The position numbers and the translations under genes are program-made. The notes below the pieces were generated by a model. It searched no databases. It saw only the letters and a program-made list of their open reading frames with translations, and had not been told where the DNA came from. From Tubulanus polymorphus (Eukaryota; Nemertea; Palaeonemertea; Tubulaniformes; Tubulanidae), in the NCBI RefSeq assembly GCF_964204645.1, contig NC_134028.1, positions 20,868,153 through 20,932,152 on the forward strand: DNA of 64,000 nt. The letters run 5' to 3'. Shown here one piece after another: positions 1 to 64,000 of the stretch (positions within the stretch are counted from its first letter, which is position 1; every line of letters begins with the position of its first letter).

Positions 1-414
1 TTTCCCTTTAGTTTTAATTAGTTGGGTAAATGTGTAAACGCTTGGTCTAGTTCTGAAAAATTGTTTTAAAACTTTAGTGCGGAAATTTCGGAAAAAGGAC
101 AATTAATGACGTGATGGAATTCGTCCGCGACATCTTCAGTGTCACAGAGACTACAAATTCTTTCCTCCCTGGGGTTCGATTGTATCGTCCGGTTTCTATG
201 GGTTATTTGTGGTTTGAGCAACGAAAGCGGCAGAAAATTATTCTTATGTCCGATGGCATTGTGGTGAGATATTCTTCAAAGCCCCATTCACTTTTGAAAT
301 GTTTATAATATATAGCTGCGTTAGAGTTGTTTAGGGATTCGTGTTTGGATAAACCGATCTGTTAAGCGTTGCTGTACGGTGGAAGCAAAAATATTTAAGT
401 TTGGGGTAATCTGT
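1..414. other. Unassigned sequence at left edge
   Basis: I recognise no gene, RNA or repeat here. A 65-codon open frame at 111-308 has no recognisable motif and no supporting context. Confidence 0.4.
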
Positions 415-423
415 GTATACCAT

Positions 424-1200
424 GGTGAACGGAAAAAATGGCCAAGGAAAAATGGCCAGGAAAAAATGGCCAAGGAAAGAATGGCCAAGGTATTTGCCTA
501 GGAAAAAATGGCCAAGGTAAAAATGGCCACGGAAAAGTAGGCCAAGGAAGATTAAATGGAAAACTGACTGTCATTTTACTAACTAACACGAAATCAATTG
601 CATTGATGTTTTCCGATGTTTTGGCATGTCACTTTTCGAGATTATTAGACAAATTCCTGAATTAGTTTAGGTAAATTTACGACGATCATATCTCACTATG
701 ATGTTATCAGACACTGCACTAGTTTGCTATATAAGTTACCACATAATTTCGATGCATTTACCTTTGATTTAAGACAGTCTGTGCCCTAATAGCTTATTTA
801 GATGTTTTGAATTGCCAATTTAGTTATCTTATTAAGTTTAAGTTCATCACTAGTAAGTTTATCCATTGACCACTTGCAGGATAGTTCTTGATATATTCAT
901 TATATGTAATGAAATGAAATGTAAGTTCATCACATTTCTGAACTCATTAATACCGATATTAATTGTTTTAAGCCCCATGAAAATATATGATGTCTTTAAA
1001 TTGAAAGTTTAATGTTTTTATTAACATTGGCAGTACACATACATTTTTCTTGGCCTTTTTTCCGTGGCCATTTTTTCCTTGGCCATTTTTTCCTAGGCAA
1101 ATACCTTGGCCATTTTTCCTTGGCCATTTTTTCCTGGCCATTTTTTCCTTGGCCATTTTTTCCTTGGCCATTTTTTCCTTGGCCATTTTCTCCTACATTC
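424..1200. mobile_element. Foldback-like element with inverted minisatellite arms
   Basis: The left arm (about 436-555) is a tandem array of a roughly 15 bp unit, ggccaaggaaaaaat. The right arm (about 1047-1195) is the same array inverted. Both arms share a non-repeat interruption (tatttgcctagg) and the same variant units in the same order, so they are inverted copies rather than two independent arrays; the right arm has about two extra units. The 490 bp between them shows no coding. The 9 bp word gtataccat lies directly outside both ends (415-423 and 1201-1209) and looks like a target-site duplication. Foldback and Mutator-like elements make duplications of about this length. No transposase is seen, so the element would be non-autonomous. 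Confidence 0.65.
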
Positions 1201-1548
1201 GTATACCATATTTCGCCCAACCCATTGGTTTCTACATGTAGAACATGTAGTCAAGCCATTTACTAGTGTTTCTGTCAGTTAAAAAGTGACGGTACAGGGT
1301 TTTACACACATACGATGATAATTTGTTAATATTCCAACAGGTTTCTCCAGAAATTTAATCACTACGTGGCGCATGGACAGACGGAAGAAGTCAGTTTGGC
1401 TTGGGTTTTCCTCGCCGTCGGTCGTGCTTTTACGGTTGTGGTGGTTCACAGCGTGGCTTCTGTGACCGTACTTTTGTTGAACTGTGTGTCCTCCTTTGTG
1501 CAGTTTGGTGTCTGTCACCCGGGGTTTCCACTGTGCAGTGTGGACGTC

Positions 1549-1677
1549 CAATGTGTTTGGACTTTGAGAATTTTTGATTGCCCACTTCGGTGGTCGGATC
1601 CAATGTGTTTGGACACATTTTATAGTTACGTATGTTTTGATTGCCCACTTCGGTGGTCGCATCCAATGTGTTTGGAC
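1549..1677 (+). repeat. Short direct repeat around ccaatgtgtttggac
   Basis: The word ccaatgtgtttggac occurs at 1549-1563, 1600-1614 and 1663-1677. The last two occurrences sit in an almost perfect duplication of about 43 bp containing gattgcccacttcggtggtc (1572-1614 and 1635-1677). Confidence 0.75.
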
Positions 1678-2140
1678 AAATCTTGAGGCTACTGTGTGTG
1701 GCTGTTCACTGTGTGTGCACTAGAGGCTGTGTGCCTTGTAGGACTGTGTGTCCTGTTGCCTGCTGTGTGCGGGCTGGTGGGCTGTGTGCCCCGGAGTCCG
1801 CTGTCTGTGAGAAAAGATTGGAAGAATCGTGACGTTAGAATAAAGAGTGATAATGAATAAATGAATTTTAGGGCAGAGAAAACTCGAGAGGTCAGGGTTG
1901 TTGGTTCTCCATATTCTATGTGTGTTTGGAATACTACGTCCCACTATTGTGAGATTTATTATCGTTCAAGGTGTTCGTCTATTATTTCGGTTTTCTGCAG
2001 ATCTGTTTCGGCGATTTTATTTAGCGCATTTGCGTTTCCGGCTAGAGTCAGTCGCGCTCAACGCACGATTTAGTTTGCTCCGTTCGTGCGGGACGCGTAC
2101 CATACACTTATCGTTTCAAGTTTTATGAGAGCCTTTTGAT

Positions 2141-2215
2141 TGAGTTAACTCATTGAAAATGAACTAACTTTAACTCAGAGTTAACTCTATCTCACAACTG
2201 TGGAACTGGATCCAG
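2141..2215. repeat. Fragment of the CAGGGTCC palindromic MITE family
   Basis: It has gagttaactcattgaaaatg followed by taactcagagttaactct and a right end cacaactgtggaactggatc. This is the same core and right terminus as the fuller elements at 16209-16338. The left terminus is degraded. Confidence 0.55.
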
Positions 2216-2415
2216 TTATTGTTTTTTTTCATCTCTGGACTCTAGAGAAGATTGTAATTCAATGCGAGGTTTGTTGATTGTTTAAATACAAGGGACAGGT
2301 GAATTGATTTCTAAGAATAAAACGTTGGCTCGACATTGACCCGGCACTCGTAATCAAACGTCAGTCTTCACATAAATGGGTCATCAGTCAGGTGACTGTT
2401 TCATAACAAAACAAA

Positions 2416-3924
2416 ATGTCCGTGGCTGTTGCTGTCGTGTCGTTATTTTGTGACTGGGATAATTTACGGTTTATCAATGTATTCATGTTGTTCTGCGGTT
2501 CGTACATTCTCTGGTTGATTTATAATGAATATTTCCGCTGGTATCTCCCGCCCGGTCCGTGGGGCTTACCGATTATCGGGCACCTGACCTCGATCGGGAA
2601 AAATCCGCATCTCACGTTCATGAAAATGCGCGCGAAATACGGAGATGTTTTCCGCATCCGTCTCGGTGGTTTCCCAACAATTGTCGTCAACGGTAATGAA
2701 TTAATCCGCGAGGTAACTAACGCGAGAGTCGATGATTTCGCCGGTCGACCGAGGTTTTATTTATTCTCGCTGCGCGATGATGGATTATCGGGTGGTCTTT
2801 ATGACGACTCTTGGCGTATGATGAAGAACGTCGCTATGAAATCTCTCCATCGTTTCGACAACGAAAACGACGACGGGGATTTCAACGACTTATTATCGGA
2901 TGAAGCTGAGAGATTGGTTAACGCTATTTCACGGCACGACGGACTTCCGTTCAGTCCGAAGATGCAGATATTCACGACCGTGGGCAGTGTGGCCTATCAG
3001 CTGTGTTACGGGCGCGGGCACGATTTAAATGGGGATGAGGTTTTCAAACAGATCGTGGATGGATCAAATGAATTCATCGAGTTTGCCAGTGCGGGGAATC
3101 CCGTCGAAGTGTTACCGTGGTTACGCTATTTCATGCCTTGGAAAACTAGCGCCATTCGTAAAGTAATGTCGTTTTCGGACGAAATCAGCAAGGAAATTCT
3201 AGCCAATCATGAAGAGACATTCTCGGCCAATCATATTCGAGATATTTTAGATAGTTACCTAGCGTTGGATTATGATAAACCGGCGTTAAGCGGCTTAAAT
3301 AAAAGCCGACTCAGTTATACATGTTTTGAGTTTTTAACGGCAGGTTATGAGACGACTGCCACAGTTAGTCTCTGGACGCTGCTCTATATGGTTAAACACC
3401 CGGACGTACAGCAGAAAATCTATGATGAGATATCCGATGTGCTCGGCGATTCTCAAGCGCAGGTCTCTGATAAATCGAAATTACCGTTTCTAGAAGCTAC
3501 GATTACAGAAGTGATGCGTATCCGAACCCCGGTCACGCTCGCTCTTCCTCACGCCGCCGTTAGAGATTCTAGAATCGGTGGATTTGACGTCCCTGAAGGA
3601 ACGGTCGTCTTACTCAACCTCTATTCACTCGCTCAAGATGAATCCGTCTGGAAAGATCCGCACGATTTCCGCCCTGAACGATTTCTCACACCAGACGGAC
3701 GAATAGATCGTAAAAAGTGTAATTTGATTCTACCGTTCGGCGCCGGAATCAGGAAATGCCCGGGCGAAAATTTAGCGAAGTTTGAATTGTTCGTATTTTT
3801 AGCGTCGATTCTACAGAAGTTTGAGATTTTACCGGTTCCAGGTTTTGAGTATAACATGACTCCGATACATGGTCTGACGGACTACCCACAAATATTCGAT
3901 ATCATCGCTAAACACAGAAAATAA
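2416..3924 (+). CDS. Cytochrome P450, CYP2 clan, single exon
   Basis: This 502-residue protein is a heme-thiolate monooxygenase, probably anchored in the endoplasmic reticulum. A hydrophobic N-terminal anchor (about residues 20-36) is followed by the proline-rich hinge PPGPWGLPIIGH (45-56). The I-helix oxygen-activation motif is AGYETT (309-314), the K-helix ExxR is EVMR (365-368), PERF is at 420-423, and the heme-binding loop FGAGIRKCPG has its cysteine ligand at 448. Length and hinge fit the CYP2 clan (CYP1/2/17-like). The C-helix WxxxR reads W133-RMM-K137, with Lys for Arg. The frame has no intron, unusual for a CYP2-clan gene, so it may be an old retrocopy, though it is undamaged. ATTAAA at 3945-3950 and 4130-4135 are candidate poly(A) signals. 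Substrate cannot be inferred. It lies outside the tandem array. Confidence 0.93.
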   Translation: MSVAVAVVSLFCDWDNLRFINVFMLFCGSYILWLIYNEYFRWYLPPGPWGLPIIGHLTSIGKNPHLTFMKMRAKYGDVFRIRLGGFPTIVVNGNELIREVTNARVDDFAGRPRFYLFSLRDDGLSGGLYDDSWRMMKNVAMKSLHRFDNENDDGDFNDLLSDEAERLVNAISRHDGLPFSPKMQIFTTVGSVAYQLCYGRGHDLNGDEVFKQIVDGSNEFIEFASAGNPVEVLPWLRYFMPWKTSAIRKVMSFSDEISKEILANHEETFSANHIRDILDSYLALDYDKPALSGLNKSRLSYTCFEFLTAGYETTATVSLWTLLYMVKHPDVQQKIYDEISDVLGDSQAQVSDKSKLPFLEATITEVMRIRTPVTLALPHAAVRDSRIGGFDVPEGTVVLLNLYSLAQDESVWKDPHDFRPERFLTPDGRIDRKKCNLILPFGAGIRKCPGENLAKFELFVFLASILQKFEILPVPGFEYNMTPIHGLTDYPQIFDIIAKHRK

Positions 3925-4430
3925 TATTGATAATTGTTTCTTCAATTAAACGCCCTGAGTTCGGGTTGTTAAGATGATTTAAAATTCCTCCTCAATAAGA
4001 ATGAAAATATTCTGAAATATATCCTTAAACTGCAGTTAATATCATAATTATATTATAACACTTTCCGAATATTACTGTATTATGATAATGTTTGATAACT
4101 TGTGTAATAATACTTTATCCAGCACCAGTATTAAACTCATTTACTGAAGCCAGCTGAGTGTTTGTGTGGACTTGTATGACTTGTATGGCGTTATCGTTTT
4201 TCTCATCTGTTACTAGCTGCACCCATGAGTTCAGATCTTCATTAAAATTCATACATTATAGAATGATCATACCGGTACTTTACATATCTATTTGCTATCT
4301 ATATTTCTGTTACCTTGGGCCTCCATGGGAAGGATAAATTTTCAGTAGGTAATTGATTAAAGGGATCAAGTATCCACGGGCACAGGTCACGTCGGTCCCG
4401 AGATCACATTATGGTCTCTAGAGCACGGGT

Positions 4431-4488
4431 GATCACAACTCATTATAGAGTTAAATCTTAACTCAGAACCTGTGGAACTGGACCCTGA
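4431..4488. repeat. Fragment of the CAGGGTCC palindromic MITE family
   Basis: It has gatcacaactcattatagag followed by cttaactcagaacctgtgga and the terminus actggaccctg. The right end matches the family seen at 2141, 16031 and 16209. Confidence 0.5.
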
Positions 4489-4644
4489 ATACTAAACTAA
4501 ACATCAACCAGATCAATATAATCTGTATTGCCAATTAGTAAAGCTACAAGGCAGTCGCGAGCTAATGTTGGTTAGAGGTGGTCCACCACTAATAACAAAG
4601 CAATTTCAATGTTTCTTTTAACAATACTTATTTCATTTATTTTT

Positions 4645-4830
4645 AAAACATTTTAAAATCGTCATGCAGACAGGATCGCGATTATTGTTTTAAAGTTGAT
4701 CAATGTACATAATTATCAGTGTAATAATGAAATGAAGCTCTGGTTATTGAAAATTGGCCAGAATTGCTTTAATATGGATTGAGGTTACTTGTGGACAGCC
4801 TGTCTGCATGACGATTGTAATAAAATGGTT
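4645..4830. mobile_element. Small MITE-like inverted-repeat element
   Basis: An exact 18 bp inverted repeat, AATCGTCATGCAGACAGG at 4657-4674 and its complement at 4799-4816, encloses about 124 bp. Similarity between the arms continues outward with small indels (attttaaa against attttatta). No coding content is present. Confidence 0.55.
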
Positions 4831-5050
4831 TCTTTTTTAATTACTTTTCAAAATCCTGCATTGGTTGAAACTTAACTCCGAAGTGTAGAACATGAAAAAG
4901 ACATTCTCTTCATGTTTGTAGAAACGTTTTTGAACCGTTAAGAAGGCTTAAAACTGAAAGGTTTATTTAAAAACATTAAGAAACGCTGTTTCGTCTTGAA
5001 AGGCAACATTTATGTAACCCTATGTAAGTGCTTTTGTATCAGCTATGGCA

Positions 5051-5120
5051 TATTATTGTATCTTGTGTTAAATCGCCATTAGGACGCCCTAATGGTGATT
5101 TGACAGCCAATACAATAATT
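5051..5120. repeat. 70 bp near-perfect palindrome
   Basis: Two arms of about 32 bp fold around the centre aggacgccct (5081-5090). The inner 14-15 bp, aaatcgccattagg against cctaatggtgattt, pair almost perfectly, and the outer arms (tattattgtat against atacaataatt) also pair. It could be a tiny snap-back element or a transcribed hairpin. Confidence 0.6.
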
Positions 5121-5282
5121 TGTTTTATCACAAATGCCACATGTCACATACGAAACTCGGCTTTAAATCAGAATATGTCAACATTTGTACGTATCCATAT
5201 TCAGTTCAAACCAGTTGGACTTTTTACGAAACAGTGCTGGTGTAGACCTAGCTGATAGATTACTCCTTGATTCCGCAGCGCG

Positions 5283-5360
5283 ATGGAAGTACAGGCTGTT
5301 TAGAATTATTCGGACGATACAGAAAATATCAAATATTTCAACTTTTCATCATCGAGTGTC
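5283..5360 (+). pseudogene. Relic of SLC22 first exon
   Basis: This stretch aligns with the SLC22 first exon at 5808. Both have gcagc-cgATGgaagt at the start and then a segment encoding RY-x-x-YQIFQLFIIE. Here a one-base loss after GTTT shifts frame, and an in-frame TAG follows the first six codons when read from the ATG. It breaks off after about 25 codons. It suggests an older neighbouring duplicate of the transporter gene. Confidence 0.6.
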
Positions 5361-6511
5361 GTGAGTTTTTTTCATCATCGAGTGACGTATTTTTTCCCTT
5401 TCCGTCTTTGGGTTTGCTATTCCGAATGTCTCCTACCCTCTCATCTCTCAGATAGGTGTGCACCGGCTGATAAATATTTCAAGTTTAACTTAAAGTTTAG
5501 CACCGAAGTTCACATGTGTTTCAGAATTAAGACAAGCAATTTTGTAACAAGTAAAAATGGCCTGTCCTGCTAACAGTATAGACTCAACGTTCGTTGAATC
5601 ATTGGATTTCAACAAAAAAAGCCTAGAGTATCTTTTCCAGTAAACAATAAAGTGCTATCGGTCGGATCTTGAATATTGAACCTAGAAATCAAGTTTTTTT
5701 ACATTACATTGATGTATTCTACCGGTTTAACAAGTCTTTAGTTATTATATAGTGTGATACCGGTTATAAAATAGTCTCGGTTGACAGTACGGGTCGTTTG
5801 CAGCACGATGGAAGTGGAAGCCGTTTTGAAGGATTTAGGGAGATACGGCAGATATCAGATATTTCAGTTGTTTATTATCGAAATTGCGTCCTTATCAACG
5901 CCTATATGTACAGTCGGTTGGATATTTCAAGGTAAACATATTACATTTTATTCCAAAAAGTAGGCCCTATAAGTATACTTTCATGAATTTCAACTTGTTT
6001 TAACGGACACATGGTTATATATATATATATAATTACGTTATAGTATAAAATTGTCATGTCTTTAAAATTCAGCGTGGATTCCAGAATATCATTGCAAACT
6101 GTCTACGCTGAACCAAACAGTGAACGGGTCGATACCGTTTATAACTAGTGAGGATGGAGAACTTAAACTCGATCAATTTCGACAATTCAAGTCAATTACA
6201 GATAATATCACAGTCGCCTGTCAAAATGGTTACTCTTACCAGTCAGATGGTTTTTACTCTAACACAACAGGCCAGTCAGTCAATCTACAGAAAGCTTAAT
6301 GCCATCTAATCACCAGAATGAAATGATTTTATCTATTTTCAGTTTTCGTGGGTTTGTGAATCGAGTCACGTGAATGCTTTAGCGATGACGATATATTTCG
6401 GTGGTTTTTTGGCTGGAAGTATAGTGGCGCCACCTTGGTCGGATTATTTCGGAAGGAAAATTCCGTATATAGTCTGTTCTATATTATTCGCCGTTTCGGT
6501 GTTTCTACCTG

Positions 6512-6672
6512 GGGGTCATTCATTTATTACGTACGCACCAAGGGAGGGGTCAGTGCAATTGTGTACTGTAATGCTTACTGTATATGGAAAAAAATGGCCG
6601 ATTTTGCGTACAGAGGGGGAGGGGGGTTGAAAAATTCAAATTTTATGCGTACGTAATAAATGAATGATCCCC
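6512..6672. mobile_element. MITE-like inverted repeat at the end of SLC22 exon 3
   Basis: TCATTCATTTATTACGTACG (within 6512-6537) recurs inverted at 6646-6672, both arms flanked outwardly by gggg. The interior contains G-rich aggggg runs and no gene. The left arm overlaps the point where SLC22 similarity in exon 3 stops, consistent with an insertion. Confidence 0.6.
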
Positions 6673-7454
6673 TGTCATTTTTGTCAACCAAACATTTTTC
6701 ATTACAATGAAATTCGTTAGCGGAGTTTTCAATATAGTAAATAATTTTCTATTATTGATGATGAACTGATTAGAAATCATTCAATTCCCGGCGGAAGCAA
6801 GTTGGGTTAGAAATCCATTGAAATAGAAATTTCGTTTCCACACCAACAATTTTGAAACCGCAATTTTGGTTTGAATCCGATATACGCATTTAGGCAGAAA
6901 ACCCGTTATAGATAGATGCTTGCAGTTATACTTTCAGATTTTATTTCGTTTGAAAATGAAATTTCAAATAGGAGAATAATATAATATGCACGACAAAGAA
7001 ATAACAGATGACTCCAAAGAATTACTAGATAACAAAATTGATCATTTGCCAGGAAGATATTTCTGCTTACATGATTTGGTTGTTTCTTTCAGGGTGCCTC
7101 CATAGTGTCTCATGTTTTGGTTTGCGAATGGTTCCCGACCGATCAGCGTTCATTCGCAAACGCTTTTCACATGCTCACCTGGACAGTAGGAATGCTTATA
7201 ACCGGAGCGTGCGGCTACTTGTTCTCTCATTGGAAATATATGCAAATCGTCGGGGGTATCTTTTCTTGTTTCGCAATTTCAGGAATTTGGTAAATAGATT
7301 TTTCAGATAACAAAATGTCCATTCAAAATTGAAGACATTCGTCAAACTAATTTTGTAACCAGGTTTTACGATGAATCTGTGGCGTGGCTCGTCGCTAATT
7401 CCAAATCAGAAGAAGCGATCAGAATTTTGAGAAAAGCAGCGAAATTTAACAAAC

Positions 7455-7972
7455 GTTCGCTTTCACCACGTTGCGTTCTCCCCTCGTGTTGTCGTTGTTT
7501 GTTCCGATTAATCCGATTAGTGATATCCCTCTGACTCCAGAATAATAACAACACTTCTCGTGGGTCTAAGTTCTTCCTTTATTCTCCCGTACAATTCTTA
7601 TTCCTTCCTACAGCTCGTATTTTAGACTTCTCCACCACTCTAGAATCTCTCAACCCTCTTACTGTGCTGACCCTCCCTTTTTATACTATTTCATGCTCGC
7701 GACGTATCTTCTACATATTTTATACGTCACGAGTTTATTACTTGTTTACTACCTAGCCATACCAGAGCTCAAGGCTCCCGCTATAACCAGCATCCCTACG
7801 CAGATACTCACGTCACTTTCACCTATCTTCTATTCGATGTCTTATGTGCGACGTAAGCATCTACGCAGGTTGTTAACTAACTTCAGCCACTGCCCTGAAC
7901 TCTGGCTTCCCTCCCTGTTATGCAAACTACTTGTTAACTAATTTATCACTCCAATACTACCATTAGAACAAC
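7455..7972 (-). mobile_element. Probable solo or truncated LTR
   Basis: Read on the minus strand, the segment starts TGTTCTAATGG near 7972. It has a TATA box (tataaaaa, plus 7678-7685) and, about 100 bases on, AATAAA (plus 7578-7583), the order expected of U3-R-U5. It ends near acgcaacgtggtgaaagcg, which resembles a primer-binding-site junction. It abuts SLC22 exon 5 just after its KFNK codons. No gag or pol sequence is present and no target duplication was confirmed. Confidence 0.4.
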
Positions 7973-8969
7973 CTCAGATAGACAAGGAAAGTAAAAGTAA
8001 GGAAACCCTATTGCTAAGGTAAATTGTCAAAAATACGCGACCTTTAAAATTCATTAACGAACATCGACCTTTTTTATACCAAAATATGTTATATTCAGAT
8101 AAAAGCTCGGTTGTGGATAGAGTTAAACTAGTGTTTAGAAATATGGTCGACTGTGGTAAGGGTAGCGAAGATTCGGATAATGAAACGATTGGAATTTTAC
8201 AGATTCTCAAACATCCAAAACTGCGTCTATACACGATATTAGAAGCTTTTATCTGGTATGCGTTATGAATGTATATAATAACTTGTATGGGGAGGAGGGG
8301 TTTCGTATTTTCTGTAAAAACCACCTTAACTATGAACCTTAAGATCATTTAAGCTTATCAAGAGGAGTGATTTGCCTAATTTCTGATGAGGGAGGCTAAA
8401 AATCTAGATGAAAGTTCATTGAAAATTTACTGGATTTTGACGGGTTGTCGCACTGTTTCTGTTATGCATCTAGCGGGATAGCTGGAGGCACTAAGTCCTC
8501 ATAGATTCATATTTGGAATTATTACTTTATTTACTTGGTTTATCGTCATAATTACAACATATACAATGGAATATTCAATTGTGATCCCAAATACATGTAA
8601 CCATATACAAAAAAAACATGCTTTAATACAATTTCACTCCTTTACACCATGGACTCCACAACGAACTGTAGATGTGCCAAATAGGTATAAAGGGTTTAGT
8701 AGGTAGGAGGTAGATTGATTGAGTTATGAATTTTTGATTCTTACTAGCGATAAATGACAACTATAAGGATTTTCTTAAAGGGACAAGATATTCTAAAAAA
8801 TGACTTATTTCATCCTATAATTTCGGACCTTTGTATCTATGGAAATAACAGACAGTCCTACGCATATGTCTGATATATGTAGAACTGAATTTAATGTCAT
8901 TTTTGTAGAATTCTATAACTAAATAAATTAAGCATTTAAGAATCAAATCATCAATACATTCCGCAACAA

Positions 8970-9180
8970 TACTGTTTTCCTTCTTCATAAACAACATGGG
9001 AGAATGTGTGAGCAGGTATAACATAAGGAAATCGAACTCGAAATCATGCTACTTTTATACGCAGACGATACACGGTGATTCTAGTAGAATCACCAGAAGA
9101 AATTCGAAAGAATAGCAACCAAGTTCTATAAGATCTCTAATGGGCGTCGAGCAATAGACACCAAAATATTTTGTATATAG
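8970..9180 (+). pseudogene. LINE reverse-transcriptase relic with YADD box (unit 1)
   Basis: An FFINNMGECV-like segment is followed, after a frame change, by LLLYADDT, with the catalytic YADD codons at 9058-9069. A further frame change leads into VILVESPEEIRKNS. This is the palm core of a non-LTR reverse transcriptase, heavily decayed and isolated. Confidence 0.7.
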
Positions 9181-9254
9181 AGATGGGGGATCAGTATATA
9201 TAATTAGTAACCACTTTCAAATATACTGGTACCAAATCATTTAGAGCAGATATA

Positions 9255-9373
9255 ATAAATTCACACGTAAAATACGCAACATAACGCTGATGGATATTTC
9301 ACGGTCCAGCAATGGTTATCTAGGCATCTGAAGTCAGCGATTTACTTAATTGACTAACGGCAATGTATGGTAA
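9255..9373 (+). repeat. 119 bp block upstream of GPCR A, shared with 19301-19417
   Basis: It starts ataaattcacacgtaaaata, has the central word atttcacggtccagcaa and ends near atgtatggtaa. A diverged version lies at 19301-19417 in the same unit. It ends about 80 bp before the GPCR A start codon. It could be an old element or a duplicated upstream region. Confidence 0.6.
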
Positions 9374-9453
9374 ACCAAAAAACAAGCCTTTTAGAATCGC
9401 CAGATTCAGATGTACATGCTGTGCACGTTTGTACATCGTGATCGGTCGGCGCA

Positions 9454-10422
9454 ATGGTTGCAACTTCCATTCTTCAGAACCTCACAAATCCCACTAATAT
9501 TTACACAGGCCTCGTACTGGCTGCAACTACGATAAACGGAACCTATCTGTGGTGTTACCTCGTATTCGCCAGTCTTTGTTTAATTCTCGGATTCATCGGC
9601 AATTTCCTGATTGTAATAGTTATGATGCAACGTAAACTATGGCGACGTTCTTTCAGTCGTATGTTCGTTCAACTAGCCGTCTGCGACACTTTGGTTCTCA
9701 TCTGTTATTCGATAAAATATATCAACGTTATATCGTATACTTTTTACGGGAGGGAATTATTGGTCAAACCATTAACGCGAGTTCAATGTATATGTTTTGA
9801 GTATATCATATCATTGTGCCTATCGAGCAGTCCGTGGACGCTGGTCCTCGTAGCAACCGAGCGAATGTGTGTGGTTTGCTTTCCGTTTAGAGGTCCTCGT
9901 TTCTGGAGCCCGAATACTGCTTCTATACTCTGTTCCTCCGTAATCTGCTTCGTAGCCCTGGGTCATAGCTATTTATTTGTAACTATCGATATTAGTGGCA
10001 ACGGTTGTATCATCAAAAATGTTCTCACATTTACCAAGCCTTTGTTAACGTCTATTATTTTCTCTGTCGGCCCGTTTATTTCGTTAGCGATCATGTCCAC
10101 AATAACTTCGATCACTTTATTCAGAAAAAAGGCCAACTCAGAAACAACCCGAGCATCGAAATACTCAAACCAGGTAACCGTGTTAGTTCTGTTACTGTGC
10201 GCCTTCTTCATGGTTACAACATTCCCAACAGTTATTATGAGCCCTTTTCTCAGTACTAATTCGGAATTGAAAAATATCTTCGCTGCCCTAATTGATATCT
10301 TAGCGATAAACTATTCGTTTAATCTCTACTTGTATCTGGTGACGGGAAAAGAAATCAGAAACGAATTGCGGAATTTGATTTTCGAAAAGAGACGCGATAT
10401 ATCACTGTATGTCAAACCTTAA
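9454..10422 (+). CDS. GPCR A, class A orphan receptor (unit 1)
   Basis: A single-exon, 322-residue seven-transmembrane receptor of the rhodopsin class, expected at the plasma membrane. Landmarks are Asn50 in TM1 (GFIGN), Asp78 in TM2 (LAVCD), Cys112 at the top of TM3 with Cys185 in extracellular loop 2 (canonical disulfide pair), and Glu136-Arg137 in place of DRY. TM6 reads CAFFMVTTFP, a CWxP variant, and TM7 reads NLYLY in place of NPxxY. N-terminal sequons (NLT, NGT) are present. The fold is clear; the ligand is not, although the motif variants resemble invertebrate peptide-receptor expansions. The ATG at 9454 gives a full extracellular N-terminus. This copy differs from unit 4 only at residue 2 (Val for Ala). 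Confidence 0.88.
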   Translation: MVATSILQNLTNPTNIYTGLVLAATTINGTYLWCYLVFASLCLILGFIGNFLIVIVMMQRKLWRRSFSRMFVQLAVCDTLVLICYSIKYINVISYTFYGRELLVKPLTRVQCICFEYIISLCLSSSPWTLVLVATERMCVVCFPFRGPRFWSPNTASILCSSVICFVALGHSYLFVTIDISGNGCIIKNVLTFTKPLLTSIIFSVGPFISLAIMSTITSITLFRKKANSETTRASKYSNQVTVLVLLLCAFFMVTTFPTVIMSPFLSTNSELKNIFAALIDILAINYSFNLYLYLVTGKEIRNELRNLIFEKRRDISLYVKP

Positions 10423-11121
10423 AACCCATCATCTCTGTAGTCTAAAATTACAATCGCAGAAGTTATAGCTATATCAGTACCGCGTTCAGTTTTCTATCTA
10501 ATAGATTCAATCAATTATAAAATCTTTATCCGCTAAATTATACCAGTAACTCTCCAATAAAAATGGCATTCTCTGCCGGTCGAAGATGAGGAAATATTAT
10601 GCAGTTTCGGGTTCTGTCTTCGACATAAGTACAAATGCCATATACGTTGAACGGAGCCCCCTCTGCCACACGACAATGATCCATTGACATAGGGGGGCCA
10701 TCAATTTTTGAAAAGTGCTCTTTCTCCAAATATTTGTGTCATATCCTATAGAACGGCCCCTTTTCGAGTCTCCCTTAAAAAAAGATATTCAAATGCGACG
10801 TACGGCCCTGACTTCCAGAATCAGTTAGCATTTACAGGGATAATCGGGGACTGAAATTCGGCGGCACCTGTGTGAATTTGACTGTTACAAGTAGAAACTG
10901 ACAAAAAAATTCAGAACACATCAAAGCCTGTGCCCGAAGCGTAATTTATCGTCTCCAGCAATTTCAGTGACATTATCAATACGCTATCAGATGAAGCTCA
11001 TGGAAAAAAGGTAATGAGTGCTTGGACCGTCTACTTCATGGCGCAATCGATTGAGTAAAACTAAGTTTAGAGAGCTTACAGATGCTAACAAAAATTATCA
11101 CGTGCTGCAAACGGAACATCT

Positions 11122-11312
11122 CTATGAAGCCCGATAGATAACGAATATACGATGATTGTAACGAGTTTAGTTCTGACAGTCGGATACGGATGATAATCAT
11201 TCATGACGCGGATGTTAATCAGACGATCTGCGACGTCTTGAAGTAAAGTGTAGTGACAAGTTCCGCCGAATTTGTAATTGAACCCGTCAAACGAGGCGTA
11301 CGATAGATCATC
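11122..11312 (-). pseudogene. Duplicated VWD exon fragment (unit 1)
   Basis: On the minus strand about 63 codons closely match the N-terminal part of exon 7 of the BMPER-like gene (13160-12970), including LSYASFDGFNYKFGGTC and the stretch up to LSIGLHRD. It lies about 0.75 kb past the gene's last exon in the direction of transcription. No acceptor or donor comparable to the real exon is visible, so it looks like a partial internal duplication. It recurs at 27098-27288, 46731-46912 (with a small frame-breaking deletion) and 62657-62847. Confidence 0.75.
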
Positions 11313-11967
11313 TTAGTTCTGATCAGATAGGGTCTACTTTCTTCGCTTTTTGAAATCAACTTAAGCAAAATTTTTACGATTTCTTTTTTACGACGGCGCC
11401 CGGGGCTGGACAGAGCATACCATCTCTTAACATGATGACGAATTTTGTGCATACTACGACGAGTGAAGTTTCACGATAAATTATTATAAAATAACGATAA
11501 AAAAGTGTTTTATTTCAAACATATCTGTAGATATAAAAACATTGATCATATTTACATTCAAACCTGAAAGAAATAGATATGTTATTAACAAACAAATACA
11601 ATTTGAAATCCTTATAAAAGCACAGTGTATGAAAATTGTAACATCACAAAAATTCAAAACGTCGAATTTGCACTAAATTATTATGAAAAGTTGCATAAAT
11701 TTACATAAATTACACCCTGCAAAACCAAGTCATGACATGATAACAAAGTTACATAAAACGATATTGAAGATAAACGTATTGAAAACAATCTACAAAATAT
11801 GAAACTATTCTGAAATCATTCACTACAAAATAAACAAAAATCCTGAAAAAGCAAAAACTCTGAAATAGAAAATTTAATTAGTAACAACAAGAAAAACAAC
11901 AGGAGCAGCGACATAAATATAACATCAATCATCATTAATGATGCACATCACTTAAAACAGAGTAACA

Positions 11968-11973
11968 TTTTAT
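11968..11973 (-). terminator. Poly(A) signal of the BMPER-like gene
   Basis: AATAAA on the minus strand lies about 90 bases past the stop codon at 12063. It is the first canonical signal downstream, and the same hexamer recurs in the other units. Confidence 0.5.
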
Positions 11974-12062
11974 TTTTACTTAATCTAAGTCATCAGGAAC
12001 ATCAGGAATCTAAGTCATCAGTTTGAGAACAGGTTTTATCATTATGTAGGATCTCGCTGGTT

Positions 12063-15000
12063 CTAATCCAATATGGCGTTCTCCGACTCATCACCAACTA
12101 CAACACCTCCTAACGATCGTAACAACAACGGCATTTTCCCTCTTCTTTTCTGCTTGTGTTGTTTCTTCAAGTTTTTCTTGTTCTTCGAAGAGTTAGAGTC
12201 GTGTTGTTTCTGCCGAGTAGAATGGTCACATTGAGAATGTTTAGGTAGTTTGAGTTGTATGTTGTGCTCGGCGCATTCTTTTACGTAAAACTTCACGATA
12301 GCGCATTCGCAGTTTCTACCCGAAGGACATTCACAAACGTTATCAGTACAAGCCCTGAAAATGAAATAGAAATAAACCATTACCAGTCTAGTTTTTCTTT
12401 CATTATTTTCGTAACTCTCCTTACTCGGTACCAGCCAAATGAGGAAACTGATGGTGCAATTATACCAATAATGTATTACTCAAAACGTGGAAGTAAGAAC
12501 TTTACTATAGAATTAGATATTTACCTGAGAAATGGTTGGACGGGGACTTTCTTGTGGCATTTTTTGAACGCCGGACTCTTTAAGACAGCACATTTCTGAT
12601 GAGCGCGAACTCGCTGATCCACAGTTTTACACGACGACTTTCTACTATTAAACGGTTCGTCGCAGTTACATTTACCACCGACTCGCCACGACTTTGCGAA
12701 AACCTCCGAATCCGAGACAATTTCCTGCTTGAATTTCATTTTACTATCGTCTTTTACGACTTGATTGAAATTACCGCAAAGACCGCCTAATTTATTCTGC
12801 CAATTCGCAGTTACGTAAACATTGATATCGCCTTGTTTACTCCAGGTTAATCTGAATCCGTTTATCATATTGACGACCACTGTCGCGTTTTTGACGACTT
12901 CGATAGTAAAGTTTTCATGTTTGAACGGAACAGCGATTTTACTACGATTCACTCTGATATCCAGATCTCGATGAAGCCCGATAGATAACGAAGATACGAT
13001 GATTGTAACGAGTTTTGTTCTGACAGTCGGATACGGATGATACTCATTCTTGACGCGGATGTTTATCAGGCGATCTGCGACGTCTTGAAGTAAGGTGTAG
13101 CGACAAGTTCCGCCGAATTTGTAATTGAACCCGTCAAATGAAGCGTACGATAAATAATCCTTGTTCGAGTTAGTAACTGAACAGATACTATGAGCCGCGA
13201 CACATAGTGGGCAACATTCTCCATGAGGCCGATAGAGAATAGATTTCTGAAAAAAATGAAAAGATGTAATGTATTCAAGTTTCATGATTTCACGCAAACA
13301 TGAAATGATTTAAACGCCAACGAAAAACAAATGGATGACGGGCAGCAACAAAACATATCAAACTAAAATAAATCCCCACATTTAGAATAAAAAAAGCCCG
13401 AAAGTATCCCTGCAAAAAAGTATTAGGATATGGTCGAAACATCGAGTAGGTATTCGCTCAAGAAATAATGGAACAATAATTATTTGTTTTTTCAATCACT
13501 GATGATTTTGATATCAATTCCTCAATTGTACCAGGATTTCAACCATGAAAACTTAGATATTTACCTGTGAACATTTAGGAGTTGAACCACACGTTATTTC
13601 TTGGCAGGTGACGTTTCCATCTTTACAACTACAATCAGTACAGGATCCATCCTTCCAGATCTGATCAATCTGTAAATAGAATACTACTGAGTTCAAGGTT
13701 GGAATAAAGGACGGATTAGCATCGAAGATAGGGATTTAATTCAAATTTTAAAAGACAGTTTCTTCCTCTTTTATGAAAAATATACTACAATGTACAGGGA
13801 TATTTCGTCTATGCTTAACCTATGGTTATTCGAATATCTGTTTCAAATAATGGTCTTATGCCCTTAACTCAAATAGTAAGATATTTACCTTGTACATTTT
13901 GCCTTTGTATGCACATCCAGCTGGACGCTTACATTTCGGACAACACGATTTCTTATCGTAGACCAAGAATTGTTTCGGGCAATTCAGATCTGGACACGAT
14001 TTACGATAACACTGCATCCCGCCCTTGTAACAAGAACATTTCGTGCATTTATCCGGCATGAAATGTCGATTTTCTTGATGAAGATGACCGCGAAATAAAC
14101 AACTGCCGTGAATAGAACTGACCGATACGGCTTCTTTACCTGCAAGAAAAATTGAATTCGATTTAATAGGCAAATCCACAAAAATTATTTTTCTTAACCC
14201 TTGGGTTAGATGCCGAGGGAGGGTAGAGAATAGAAGAAACTTTGGCCAAAGAATTGTGCAACCACCAGGACTCGAACCCATGTGCCCTGGACATCTTAAA
14301 AGATTACTTACCTTTACAAATTGGACAGCACTCGTTTTCTTCGTGTACTTGATATTTTTGTGGACAATTTAAAACTGGGCAAACTTTCCGAATACACGTC
14401 AATTCACCCGACTGAAATACAATGATAACAATGACAATGACAAATTGAACGTGTATATATCAGTGAAATACGTATGAAGTGCTCTAAAATTTTAGAACTA
14501 AACATGATTATTCGTTTATACCTGGCATTTACATGTTGTGCACTTTTCACCGGGTTTTGTCATTGATTTCCCATCTTCGACGGTAATTCCGTCCAGAACG
14601 CAACCTTTAGTGTTCTCTTTCTCGCTGCTACAGGCCGGGCAACATTGACCCGGTTTATATATCTGTTCACGACATCCCGCGCGACATTGTACTTTACTAT
14701 GAGTTAGAACACCGGACTGAAGAAAATATTTTAAAAAAAATTTTAACATACGTTTTGAACATGTAACAATCAGGATCCAGTGAGTTAGAATCAGATATTT
14801 TTCATTCGGTTTAGTGAATTAAATTTCTAACGCCTTACACTGCGGAACTGGGTCGTAGCACTACCAGCACCAGCAACGGATATTTTCAGACGAACGTGAC
14901 ATAGGCCTATTATTTGAGAAATCCAGATTAAATTTACTTACCGAACACGAGTGCTGTTTACAGGGATCTTTTTCGTCAATCCATTCAGCTCCACTTTTAT

Positions 15001-15177
15001 ATTCTTTATTCCGATATTTACAGCCTATGATTATCAAAGAATCAGCATTTATATATCATCTGATAATATGTTAATTTATGTGTCATTATCATTAGATATG
15101 ATAAGATATGAAGACTAACCCGTTACTGAATAGATTACTGAAATCAACACAATCATTTTCAAGATGTAATAATCCAT
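12063..15177 (-). CDS. Crossveinless-2/BMPER-like secreted BMP modulator (unit 1)
   Basis: Eight coding exons: 15177-15120, 15024-14942, 14716-14522, 14411-14312, 14139-13889, 13669-13565, 13246-12525 and 12354-12063. All phases agree and all introns are GT-AG, giving 601 residues. A signal peptide (about 1-20) is followed by four VWC domains (21-76, 86-144, 159-215, 221-279; each ends CCPxC), a VWD domain (about 286-455, GLCGNFN near 419) and a C8 domain (about 475-545), then a Lys-rich tail. This architecture is that of crossveinless-2/BMPER, an extracellular protein that binds BMPs through VWC domains and tunes signalling. Differences from the usual form: four VWC domains rather than five, no TIL domain, and no GDPH cleavage motif at the start of VWD (NKDYLSYASFDG instead). 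It converges with GPCR A. Confidence 0.88.
14268..14278 (-). repeat. tRNA-like B box in intron 4, possible SINE fragment
   Basis: The minus strand reads GGTTCGAGTCC, a perfect RNA polymerase III B-box word, followed by about 100 bases of unassigned sequence. No A box and no cloverleaf is apparent, so this is not a tRNA gene; a truncated tRNA-derived SINE is possible. It recurs at 30243-30253 and 49866-49876. Confidence 0.35.
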
Positions 15178-16030
15178 TATAATCTTTCAATTCTTTGAGT
15201 GGTAATCCGTCAATCATCGATTGAATGTTAATTCGTTAATCCCGCGTTTACTGATTATCCGCTAATCCAATGATAGTGATGATGATGACTAGTCATTGAC
15301 TGAACTGATTTGTTGATGTCGCATCAGATTGTTTTATACCGGGATCATCTATCACTCAAACCCGACACGTGAGAGAGGAGCACATGTCATTAATTAAACA
15401 CTGGCGACTGACATTAATTACCTGATTACATATTTTCGACTTCTGTGAACTGTTCTGATGCTGTTCTAATTATTGTAATTGAGTAAAATCAATTAAGCTC
15501 TAATTAACTCTAAAACGACGTACGATATAGATTGATTAATCACATCCAGTAATTACAACGTGACGAACTCTACTTTCGTCGAATGAAAAATTCGATGTTT
15601 TCATACGCATCCAATTAACTCCCTTTCAAAGTTTGAAAACCAACTATACACAAATTTTAAAACAGTTAAAGCGAATTTCATTCATCAAATATTAGAATCA
15701 AAAGACATGACGCTTCCAACTCGCACTAGAGTCAGGTGTCTACTCTCCACGTCAGAGTGTGGCTATTCTACTATCACCTCCTTCGGGGTTTGTGTTTTAG
15801 TTTTTGGGTGTTTGTCGGTTGTTTTCCGCTTTTCTTGGGCGTGTGTTTGGTGGAGTCGCCTGGAAGCTGGTCTCGGTTTTTCAATGTCTCGTCTATTTGT
15901 GTAGTAAATTCGCACAGCAGGAAGTGATAATATGTTTCTTTGTTAGGCAACTGTGAACATCTTAATATGCATATGAAATAAATGCATGTACAACGTATTC
16001 ATTTCCTCAGCAACGACAAAAAGTATAAAG

Positions 16031-16122
16031 CAGGACCCAGTTCTACAGTTGTGAGTGAGTTAAAGTTCAATGAGTTAACTCGGAGTTTAATCTGAACTCG
16101 AAACTGTTTAACTGGACCCAGG
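16031..16122. mobile_element. CAGGGTCC palindromic MITE, shorter member (unit 1)
   Basis: The termini caggacccagttctacagtt and aaactgtttaactggaccca are imperfect inverted repeats around a gagttaactc core. It recurs at 32006-32097 and 51629-51720. Confidence 0.6.
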
Positions 16123-16208
16123 ACAATATATAATGATATTAATCGCACCATACACATGTCGATTTATTTGATAAGCCAGTTGAAAATAGAACAAAACCCA
16201 ACTTGTCG

Positions 16209-16338
16209 CTTACCGGTTCAGGGTCCAATTCCACAGTTCCGAGTTAGGATTTAGCTCCGAGTTAACTCATTGAAAATGAACTAGCTTTAACTCAAGAGTT
16301 AACTCTAACTCACAACTGGGGAACTGGGCCCTGGTAAG
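16209..16338. mobile_element. CAGGGTCC palindromic MITE, longer member (unit 1)
   Basis: The left end cagggtccaattccacagtt and right end aactggggaactgggccctg are inverted repeats. Pairing extends outward to cttacc/ggtaag and inward to gagttaactc. No target duplication is clear. Fragments of the same family lie outside the array at 2141 and 4431. It recurs at 32184-32313 and 51807-51936. Confidence 0.65.
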
Positions 16339-16847
16339 ATAAAAGATTGGTTACACGAATCAGAAATTCCAATTGTGTAGTTCGTTTTTTTTTTCAGGTT
16401 CGCTTCCAGCTCGTGTTGCTATTATTTCAATGGGCAGAAAATCCATACTACTCTCGCTGTGTTAATTGCGGCTATATGTATTGTCTTCATTCAGTATATG
16501 ACATCGTGGGTGGTTTAAGTATAAATCATTGTTCATGAAAAGAGTAAATTCTATGTTGTCTATTATCGGAACAAGATTGATTCGTAAATACGAAATGCGC
16601 GTGTAGTATGATAAATATATATAACTACTCAAAAGTTCTATTTAAAAAGATGAAAATGTTTGTTTTTTTCAAAAACATCTATTTCAACTCATCTAACATT
16701 TGACGTATACATGTATGTATGTTTCTAGAGATAATTGCACCCTGCTGAACGACCGTGCCGTATCACGACACAGGTATCAAATTTGATTTAGAAGTTTAAT
16801 TGGGCGTGTTGGGTAATCCGCGACGAAATTCCTATAGCAGCTCGAGA

Positions 16848-17861
16848 ATGAATGGTAGTATGAACTACAGCAGCAGCAATAGCAGCAGCAGCGGTAATGG
16901 TGACGGATTGAGATGTCCTGTGATGAAAATCAGTGAAATCCTTACGATGTTAAACATATTTTATGTCGGGCCGATTTGTGTCGTCGGCATCGCATTGAAT
17001 GTCTTAAACATACTTATTTTACGGTCGTTTCGTTCGCCGATCGTATCCGTTTACCTTTTACAGTTACTAGCGGCAGCCGACATATTTTACCTGGTCAGTT
17101 CTTTTTTCTATTTCACCGTCAGATTTTCGGCTTATTACTTCATGAAAGGTGAAATCGTCTTCCGTCTCAATGGCGGTAACATCTTTCCGCGGTTCTACAT
17201 ACCGGCGCTTGAAATTTACGGCTTTTCGATTCTATTTCGCAACATCTTCGTGCCAGTCGTTTCGGTTGACCGGGCGGTGAATTTGTATTTTCCGTTTTTC
17301 GCCCGCCGCCACGTCACAAAAAGGCGGGTGACGACCGTATTCGTGATCCTATTGGTTGTCTGTTTTTTCGGCCGTGGTTACTATATGCTATTCGGAGTCG
17401 GGAAATTTGGATACCGACCGAACAAATGCGACCAAACGATGGAAATCTACGCGCTGAAACGAAGTCCTTTCATCAAGAAAATGCATAATTTGAGATACTA
17501 CCTTTGCGTGTCGTTCGGACCAATGCTCGTACTTATAACTTTGAACTGCCTGATTACATATAAAGTCGTATTTCGAACCGGAATCGGGGCGGCTCCGTCG
17601 AAAGCACGCTCACCATCTAACGCGCAAGCCACGAAAACCGTATTAACGATCGTGTCGTTGTTTATCGTTTGTGAAATGGGCCCTGTTATCGATCGGTTGA
17701 GTCAGCTGATTTTGGGCCGCCGATATACATGGCATCCGCATCTCCGGAAAGCGTCGCTCTATTTGTCCGTGAATGATTCTTTTTTGAATTTTTTTGTCTA
17801 TGTGGCAGCAAATTCGCGATTCCGCAAGATATTCGTGAATATGCTAAAACGGGTGAAATAA
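16848..17861 (+). CDS. GPCR B, class A orphan receptor, intact copy (unit 1)
   Basis: 337 residues in one exon. The frame is open upstream to 16800, but that start would be TTG; the first ATG is at 16848. The N-terminus is Ser/Asn-rich with several sequons, then seven TM segments: Asn51 in TM1 (ALNVLN), Asp78 in TM2 (AAADIF), Asp141-Arg142 in TM3 (VDRAVNLYFP) and TM7 NDSFLNFFVY. TM6 is unusual: LFIVCEMGPVIDRL (271-284) replaces the CWxP region, closely like GPCR C. Extracellular loop 2 has Cys194, but no cysteine is seen at the usual top-of-TM3 site; Cys23 in the N-terminus could be its partner. It looks like an FMRFamide-receptor-type peptide receptor; ligand unknown. It is the only intact copy in the window. 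Confidence 0.85.
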   Translation: MNGSMNYSSSNSSSSGNGDGLRCPVMKISEILTMLNIFYVGPICVVGIALNVLNILILRSFRSPIVSVYLLQLLAAADIFYLVSSFFYFTVRFSAYYFMKGEIVFRLNGGNIFPRFYIPALEIYGFSILFRNIFVPVVSVDRAVNLYFPFFARRHVTKRRVTTVFVILLVVCFFGRGYYMLFGVGKFGYRPNKCDQTMEIYALKRSPFIKKMHNLRYYLCVSFGPMLVLITLNCLITYKVVFRTGIGAAPSKARSPSNAQATKTVLTIVSLFIVCEMGPVIDRLSQLILGRRYTWHPHLRKASLYLSVNDSFLNFFVYVAANSRFRKIFVNMLKRVK

Positions 17862-17889
17862 GAAATTCATTCCAATTCCGGATTACAAA

Positions 17890-18290
17890 CTCTCTACCGG
17901 CCGCTTCTATCAGGTGCCAAAATTAGGCTCGGGCCTGGTCCGACGTTTTTGGTCGGGCCAAATTTGGCCCGGGCCAAACAAGCTCGGGCCCATTTGGCAC
18001 CCGTGTGAACAGTTTTTCCGGGCCAAACTTGACACGGGCCAAAAATGCATGTGTGATCGCGGCTATAGAGACGCATGGCTTACCAAAGAGCGCGCCGATT
18101 TTCATGTTCAAATTCAAACCCATTCAGTCAATACTAAACAATGCTTAAACCATGGAATCTAAAACGAGTCCATACTTAAACAAAGCGAAGTGACTGACTT
18201 CTAGAACCAGTTTAAGTTAACACGCTTAATTTGACTCAGGTCTGGTCCGTCGTTTTTGGTCGGGCAATTAGGCACGGGTCCATTTTGCAG
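17890..18290. repeat. GGGCC-rich degenerate repeat
   Basis: The words cgggcc and gggccaaa recur about every 15-30 bases between 17925 and 18045. The longer motif ctggtccg-cgtttttggtcgggc appears at about 17935 and again at 18243. Open frames here on both strands follow the repeat and are not taken as genes. Equivalents start near 33865 and 53488. Confidence 0.5.
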
Positions 18291-18399
18291 TTTTTTTTTC
18301 GCCAGATCTCTCCACCCCTACACCTTCTAACTTGATTTTTATCATCCACGTATTTACATTTCGATTTTGTCAGCTTGTGTTAATTTTATACTCCTGTAA

Positions 18400-18431
18400 A
18401 GCACACTGATTACAATTTACAGCAGTGTGCT
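18400..18431. repeat. 9 bp hairpin AGCACACTG
   Basis: AGCACACTG (18400-18408) and its complement (18423-18431) are separated by 14 bases. Found in every complete unit. Confidence 0.5.
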
Positions 18432-18834
18432 GTATAATGAAATAAGTAATATTGATTATTAATATCAATTTCAAGTGTGAATTTGTAGTTGAAAAATAAT
18501 TGATTTGATTAACAATATAATTTGATCTAGACATCCCAGCGTCAATCAATCAAGAAAAAATTTAACTAGTCAAAGACTCAAGATCAAGTAAAGAAAACGA
18601 AAGATGCATTCTAACAACTGATTGCGATGTGAAGACTATATTAGGCTCATTATTAGAACCTACACTACAGCTATTTAACTTTCTAAAGATGATTCGTCGC
18701 AGACCCTCACATACCGTGTACATTATCACTCAAATTGCCTAAATATGTCTGGTGCCGTCGCTATAGTATACTACTTATTAAAAACAATGATTACACCAAT
18801 ATAATTAATATAAGCTCAGGTTTTTAGCGTTTAG

Positions 18835-19020
18835 TGGTTTGGAAGAACATTGATCCCAAGGCTATATTTCGAATAACAGACCAGGTCCAGTTTCCTTCGT
18901 TTGACATTCGGAGGAACATTCCTCCCGAAGTCGATACTTTGAATATCAGACCTGAAGGTCAAATTCTCCTCGTTTGACCTTGGGAGGAATATTCCTCCCA
19001 AAGTCAATTTTCACAATAGC
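18835..19020 (+). repeat. Minisatellite with palindromic core ggaggaatattcctcc (unit 1)
   Basis: Units of roughly 55-80 bp each contain a palindrome: a degenerate ggaagaacattgatcc, then ggaggaacattcctcc and gggaggaatattcctccc, each followed by aaGTC and an AT-rich spacer. There are three units here and in unit 3, and four in unit 2. Confidence 0.7.
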
Positions 19021-19300
19021 GGTCCTCTTAATTGATGACACTCAATGAACGAGCGGCTCAGATTTCGATTGTGCGCCTATCGCGCTTTCTGTAAATGTGA
19101 AGACCTCGGGGGCATTATGTTCTCTATAGCCCGACACAATCCCACATTCCGGACTGTTAATAGGTCGATTTTACGGCAGAGTCGACATGTTTCACCAATT
19201 CTTAACTGTTCATTTATGAATATGTGAGGACTTATGAACTAAAAATTAGTTAAATTTTTGATACATTTTGAGAAAGTCATTTGAGACTGCGTTAGAAATG

Positions 19301-19417
19301 ATAAATTCACACGTAAATGTATGACATAATGCTGCGTTATATTTCACGGTCCAGCAACATCCGGGAACCTAAAGTACGTGATTTACTTATCGACTTGATT
19401 ATGGTAATATGTGGTAA
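19301..19417 (+). repeat. Second copy of the GPCR A upstream block (unit 1)
   Basis: Diverged but collinear with 9255-9373: ataaattcacacgtaaatg, then atttcacggtccagcaa, then tgatttactta and atggtaatatgtggtaa. It lies about 1.3 kb upstream of GPCR C. Equivalents start near 35386 and 54899. Confidence 0.6.
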
Positions 19418-19910
19418 GGGAAGAGATAATACGAGCCATGAGACGGGAAAATACACAATATACACAGCATTTAGCCGAACGTTGATCTAAATATGCATAT
19501 CATTTTAATATACATGTAGAACTTTTAATTTCTGGCTGAATTTATAGTGGGATTTCTCTCGTTAAGATGTTTTTTTTTCGTTCTGTCAAAGCTACGTGTT
19601 CCAGAATATAGTTCTCGATTAACCAACTGCTACATTTTATATCTTACATTCCTTTTCTCGGTTTCAGTTTATCCAAGCTTTGCTTTTTCAGATGAACCCG
19701 AGTTTTATATGACAACATGGTGTATTGATTTTCACATTGTACGAACAGTTGCAATTTATTTCTGAAGCAAACAACTGAATAAACTGAAAGTCGACCTTGA
19801 CACAAATTATCCATTCATGCGATGTAGATTGAACTCTCGCTTTTCGACATGTCGATTTATATCACACTTATACTCGATATACACTTTGTAACGAAAAAGC
19901 CTTAATAAAC

Positions 19911-20530
<620 letters not shown>

Positions 20531-20720
20531 CCGAGCTACTAAATTCACGACGTTAGATGATAAAAAATCATATCATTAATGAGATATTTTATACATACCC
20601 CTAATCGGATACACAGTGAACGTTCGTTCTATCCTATCGTCATAACTAATCGGATTCGTTTTTGAAAGGTGTCGTGGATAGTACAGTTCTACTGCAGCTT
20701 GGTCGCTCACAGGTCGTGGG

Positions 20721-21800
20721 ATGCTCGACGAAAACATTACTAACACGGGCCGAACACCGACAACACCGCAACTCAACGTGTGCCAGAGAATTAAAACTCT
20801 CCCTGTTCTATGGATTAACAAACTCAATGTTTCTGTATATTTAGGCTGGTATCTACCGGCATCTATACTGGGTTTGATATTCAACGCATTCACGTTATTA
20901 GTTCTAAAACGGTTTAAATCTGATAACTATTTTCTCATCAAAATTCTCGCTCTAAACGATCTTTTCTTTATGATCGCTACATTCATTCTTTATCCGCTGA
21001 GAACTGCGTACGTTTTCGTCGTTTTGGGAGATATTGTATTTCGCAAGAACGATTGGAATTTTGGTTGGATCTTCATCTCAGTCGCTTTGCCATTTTTTTA
21101 TATATTTCAGATGACGCGTAACTGGTGCACTGTACTGCTCAGTCTAGAGCGGTTGATCGTCGTTTTATTTCCAATTAAATCTCGAAACTTTCCCAAGAAG
21201 TTAATTTCACAATGCGCAATGGTGTTTATTTCACTTTTAAGTTTTTTTGGCCATTTCATTCGTTTCATTCCTAACCAACAACTTGGATTTATGGATTGCC
21301 CGGTTGAGTGGCCATATGTGACAATACGTATTAAGTATTATGACTACCCCGAGTGGTTTAAACAATACAGATGGCGATCTGCAATTTCTAGGGTCTATCT
21401 CTTCATGTATCTTACTGTTATAATCCCAATATGTGTTTTAGTCGTTATCAATGTTATTCTTATTTCGGCAATATTTTTGGATCGGCTTAATCGACGTTCA
21501 GAGCTCGGTGTAACAGATGAAACGTCTAGAAGGGAAATAAGGGTTTTAAGAATGGTTTTATCAGTAGTTTTGTTGTTCATCTTCTGTGAAGGTTTTGGAT
21601 TCATTGATCGTTTAATGAATTTAAACCGTATCCCCGCCATTCCGGGTATGAGCCTGATAGCGCTGGGATTTTCAATCATCGATTCGTCCGTAAATTTCAT
21701 CGTGTATTGCGCGACGGATGAAAGATTTAGGAAAGTAGCTTTTGATATTTTAGGCAACGTTTGCCGCGAACGACGGGTACCGATAAAAGAAAAAGGATAA
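20721..21800 (+). CDS. GPCR C, class A orphan receptor (unit 1)
   Basis: 359 residues in one exon from the ATG at 20721. Features are an N-terminal tail with an N-glycan sequon (NIT), Asn55 in TM1 (IFNAF), Asp80 in TM2 (ALND), Glu143-Arg144 ending TM3 (LLSLERLIVVLFP), TM5 with Pro236, TM6 LFIFCEGFGFIDRL (285-298) and TM7 DSSVNFIVYC (321-330). Loop 2 carries Cys193, but there is no cysteine at the usual top-of-TM3 position; Cys21 before TM1 could pair with it. The shared TM6 motif LFIxCExxxxIDRL marks GPCR B and C as paralogues. It resembles FMRFamide-receptor-like expansions; ligand unknown. Confidence 0.86.
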   Translation: MLDENITNTGRTPTTPQLNVCQRIKTLPVLWINKLNVSVYLGWYLPASILGLIFNAFTLLVLKRFKSDNYFLIKILALNDLFFMIATFILYPLRTAYVFVVLGDIVFRKNDWNFGWIFISVALPFFYIFQMTRNWCTVLLSLERLIVVLFPIKSRNFPKKLISQCAMVFISLLSFFGHFIRFIPNQQLGFMDCPVEWPYVTIRIKYYDYPEWFKQYRWRSAISRVYLFMYLTVIIPICVLVVINVILISAIFLDRLNRRSELGVTDETSRREIRVLRMVLSVVLLFIFCEGFGFIDRLMNLNRIPAIPGMSLIALGFSIIDSSVNFIVYCATDERFRKVAFDILGNVCRERRVPIKEKG

Positions 21801-22029
21801 AAAATGCCGAATATGGAGCGATGTTAGAATTATAGTGGAAATACCCCCCATAGCATACGTCATTATACGACTGACCAAATAAGACCATACCGCTTGCCCA
21901 TTGCATTTAACACGCACAAGACGTGTAAACTCATGAGACATAGTTGTTTTGTTCATTACAATCTTGGAGGTTGATATTTCAAAGGGGAAATGATTATACC
22001 TAAGGGGTTGTCCTTATTTGATTTTGTTC

Positions 22030-22080
22030 TCAGTACGCCTGATGAGGGCTAACAGTTATTAGCCGAAACGTCGCTACTCA
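22030..22080 (+). ncRNA. Hammerhead-ribozyme-like motif (unit 1)
   Basis: CTGATGA (22039-22045), then a six-pair stem-loop ggctaa...ttagcc, then GAAAC (22065-22069) and GTC with a predicted cleavage after 22072. The flanks agtacgc and gctact pair with one bulge, forming stem I. This is the arrangement of type I hammerheads with a minimal stem III, known from Penelope-like retroelements. One extra base lies between CTGATGA and stem II, a departure from the consensus, so activity is not assured. Confidence 0.45.
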
Positions 22081-22439
22081 AATATAATCATTCTGATAGA
22101 GAATTTTTCAATCTTGGCTTCGTTATTGTGGGATTTCTCTCGTCATACTATGCCTTTACATGTCACTTGTTGACAGGCGTCCGCAAATTTTTTCAATTTG
22201 AACCAGTTTTCATTTTCCAAAGAACTAATTTGAAACCTGTTGCAATAGCATTATGCAATAATTTCCAACAAATATCTGCTCTTTATCGTTTGTCAATATA
22301 TATATATATATATTTATTATAAACCTCGTTCACAATATCCGGCCAGTGCAAAACCATCATTTTCTGTTCGCCCCCAATCGATGTTTTTTATGGAGATGTT
22401 TGAACAATAGAATTGTATATAAATGTGAGGTGTTAAAAT

Positions 22440-23150
22440 ATGTGTAATAATAATAATGATAATAATAAGTGTCTTATATAGCGCTAAATACAACTCACGA
22501 AAAAAGCCGCTCAGAGCGCTTCACATAAAAGCCTCATTAAAGAGGAAATGTTTAAGTTGCCTCTTGAAGATTTCCAAAGATTTTATAGACCGGAGGTCTC
22601 CAGGAAGCTGATTCCACAAGGGCGGGCCATTGATGGAAAAGGCTCGAGAACCGAAAGACTTTCTATTGTATCTATGATGATATGATGATATGATTTATTT
22701 TCAAGTAAAGTTTTTACAAAATTAATGAATCTAGGGACTGTCAGTGAGATAAAGACAGAAGAACGGAGAGGACGGCAAGGGGCATGAATATGAATGAGGT
22801 CACAGAGATGTTTAGGAGCCAAATTATGTATGCACTGGATGATGAAAATGAGAACTTGGTACTTGATTCTTTGTTCAATGGGTAACCAATGTAATTCCAT
22901 AAGGACACAGGTTTGATTGATTTATATTTTCTGGTTTTACTAACTAGACGGGCTGCTGTGTTTCGTACTCACTGGAGAGGTTTCGTTGAGGATTTTGGTA
23001 ATTCAGTGTGAACAGAGTTACAAAAGTCAAGACGGGTTGCGATGAGTGCCTGCACATAAATTCTTGTGGCATCAACAGATATATATATTGACGGATTTTA
23101 CCAATGTTGAGAATGTAAAAAATTAGCAGACTTCACACAACTTGAAATGT
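22440..23150 (-). pseudogene. 5'-truncated LINE with polymerase C-terminus (unit 1)
   Basis: On the minus strand, ALIATRLDFCNS and LPKSSTKPLQ-VRNTAARLV are followed by LHWLPIEQRIKYQ and LAPKHLCDLI. This block is typical of the thumb/connection region of CR1/L2/jockey-type LINEs. Its 3' end has a tagcgctatataagacac tail and an (ATT)n-like run (22440-22470). Frameshifts break the frame. Equivalents are 42065-42780 and 58005-58715. Confidence 0.75.
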
Positions 23151-23770
23151 GGTCTCTTAAGTGTATTAGTAAATATTGCTATGTATCAAATTGGACATAG
23201 ATTTCTGGTAAATCACCACGATTTACATTTCCGTCAGATAGAATTAGCTTCCAATGATGCGGTATCGAATCGCGTCCATATTAGTGTGCGTTGTAATCCA
23301 TTTTCAGGGGTATTTCGTCATAGTAGTTTGTAATTGCCGCGATAATCATCGAATGGGTGTTGCAGATCCGTGATGTATGTATTCTGTGGAATCGGTTTCG
23401 TCCAGTTCCGACACGCCGATCAGCGCACGTGGGAGGTAGCTGCTTGTAAAAATTACAATACACAAATTGCAAATGCTGTCAAAATAGAACATTGTGTAAA
23501 AGTTATTTTCAAATATGTGATATAATCACAAATATCAAATATGCAACTGGTTTGAATTTTAGTTCAGCCATTACTGAGAAATTCGACTTTTAAATCGGCA
23601 ATTTCAGCGCGTGCTCACTGTTATTGTTAATGTTAGCATTTCACATCGTTAAGAAATCGTGGAAAATACAATTTTGATAGCAGTATATATATTTGTTTCA
23701 AGCCCATACAGATTCTTCCCTTAAAGAGAAAATGTTTTCCCCTTTAATCACTTTATAATCTATTTTACAG

Positions 23771-24098
23771 ATACCGCACCGTGGGAATTGCTTCGGCGTT
23801 TGCCCGAGTTGGTTCGATGACAGCACCATTCGTCGCTCATTTGGTTGGTTTCATCTAGTAAATGTCACTTGTCACTTGTCATTTCAATATTACGATTGAA
23901 TTGTTTCAGGCTCAATTTATATCTTGGTTGCCAGGCGTGATTCTCGGGTGTATTGGACTGGTAACCGCTTTGTTGATGTTACCCTTACCGGAAACTAGAG
24001 GTGTACCGATGCCTCAAACTATCACTGATATCGACCGACCTAGAAACGACTCGATAAACCGGACTGTAGATGAAAATCATCTGGAACAAATTAGTTAA
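23771..24098 (+). pseudogene. Orphan last two exons of an SLC22 transporter (unit 1)
   Basis: Exon 23771-23843 encodes YRTVGIASAFARVGSMTAPF (the TM11 region). Exon 23910-24098 encodes AQFISWLPGVILG and the family's C-terminal signature LPETRGVPMPQTITDI, ending at TAG-free codons EQIS-stop. Phases agree if the donor is GTTGGT at 23844. No upstream SLC22 exon exists within the unit; the nearest are the broken ones at 5808-8255. The pair therefore cannot encode a transporter unless spliced to something else. A further open frame (24070-24285) overlaps the end out of frame. Confidence 0.75.
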
Positions 24099-24929
24099 TT
24101 TTTACCTCAGGTTAACAACAATGAGGACTCTACGTTCGACTGTGGCAATCGAGGATTCCACTTATGGCAAGCGACGATCCACTAGGTTCGCTAGTGTGCA
24201 TTCAGACAACGACTCCCGGATTTCTTCTCATATTCAATTAAAGTCTATCCATAATTTCTCAAATTCTTTGAATGGTGATCAGTAAAAACCACCTTAAATA
24301 TGAAACTTAAGATCATTTAAGTTTATCAAGACGAGTGATTTGCCAAATTTCTGACGAGGGAGGCTAAAAATCTAGATGAAAGTTCATTGAAAATGAACTG
24401 GATTTTGACGGGGTTGTCGCACTGTTACGCACACCATCTAGCGCGATAGCTGGTGGCACGAAGTCCTCATAGATCCATATTTGGAATCATTACTTTATTT
24501 TACTTGGTTTATCGTCATAATTACAACATATACAATGGAATATTCAATTTTGATCCCAAATACATGTAGCCATATACAAAAAAAAAAAACATGCTTTAAT
24601 ACAATTTCACTCCTTTACACCATGGACTCAACAACGATCGTTATGGAACTGTAGATGTGTCAAATAGGTATATAAGGTTTAGTAGGTAGGAGGTAGATTG
24701 ATTGAGTTATGAATTTTTTATTCTTACTAGCGATAAATGACAACTATTAGGGTTTTCTTAAAGGGACAGGATATTCTAAAAAATGACTTATTTCATCCTA
24801 TAATCTATGGAAATAACAGACAGTCCTACGCATACGTCTGATATATGTAGAACTGAATTTAATGTCAATTTTTGTAGAATTCTATAACTAACTAAATTAA
24901 GCATTTAAGAATCACATCCTCAATACATT

Positions 24930-25150
24930 CCTCAACAATACTGTTTTCCTTCTTCATAAACAACATGGAAGAATGTGTGAGCAGGTATAACATGAGGAAA
25001 TCGAACTCGAAATCATACTACTTTTATACGCGGACGATACACGGTGATTCTAGTAGAATCACCAGATGAAATTCGAAAGAATAGCAACCAAGTTCTATAA
25101 GATCTCTAATGGGCGTCGAGCAATAGACACCAAAATATTTTGTATATAGA
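24930..25150 (+). pseudogene. LINE reverse-transcriptase relic with YADD box (unit 2)
   Basis: Counterpart of 8970-9180, with YADD codons at 25027-25038 and the same frame breaks. Confidence 0.7.
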
Positions 25151-25430
25151 GATGGGGGATCAGTATGTAGAATTAGTACCCACTTTCAAATAGTCAAATA
25201 TGCTGGTCCCAAATCGTTTAGAGCAGATATAATAAATTCACACGTAAAATACACAACATAACGCTGATGGATATTTCACGGTCCAGCAATGGTTATCTAG
25301 GCATCTGAAGTCAACGATTTACTTAATTGACTAACGGCAATGTATGGTAAACCAAAAAACAAGCCTTTTAGAATCGCCAGATTCAGATGTTCATGCTGTG
25401 CACGTTTGTACATCGTGATCGGTCGGCGCA

Positions 25431-26399
25431 ATGGCTGCAACTTCCATTCTTCAGAACCTCACAAATCCCACTAATATTTACACAGGCCTCGTACTGGCTG
25501 CAACTACGATAAACGGAACCTATCTGTGGTGTTACCTCGTATTCGCCAGTCTTTGTTTAATTCTCGGATTCATCGGCAATTTCCTGATTGTAATAGTTAT
25601 GATGCAACCTAAACTATGGCGACGTTCTTTCAGTCGTATGTTCGTTCAACTAGCCGTCTGCGACACTTTGGTTCTCATCTGTTATTCGATAAAATATATC
25701 AACGTTATATCGTATACTTTTTACGGGAGGGAATTATTGGTCAAACCATTAACGCGAGTTCAATGTATATGTTTTGAGTATTTCATATCATTGTGCCTAT
25801 CGAGCAGTCCGTGGACGCTGGTCCTCGTGGCAACCGAGCGAATGTGTGTGGTTTGCTTTCCGTTTAGAGGTCCTCGTTTCTGGAGCCCGAATGCTGCTTC
25901 TATACTCTGTTCCTCCGTAATCTGCTTCGTAGCGCTGGGTCATAGCTATTTATTTGTAACTATCAATATTAGTGGCAACGGTTGTATCATCAAAAATGTT
26001 CTCACATTTACCAAGCCTTTATTAACGTCTATTAGTTTCTCTGTCGGCCCGTTTATTTCGTTATCGATCATGTCCACAATAACTTCGATCACTTTATTCA
26101 GAAAAAAGGCCAACTCAGAAACAACCCGAGCATCGAAATACTCAAACCAAGTAACCGTGTTAGTTCTGTTACTGTGTGCCTTCTTCATGGTTACAACATT
26201 CCCAACAGTTATTATGAGCCCTTTTCTCAGTACTAGTTCGGAATTGAAAAATATCTTCGCTGCCCTAATTGATATCTTAGCGATAAACTATTCGTTTAAT
26301 CTCTACTTGTATCTGGTGACGGGAAAAGAAATCAGAAACGAATTGCGGAATTTGATTTTCGAAAAGAGACGCGATATATCACTGTATGTCAAACCTTAA
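25431..26399 (+). CDS. GPCR A (unit 2)
   Basis: Full-length 322-residue copy and the most divergent of the four. Replacements relative to unit 4 include R60P at the start of intracellular loop 1, I118F in TM3, T155A, D179N in loop 2, I201S, A212S and N269S. All class A landmarks (Asn50, Asp78, Cys112, Glu136-Arg137, Cys185) are kept, so it is potentially functional. Confidence 0.87.
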   Translation: MAATSILQNLTNPTNIYTGLVLAATTINGTYLWCYLVFASLCLILGFIGNFLIVIVMMQPKLWRRSFSRMFVQLAVCDTLVLICYSIKYINVISYTFYGRELLVKPLTRVQCICFEYFISLCLSSSPWTLVLVATERMCVVCFPFRGPRFWSPNAASILCSSVICFVALGHSYLFVTINISGNGCIIKNVLTFTKPLLTSISFSVGPFISLSIMSTITSITLFRKKANSETTRASKYSNQVTVLVLLLCAFFMVTTFPTVIMSPFLSTSSELKNIFAALIDILAINYSFNLYLYLVTGKEIRNELRNLIFEKRRDISLYVKP

Positions 26400-28038
26400 A
26401 ACCCATCATCTCTCTAGTCTAAAATTACAATCGCAGAAGTTATAGCTATATCAGTACCGCGTTCAGTTTTCTATCTAATAGATTCAATCAATTATAAAAT
26501 CTTTATCCGCTAAATTATACCAGTAACTCTCCAATAAAAATGGCATTCTCTGCCGGTCGAAGATGAGGAAATATTATGCAGTTTCGGGTTCTGTCTTCGA
26601 CATAAGTACAAATGCCATATACGTTGAACGGAGCCCCCTCTGCCACACGACAATGATCCATTGACATAGGAAGGCCATCAATTTTTGAAAAGTGCCCTTT
26701 CTCCAAATATTTGTGTCATATCCTATAGAACGGCCCCTTTTCGAGTCTCCCTTAAAAAAAGATATTCAAATGCGACGTACGGCCCTGACTTCCAGAATCA
26801 GTTAGCATTTACAGGGATAATCGGGGACTGAAATTCGGCGGCACCTGTGTGAATTTGACTGTTACAAGTAGAAACTGACAAAAAATTCAGAACACATCAA
26901 AGCCTGTGCCCGAAGCGTAATTTATCTTCTCCAGCAATTTCAGTGACATTATCAATACGCTATCAGATGAAGCTCATGGAAAAAAGGTAATGAGTGCTTG
27001 GACCGTCTACTTCATGGCGCAATCGATTGAGTAAAACTAAGTTTAGAGAGCTTACAGATGCTAACAAAAATTATCACGTGCTGCAAACGGAACATCTCTA
27101 TGAAGCCCGATAGATAACGAATATACGATGATTGTAACGAGTTTAGTTCTGACAGTCGGATACGGATGATACTCATTCATGACGCGGATGTTAATCAGAC
27201 GATCTGCGACGTCTTGAAGTAAAGTGTAGTGACAAGTTCCGCCGAATTTGTAATTGAACCCGTCAAACGAGGCGTACGATAGATCATCTTAGTTCTGATC
27301 AGATAGGGTCTACTTTCTTCGCTTTTTGAAATCAACTTAAGCAAAATTTCTACGATTTCTTTTTTACGACGGCGCCCGGGGCTGGACACAGCATACCATC
27401 TCTTAACATGATGACGAATTTTGTGCATACTACGACGAGTGAAGTTTCACGATAAATTATTATAAAATAACGATAAAAAAATGTTTTATTTCAAACATAT
27501 CTGTAGATATAAAAACATTGATCATATTTACATTCAAACCTGAGAGAAATAGATATGTTATTAACAAACAAATACAATTTGAAATCCTTATAAAAGCACA
27601 GTGTATGAAAATTGTAACATCACAAAAATTCAAAACGTCGAATTTGCACTAAATTATTATGAAAAGTTGCATAAATTTACATAAATTACACCCTGCAAAA
27701 CAAAGTCATGACATGATAACAAAGTTACATAAAACGATATTGAAGATAAACGTATTGAAAACATTCTACAAAATAGGAAACTATTCTGAAATCATTCACT
27801 ACAAAATAAACAAAAATCCTGAAAAAGCAAAAACTCTGAAATAGAAAATTTAATTAGTAACAACAACAAAAACAACAGGAGCAGCGACATAAATATAACA
27901 TCAATCATCATTAATGATGCACATCACTTAAAACAGAGTAACATTTTATTTTTACTTAATCTAAGTCATCAGGAACATCAGGAATCTAAGTCATCAGTTT
28001 GAGAACAGGTTTTATCATTATGTAGGATCTCGCTGGTT

Positions 28039-31000
28039 CTAATCCAATATGGCGTTCTCCGACTCATCACCAACTACAACACCTCCTAACGATCGTAACA
28101 ACAACGGCATTTTCCCTCTTCTTTTCTGCTTGTGTTGTTTCTTCAAGTTTTTCTTGTTCTTCGAAGAGTTAGAGTCGTGTTGTTTCTGCCGAGTAGAATG
28201 GTCACATTGAGAATGTTTAGGTAGTTTGAGTTGTATGTTGTGCTCGGCGCATTCTTTTACGTAAAACTTCACGATAGCGCATTCGCAGTTTTTACCCGAA
28301 GGACATTCACAAACGTTATCAGTACAAGCCCTGAAAATGAAATAGAAATAAACCATTACGAGTCTAGTTTTTCTTTCATTATTTTCGTAACTCTCCTTAC
28401 TCGGTACCAGCCAAATGAGGAAACTGATGGTGCAATTATACCAATAATGTATTACTCAAAACGTGGAAGTAAGAACTTTACTATAGAATTAGATATTTAC
28501 CTGAGGAATGGTTGGACGGGGACTTTCTTGTGGCATTTTTTGAACGCCGGACTCTTTAAGACAGCACATTTCTGATGAGCGCGAACTCGCTGATCCACAG
28601 TTTTACACGACGACTTTCTACTATTAAACGGTTCGTCGCAGTTACATTTACCACCGACTCGCCACGACTTTGCGAAAACCTCCGAATCCGAGACAATTTC
28701 CTGTTTGATTTTCATTTTACTATCGTCTTTTACGACTTGATTGAAATTACCGCAAAGACCGCCTAATTTATTCTGCCAATTCGCAGTTACGTAAACATTG
28801 ATATCGCCTTGTTTACTCCAGGTTAATCTGAATCCGTTTATCATATTCACGACCACTGTCGCGTTTTTGACGACTTCGATAGTAAAGTTTTCATGTTTAA
28901 ACGGAACAGCGATTTTACTACGATTCACTCTGATATCCAGATCTCGATGAAGCCCGATAGATAACGAAGATACGATGATTGTAACGAGTTTAGTTCTGAC
29001 AGTCGGATACGGATGATACTCATTCTTGACGCGGATGTTAATCAGGCGATCTGCGACGTCTTGAAGTAAGGTGTAGCGACAAGTTCCGCCGAATTTGTAA
29101 TTGAACCCGTCAAATGAAGCGTACGATAAATAATCCTTGTTCGAGTTAGTAACTGAACAGATACTATGAGCCGCGACACATAGTGGGCAACATTCTCCCT
29201 GAGGCCGATAGAGAATAGATTTCTGAAAAAAATGAAAAGATGTAATGTATTCAAGTTTCATGATTTCACGAAAACATGAAATGATTTAAACGCCAACGAA
29301 AAACAAATGGATGACGGGCAGCAATAAAACATATCAAACTAAAATAAATCCCCACATTTAGAATAAAAAAGCCCGAAAGTATCCCTGCAAAAAAGTATTA
29401 GGATATGGTCGAAACATCGAGTAGGTATTCGCTCAAGAAATAATGGAACAATAATTATTTGTTTTTTCAATCACTGATGATTTTAATACTAATTCCTCAA
29501 TTGTATCAGGATTTCAACCATGAAAACTTAGATATTTACCTGTGAACATTTAGGAGTTGAACCACACGTTATTTCTTGGCAGGTGACGTTTCCATCTTTA
29601 CAACTACAATCAGTACAGGATCCATCCTTCCAGATCTGATCAATCTGTAAATAGAATACTACTGAGTTCAAGGTTGGAATAAAGGACGGATTAGCATCGA
29701 AGATAGGGATTTAATTCAAATTTTTAAAGACAGTTTCTTCCTCTTTTATGAAAAATATACTACAATGTACAGGGATATTTCGTCTATGCTTAACCTATGG
29801 TTATTCGAATATCTGTTTCAAATAGGGGTCTTGTGCCCTTAACTCAAATAGTAAGATATTTACCTTGTACATTTTGCCTTTGTATGCACATCCAGCTGGA
29901 CGCTTACATTTCGGGCAACACGATTTCTTATCGTAGACCAAGAATTGTTTCGGGCAATTCAGATCTGGACACGATTCACGATAACACTGCATCCCGCCCT
30001 TGTAACAAGAACATTTCGTGCATTTATCCGGCATGAAATGTCGATTTTCTCGATGAAGATGACCACGAAATAAACAACTGCCGTGAATAGAACTGACCGA
30101 TACGGCTTCTTTACCTGCAAGAAAAATTGAATTCGATTTAATAGACAAATCCACAAAAATTATTTTTCTTAACCCTTGGGTTAGATGCCGAGGGAGGGTA
30201 GAGAATAGAAGAAACTTTGGCCAAAGAATTGTGCAACCACCAGGACTCGAACCCATGTGCCCTGGACATCTTAAAAGATTACTTACCTTTACAAATTGGA
30301 CAGCACTCGTTTTCTTCGTGTACTTGATATTTTTGTGGACAATTTAAAACTGGGCAAACTTTTCGAATACACGTCAATTCACCTGACTGAAATACAATGA
30401 TAACAATGACAATGACAAATTGAACGTGTATATATCAGTGAAATACGTATGAAGTGCTCTAAAATTTTAGAACTAAACATGATTATTCGTTTATACCTGG
30501 CATTTACATGTTGTGCACTTTTCACCGGGTTTTGTCATTGATTTCCCATCTTCGACGGTAATTCCGTCCAGAACGCAACCTTTAGTGTTCTCTTTCTCGC
30601 TGCTACAGGCCGGGCAACATTGACCCGGTTTATATATCTGTTCACGACATCCCGCGCGACATTGTACTTTACTATGAGTTAGAACACCGGACTGAAGAAA
30701 ATATTTAAAAAAAAATTTTAACATACGTTTTGAACATGTAACAATCAGGATCCAGTGAGTTAGAATCAGATATTTTTCATTCGGTTTAGTGAATTAAATT
30801 TCTAACGCCTTACACTGCGGAACTGGGTCGTAGCACTACCAGCACCAGCAACGGATATTTTCAGACGAACGTGACATAGGCCTATTATTTGAGAAATCCA
30901 GATTAAATTTACTTACCGAACACGAGTGCTGTTTACAGGGATCTTTTTCGTCAATCCATTCAGCTCCACTTTTATATTCTTTATTCCGATATTTACAGCC

Positions 31001-31152
31001 TATGATTATCAAAGAATCAGCATTTATATATCATCTGATAATATGTTAATATATGTGTCATTATCATTAGATATGATAAGATATGAAGACTAACCCGTTA
31101 CTGAATAGATTACTGAAATCAACACAATCATTTTCAAGATGTAATAATCCAT
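28039..31152 (-). CDS. Crossveinless-2/BMPER-like gene (unit 2)
   Basis: Same eight exons: 31152-31095, 30999-30917, 30691-30497, 30386-30287, 30114-29864, 29644-29540, 29222-28501 and 28330-28039. Predicted product is 601 residues with signal peptide, four VWC domains, VWD and C8, and no in-frame lesions. Differences from unit 1 are few (for example K192E in VWC3, H272Q at the end of VWC4, and F436I after the GLCGNFN motif). It also lacks the GDPH motif. Confidence 0.86.
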
Positions 31153-32822
31153 TGCAATCTTTAAATCCTATGAGTGGTAATCCGTCAATCATCGATTGAA
31201 TGTTAATTTGTTAATCCCGCGTTTACTGATTATCCGCTAATCCAATGATAGTGATGATGACGACTAGTCATTGACTGAACTGATTTGTTGATGTCGCATC
31301 AGATTGTTTTATACCGGGATCATCTGTCACTCAAACCCGACACGTGAGAGAGGAGCACATGTCATTAATTAAACACTGGCGACTGACATTAATTACCTGA
31401 TTACGTATTTTCGACTTCTGTGAACTGTTCTGATGCTGTTCTAATTATTGTAATTGAGTAAAATCAATTAAGCTCTAATTGACTCTAAAACGACGTACGA
31501 TATAGATTGATTAATCACATCCAGTAATTACAACGTGACGAACTCTACTTTCGTCGAATGAAAAATTCGATGTTTTCATACGCATCCAATTAACTCCCTT
31601 TCAAAGTTTGAAAACCAACTATACACAAATTTTAAAACAGTTAAAGCGAATTTCATTCATCAAATATTAGAATCAAAAGACATGACGCTTCCAACTCGCA
31701 CTAGAGTCAGGTGTCTACTCTCCACGTCAGAGTGTGGCTATTCTACTATCACCTCCTTCGGGGTTTGTGTTTTAGTTTTTGGGTGTTTGTCGGTTGTTTT
31801 CCGCTTTTCTTGGGCGTGTGTTTGGTGGAGTCGCCTGGAAGCTGGTCTCGGTTTTTCAATGTCTCGTCTATTTGTGTAGTAAATTCGCACAGCAGGAAGT
31901 GATAATATGTTTCTTTGTTAGGCAACTGTGAACATCTTAATATGCATATGAAATAAATGCATGTACAACGTATTCATTTCCTCAGCAACGACAAAAAGTA
32001 TAAAGCAGGACCCAGTTCTACAGTTGTGAGTGAGTTAAAGTTCAATGAGTTAACTCGGAGTTTAATCTGAACTCGAAACTGTTTAACTGGACCCAGGACA
32101 ATATATTATGATATTAATCGCACCATACACATGTCGATTTATTTGATAAGCCAGTTGAAAATAGAACAAAACCCAACTTGTCGCTTACCGGTTCAGGGTC
32201 CAATTCCACAGTTCCGAGTGAGGATTTAGCTCCGAGTTAACTCATTGAAAATGAACTAGCTTTAACTCAAGAGTTAACTCTAACTCACAACTGGGGAACT
32301 GGGCCCTGGTAAGATAAAAGATTGGTTACACGAATCAGAAATTCCAATTGTGTAGTTCGTTTTTTTTTTCAGGTTCGCTTCCAGCTCGTGTTGCTATTAT
32401 TTCAATGGGCAGAAAATCCATACTACTCTCGCTGTGTTAATTGCGGCTATATGTATTGTCTTCATTCAGTATATGACATCGTGGGTGGTTTAAGTATAAA
32501 TCATTGTTCATGAAAAGAGTAAATTCAATGTTGTCTATTATCGGAACAAGATTGATTCGTAAATACGAAATGCGCGTGTAGTATGATAAATATATATAAC
32601 TACTCAAAAGTTCTATTTAAAAAGATGAAAATGTTTGTTTTTTTCAAAAACATCTATTTCAACTCATCTAACATTTGACGTATACATGTATGTATGTTTC
32701 TAGAGATAATTGCACCCTGCTGAACGACCGTGCCGTATCACGACACAGGTATCAAATTTGATTTAGAAATTTAATTGGGCGTGTTGGGTAATCCGCGACG
32801 AAATTCCTATAGCAGCTCGAGA

Positions 32823-33836
32823 ATGAATGGTAGTATGAACTACAGCAGCAGCAATAGCAGCGTCAGCGGTAATGGTGACGGATTGAGATGTCCTGTGATG
32901 AAAATCAGTGAAATCCTTACGATGTTAAACATATTTTATGTCGGGCCGATTTGTGTCGTCGGCATCGCATTGAATGTCTTAAACATACTTATTTTACGGT
33001 CGTTTCGTTCGCCGATCGTATCCGTTTACCTTTTACAGTTACTAGCGGCAGCCGACATATTTTACCTGGTCGGTTCTTTTTTCTATTTCACCGTCAGATT
33101 TTCGGCTTATTACTTCATGAAAGGTGAAATCGTCTTCCGTCTCAATGGTGGTAACATCTTTCCGCGGTTCTACATACCGACGCTTGAAATTTACGGCTTT
33201 TCGATTCTATTTCGCAACATGTTCGTGCCAGTCGTTTCGGTTGACCGGGCGGTGAATTTGTATTTTCCATTTTTCGCCCGCCGCCACGTCACAAAAAGGC
33301 GGGTTACGACCGTATTCGTGATCCTATTGGTTGTCTGTTTTTTCGGCCGGTGTTACTATATGCTATTCGGAGTCGGGAAATTCGGATACCGACGGAACAA
33401 ATGCGACCAAACGATGGAAATCTACGCGCTTAAATGAAGTCCTTTCATCAAGAAAATGCATAATTTGAGATACTACCTTTGCGTGTCGTTCGGACCAATG
33501 CTCGTACTTATAACTTTGAACTGCCTGATTACATATAAAGTCGTATTTCGAACCGGAATCGGGGCGGCTCCGTCGAAAGCAGGCTCACCATCTAACGCGC
33601 AAGCCACGAAAACCGTATTAACGATCGTGTTGTTGTTTATCGTTTGTGAAATGGGCCCTGTTATCGATCGGTTGAGTCAGCTGATTTTGGGCCGCCGATA
33701 TACATGGCATCCGCATCTCCGGAAAGCGTCGCTCTATTTGTCCGTGAATGATTCTTTTTTGAATTTTTTTGTCTATGTGGCAGCAAATTCGCGATTCCGC
33801 AAGATATTCGTGAATATGCTAAAACGGGCGAAATAA
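32823..33836 (+). pseudogene. GPCR B, nonsense copy (unit 2)
   Basis: Counterpart of the unit 1 receptor, broken by CGA to TGA at codon 205 (33435-33437), between TM4 and TM5. The rest of the frame is open to 33836. Extra missense changes include a Cys in the TM4 region (GRCYYM against GRGYYM). A product of 204 residues would lack TM5-7. Confidence 0.88.
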
Positions 33837-34809
33837 GAAATTCATTCCAATTCCGGATTACAAACTCTCTACCGGCCGCTTCTTTCAGGTGCCAAAATTA
33901 GGCTCGGGCCTGGTCCGACGTTTTTGGTCGGGCCAAATTTGGCCCGGGCCAAACAGGCTCGGGCCCATTTGGCACCCGTGTGAACAGTTTTTCCGGGCCA
34001 AATTTGACACGGGCCAAAAATGCATGTGTGATCGCGGCTATAGAGACGCATGGCTTACCAAAGAGCGCGCCGATTTTCATGTTCAAATTCATTTCACATT
34101 CAAATTCAAACCCATCCAGTCAATACTAAACAATGCTTAAACCATGGAATCTAAAATGAGTCCATACTTAAACAAAGCGAAGTGACTGAATTCCAGAACC
34201 AGTTTAGATTAACACGCTTAATTTGACTCAGGTCTGGTCCGTCGTTTTTGGTCGGGCAATTAGGCACGGACCATTTTGCAGTTTTTTTTCGCCAGATCTC
34301 TCCACCCCTACACCTTTTAACTTGATTTTTATCATCCGCGTATTTACATTTCGATTTTGTCAGCTTGTGTTAATTTTATACTCCTGTAAAGCACACTGAT
34401 TACAATTTACAGCAGTGTGCTGTATAATGAAATAAGTAATATTGATTATTAATATCAATTTCAAGTTTGAATTTGTAGTTGAAAAATAATTGATTTGATT
34501 AACAATATAATTTGATCTAGACATCCCAGCGTCAATCAATCAAGAAAAAAATTTAACTAGTCAAAGACTCAAGATCAAGTAAAGAAAAAGGAAGATGCAT
34601 TCTAACAACTGATTGCGATGTGAAGACTATATTAGGCTCATTATTAGAACCTACACTACAGCTATTTAACTTTCTAAAAAATGATTCGTCGCAGACCCTC
34701 AAATACCGTGTACATTATCACTCAAATTGCCTAAATATGTCTGGTGTCGTCGCTATAGTATACTACTTATTAAAAACAATGATTACACCAATATAATTAA
34801 TATAAGCTC

Positions 34810-35070
34810 AGGTTTTTAGCGTTTAGTGGTTTGGAAGAACATTGATCCCAAAGGCTATATTTCGAATAACAGACCAGGTCCAGTTTCCTTCGTTTGACAT
34901 TCGGAGGAACATTCCTCCCGAAGGCGATAATTTGAATATCAGAGCTGAAGGTCAAATTCTCCTCGTTTGACCTTGGGAGGAATATTCCTCCCAAAGTCAA
35001 TTGTTAGAATATCGGACAGGTTTCCATCGATTGGGAGGAATATTCCTCCCAAGGTCGATTTTCACAATAG
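34810..35070 (+). repeat. Minisatellite with palindromic core (unit 2, four units)
   Basis: Same repeat as 18835-19020, with one additional unit (about 35005-35060) that also centres on gggaggaatattcctccc. Confidence 0.7.
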
Positions 35071-35570
35071 CGGTCCTCTTAATTGATGACACTCAATGAA
35101 CGAGCGGCTCAGATTTCGATTGTGCGCCTATCGCGCGCTGCGCGTGAATCACTTACGTAATCTTTTCTGTAAATGTGAAGACCTCGGGGGCATTATGTTC
35201 TCTATAGCCCGACATTATCCCACATTCCGGACTGTTAATAGGTCGATTTTACGGCAGAGTCGACATGTTTCACCAATTTTTAACTGTTCATTTATGAATA
35301 TTTGAGGACTTATGAACTAAAAATTAGTTAAATTTTTGATACATTTTGAGAAAGTCACAAAACATTTGAGACTGCGTTAGAAATGATAAATTCCCACGTA
35401 AATTTATGACATAATGCTGCGTTATATTTCACGGTCCAGCAACATCCGGGCACCTAAAGTACGTGATTTACTTATCGACTTGATTATGGTAATATGTGGT
35501 AAGGGAAGAGATAATACGAGCCATGAGACGGGAAAATACACAATATACACAATACAAACCGTGTATGATT

Positions 35571-35846
35571 AATAACGAGAGAAATGCCACAATAAAAACA
35601 GCCAAAAATGAAAAGTTCTATATTAAAATGTTTATATTTCGAGCAACGTTTCGGATAAATGCTAGCGCCATCATCAGGCGTACTGAGAACAAAATGAAAA
35701 AATATTTTTTTCCATTTTGTTCCCAGTACGCCTGATGTTGGCTAATAGCATTTAGCCGAACGTTGATCTAAATATGCATATCATTTTAATATACATGTAG
35801 AACTTTTAATTTCTGGCTGAATTTATAGTGGGATTTCTCTCGTTAA
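35571..35846. mobile_element. Long hairpin element with two hammerhead-like cores
   Basis: Two arms of about 130 bp lie head to head. The left arm starts taacgagagaaatgccacaa and the right arm ends ttatagtgggatttctctcg. Each arm carries a hammerhead-like core: on the minus strand CTGATGA (35677-35671) with GAAAC (35651-35647), and on the plus strand a decayed CTGATGT (35732-35738) with CCGAAC. The centre is aaaatgaaaaaatatttttt. Units 1 and 3 lack the left arm, centre and part of the right arm (junctions near 19467 and 55065), so this is the fuller, probably ancestral form. Confidence 0.6.
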
Positions 35847-35993
35847 GATGTTTTTTATTTCGTTCTGTCAAAGCTACGTGTTCCAGAATATAGTTCTCGA
35901 TTAACCAACTGCTACATTTTATATCTTACATTCCTTTTCTCGGTTTCAGTTTATCCAAGCCTTGCTTTTTCAGAAGAACCCGAGTTTTATATG

Positions 35994-38900
35994 TAGTAGT
36001 AGTTTATTCTTAATCAAAGTGTGTACTACACTTGTATGACAGATAATCAAAATTACAAATCTTAACAAAATAATTTAGTCAAAATTACATCTTGAAAAAA
36101 CAGAAATATTTAGTTGATGGGGTAGCTATATTTACTCGGTTTCGTCGCCTCGAAGCATTCTCCGTCTTCTGAACATTGAAATCAAATATCTTCCAACAGA
36201 TCTAAGTTTTACGATTGAATAACTAGTTAGAAGTTGAATAAATTTTGCCATGCTAGGATGCGTTCTAAAATAACGAAGTAAGAGATTACTTCGAAGCGAG
36301 TCGTATGAGGGACAGGACATGAGAACGTGATATTCGTCCTCAATTTCGTCAGTGGAGCAAGTTGTGCAAGTGCGGTTTTCTCTCGGCGTTAAGGGCCTGG
36401 TCCATCTACCTGTTTCAATCCTAAGATCGTGACTGCCGCATCTAAATTTAGAGATTAGGTTAACTATTTTTGTCTCATTAATGTCAAGGTATCGTTCGTA
36501 TACGAAACTTCCTTTGAAATGTCTATAAAGATTGCACTTAGGGCTACGTTCTAAAGCCGCCCTCCACGACTGAATGTACTGGTCTTTCAACCTTTGTTCG
36601 ACGAGTTTTAAAAAGAACCGATCATTTTGAACTTCTTGCGCTAGCCAATAATTGCCGACACCGAGGCCCAGTTTCAGGTGCGCGGGCTGTTCTGAATATC
36701 ACCATAATGCAGATTGTAAGTTTGGCGTAAAAGTGTGTTCTCCTCTGACCGCAGAATTTTTAACCAAAACTTTGCTGCCGAGATTTGTATATCTATAGAC
36801 AGAGGGAAACAGCCTAGTTCACCGTAGACCATTACATTCGGTGTCGTGGCGCGCACATTGAGTAGGTATTTACAGAATTTGACATGAACGGATTCTATAT
36901 TTCTAACATTTTCAAATGCCCAGATTGGGCTACCATACGTTAATACTGATTCCACTAATGAATCAAAGATATCAAGCTTGGTTTTAGGTGAAATGAGTCT
37001 CGCGTTTAGCAAATACTTCTTGAGTCCAAAGCAAGCTCTTGTACCTTGATCGGCCTGCGACTTGATTGCAGCAGACATTTTGCCGTTATTTGACATAGTA
37101 ATGCCAAGGTACTGACAGGTTGACACCTCTTCCAGTAGGACATTGTTATAAAAACATAAAAGGGGGTTACGGTTATTTCTACGGTACCCAATTTTCATTG
37201 TCTTTGTCTTATCAGAATTCACAGATAGTTTCATCTTTTTACAATAATCATGCAGAATATCAAGCGCACCCTGCAATTCTCCGGGCGATTGGGCTAGAAT
37301 GACGGTATCATCGGCGTAAAGCAAGACATATAGTTTGAATAAATTAAAGTCAATGCCTGGATGGCCATTGTTTATAAAAAATTCTTCCATGTCATTAATA
37401 TAGATATTGAAAAGTACAGGCGAGATACAGTCGCCTTGCCTTACGCCGACGGTGCAGTCAAAAAAGCTAGATATGAACCCATTGTTTTTGACACATGATT
37501 CACTGTTAGCATACATAGATTTAATTATGTTATAAACTTTGCCAGTGATACCAGCTTCCAGGATCTTTTTCCAGAGAATGTCGTGGTTCAAATAATCGAA
37601 GGCCTTAGAAAAATGTACGAATGCCATACACGCATTTTTCATTTTCTTCGTTATACAGTGGTCGATGATTGAAGATAATACAAAGGATTGATTTATAGTA
37701 CCATTATTTGGCCTAAAACCGGCCTGTGCATTATCTAATACTTGGTGTGCCTCTAAGCATTGTATAATGCGTGTATTCAGAATAATTGAAAATATTTTTC
37801 CGAAGCAGCTCAAGACGGTGATACCTCTATAATTGTTTGGGTCGGAAGTCATCCCTTTCTTATGAATGGGTGTAATGCAGCCACTGCTCCAATTTTGTGG
37901 GTAAATACCTGATTGAAGGATGACATTGAAAAAAATGGTCAGCACAGGTGTTAGGGTTTCAGAGGCAGTTATAAGCATTTCTGGTAGGATATTATCAAGA
38001 TCCGGTGATTTGCCTTTTTTTAGATTTCTTATCGCTCTTATAACTTCATCTCTAGTTATGGGGATGTCTAGATCGTGAGGCATATTAATAGCTTCCGTAT
38101 CATTTTCATTAAGCAAAAGATCAGGATCAATATCATCGTTTGATTCAGATTGAATTATTCCGCGAAAAAAAGTTTCGAATTTAGCTAAGTTTGGGCAGTT
38201 CTCATTTTTTTCTGCGTTTCGAGTTTCAAATGACTTTAAAATCTTCCAAAAAGACTTAGTGTCATTCTGAGATAAAGCATTTGTAAGTTTCTTTTTCTCG
38301 TAGCGGAGTTTTGCTTTAGATATTGTCTTTCTATAACGCTTACGTTTGGTTTGTAAGTCTCGTAGATTGTTTAGATTGGGTTGGTTGTGGTAGAGGCGAT
38401 TCGCTTTGCTGAATTTATTCCTGGCTATGGAGCAATTTCTATTAAACTAACGACGTCTTACCCGGCGTCTGATTGGTCCCGCCGCATGGCGAGTATTTCC
38501 GTCATACCAGGACAATAAGAGATCGGTTATATTATCAGTAGCTTCGTTGACGTCATTTGCATTAGGAGATTCTTTATAGATTAAATTATCCATGCAGTGG
38601 GTTAGTTGATTTATGAAATCATCGCTTTGGACGGTTTCTAAGAATCTGTTCTCTGTTAGTTTGTTCCAGGTTATACGCTCCGGTAAGGCATTATACTCTG
38701 GATTACTATATAAAGAACTGTGGTCAGTGTGCCGTGGTTCTAAGCTTTTACCGATAGAAACAAAAACCGTGGCATGATCTGTGAAATGATTTAAATCGGA
38801 GATTTCAAAATCTCGTATAATGCGTAGTGCATCTGAATTTACTAAGCAATAGTCCACCGTACTCTTTCCATTCGGTTGGAAACATGTGGATTTACCCAAA

Positions 38901-39532
38901 TCTTTATCATTAAACGCTCTTCCGTTAAGAATGAAAGATTGGGTACTTTTACATAATTCTAATAGATCGTTCCCATAATTATTGTAAATTTCATCACACG
39001 AGCTTCTTTGTATGCTAAGATTAATATTGTTTTCTAAATATATCGAATTGTTGTTATTGAATAGATTTTCATTAACATCTGTTTCATTAACAATTTCATC
39101 TACAATGAGACCCGATTTATTTGCCGTTCTGGAATTGAAGTCTCCGAGGACAAGTACATTCCCTTCGATTGAGTACGCCAGAATTTCAGTTTCTAATATA
39201 GTCATTGTATCCGCTTGTGCGCGGCTGATATGAACGGGCGATACATAGGCCAAACATATAAAAGTGTCCTCGTTCAGGCGTGAAATCGTCTTATCAAGTT
39301 TAATCCAGAGATAGTCCGCGTTGTCGGATTTTAAAAGTTTTATCCCGGTTTTCAGTTCATTTCGGTAAAAAAGCAGCAGACCACCGGAATTACGTTTCGC
39401 GCGCGATTTTTTCTTTCTTGTCTGTTGAAAATATGAGAATCCATCTGGTGTTTGGAACGCTGTTTCCGCGGAATTCCATGTTTCTGATATCAGCACGATA
39501 TCATTATTATTGAATAAGTTAAGAACGTCGGG
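35994..39532 (-). mobile_element. 5'-truncated LINE insertion, unit 2 only
   Basis: It interrupts sequence that is continuous in units 1 and 3 (gagttttatatgacaacatg). A 6 bp word, tatatg, flanks it at 35988-35993 and 39533-39538, a likely target-site duplication. The 3' end on the minus strand is gaataaactactacta, a short CTA-type tail. The 5' end falls inside the endonuclease region, the usual result of incomplete target-primed reverse transcription. It arrived after the unit duplicated. Confidence 0.88.
36132..39532 (-). pseudogene. LINE endonuclease-reverse transcriptase ORF, inactivated
   Basis: The frame runs from the truncation point, near PDVLNLFNNNDIVLISETW, through an APE-type endonuclease (LGDFNSR, STVDYCLVN, SDLNHFTDH) to reverse transcriptase (GFRPNNGT, FVHFSKAFDYL, LLYADDTVIL), then a C-terminal CTTC...EYHVLMSCPSY knuckle. 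There are two lesions. A single in-frame TAG (38449-38447) lies between the endonuclease and polymerase, with 110 open codons after it in the same frame. A frameshift near 36680 precedes the last part (36590-36132). The open frame extends rightwards to 39640, but its first 36 codons are antisense host sequence. It belongs to the CR1/L2/jockey-like non-LTR group; clade not resolved. Confidence 0.85.
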
Positions 39533-39736
39533 TATATGACAACATGGTGTATCGATTGTCACATTGTACAACAGTTGCAATTTATTTCTGAAACAAACAA
39601 CTGAATAAACTGAAAGTCGACCTTGACACAAATTATCCATTCATTCGATGTAGATTGAACTCTCGCTTTTCGACATGTCGATTTATATCACACTTATACT
39701 CGATATACACTTTGTAACGAAAAAGCTTTAATAAAC

Positions 39737-39749
39737 TTTATATATATAA
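39737..39749. repeat. (TA)n tract, contracted (unit 2)
   Basis: Only about six TA repeats here, against about 94 in unit 1 and 80 in unit 3 at the same site. Confidence 0.85.
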
Positions 39750-40180
39750 ACTTTATTGTCAAAGAAGAATACTTTTATGACAAGTACATAATTGTACAAT
39801 ATTTGTACAACGATGACGGATAACCGCATACAAGGATAATGTGGATATTAGTACGGATAGTAGAAAGAGTACAGGAAATAATAGATAACATTGTATCTTT
39901 AGAGTTATAAATTAACAGACTCCCGTTTGACTTTAACTCTATACAAGTACTGGTGGAGGATGTTCATGTTACATGATTTACTTAAACATTTTACACATTT
40001 GGAAGTGTTAGGATTACTGCGTATGTTTTTCTCGGAATGAATCTCTCCCGTTCTTCTCTGTAGAAAGGGCAGATTAAGAGTGCATGAAATTCGTCTTCTA
40101 CTACATTCATGCTACAAAACTGACAATAAATTACGCCCGTATATGGATGTGATAATTAATGACTGTATATACGCAGCCGA
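39750..40180 (-). pseudogene. LINE 3' fragment (unit 2)
   Basis: Counterpart of 20103-20530, with the same zinc-knuckle-like C-terminal codons and an aataaag end. Confidence 0.62.
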
Positions 40181-40366
40181 GCTACTAAATTCACGACGTT
40201 AGATGATAAAAAATCATATCATTAATGAGATATTTTATACATACCCCTAATCAGATACACAGTGAACGTTCGTTCTATCCTATCGTCATAACTAATCGGA
40301 TTCGTTTTTGAAAGGTGTCGTGGATAGTACAGTTCTACTGCAGCTTGGTCGCTCACAGGTCGTGGG

Positions 40367-41442
40367 ATGCTCGTCGAAAACATTACTAACACGGGCCGAA
40401 CACCGACAACACCGCAACTCAACGTGTGCCAGAGAATTAAAACTCTCCCTGTTCTATGGATTAACAAACTCAATGTTTCTGTATATTTAGGCTGGTATCT
40501 ACCGGCATCTATACTGGGTTTGATATTCAACGCATTCACGTTATTAGTTCTAAAACGGTTTAAATCTGATAACTATTTTCTCATCAAAATTCTCGCTCTA
40601 AACGATCTTTTCTTTATGATTGCTACATTCATTCTTTATCCGCTGAGAACTGCGTACGTTTTCGTCGTTTTGGGAGATATTGTATTTCGCAAGAACGATT
40701 GGAATTTTGGTTGGATCTTCATCTCAGTCGCTTTGCCATTTTTTTATATATGATGACGCGTAACTGGTGCACTGTACTGCTCAGTCTAGAGCGGTTAATC
40801 GTCGTTTTATTTCCAATTAAATCTCGTAACTTTCCCAAGAAGTTAATTTCACAATGCGCAATGGTGTTTATTTCACTTTTAAGTTTTTTTGGCCATTTTA
40901 TTCGTTTCATTCCTAACCAACAACTTGGATTTATGGATTGCCCGGTTGAGTGGCCATATGTGACAATACGTATTAAGTATTATGACTACCCCGAGTGGTT
41001 TAAACAATACAGATGGCGATCTGCAATTTCTAGGGTCTATCTCTTCATGTATCTTACTGTTATAATCCCAATATGTGTTTTAGTCGTTATCAATGTTATT
41101 CTTATTTCGGCAATATTTTTGGATCGGCTTAATCGACGTTCAGAGCTCGGTGTAACAGATGAAACGTCTAGAAGGGAAATAAGGGTTTTAAGAATGGTTT
41201 TATCAGTAGTTTTGTTGTTCATCTTCTGTGAAGGTTTTGGATTCATTGATCGTTTAATGAATTTAAACCGTATCCCCGCCATTCCGGGTATGAGCCTGAT
41301 AGCGCTGGGATTTTCAATCATCGATTCGTCCGTAAATTTCATCGTGTATTGCGCGACGGATGAAAGATTTAGAAAAGTAGCTTTTGATATTTTAGGCAAC
41401 ATTTGCCGCGAACGACGGGTACCGATAAAAGAAAAAGGATAA
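40367..41442 (+). pseudogene. GPCR C, frameshifted copy (unit 2)
   Basis: A 4-base deletion (ttca, relative to the other copies) near 40752 turns TATATTTCAGATG into TATATGATG. This gives an immediate TGA after residue 128, in the middle of TM3. The remainder is open in the shifted frame to 41442. An internal ATG could start a 3' product, but without TM1-2 it would not be a receptor. Confidence 0.9.
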
Positions 41443-41670
41443 AAATGCCGAATATGGAGCGATGTTAGAATTATAGTAAAAATACCCCCCATAGCATACG
41501 TCATTATGCGACTGACCAAATAAGACCATACCGCTTGCCCATTGCGTTTAACACGCACAAGACGTGTAAACTCATGAGACATAGTTGTTTTGTTCATTAC
41601 AATCTTGGAGGTTGATATGCCAAAGGGGAAATGATTATACCTAAGGGGTTGTCCTTATTTGATTTTGTTC

Positions 41671-41720
41671 TCAGTACGCCTGATGATGGCTAACAGTTGT
41701 TAGCCGAAACGCCGCTCCTC
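41671..41720 (+). ncRNA. Hammerhead-like motif, probably inactive (unit 2)
   Basis: CTGATGA (41680-41686), a perfect seven-pair stem II ggctaac...gttagcc, and GAAAC (41706-41710). The cleavage triplet reads GCC instead of GTC, which should abolish cleavage. Confidence 0.4.
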
Positions 41721-42064
41721 AAATATAATCATTCTGGTATAGAATTTTTCAATCTTGGCTTCGTTATTGTGGGATTTCTCTCGTCATACTATGCCTTTAC
41801 ATGTCACTTGTTGACAGGCGTCCGCAAATTTTTTCAATTTGAACCAGTTTTCATTTTCCAAAGAACTAATTTGAAACCTGTTGCAATAGCATTATGCAAT
41901 AATTTCCAACAAATATCTGCTCTTTATCGTTTGTCAATATATATATATTTATTATAAACCTCGTTCACAATATCCGGCCAGTGCAAAACCATCATTTTCT
42001 GTTCGCCCCCAATCGATGTTTTTTATGGAGATGTTTGAACAATAGAATTGTATATAAATGTGAG

Positions 42065-42780
42065 GTGTTAAAATATGTATAATAATAATAATGATAATAA
42101 TAAGTGTCTTATATAGCGCTAAATACAGCTCACGAAAAAAAAGCCGCTCAGAGCGCTTCACATAAAAGCCTCATTAAAGAGGAAATGTTTAAGTTGCCTC
42201 TTGAAGATTTCCAAAGATTTTATAGACCGGAGGTCTCCAGGAAGCTGATTCCATAAGGGCGGGCCATCGATGGAAAAGGCTCGAGAACCGAAAGACTTTC
42301 TATTGTATCTATGATGATATGATGATATGATTTATTTTCAAGTAAAGTTTTTACAAAATTAATGAATCTAGGGACTGTCAGTGAGATAAAGACAGAAGAA
42401 CGGAGAGGACGGCAAGGGGCATGAATATGAATGAGGTCACAGAGATGTTTAGGAGCCAAATTATGTATGCACTGGATGATGAAAATGAGAACTTGGAACT
42501 TGATTCTTTGTTCAATGGGTAACGTAAATGTAATTCCATAAGGACACAGGTTTGATTGATTTATATTTTCTGGTTTTACTAACTAGACGGGCTGCTGTGT
42601 TTCGTACTCGCTGGAGAGGTTTCGTTGAGGATTTTGGTAATTCAGCGTGAACAGAGTTACAAAAGTCAAGACGGGTTGCGATGAGTGCCTGCACATAAAT
42701 TCTTGTGGCATCAACAGATAGATATTGACGGATTTTACTAATGTTGAGAATGTAAAAAATTAGCAGACTTCACACAACTT
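42065..42780 (-). pseudogene. 5'-truncated LINE, polymerase C-terminus (unit 2)
   Basis: Counterpart of 22440-23150. A small insertion (gtaacgtaaatg against gtaaccaatg, near 42522) gives an extra frame change. Confidence 0.72.
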
Positions 42781-43409
42781 GAAATGTGGTCTCTTAAGTG
42801 TATTAGTAAATATTGCTATGTATCAAATTGGACATAGATTTCTGGTAGATCACCACGATTTACATTTCCGTCAGATAGAATTAGCTTCCAATGATGCGGT
42901 ATCGAATCGCGTCCATATTAGTGTGCGTTGTAATCCATTTTCAGGGGTATTTCGTCATAGTAGTTTGTAATTGCCGCGATAATCATCGAATGGGTGTTGC
43001 AGATCCGTGATGTATGTATTCTGTGGAATCGGTTTCGTCCAGTTCCGACACGCCGATCAGCGCACGTGGGAGGTAGCTGCTTGTAAAAATTACAATACAC
43101 AAATTGCAAATGCTGTCAAAATAGAATATTGTGTAAAAGTTATTTTCAAATATGTGATATAATCACAAATATAAAATATGCGACTGGTTTGAATTTTAGT
43201 TCAGCCATTACTGAGAAATTCGACTTTTAAATCGGCAATTTCAGCACGTGCTTACTGTTATTGTTAATCTTAGCATTTCACCTCGTTAAGAAATCGTGGA
43301 AAATACAATTTTGATAGCAGTATATATATATTTGTTTCAAGCCCATACAGATTCTTCCCTTAAAGAGAAAATGTTTTCCCCTTTAATCACTTTATAATCT
43401 ATTTTACAG

Positions 43410-43737
43410 ATACCGCGCCGTGGGAATTGCTTCGGCGTTTGCCCGAGTTGGTTCGATGACAGCACCATTCGTCGCTCATTTGGTTGGTTTCATCTAGGAA
43501 ATGTCACTTGTCACTTGACATTTCAATATTACGATTGAATTGTTTCAGGCTCAATTTATATCTTGGTTGCCAGGCGTGATTCTCGGGTGTATTGGACTGG
43601 TAACCGCTTTGTTGATGTTACCCTTACCGGAAACTAGAGGTGTACCGATGCCTCAAACTATCACTGATATCGACCGACCTAGAAACGACTCGATAAACCG
43701 GACTGTAGATGAAAATCATCTGGAACAAATTAGTTAA
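43410..43737 (+). pseudogene. Orphan last two SLC22 exons (unit 2)
   Basis: Exons 43410-43482 and 43549-43737. One change (accgcgccg) gives Ala for Thr near the start of the first exon. Again there are no upstream SLC22 exons in the unit. Confidence 0.75.
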
Positions 43738-44569
43738 TTTTTACCTCAGGTTAACAACAATGAGGACTCTACGTTCGACTGTGGCAATCGAGGATTCCAC
43801 TTATGGCAAGCGACGATCCACTAGGTTCGCTAGTGTGCATTCAGACAACGACTCCCGGATTTCTTCTCATATTCAATTAAAGTCTATCCATAATTTCTCA
43901 AATTCTTTGAATGGTGATCAGTAAAATCCACCTTAAATATGAAACTTAAGATCATTTAAGTTTATCAAGACGAGTGATTTGCCAAATTTCTGACGGGGGA
44001 GGCTAAAAATCTAGATGAAAGTTCATTGAAAATGAACTGGATTTTGACGGGGTTGTCGCACTGTTACGCACACCATCTAGCGCGATAGCTGGTGGCACGA
44101 AGTCCTCATAGATCCATATTTGGAATCATTACTTTATTTTACTTGGTTTATCGTCATAATTACAACATATACAATGGAATATTCAATTTTGATCCCAAAT
44201 ACATGTAGCCATATACAAAAAAAAATATGCGTTAATACAATTTCACTCCTTTACACCATGGACTCAACAACGATCGTTATGGAACTGTAGATGTGTCAAA
44301 TAGGTATATAAGGTTTAGTAGGTAGGAGGTAGATTGATTGAGTTATGAATTTTTTATTCTTACTAGCGATAAATGACAACTATTAGGATTTTCTTAAAGG
44401 GACAGGATATTCTAAAAAATGACTTATTTCATCCTATCTATGGAAATTACAGACAGTCCTACGCATATGTCTGATATATGTAGAACTGAATTTAATGTCA
44501 ATTTTTGTAGAATTCTATAACTAACTAAATTAAGCATTTAAGAATCACATCCTCAATACATTCCTCAAC

Positions 44570-44785
44570 AATACTGTTTTCCTTCTTCATAAACAACATG
44601 GAAGAATGTGTGAGCAGGTATAACATGAGGTAATCGAACTCGAAATCATACTACTTTTATACGCGGACGATACACGGTGATTATAGTAGAATCACCAGAT
44701 GAAATTCGAAAGAATAGCAACCAAGTTCTATAAGATCTCTAATGGGCGTCGAGCAATAGACACCAAAATATTTTGTATATAGAGA
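44570..44785 (+). pseudogene. LINE reverse-transcriptase relic with YADD box (unit 3)
   Basis: Counterpart of 8970-9180; YADD codons at 44660-44671. Confidence 0.7.
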
Positions 44786-45063
44786 TGGGGGATCAGTATG
44801 TAGAATTAGTACCCACTTTCAAATAGTCAAATATGCTGGTCCCAAATCGTTTAGAGCAGATATAATAAATTCACACGTAAAATACACAACATAACGCTGA
44901 TGGATATTTCACGGTCCAGCAATGGTTATCTAGGCATCTGAAGTCAGCGATTTACTTAATTGACTAACGGCAATGTATGGTAAACCAAAAAACAAGCCTT
45001 TTAGAATCACCAGATTCAGATGTTCATGCTGTGCACGTTTGTACATCGTGATCGGTCGGCGCA

Positions 45064-46032
45064 ATGGCTGCAACTTCCATTCTTCAGAACCTCACAAATC
45101 CCACTAATATTTACACAGGCCTCGTACTGGCTGCAACTACGATAAACGGAACCTATCTGTGGTGTTACCTCGTATTCGCCAGTCTTTGTTTAATTCTCGG
45201 ATTCATCGGCAATTTCCTGATTGTAATAGTTATGATGCAACGTAAACTGTGGCGACGTTCTTTAAGTCGTATGTTCGTTCAACTAGCCGTCTGCGACACT
45301 TTGGTTCTCATCTGTTATTCGATAAAATATATCAACGTTATATCGTATACTTTTTACTGGAGGGAATTATTGGTCAAACCATTAACGCGAGTTCAATGTA
45401 TATGTTTTGAGTATATCATATCATTGTGCCTATCGAGCAGTCCGTGGACGCTGGTCCTCGTAGCAACCGAGCGAATGTGTGTGGTTTGCTTTCCGTTTAG
45501 AGGTCCTCGTTTCTGGAGCCCGAATACTGCTTCTATACTCTGTTCCTCCGTAATCTGCTTCGTAGCCCTGGGTCATAGCTATTTATTTGTAACTATCGAT
45601 ATTAGTGGCAACGGTTGTATCATCAAAAATGTTCTCACATTTACCAAGCCTTTGTTAACGTCTATTATTTTCTCTGTCGGCCCGTTTATTTCGTTAGCGA
45701 TCATGTCCACAATAACTTCGATCACTTTATTCAGAAAAAAGGCCAACTCAGAAACAACCCGAGCATCGAAATACTCAAACCAGGTAACCGTGTTAGTTCT
45801 GTTACTGTGCGCCTTCTTCATGGTTACAACATTCCCAACAGTTATTATGAGCCCTTTTCTCAGTACTAATTCGGAATTGAAAAATATCTTCGCTGCCCTA
45901 ATTGATATCTTAGCGATAAACTATTCGTTTAATCTCTACTTGTATCTGGTGACGGGAAAAGAAATCAGAAACGAATTGCGGAATTTGATTTTCGAAAAGA
46001 GACGCGATATATCACTGTATGTCAAACCTTAA
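45064..46032 (+). CDS. GPCR A (unit 3)
   Basis: Full-length 322 residues. Private changes are F67L in loop 1 and G99W in extracellular loop 1; otherwise as in unit 4. All core motifs are present. Confidence 0.87.
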   Translation: MAATSILQNLTNPTNIYTGLVLAATTINGTYLWCYLVFASLCLILGFIGNFLIVIVMMQRKLWRRSLSRMFVQLAVCDTLVLICYSIKYINVISYTFYWRELLVKPLTRVQCICFEYIISLCLSSSPWTLVLVATERMCVVCFPFRGPRFWSPNTASILCSSVICFVALGHSYLFVTIDISGNGCIIKNVLTFTKPLLTSIIFSVGPFISLAIMSTITSITLFRKKANSETTRASKYSNQVTVLVLLLCAFFMVTTFPTVIMSPFLSTNSELKNIFAALIDILAINYSFNLYLYLVTGKEIRNELRNLIFEKRRDISLYVKP

Positions 46033-47663
46033 AACCCATCATCTCTGTAGTCTAAAATCACAATCGCAGAAGTTATATCTATATCAGTACCGCGTTCAGT
46101 TTTCTATCTAATAGATTCAATCAATTATAAAATCTTTATCCGCTAAATTATACCAGTAACTCTCCAATAAAAATGGCATTCTCTGCCGGTCGAAGATGAG
46201 GAAATATTATGCAGTTTCGGGTTCTGTCTTCGACATAAGTACAAATGCCATATACGTTGAACGGAGCCCCCTCTGCCACACGACAATGATCCATTGACAT
46301 AGGGGGCCATCAATTTTTGAAAGTGCCCTTTCTCCAAATATTTGTGTCATATCCTATAGAACGGCCCCTTTTCGAGTTTCCCTTAAAAAAAGATATTCAA
46401 ATGCGACGTACGGCCCTGACTTCCAGCATCAGTTAGCATATACAGGGATAATCGGGGACTGAAATTCGGCGGCACCTGTGTGAATTTGACTGTTACAAGT
46501 AGAAACTGACAAAAAAATTCAGAACACATCAAAGCCTGTGCCCGAAGTGTAATTGATCTTCTCCAGCAATTTCAGTGACATTATCAATACGCTATCAGAT
46601 GAAGCTCATGGAAAAAAGGTAATGAGTGCTTGGACCGTCTACTTCATGGCGCAATCGATTGAGTAAAACTAAGGTAAGAGAGCTTACAGATGCTAACAAA
46701 AATCATCAAGTACTGCAAACGGAACATCTCTATGAAGCCCGATGGATAACGAAGATACGATGATTGTAACGAGTTTAGTTCTGACAGTCGGATACGGATG
46801 ATAATCATTCTTGACGCGGATGTTAATCAGACGATCTGCGACGTCTTGAAGTAAAGTGTAGCGACAAGTTCCGCCGAAGTTGTAATTGAACCCGTCTAGG
46901 CGTACGGTAGATAATCTTAGTTCTGATCAGATAGGGTCTACTTTCTTCGCTTTTTGAAATCAACTTAAGCAAAGTTTCTACGATTTCTTTTTTACGACGG
47001 CGCCCGGGGCTGGACACAGCATACCATCTCTTAACATGATGACGAATTTTGTGCAGACTACGGCGAGTGAAGTTTTACGATAAATTACTATAAAATAACG
47101 ATAAAAAAATGTTTTATTTCAAACATATCTGTAGATATAAAAACATTGATCATGTTTACATTCAAACCTGAAAGAAATAGATATGTTATTAACAAACAAA
47201 TACAATTTGAAATCCTTATAAAAGCACAGTGTATGAAAATTGTAACATCACAAAAATTCAAAACGTCGAATTTGCACTAAATTATTATGAAAAGTTGCAA
47301 TAATTTAGATAAATTACAACCTGCAAAACAAAGTCATGACATGATAACAAAGTTACATAAAACGATATTGAAGATAAACGTATTGAAAGCATTCTACAAA
47401 ATATGAAACTATTCTGAAATCATTCACTACAAAATAAACAAAAATCCTGAAAAAGCAAAAACTCTGAAATAGAAAATTTAATTAGTAACAACAAGAAAAA
47501 CAACAGGAGCAGCGACATAAATATAACATCAATCATCATTAATGATGCACATCACTTAAAACAGAGTAACATTTTATTTTTACTTAAAAGTCATCAGGAA
47601 CATCAGGAATCTAAGTCATCAGTTTGAGAACAGGTTTTATCATTATGTAGGATCTCGCTGTTT

Positions 47664-50600
47664 CTAATCCAATATGGCGTTCTCCGACTCATCACCAATT
47701 ACAACACCTCCTAACGATCGTAACAACAACGGCATTTTCCCTCTTCTTTTCTGCTTGTGTTGTTTCTTCAAGTTTTTCTTGTTCTTCGAAGAGTTAGAGT
47801 GTTGTTTCTGCCGAGTAGAATGGTCACATTGAGAATGTTTAGGTAGTTTGAGATGTATGTTATGCTCGGCACATTCTTTTACGTAAAACTTCACGATAGC
47901 GCATTCGCAGTTTTTACCCGAAGGACATTCACAAACGTTATCAGTACAAACCCTGAAAATGAAATAGAAATAAACCATTACGAGTCTAGTTTTTATTTCA
48001 TTATTTTCGTAACTCCCCTTACTCGGTACCAGCCAAATGAGGAAACTGATGGTGCAATTATACCGAAAATCTATTACTCAAAACGTGGAAGTAAGAACTT
48101 TACTATAGAATTAGATATTTACCTGAGAAATGGTTGGACGGGGACTTTCTTGTGACATTTTTTGAACGCCGGACTCTTTAAGACAGCACATTTCTGATGA
48201 GCGCGAACTCGCTGATCCACAGTTTTACACGACGACTTTCTACTATTAAACGGTTCGTCGCAGTTACATTTACCACCGACTCGCCACGACTTTGCGAAAA
48301 TCTCCGAATCCGAGACAATTTCCTGCTTGATTTTCATTTTACTATCGTCTTTTACGACTTGATTGAAATTACCGCAAAGACCGCCTAATTTATTCTGCCA
48401 ATTCGCAGTTACGTAAACATTGATATCGCCTTGTTTACTCCAGGTTAATCTGAATCCGTTTATCATATTCACGACCACTGTCGCGTTTTTGACGACTTCA
48501 ATAGTAAAGTTTTCATGTTTGAACGGAACAGCGATTTTACTACGATTCACTCTGATATCCAGATCTCGATGAAGCCCGATAGATAACGAAGATACGATGA
48601 TTGTAACGAGTTTAGTTCTGACAGTCGGATACGGATGATACTCATTCTTGACGCGGATGTTAATCAGGCGATCTGCGACGTCTTGAAGTAAGGTGTAGCG
48701 ACAAGTTCCGCCGAATTTGTAATTGAATCCGTCAAATGAAGCGTACGATAAATAATCCTTGTTCGAGTTAGTAACTGAACAGATACTATGAGCCGCGACA
48801 CATAGTGGGCAACATTCTCCCTGAGGCCGATAGAGAATAGATTTCTGAAAAAAATGAAAAGATGTAATGTATTCAAGTTTCATGATTTCACGCAAACATG
48901 AAATGATTTAAACGCCAACGAAAAACAAATGGATGACGGGCAGCAACAAAACATATCAAACTAAAATAAATCCCCACATTTAGAATAAAAAAAGCCCGAA
49001 AGTATCCCTGCAAAAAAGTATTAGGATATGGTCGAAACATCGAGTAGGTATTCGCTCAAGAAATAATGGAACAATAATTATTTGTTTTTTCAATCACTGA
49101 TGATTTTGATATCAATTCCTCAATTGTACCAGGATTTCAACCATGAAAACTTAGATATTTACCTGTGAACATTTAGGAGTTGAACCACACGTTATTTCTT
49201 GGCAGGTGACGTTTCCATCTTTACAACTACAATCAGTACAGGATCCATCCTTCCAGATCTGATCAATCTGTAAATAGAATACTACTGAGTTCAAGGTTGG
49301 AATAAAGGACGGATTAGCATCGAAGATAGGGATTTAATTCAAATTTTAAAAGACAGTTTCTTCCTCTTTTATGAAAAATATACTACAATGTACAGGGATA
49401 TTTCGTCTATGCTTAACCTATGGTTATTCGAATATCTGTTTCAAATAATGGTCTTATGCCCTTAACTCAAATAGTAAGATATTTACCTTGTACATTTTGC
49501 CTTTGTATGCACATCCAGCTGGACGCTTACATTTCGGACAACACGATTTCTTATCGTAGACCAAGAATTGTTTCGGGCAATTCAGATCTGGACACGATTT
49601 ACGATAACACTGCATCCCGCCCTTGTAACAAGAACATTTCGTGCATTTATCCGGCATGAAATGTCGATTTTCTTGATGAAGATGACCGCGAAATAAACAA
49701 CTGCCGTGAATAGAACTGACCGATACGGCTTCTTTACCTGCAAGAAAAATTGAATTCGATTTAATAGGCAAATCCACAAAAATTATTTTTCTTAACCCTT
49801 GGGTTAGATGCCGAGGGAGGGTAGAGAATAGAAGAAACTTTGGCCAAAGAATTGTGCAACCACCAGGACTCGAACCCATGTGCCCTGGACATCTTAAAAG
49901 ATTACTTACCTTTACAAATTGGACAGCACTCGTTTTCTTCGTGTACTTGATATTTTTGTGGACAATTTAAAACTGGGCAAACTTTCCGAATACACGTCAA
50001 TTCACCCGACTGAAATACAATGATAACAATGACAATGACAAATTGAACGTGTATATATCAGTGAAATACGTATGAAGTGCTCTAAAATTTTAGAACTAAA
50101 CATGATTATTCGTTTATACCTGGCATTTACATGTTGTGCACTTTTCACCGGGTTTTGTCATTGATTTCCCATCTTCGACGGTAATTCCGTCCAGAACGCA
50201 ACCTTTAGTGTTCTCTTTCTCGCTGCTACAGGCCGGGCAACATTGACCCGGTTTATATATCTGTTCACGACATCCCGCGCGACATTGTACTTTACTATGA
50301 GTTAGAACACCGGACTGAAGAAAATATTTTAAAAAAAATTTTAACATACGTTTTGAACATGTAACAATCAGGATCCAGTGAGTTAGAATCAGATATTTTT
50401 CATTCGGTTTAGTGAATTAAATTTCTAACGCCTTACACTGCGGAACTGGGTCGTAGCACTACCAGCACCAGCAACGGATATTTTCAGACGAACGTGACAT
50501 AGGCCTATTATTTGAGAAATCCAGATTAAATTTACTTACCGAACACGAGTGCTGTTTACAGGGATCTTTTTCGTCAATCCATTCAGCTCCACTTTTATAT

Positions 50601-50775
50601 TCTTTATTCCGATATTTACAGCCTATGATTATCAAAGAATCAGCATTTATATATCATCTGATAATATGTTAATTTATGTGTCATTATCATTAGATATGAT
50701 AAGATATGAAGACTAACCCGTTACTGAATAGATTACTGAAATCAACACAATCATTTTCAAGATGTAATAATCCAT
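47664..50775 (-). CDS. Crossveinless-2/BMPER-like gene (unit 3)
   Basis: Exons 50775-50718, 50622-50540, 50314-50120, 50009-49910, 49737-49487, 49267-49163, 48844-48123 and 47952-47664. The last exon is three bases shorter than in unit 1 (one Asp lost from the Lys/Ser-rich tail), giving 600 residues. Exons 1-6 match unit 1, while exons 7-8 carry unit-2-like (Gln in RPQGECC, KIKQE) or private changes. It is open throughout. Confidence 0.86.
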
Positions 50776-52445
50776 TATAATCTTTCAATTCTTTGAGTGG
50801 TAATCCGTCAATCATCGATTGAATGTTAATTCGTTAATCCCGCGTTTACTGATTATCCGCTAATCCAATGATAGTGATGATGATGACTAGTCATTGACTG
50901 AACTGATTTGTTGATGTCGCATCAGATTGTTTTATACCGGGATCATCTATCACTCAAACCCGACACGTGAGAGAGGAGCACATGTCATTAATTAAACACT
51001 GGCGACTGACATTAATTACCTGATTACATATTTTCGACTTCTGTGAACTGTTCTGATGCTGTTCTAATTATTGTAATTGAGTAAAATCAATTAAGCTCTA
51101 ATTGACTCTAAAACGACGTACGATATAGATTGATTAATCACATCCAGTAATTACAACGTGACGAACTCTACTTTCGTCGAATGAAAAATTCGATGTTTTC
51201 ATACGCATCCAATTAACTCCCTTTCAAAGTTTGAAAACCAACTATACACAAATTTTAAAACAGTTAAAGCGAATTTCATTCATCAAATATTAGAATCAAA
51301 AGACATGACGCTTCCAACTCGCACTAGAGTCAGGTGTCTACTCTCCACGTCAGAGTGTGGCTATTCTACTATCACCTCCTTCGGGGTTTGTGTTTTAGTT
51401 TTTGGGTGTTTGTCGGTTGTTTTCCGCTTTTCTTGGGCGTGTGTTTGGTGGAGTCGCCTGGAAGCTGGTCTCGGTTTTTCAATGTCTCGTCTATTTGTGT
51501 AGTAAATTCGCACAGCAGGAAGTGATAATATGTTTCTTTGTTAGGCAACTGTGAACATCTTAATATGCATATGAAATAAATGCATGTACAACGTATTCAT
51601 TTCCTCAGCAACGACAAAAAGTATAAAGCAGGACCCAGTTCTACAGTTGTGAGTGAGTTAAAGTTCAATGAGTTAACTCGGAGTTTAATCTGAACTCGAA
51701 ACTGTTTAACTGGACCCAGGACAATATATAATGATATTAATCGCACCATACACATGTCGATTTATTTGATAAGCCAGTTGAAAATAGAACAAAACCCAAC
51801 TTGTCGCTTACCGGTTCAGGGTCCAATTCCACAGTTCCGAGTTAGGATTTAGCTCCGAGTTAACTCATTGAAAATGAACTAGCTTTAACTCAAGAGTTAA
51901 CTCTAACTCACAACTGGGGAACTGGGCCCTGGTAAGATAAAAGATTGGTTACACGAATCAGAAATTCCAATTGTGTAGTTCGTTTTTTTTTTCAGGTTCG
52001 CTTCCAGCTCGTGTTGCTATTATTTCAATGGGCAGAAAATCCATACTACTCTCGCTGTGTTAATTGCGGCTATATGTATTGTCTTCATTCAGTATATGAC
52101 ATCGTGGGTGGTTTAAGTATAAATCATTGTTCATGAAAAGAGTAAATTCAATGTTGTCTATTATCGGAACAAGATTGATTCGTAAATACGAAATGCGCGT
52201 GTAGTATGATAAATATATATAACTACTCAAAAGTTCTATTTAAAAAGATGAAAATGTTTGTTTTTTTCAAAAACATCTATTTCAACTCATCTAACATTTG
52301 ACGTATACATGTATGTATGTTTCTAGAGATAATTGCACCCTGCTGAACGACCGTGCCGTATCACGACACAGGTATCAAATTTGATTTAGAAGTTTAATTG
52401 GGCGTGTTGGGTAATCCGCGACGAAATTCCTATAGCAGCTCGAGA

Positions 52446-53459
52446 ATGAATGGTAGTATGAACTACAGCAGCAGCAATAGCAGCAGCAGCGGTAATGGTG
52501 ACGGATTGAGATGTCCTGTGATGAAAATCAGTGAAATCCTTACGATGTTAAACATATTTTATGTCGGGCCGATTTGTGTCGTCGGCATCGCATTGAATGT
52601 CTTAAACATACTTATTTTACGGTCGTTTCGTTCGCCGATCGTATCCGTTTACCTTTTACAGTTACTAGCGGCAGCCGACATATTTTACCTGGTCAGTTCT
52701 TTTTTCTATTTCACCGTCAGATTTTCGGCTTATTACTTCATGAAAGGTGAAATCGTCTTCCGTCTCAATGGCGGTAACATCTTTCCGCGGTTCTACATAC
52801 CGGCGCTTGAAATTTACGGCTTTTCGATTCTATTTCGCAACATCTTCGTGCCAGTCGTTTCGGTTGACCGGGCGGTGAATTTGTATTTTCCGTTTTTCGC
52901 CCGCCGCCACGTCACAAAAAGGCGGGTGACGACCGTATTCGTGATCCTATTGGTTGTCTGTTTTTTCGGCCGTGGTTACTATATGCTATTCGGAGTCGGG
53001 AAATTTGGATACTGACCGAACAAATGCGACCAAACGATGGAAATCTACGCGCTGAAACGAAGTCCTTTCATCAAGAAAATGCATAATTTGAGATACTACC
53101 TTTGCGTGTCGTTCGGACCAATGCTCGTACTTATAACTTTGAACTGCCTGATTACATATAAAGTCGTATTTCGAACCGGAATCGGGGCGGCTCCGTCGAA
53201 AGCACGCTCACCATCTAACGCGCAAGCCACGAAAACCGTATTAACGATCGTGTCGTTGTTTATCGTTTGTGAAATGGGCCCTGTTATCGATCGGTTGAGT
53301 CAGCTGATTTTGGGCCGCCGATATACATGGCATCCGCATCTCCGGAAAGCGTCGCTCTATTTGTCCGTGAATGATTCTTTTTTGAATTTTTTTGTCTATG
53401 TGGCAGCAAATTCGCGATTCCGCAAGATATTCGTGAATATGCTAAAACGGGTGAAATAA
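52446..53459 (+). pseudogene. GPCR B, nonsense copy (unit 3)
   Basis: Nearly identical to the intact unit 1 gene, but codon 190 is TGA (53013-53015) where unit 1 has CGA, in extracellular loop 2. The downstream frame is open to 53459. The lesion is different from that of unit 2, so the two losses are independent. Confidence 0.88.
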
Positions 53460-54419
53460 GAAATTCATTCCAATTCCGGATTACAAACTCTCTACCGGCC
53501 GCTTCTATCAGGTGCCAAAATTAGGCTCGGGCCTGGTCCGACGTTTTTGGTCGGGCCAAATTTGGCCCGGGCCAAACAGGCTCGGGCCCATTTGGCACCC
53601 GTGTGAACAGTTTTTCCGGGCCAAATTTGACACGGGCCAAAAATGCATGTGTGATCGCGGCTATAGAGACGCATGGCTTACCAAAGAGCGCGCCGATTTT
53701 CATGTTCAAATTCAAACCCATTCAGTCAATACTAAACAATGCTTAAACCATGGAATCTAAAACGAGTCCATACTTAAACAAAGCGAAGTGACTGACTTCT
53801 AGAACCAGTTTAAGTTAACACGCTTAATTTGACTCAGGTCTGGTCCGTCGTTTTTGGTCGGGCAATTAGGCACGGGTCCATTTTGCAGTTTTTTTTTCGC
53901 CAGATCTCTCCACCCCTACACCTTCTAACTTGATTTTTATCATCCACGTATTTACATTTCGATTTTGTCAGCTTGTGTTAATTTTATACTCCTGTAAAGC
54001 ACACTGATTACAATTTACAGCAGTGTGCTGTATAATGAAATAAGTAATATTGATTATTAATATCAATTTCAAGTGTGAATTTGTAGTTGAAAAATAATTG
54101 ATTTGATTAACAATATAATTTGATCTAGACATCCCAGCGTCAATCAATCAAGAAAAAATTTAACTAGTCAAAGACTCAAGATCAAGTAAAGAAAACGAAA
54201 GATGCATTCTAACAACTGATTGCGATGTGAAGACTATATTAGGCTCATTATTAGAACCTACACTACAGCTATTTAACTTTCTAAAGATGATTCGTCGCAG
54301 ACCCTCACATACCGTGTACATTATCACTCAAATTGCCTAAATATGTCTGGTGCCGTCGCTATAGTATACTACTTATTAAAAACAATGATTACACCAATAT
54401 AATTAATATAAGCTCAGGT

Positions 54420-54615
54420 TTTTAGCGTTTAGTGGTTTGGAAGAACATTGATCCCAAGGCTATATTTCGAATAACAGACCAGGTCCAGTTTCCTTCGTTT
54501 GACATTCGGAGGAACATTCCTCCCGAAGTCGATACTTTGAATATCAGACCTGAAGGTCAAATTCTCCTCGTTTGACCTTGGGAGGAATATTCCTCCCAAA
54601 GTCAATTTTCACAAT
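54420..54615 (+). repeat. Minisatellite with palindromic core (unit 3)
   Basis: Three units, as in unit 1. Confidence 0.7.
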
Positions 54616-55507
54616 AGCGGTCCTCTTAATTGATGACACTCAATGAACGAGCGGCTCAGATTTCGATTGTGCGCCTATCGCGCTTTCTGTAAATGTGAAG
54701 ACCTCGGGGGCATTATGTTCTCTATAGCCCGACACAATCCCACATTCCGGACTGTTAATAGGTCGATTTTACGGCAGAGTCGACATGTTTCACCAATTCT
54801 TAACTGTTCATTTATGAATATGTGAGGACTTATGAACTAAAAATTAGTTAAATTTTTGATACATTTTGAGAAAGTCATTTGAGACTGCGTTAGAAATGAT
54901 AAATTCACACGTAAATGTATGACATAATGCTGCGTTATATTTCACGGTCCAGCAACATCCGGGAACCTAAAGTACGTGATTTACTTATCGACTTGATTAT
55001 GGTAATATGTGGTAAGGGAAGAGATAATACGAGCCATGAGACGGGAAAATACACAATATACACAGCATTTAGCCGAACGTTGATCTAAATATGCATATCA
55101 TTTTAATATACATGTAGAACTTTTAATTTCTGGCTGAATTTATAGTGGGATTTCTCTCGTTAAGATGTTTTTTTTTCGTTCTGTCAAAGCTACGTGTTCC
55201 AGAATATAGTTCTCGATTAACCAACTGCTACATTTTATATCTTACATTCCTTTTCTCGGTTTCAGTTTATCCAAGCTTTGCTTTTTCAGATGAACCCGAG
55301 TTTTATATGACAACATGGTGTATTGATTTTCACATTGTACGAACAGTTGCAATTTATTTCTGAAGCAAACAACTGAATAAACTGAAAGTCGACCTTGACA
55401 CAAATTATCCATTCATGCGATGTAGATTGAACTCTCGCTTTTCGACATGTCGATTTATATCACACTTATACTCGATATACACTTTGTAACGAAAAAGCCT
55501 TAATAAA

Positions 55508-56100
<593 letters not shown>

Positions 56101-56287
56101 AGCTACTAAATTCACGACGTTAGATGATAAAAAATCATATCATTAATGAGATATTTTATACATACCCCTAATCGGATACACAGTGAACGTTCGTTCTATC
56201 CTATCGTCATAACTAATCGGATTCGTTTTTGAAAGGTGTCGTGGATAGTACAGTTCTACTGCAGCTTGGTCGCTCACAGGTCGTGGG

Positions 56288-57367
56288 ATGCTCGTCGAAA
56301 ACATTACTAACACGGGCCGAACACCGACAACACCGCAACTCAACGTGTGCCAGAGAATTAAAACTCTCCCTGTTCTATGGATTAACAAACTCAATGTTTC
56401 TGTATATTTAGGCTGGTATCTACCGGCATCTATACTGGGTTTGATATTCAACGCATTCACGTTATTAGTTCTAAAACGGTTTAAATCTGATAACTATTTT
56501 CTCATCAAAATTCTCGCTCTAAACGATCTTTTCTTTATGATCGCTACATTCATTCTTTATCCGCTGAGAACTGCGTACGTTTTCGTCGTTTTGGGAGATA
56601 TTGTATTTCGCAAGAACGATTGGAATTTTGGTTGGATCTTCATCTCAGTCGCTTTGCCATTTTTTTATATATTTCAGATGACGCGTAACTGGTGCACTGT
56701 ACTGCTCAGTCTAGAGCGGTTGATCGTCGTTTTATTTCCAATTAAATCTCGAAACTTTCCCAAGAAGTTAATTTCACAATGCGCAATGGTGTTTATTTCA
56801 CTTTTAAGTTTTTTTGGCCATTTCATTCGTTTCATTCCTAACCAACAACTTGGATTTATGGATTGCCCGGTTGAGTGGCCATATGTGACAATACGTATTA
56901 AGTATTATGACTACCCCGAGTGGTTTAAACAATACAGATGGCGATCTGCAATTTCTAGGGTCTATCTCTTCATGTATCTTACTGTTATAATCCCAATATG
57001 TGTTTTAGTCGTTATCAATGTTATTCTTATTTCGGCAATATTTTTGGATCGGCTTAATCGACGTTCAGTGCTCGGTGTAACAGATGAAACGTCTAGAAGG
57101 GAAATAAGGGTTTTAAGAATGGTTTTATCAGTAGTTTTGTTGTTCATCTTCTGTGAAGGTTTTGGATTCATTGATCGTTTAATGAATTTAAACCGTATCC
57201 CCGCCATTCCGGGTATGAGCCTGATAGCGCTGGGATTTTCAATCATCGATTCGTCCGTAAATTTCATCGTGTATTGCGCGACGGATGAAAGATTTAGGAA
57301 AGTAGCTTTTGATATTTTAGGCAACGATTGCCGCGAACGACGGGTACCGATAAAAGAAAAAGGATAA
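56288..57367 (+). CDS. GPCR C (unit 3)
   Basis: Intact 359-residue copy. It differs from unit 1 at D3V, E261V in intracellular loop 3 and V347D in the C-terminal tail. All structural motifs listed for unit 1 are retained. Confidence 0.86.
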   Translation: MLVENITNTGRTPTTPQLNVCQRIKTLPVLWINKLNVSVYLGWYLPASILGLIFNAFTLLVLKRFKSDNYFLIKILALNDLFFMIATFILYPLRTAYVFVVLGDIVFRKNDWNFGWIFISVALPFFYIFQMTRNWCTVLLSLERLIVVLFPIKSRNFPKKLISQCAMVFISLLSFFGHFIRFIPNQQLGFMDCPVEWPYVTIRIKYYDYPEWFKQYRWRSAISRVYLFMYLTVIIPICVLVVINVILISAIFLDRLNRRSVLGVTDETSRREIRVLRMVLSVVLLFIFCEGFGFIDRLMNLNRIPAIPGMSLIALGFSIIDSSVNFIVYCATDERFRKVAFDILGNDCRERRVPIKEKG

Positions 57368-57596
57368 AAAATGCCGAATATGGAGCGATGTTAGAATTAT
57401 AGTGGAAATACCCCCCATAGCATACGTCATTATACGACTGACCAAATAAGACCATACCGCTTGCCCATTGCATTTAACACGCACAAGACGTGTAAACTCA
57501 TGAGACATAGTTGTTTTGTTCATTACAATCTTGGAGGTTGATATTTCAAAGGGGAAATGATTATACCTAAGGGGTTGTCCTTATTTGATTTTGTTC

Positions 57597-57646
57597 TCAG
57601 TACGCCTGATGAGGGCTAACAGTTATTAGCCGAAACGTCGCTACTC
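57597..57646 (+). ncRNA. Hammerhead-like motif (unit 3)
   Basis: Identical core to unit 1: CTGATGA (57606-57612), stem II, GAAAC (57632-57636) and GTC (57637-57639). Confidence 0.45.
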
Positions 57647-58004
57647 AAATATAATCATTCTGATAGAGAATTTTTCAATCTTGGCTTCGTTATTGTGGGA
57701 TTTCTCTCGTCATACTATGCCTTTACATGTCACTTGTTGACAGGCGTCCGCAAATTTTTTCAATTTGAACCAGTTTTCATTTTCCAAAGAACTAATTTGA
57801 AACCTGTTGCAATAGCATTATGCAATAATTTCCAACAAGTATCTGCTCTTTATCGTTTGTCAATATATATATATTTATTATAAACCTCGTTCACAATATC
57901 CGGCCAGTGCAAAACCATCATTTTCTGTTCGCCCCCAATCGATGTTTTTTATGGAGATGTTTGAACAATAGAATTGTATATAAATGTGAGGTGTTAAAAT
58001 ATGT

Positions 58005-58715
58005 ATAATAATAATGATAATAATAAGTGTCTTATAAAGCGCTAAATACAACTCACGAAAAAAGCCGCTCAGAGCGCTTCACATAAAAGCCTCATTAAAG
58101 AGGAAATGTTAAAGTTGCCTCTTGAAGATTTCCAAAGATTTTATAGACCGGAGGTCTCCAGGAAGCTGATTCCACAAGGGCGGGCCATCGATGGAAAAGG
58201 CTCGAGAACCGAAAGGCTTTCTATTGTATCTATGATGATATGATGATATGATTTATTTTCAAGTAAAGTTTTTACAAAATTAATGAATCTAGGGACTGTC
58301 AGTGAGATAAAGACAGAAGAACGGAGAGGACGGCAAGGGGCATGAATATGAATGAGGTCACAGAGATGTTTAGGAGCCAAATTATGTATGCACTGGATGA
58401 TGAAAATGAGAACTTGGTACTTGATTCTTTGTTCAATGGGTAACCAATGTAATTCCATAAGGACACAGGTTTGATTGATTTATATTTTCTGGTTTTACTA
58501 ACTAGACGGGCTGCTGTGTTTCGTACTAGCTGGAGAGGTTTCGTTGAGGATTTTGGTAATTCAGCGTGAACAGAGTTACAAAAGTCAAGACGGGTTGCGA
58601 TGAGTGCCTGCACATAAATTCTTGTGGCATCAACAGATATATATTGACGGATTTTACCAATGTTGCGAATGTAAAAAATTAGCAGACTTCACACAGCTTG
58701 AAATGTGGTCTCTAA
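58005..58715 (-). pseudogene. 5'-truncated LINE, polymerase C-terminus (unit 3)
   Basis: Counterpart of 22440-23150. Here the ALIATRLDFCNS block and the following residues stay open for longer (58613-58299), but the LHWLP block is in another frame. Confidence 0.72.
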
Positions 58716-59325
58716 ATGTATTAGTAAATATTGCTATGTATCAAATTGGACATAGATTTCTGGTAAATCACCACGATTTACATTTCCGTCAGATAGAATT
58801 AGCTTCCAACGATGCGGTATCGAATCGCGTCCATATTAGTGTGCTTTGTAATACATTTTCAGGGGTATTTCGTCAAGGTAGCTTGTAATTGCCGCGATAA
58901 TCATCGAATGAATGTTGCAGATCCGTGATGTATGTATTCTGTGGAATCGGTTTCGTCCAGTTCCGACACGCCCATCAGCGCACGTGGGAGGTAGCTGCTT
59001 GTAAAAATTACAATACACAAATTGCAAATGCTGTCAAAATAGAATATCGTGTAAAAGTTATTTTCAAATATGTGATATAATCACAAATATCAAATATGCA
59101 ACTGGTTTGAATTTTAGTTCAGCCATTACTGAGAAATTCGACTTTTAAATCGGCAATTTCAGCACGTGCTCACTGTTATTGTTAATGTTAGCATTTCACC
59201 TCGTTAAGAAATCGTGGAAAATACAATTTTGATAGCAGTATATATATTTGTTTCAAGCCCATACAGATTCTTCCCTTAAAGAGAAAATGTTTTCCCCTTT
59301 AATCACTTTATAATCTATTTTACAG

Positions 59326-59653
59326 ATACCGCACCGTGGGAATTGCTTCGGCGTTTGCCCGAGTTGGTTCGATGACAGCACCATTCGTCGCTCATTTGGT
59401 TGGTTTCATCTAGTAAATGTCACTTGTCACTTGTCATTTCAATATTACGATTGAATTGTTTCAGGCTCAATTTATATCTTGGTTGCCAGGCGTGATTCTC
59501 GGGTGTATTGGACTGGTAACCGCTTTGTTGATGTTACCCTTACCGGAAACTAGAGGTGTACCGATGCCTCAAACTATCACTGATATCGACCGACCTAGAA
59601 ACGACTCGATAAACCGGACTGTAGATGAAAATCATCTGGAACAAATTAGTTAA
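59326..59653 (+). pseudogene. Orphan last two SLC22 exons (unit 3)
   Basis: Exons 59326-59398 and 59465-59653, encoding the same residues as in unit 1. Confidence 0.75.
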
Positions 59654-60489
59654 TTTTTACCTCAGGTTAACAACAATGAGGACTCTACGTTCGACTGTGG
59701 CAATCGAGGATTCCACTTATGGCAAGCGACGATCCACTAGGTTCGCTAGTGTGCATTCAGACAACGACTCCCGGATTTCTTCTCATATTCAATTAAAGTC
59801 TATCCATAATTTCTCAAATTCTTTGAATGGTGATCAGTAAAAACCACCTTAAATATGAAACTTAAGATCATATAAGTTTATCAAGACGAGTGATTTGCCA
59901 AATTTCTGACGAGGGAGGCTAAAAATCTAGATGAAAGTTCATTGAAAATGAACTGGATTTTGACAGGGTTGTCGCACTGTTACGCACACCATCTAGCGCG
60001 ATAGCTGGTGGCACGAAGTCCTCATAGATCCATATTTGGAATCATTACTTTATTTTACTTGGTTTATCGTCATAATTACAACATATACAATGGAATATTC
60101 AATTTTGATCCCAAATACATGTAGCCATATACAAAAAAAATATGCGTTAATACAATTTCACTCCTTTACACCATGGACTCAACAACGATCGTTATGGAAC
60201 TGTAGATGTGTCAAATAGGTATATAAGGTTTAGTAGGTAGGAGGTAGATTGATTGAGTTATGAATTTTTTATTCTTACTAGCGATAAATGACAACTATTA
60301 GGATTTTCTTAAAGGGACAGGATATTCTAAAAAATGACTTATTTCATCCTACTATCTATGGAAATAACAGACAGTCCTACGCATATGTCTGATATATGTA
60401 GAACTGAATTTAATGTCAATTTTTGTAGAATTCTATAACTAACTAAATTAAGCATTTAAGAATCACATCCTCAATACATTCCTCAACAA

Positions 60490-60700
60490 TACTGTTTTCC
60501 TTCTTCATAAACAACATGGAAGAATGTGTGAGCAGGTATAACATGAGGAAATCGAACTCGAAATCATACTACTTTTATACGCGGACGATACACGGTGATT
60601 CTAGTAGAATCACCAGATGAAATTCGAAAGAATAGCAACCAAGTTCTATAAGATCTCTAATGGGCGTCGAGCAATAGACACCAAAATATTTTGTATATAG
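60490..60700 (+). pseudogene. LINE reverse-transcriptase relic with YADD box (unit 4)
   Basis: Counterpart of 8970-9180; YADD codons at 60578-60589. Confidence 0.7.
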
Positions 60701-60981
60701 AGATGGGGGATCAGTATGTAGAATTAGTACCCACTTTCAAATAGTCAAATATGCTGGTCCCAAATCGTTTAGAGCAGATATAATAAATTCACACGTAAAA
60801 TACACAACATAACGCTGATGGATATTTCACTGTCCAGCAATGGTTATCTAGGCATCTGAAGTCAGCGATTTACTTAATTGACTAACGGCAATGTATGGTA
60901 AACCAAAAAACAAGCCTTTTAGAATCGCCAGATTCAGATGTTCATGCTGTGCACGTTTGTACATCGTGATCGGTCGGCGCA

Positions 60982-61950
60982 ATGGCTGCAACTTCCATTC
61001 TTCAGAACCTCACAAATCCCACTAATATTTACACAGGCCTCGTACTGGCTGCAACTACGATAAACGGAACCTATCTGTGGTGTTACCTCGTATTCGCCAG
61101 TCTTTGTTTAATTCTCGGATTCATCGGCAATTTCCTGATTGTAATAGTTATGATGCAACGTAAACTATGGCGACGTTCTTTCAGTCGTATGTTCGTTCAA
61201 CTAGCCGTCTGCGACACTTTGGTTCTCATCTGTTATTCGATAAAATATATCAACGTTATATCGTATACTTTTTACGGGAGGGAATTATTGGTCAAACCAT
61301 TAACGCGAGTTCAATGTATATGTTTTGAGTATATCATATCATTGTGCCTATCGAGCAGTCCGTGGACGCTGGTCCTCGTAGCAACCGAGCGAATGTGTGT
61401 GGTTTGCTTTCCGTTTAGAGGTCCTCGTTTCTGGAGCCCGAATACTGCTTCTATACTCTGTTCCTCCGTAATCTGCTTCGTAGCCCTGGGTCATAGCTAT
61501 TTATTTGTAACTATCGATATTAGTGGCAACGGTTGTATCATCAAAAATGTTCTCACATTTACCAAGCCTTTGTTAACGTCTATTATTTTCTCTGTCGGCC
61601 CGTTTATTTCGTTAGCGATCATGTCCACAATAACTTCGATCACTTTATTCAGAAAAAAGGCCAACTCAGAAACAACCCGAGCATCGAAATACTCAAACCA
61701 GGTAACCGTGTTAGTTCTGTTACTGTGCGCCTTCTTCATGGTTACAACATTCCCAACAGTTATTATGAGCCCTTTTCTCAGTACTAATTCGGAATTGAAA
61801 AATATCTTCGCTGCCCTAATTGATATCTTAGCGATAAACTATTCGTTTAATCTCTACTTGTATCTGGTGACGGGAAAAGAAATCAGAAACGAATTGCGGA
61901 ATTTGATTTTCGAAAAGAGACGCGATATATCACTGTATGTCAAACCTTAA
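60982..61950 (+). CDS. GPCR A (unit 4)
   Basis: Intact 322-residue copy, identical to unit 1 except Ala for Val at residue 2. Residue 2 is Ala in units 2-4, so unit 1 carries the derived state. Confidence 0.88.
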   Translation: MAATSILQNLTNPTNIYTGLVLAATTINGTYLWCYLVFASLCLILGFIGNFLIVIVMMQRKLWRRSFSRMFVQLAVCDTLVLICYSIKYINVISYTFYGRELLVKPLTRVQCICFEYIISLCLSSSPWTLVLVATERMCVVCFPFRGPRFWSPNTASILCSSVICFVALGHSYLFVTIDISGNGCIIKNVLTFTKPLLTSIIFSVGPFISLAIMSTITSITLFRKKANSETTRASKYSNQVTVLVLLLCAFFMVTTFPTVIMSPFLSTNSELKNIFAALIDILAINYSFNLYLYLVTGKEIRNELRNLIFEKRRDISLYVKP

Positions 61951-63597
61951 AACCCATCATCTCTCTAGTCTAAAATTACAATCGCAGAAGTTATAGCTAT
62001 ATCAGTACCGCGTTCAGTTTTCTATCTAATAGATTCAATCAATTATAAAATCTTTATCCGCTAAATTATACCAGTAACTCTCCAATAAAAATGGCATTCT
62101 CTGCCGGTCGAAGATGAGGAAATATTATGCAGTTTCGGGTTCTGTCTTCGACATAAGTACAAATGCCATATACGTTGAACGGAGCCCCCTCTGCCACACG
62201 ACAATGATCCATTGACATAGGGGGGCCATCAATTTTTGAAAAGTGCCCTTTCTCCAAATATTTGTGTCATATCAAACGGCCTATAGAACGGCCCCTTTTC
62301 GAGTCTCCCTTAAAAAAAGATATTCAAATGCGACGTACGGCCCTGACTTCCAGAATCAGTTAGCATTTACAGGGATAATCGGGGACTGAAATTCGGCGGC
62401 ACCTGTGTGAATTTGACTGTTACAAGTAGAAACTGACAAAAAAATTCAGAACACATCAAAGCCTGTGCCCGAAGCGTAATTTATCGTCTCCAGCAATTTC
62501 AGTGACATTATCAATACGCTATCAGATGAAGCTCATGGAAAAAAGGTAATGAGTGCTTGGACCGTCTACTTCATGGCGCAATCGATTGAGTAAAACTAAG
62601 TTTAGAGAGCTTACAGATGCTAACAAAAATTATCACGTGCTGCAAACGGAACATCTCTATGAAGCCCGATGGATAACGAAGATACGATGATTGTAACGAG
62701 TTTAGTTCTGACAGTCGGATACGGATGATAATCATTCATGACGCGGATGTTAATCAGACGATCTGCGACGTCTTGAAGTAAAGTGTAGTGACAAGTTCCG
62801 CCGAATTTGTAATTGAACCCGTCAAACGAGGCGTACGATAGATCATCTTAGTTCTGATCAGATAGGGTCTACTTTCTTCGCTTTTTGAAATCAACTTAAG
62901 CAAAATTTCTACGATTTCTTTTTTACGACGGCGCCCGGGGCTGGACAGAGCATACCATCTCTTAACATGATGACGAATTTTGTGCATACTACGACGAGTG
63001 AAGTTTCACGATAAATTATTATAAAACAACGATAAAAAAGTGTTTTATTTCAAACATATCTGTAGATATAAAAACATTGATCATATTTACATTCAAACCT
63101 GAAAGAAATAGATATGTTATTAACAAACAAATACAATTTGAAATCCTTATAAAAGCACAGTGTATGAAAATTATAACATCACAAAAATTCAAAACGTCGA
63201 ATTTGCACTAAATTATTATGAAAAGTTGCATAAATTTACATAAATTACACCCTGCAAAACCAAGTCATGACATGATAACAAAGTTACATAAAACGATATT
63301 GAAGATAAACGTATTGAAAACAATCTACAAAATATGAAACTATTCTGAAATCATTCACTACAAAATAAACAAAAATCCTGAAAAAGCAAAAACTCTGAAA
63401 TAGAAAATTTAATTAGTAACAACAAGAAAAACAACAGGAGCAGCGACATAAATATAACATCAATCATCATTAATGATGCACATCACTTAAAACAGAGTAA
63501 CATTTTATTTTTACTTAATCTAAGTCATCAGGAACATCAGGAATCTAAGTCATCAGTTTGAGAACAGGTTTTATCATTATGTAGGATCTCGCTGGTT

Positions 63598-63889
63598 CTA
63601 ATCCAATATGGCGTTCTCCGACTCATCACCAACTACAACACCTCCTAACGATCGTAACAACAACGGCATTTTCCCTCTTCTTTTCTGCTTGTGTTGTTTC
63701 TTCAAGTTTTTCTTGTTCTTCGAAGAGTTAGAGTCGTGTTGTTTCTGCCGAGTAGAATGGTCACATTGAGAATGTTTAGGTAGTTTGAGTTGTATGTTGT
63801 GCTCGGCGCATTCTTTTACGTAAAACTTCACGATAGCGCATTCGCAGTTTCTACCCGAAGGACATTCACAAACGTTATCAGTACAAGCC
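63598..63889 (-). CDS. BMPER-like gene, last exon only (unit 4, partial)
   Basis: Encodes the second half of the C8 domain (ACTDNVCECPSGRNCECA) and the Lys-rich tail through the stop codon. It matches unit 1 (Arg in PSGRN) rather than units 2 and 3 (Lys). The rest of the gene lies beyond the right edge. Confidence 0.85.
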
Positions 63890-64000
63890 CTGAAAATGAA
63901 ATAGAAATAAACCATTACCAGTCTAGTTTTTCTTTCATTATTTTCGTAACTCTCCTTACTCGGTACCAGCCAAATGAGGAAACTGATGGTGTAATTATAC

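Follow-up and report, generated by a model that had tools for sequence, protein, structure and literature searches.

The window analysed here is a stretch of 64,000 nucleotides of Tubulanus polymorphus (GCF_964204645.1, NC_134028.1, 20,868,153-20,932,152, forward strand). Self-comparison was performed on the window and on the surrounding 144 kb, and array coordinates are given in window numbering. Four collinear direct copies of one segment start at 8311, 24279, 43918, and 59834, which bears out the four tandem copies proposed in an earlier note on this DNA. The array ends at 74877, 10.9 kb past the window end, and of copy 4 only the initial 4.2 kb lies inside the window. The copy starts are spaced by 15,968, 19,639, and 15,916 bases; the unit length of 16 kb given earlier therefore holds for copies 1 and 3 but not for copy 2, which is longer because a non-LTR element (LINE) of approximately 3.5 kb is inserted in it. 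Each unit carries, in order, GPCR A (+), a BMPER-like gene (-), GPCR B (+), GPCR C (+), and the tail of an SLC22 gene (+), although copy 4 lacks this tail; the gene content described in the earlier note is confirmed in copies 1-3. The features are as follows.

5614..8310, + strand: SLC22 gene body in the left flank, ending before the middle exons
8311..24278: copy 1; here alone every one of the four genes is intact
8311..8502: second half, truncated, of the MITE-like repeat that recurs at 24121..24470; it lies at copy 1's left edge and meets an SLC22 intron at a short common sequence
8511..9310: outer left edge in copy 1, differing from copies 2-4 by 3.7-4.0%
9454..10422, + strand: GPCR A, single exon, rhodopsin-like (PF00001); open reading frames of the other copies span 25419-26399, 45052-46032, and 60970-61950
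12063..15176, - strand: BMPER-like gene of copy 1, with a likely signal-peptide exon (read by eye) and seven further exons
16800..17861, + strand: GPCR B, single exon, intact in copy 1 only
20682..21800, + strand: GPCR C, encoded in a single exon; the copy 2 version is broken
23711..24120, + strand: last exons of the SLC22 gene (its tail), carried by units 1, 2, and 3 only, immediately before the interspersed repeat at each junction
24121..24470, 43760-44109, and 59676-60025: interspersed MITE-like repeat of approximately 350 bp with inverted ends of approximately 9 bp; the first crosses the junction of copies 1 and 2
24279..43917: copy 2, lengthened by the LINE, with a stop in GPCR B and a frameshift in GPCR C
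36132..39640, - strand: LINE open reading frames (endonuclease and reverse transcriptase), in copy 2 only
43918..59833: copy 3, with a stop in GPCR B
59834..64000, continuing to 74877 beyond the window: copy 4, with a frameshifted GPCR B and a stop between VWD and C8 in the BMPER-like gene

When 1187 bases of the unit were searched against the genome, with 40 of 203 candidates scored, four matches of at least 92% identity emerged, all at the array locus; the other 36 matches are at most 89% identical and confined to a repeat of approximately 190 bp. Pairwise identity across the common core is 98.46-99.06%, and the length and identity of the copies exclude chance. A search of Rfam gave no match within the window.

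The copy 1 model of the BMPER-like gene comprises four VWC domains followed by VWD (PF00094) and C8 (PF08742), the latter two above the Pfam cut-off. This order and the likely signal peptide are common to BMPER/Crossveinless-2 as described in two accounts (PMC6456722, PMC6270503), whereas the gene in the array differs in having four VWC domains by Pfam instead of five, no GDPH motif in VWD, no TIL match in the copy 1 model (TILa scores below the cut-off at residues 220-266, ahead of VWD and not after C8), and a basic C-terminal tail. Furthermore, the BMP-binding Clip of CV2 precedes the first cysteine, whereas the BMPER-like model has almost no residues there. The subfamily extends over 13 loci found in the genome, nine of them outside the array; members at nine of the 13 loci, array copies among them, were read for GDPH, which all of them lack, and it is present in all three distant relatives read from the same genome. 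The gene is a non-canonical BMPER, and most of the subfamily loci found lie elsewhere. For the VWD exon, copy 1 of the array gives dN/dS ratios of 0.09-0.13 with copies 2 and 3; comparisons with five loci elsewhere give 0.08-0.21. It is possible, though somewhat less likely than not, that these genes are lineage-specific secreted relatives of Crossveinless-2, under purifying selection at 13 or more loci, which have lost GDPH, TIL, and probably Clip and act, beside GDPH-bearing relatives, as uncleavable BMP modulators or in a new extracellular role. Human BMPER with a mutated cleavage site is reported to be secreted, to remain mostly uncut there, and to be more prone to extracellular proteolysis (PMC6456722); a subfamily without the self-cleavage motif offers natural variants for testing what cleavage does.

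The receptor genes of copy 1 score above the 7tm_1 cut-off of 30.5 bits (GPCR A 42.4, GPCR B 37.5, and GPCR C 32.8 bits), and structure searches by sequence with GPCR A and B returned weak matches only, to mixed class A receptors. A GPCR C paralogue of 90% identity lies inverted at 75851-77196, outside the window. The broken genes can be read directly: GPCR A is intact in four of four copies, the BMPER-like gene and GPCR C each in three of four, and GPCR B in one of four. The frameshift of GPCR B in copy 4 results from a single additional T within a run of Ts and is possibly a sequencing error. Between copies 1 and 2, dN/dS of GPCR A and B is near 0.5, on 13 and 16 changes, and silent sites of GPCR B are saturated in comparison with its paralogues. 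Selection against extra copies of GPCR B was considered and set aside, with two nonsense changes among 19 substitutions (p 0.13) and the doubtful frameshift in copy 4.

The sequence ahead of the join is identical at the three internal junctions. As the earlier note stated, an SLC22 tail is part of the unit; the gene it belongs to has its body in the left flank and lacks its middle. Approximately 0.7 kb between body and tail was not found in the 144-kb region and is present among the relatives on C11 and C7, a gap that is directly observed. Ectopic filler from another chromosome is rejected as the origin of the tail, since the C11 and C7 genes that the tail matches are those matched by the body, and the part between the two is absent. 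Recombination between repeat copies is likewise rejected as the cause of duplication: the joins, at 23711 (the start of the SLC22 tail) and at 23710/74877, lie outside the repeat, and the left-end deletion alone ends inside it.

Divergence is unevenly distributed along the unit. Interior divergence is about 1%, and coding DNA is slightly more alike than interior noncoding DNA in six of six pairs; the statement that introns and intergenic sequence are nearly as similar as exons is thus a fair one. The three pairs that include copy 1 are approximately three to six times more diverged at the outer left edge than in the interior, whereas the left edges of copies 2-4 differ among themselves by 0.5-1.0%. 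The edge test excluded positions 8411-8510, where gap placement inflates the count to 24-25 differences per 100, and edge divergence is a relative measure, uncalibrated to time. Between copies 1 and 4, noncoding divergence is 3.82% at the left edge and 3.68% at the right edge against 0.77% in the interior (p 1.2e-10 and 2.9e-9), p-values that, like all those of the edge test, are optimistic because neighbouring sites are non-independent, and uncorrected for the six pairs tested. Among 138 overlapping 800-bp windows compared between these two copies, coding sequence included, the left edge ranked first (median 0.5%). This outer left edge adjoins a repeat. At the right edge, copy 4 differs from copies 1-3 by 2.4-3.8% (2.40% from copy 3), and divergence is also raised between internal copies, at 2.40% for copies 1 and 3 (p 3.9e-5) and 2.82% for copies 2 and 3 (p 0.02), with the same reservation on both p-values.

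The relationships among the copies also change along the unit, a mosaic that is directly observed. The 53 sites that divide the copies two against two fall into three groupings of 21, 18, and 14 sites, arranged in blocks; the largest class (21 sites) sets copies 1 and 3 against 2 and 4, and a block at 23.0-23.4 kb sets copies 1 and 2 against 3 and 4. Copy 2 is most similar to copy 4, and copy 4 in turn is less similar to copy 2 than to copies 1 and 3. Across approximately 13.7-19.8 kb, copies 1 and 3 are almost identical. The same two copies have an identity run of 34 sites over 18124-20363 that was matched in none of 2000 shuffles, edges excluded. With the edges excluded, identity runs are in clear excess over shuffles for copies 1-3 and 2-3, in weak excess for copies 3-4 (p 0.04) and 2-4 (p 0.01), and in no excess for copies 1-2 and 1-4 (p 0.10 each).

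Diverged edges and mosaic relationships together point to a first duplication that probably predates what one would judge from the interior. We consider it probable that the array is an older tandem duplication whose copies were homogenised through gene conversion, repeated unequal crossing-over, or both, and in which the extra genes are decaying piecemeal; the near-identity of the copies would then probably reflect mutual overwriting plus recent copying. Several observations count against this explanation: divergence at the right edge is raised not just for the outermost copy but also for copies 1-3 and 2-3, a block at 23.0-23.4 kb sets copies 1 and 2 against 3 and 4, several pairs have little or no excess of identity runs once the edges are excluded, and the outer left edge adjoins a repeat. 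The earlier note called the amplification recent, and an interior divergence of about 1% agrees with this, whereas the outer left edge at approximately 4%, the outer right edge at 2.4-3.8%, and the mosaic do not. A simple recent amplification, in which one unit was copied three times in quick succession and all differences are later point mutations, would account for the overall identity of 98.5-99.1%, the identical junctions, and the long stretch in which copies 1 and 3 barely differ; it is nevertheless rather unlikely given the excess at the outer left edge in the three copy 1 pairs and the switching of copy relationships along the unit. Expansion from two diverged copies purely by unequal crossing-over is rejected, for it predicts that copies 1 and 4 are approximately 4% apart throughout, and their interior noncoding divergence is far lower, as given above.

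Assembly error behind the array seems unlikely. Allelic differences of 1-2% lie within the range of many invertebrates, so the divergence of the copies would suit two haplotypes with fewer units each that were joined end to end; copies 1 and 2 align collinearly to copies 3 and 4, and the predominance of the class 1+3 against 2+4, with copy 2 nearest to copy 4, points the same way. The pairing of 1 with 3 and 2 with 4 is seen only in part, however, since copy 2 is further from copy 4 than copies 1 and 3 are, and the two other groupings hold 18 and 14 sites. Moreover, a piece of the left flank is single in the genome at high identity, the right flank was repeat-checked within 144 kb, no unit occurs on other contigs among the matches listed, and the 144 kb contain no Ns. 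The copies also carry a private LINE, TA runs, and lesions, although haplotypes could do so as well. Haplotype duplication is retained as a rival, if quite an improbable one.

Under homogenisation of an older duplication, the favoured explanation, a segment from inside the SLC22 gene through GPCR A, the BMPER-like gene, GPCR B, and GPCR C would have been duplicated in tandem, and unequal exchange between copies would have brought the number to four; we infer both this exchange mechanism and the order of events. The first duplication would be old enough for the outer edges to differ by approximately 4%, and the interior would subsequently have been homogenised by gene conversion and/or repeated unequal crossing-over, latest among copies 1, 3, and 4. 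A later deletion with a short common end sequence may have removed the middle exons of SLC22, the proximal tail, and half of the MITE-like repeat, this left-end deletion leaving the SLC22 body truncated; the LINE would have entered copy 2 alone, and the extra gene copies would be decaying piecemeal in a mostly neutral process. Duplicated blocks with more divergent edges, attributed to a failure of gene conversion there, have already been published (PMC2588116). In that account, the Drosophila Bob and Amy blocks combine, as does the present array, a homogenised interior, diverged edges, and a misleadingly young look; the array differs from them in having four copies and several unrelated gene families, and in being compared within one species. 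It is a clear but ordinary case of a known process, and it illustrates that copy similarity can misdate duplications, as the interior looks brand new and the outer edges suggest greater age.

The earlier expectation that the dosage of all genes would rise together fails for GPCR B and is weakened for the BMPER-like gene and GPCR C; a common duplicated segment need not raise the dosage of all its genes. Selection for more of a putative BMP modulator and receptors together would be consistent with the intact state of GPCR A in all copies and of the BMPER-like gene in three, with the low dN/dS of its VWD exon, and with the ratio near 0.5 for GPCR A and B. Such adaptive co-amplification is very improbable: GPCR B survives in a single copy, the BMPER-like gene is multiplied elsewhere without close receptor relatives among the matches listed, and a gene can be constrained without being selected for extra copies. 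Genome searches with GPCR A, B, and C each gave at least 110-124 rhodopsin-like matches, for which reason the genes appear to have been amplified together as neighbours on a single duplicated segment and not as a functional module. The candidate chemoreceptors of Aplysia are described as single-exon, clustered, lineage-specific, and rhodopsin-like (PMC2700072); the receptors of the array are likewise single-exon class A receptors with many genomic relatives, some of them clustered.

Self-comparison of the 144 kb region analysed (the window, C4:20868153–20932152, with its flanking pieces, without Ns), together with searches of the genome (268 Mb, 77 contigs), confirmed the tandem block of four copies claimed in the earlier note: the copies are all direct, and the six copy pairs are 98.46–99.06% identical over the core common to all copies.

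Layout of the array and its left flank (window numbering, continued to the right beyond 64000; copies defined by self-comparison of the 144 kb)
8311–24278, direct, copy 1
24279–43917, direct, copy 2
43918–59833, direct, copy 3
59834–74877, direct, copy 4, 10.9 kb of it beyond the window end
~5614–8310, left flank, body of an SLC22 gene, matching SLC22 genes on contigs C11 and C7

When 1187 bases of the unit start were searched against the genome, all four copies were recovered, and the 36 further matches listed among the best candidates comprised a ~190-bp repeat only. A LINE of ~3.5 kb is found in copy 2 and in no other copy, and long TA runs are located at corresponding places in copies 1 and 3. 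In addition, a long tandem repeat of ~52-bp period occupies 89055–91366.

The interpretation of the array in the earlier note is supported in part. The recency proposed there agrees with interior noncoding divergence of only 0.7–1.6% across the six pairs (0.77% for copies 1 and 4), whereas divergence at the edges reaches 4.0%, which favours an older duplication. At the left edge (8511–9310, noncoding), copy 1 differs from copies 2, 3, and 4 by 3.7–4.0%, and copies 2–4 differ among themselves by 0.5–1.0%. At the right edge (23000–23710), copy 4 differs from the other copies by 2.4–3.8%; the contrast here is not restricted to the outermost copy because internal pairs are also raised (2.4% for copies 1–3 and 2.8% for copies 2–3). 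Comparison of edge and interior for copies 1 and 4 yielded Fisher p values of 1.2e-10 and 2.9e-9, which are optimistic given that the sites are linked. Sites dividing the copies two against two (21 for 1+3, 18 for 1+2, and 14 for 1+4) are arranged in blocks, and, with the edges excluded, identity runs compared with shuffles are in clear excess for pairs 1–3 and 2–3, in weak excess for pairs 2–4 and 3–4, and in no excess for pairs 1–2 and 1–4. In duplicated blocks of Drosophila, raised edge divergence is ascribed to failure of gene conversion there (PMC2588116). Owing to the diverged edges, the blockwise groupings, the identity runs of some pairs, and this precedent, the array is best interpreted as an older duplication whose interior has been homogenised, and is a well-resolved case of a known kind.

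A gene in the left flank accounts for the left end of the array. It is presumably SLC22, a name taken from the earlier note and from transporter sequence features. The C11 and C7 genes matched by its body are also those matched by the tail in the junctions; in these relatives, body and tail are ~0.7 kb apart. The same search that retrieved this middle piece among the relatives yielded nothing of it across the 144 kb apart from a single 35-base match well downstream. In units 1–3, the last SLC22 exons are followed by a 350-bp repeat with short inverted ends, which crosses into the next unit, and at position 8311 the SLC22 intron passes into the middle of this repeat through a short sequence common to both. 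Because the middle is absent and the intron is joined to mid-repeat, the duplicated segment most likely began within SLC22, and a subsequent deletion would have removed half of the 350-bp repeat together with the middle and the first tail of SLC22, thus leaving the body truncated. Upstream of the body, a single-exon cytochrome P450 gene (PF00067) is located at 2413–3924.

Reading frames of the four genes in the array
GPCR A: open in 4/4 copies
GPCR B: open in 1/4; copies 2 and 3 have stops at differing places, copy 4 one extra base in a T run
GPCR C: open in 3/4; two deletions in copy 2, of 4 bases and of 1 base at the end of the examined stretch
BMPER-like gene (opposite strand; seven-exon model, first exon left out of the comparison): open in 3/4; copy 4 has a stop between VWD and C8

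Only copy 1 holds all four genes intact and GPCR B is open in a single copy, so a joint rise in dosage of all the genes, as had been proposed, is not supported. Chance decay could account for the nonsense changes in GPCR B (p 0.13). For the BMPER-like gene, VWD exon dN/dS of copy 1 against copies 3 and 2 is 0.09–0.13, so the copies of this gene are not free of constraint. Just past the array, an inverted GPCR C paralogue (75851–77196) is 90% identical with its frame open.

In the BMPER-like model of 601 residues, a likely signal peptide is followed by four stretches of VWC and by VWD and C8, and its best solved relatives by sequence are VWD-bearing proteins, e.g., FCGBP and von Willebrand factor. 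Published BMPER, as described in PMC6456722, carries five VWC, a VWD that contains the cleavage motif GDPH, and TIL, whereas the present model has four VWC and GDPH is replaced. The replacement is found in all nine subfamily members read (of 13 loci found); GDPH is kept in 3/3 distant relatives read in the same genome (~33–36% identical). VWD without GDPH is not unusual elsewhere, since PMC10880436 reports the motif in 11/13 FCGBP D assemblies and in 1/4 in MUC2 and MUC5AC. Furthermore, in the VWC1 construct of zebrafish CV2 the eight residues ahead of the first cysteine hold the BMP-binding Clip (PMC6270503), whereas the BMPER-like model, judged from its predicted first exon, would have almost no residues between the likely signal peptide and the first cysteine. 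A literature search short of most subscription papers returned no published GDPH-less or lineage-expanded Crossveinless-2, and the GDPH-less subfamily is a side finding meriting a separate test.

The 13 loci comprise four in the array, six at 19.9–20.7 Mb on the same contig, C4 (one split into two matches), two at C4:8.72–8.74 Mb, and a single locus on C1 that carries two stops. Among five compared of the nine loci outside the array, VWD exon dN/dS against array copy 1 is 0.08–0.21, and the subfamily has thus been constrained. Among the matches listed, the six C4 relatives are not accompanied by any close GPCR A, B, or C, so the BMPER-like gene seems also to have spread by itself. At C4:8.72–8.74 Mb, two members are, as in the array, tail-to-tail with GPCR A relatives (64–67% identical); nearer GPCR A relatives are found on C11 and C7, however, so this arrangement does not establish a joint origin. 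Within C4:8720638–8743965, three GPCR A relatives lie between the two BMPER-like genes, the outer pairs being tail-to-tail in mirrored order. A VWD exon fragment of ~200 bp is also found downstream of each BMPER-like gene (11088–11319 and equivalent positions in the other units); that of copy 1 is slightly nearer to four dispersed C4 relatives (93.6–95.1%) than to the array VWD exons (92.6–93.6%).

GPCR A, B, and C are single-exon genes (PF00001) in each unit, with at least 124, 116, and 110 genome matches, respectively, in partly overlapping sets. They resemble the single-exon, clustered families described as candidate chemoreceptors in Aplysia (PMC2700072), and their adjoining a BMPER-like gene would require no special explanation. 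Nineteen GPCR A relatives at 71–80% identity are distributed, among the matches listed, over six chromosomes (C6–C11). DNA similarity between the array GPCR A and four of these stops near the coding sequence, one 52-base match excepted, which suggests that the relatives on C6–C11 may be single genes dispersed individually.
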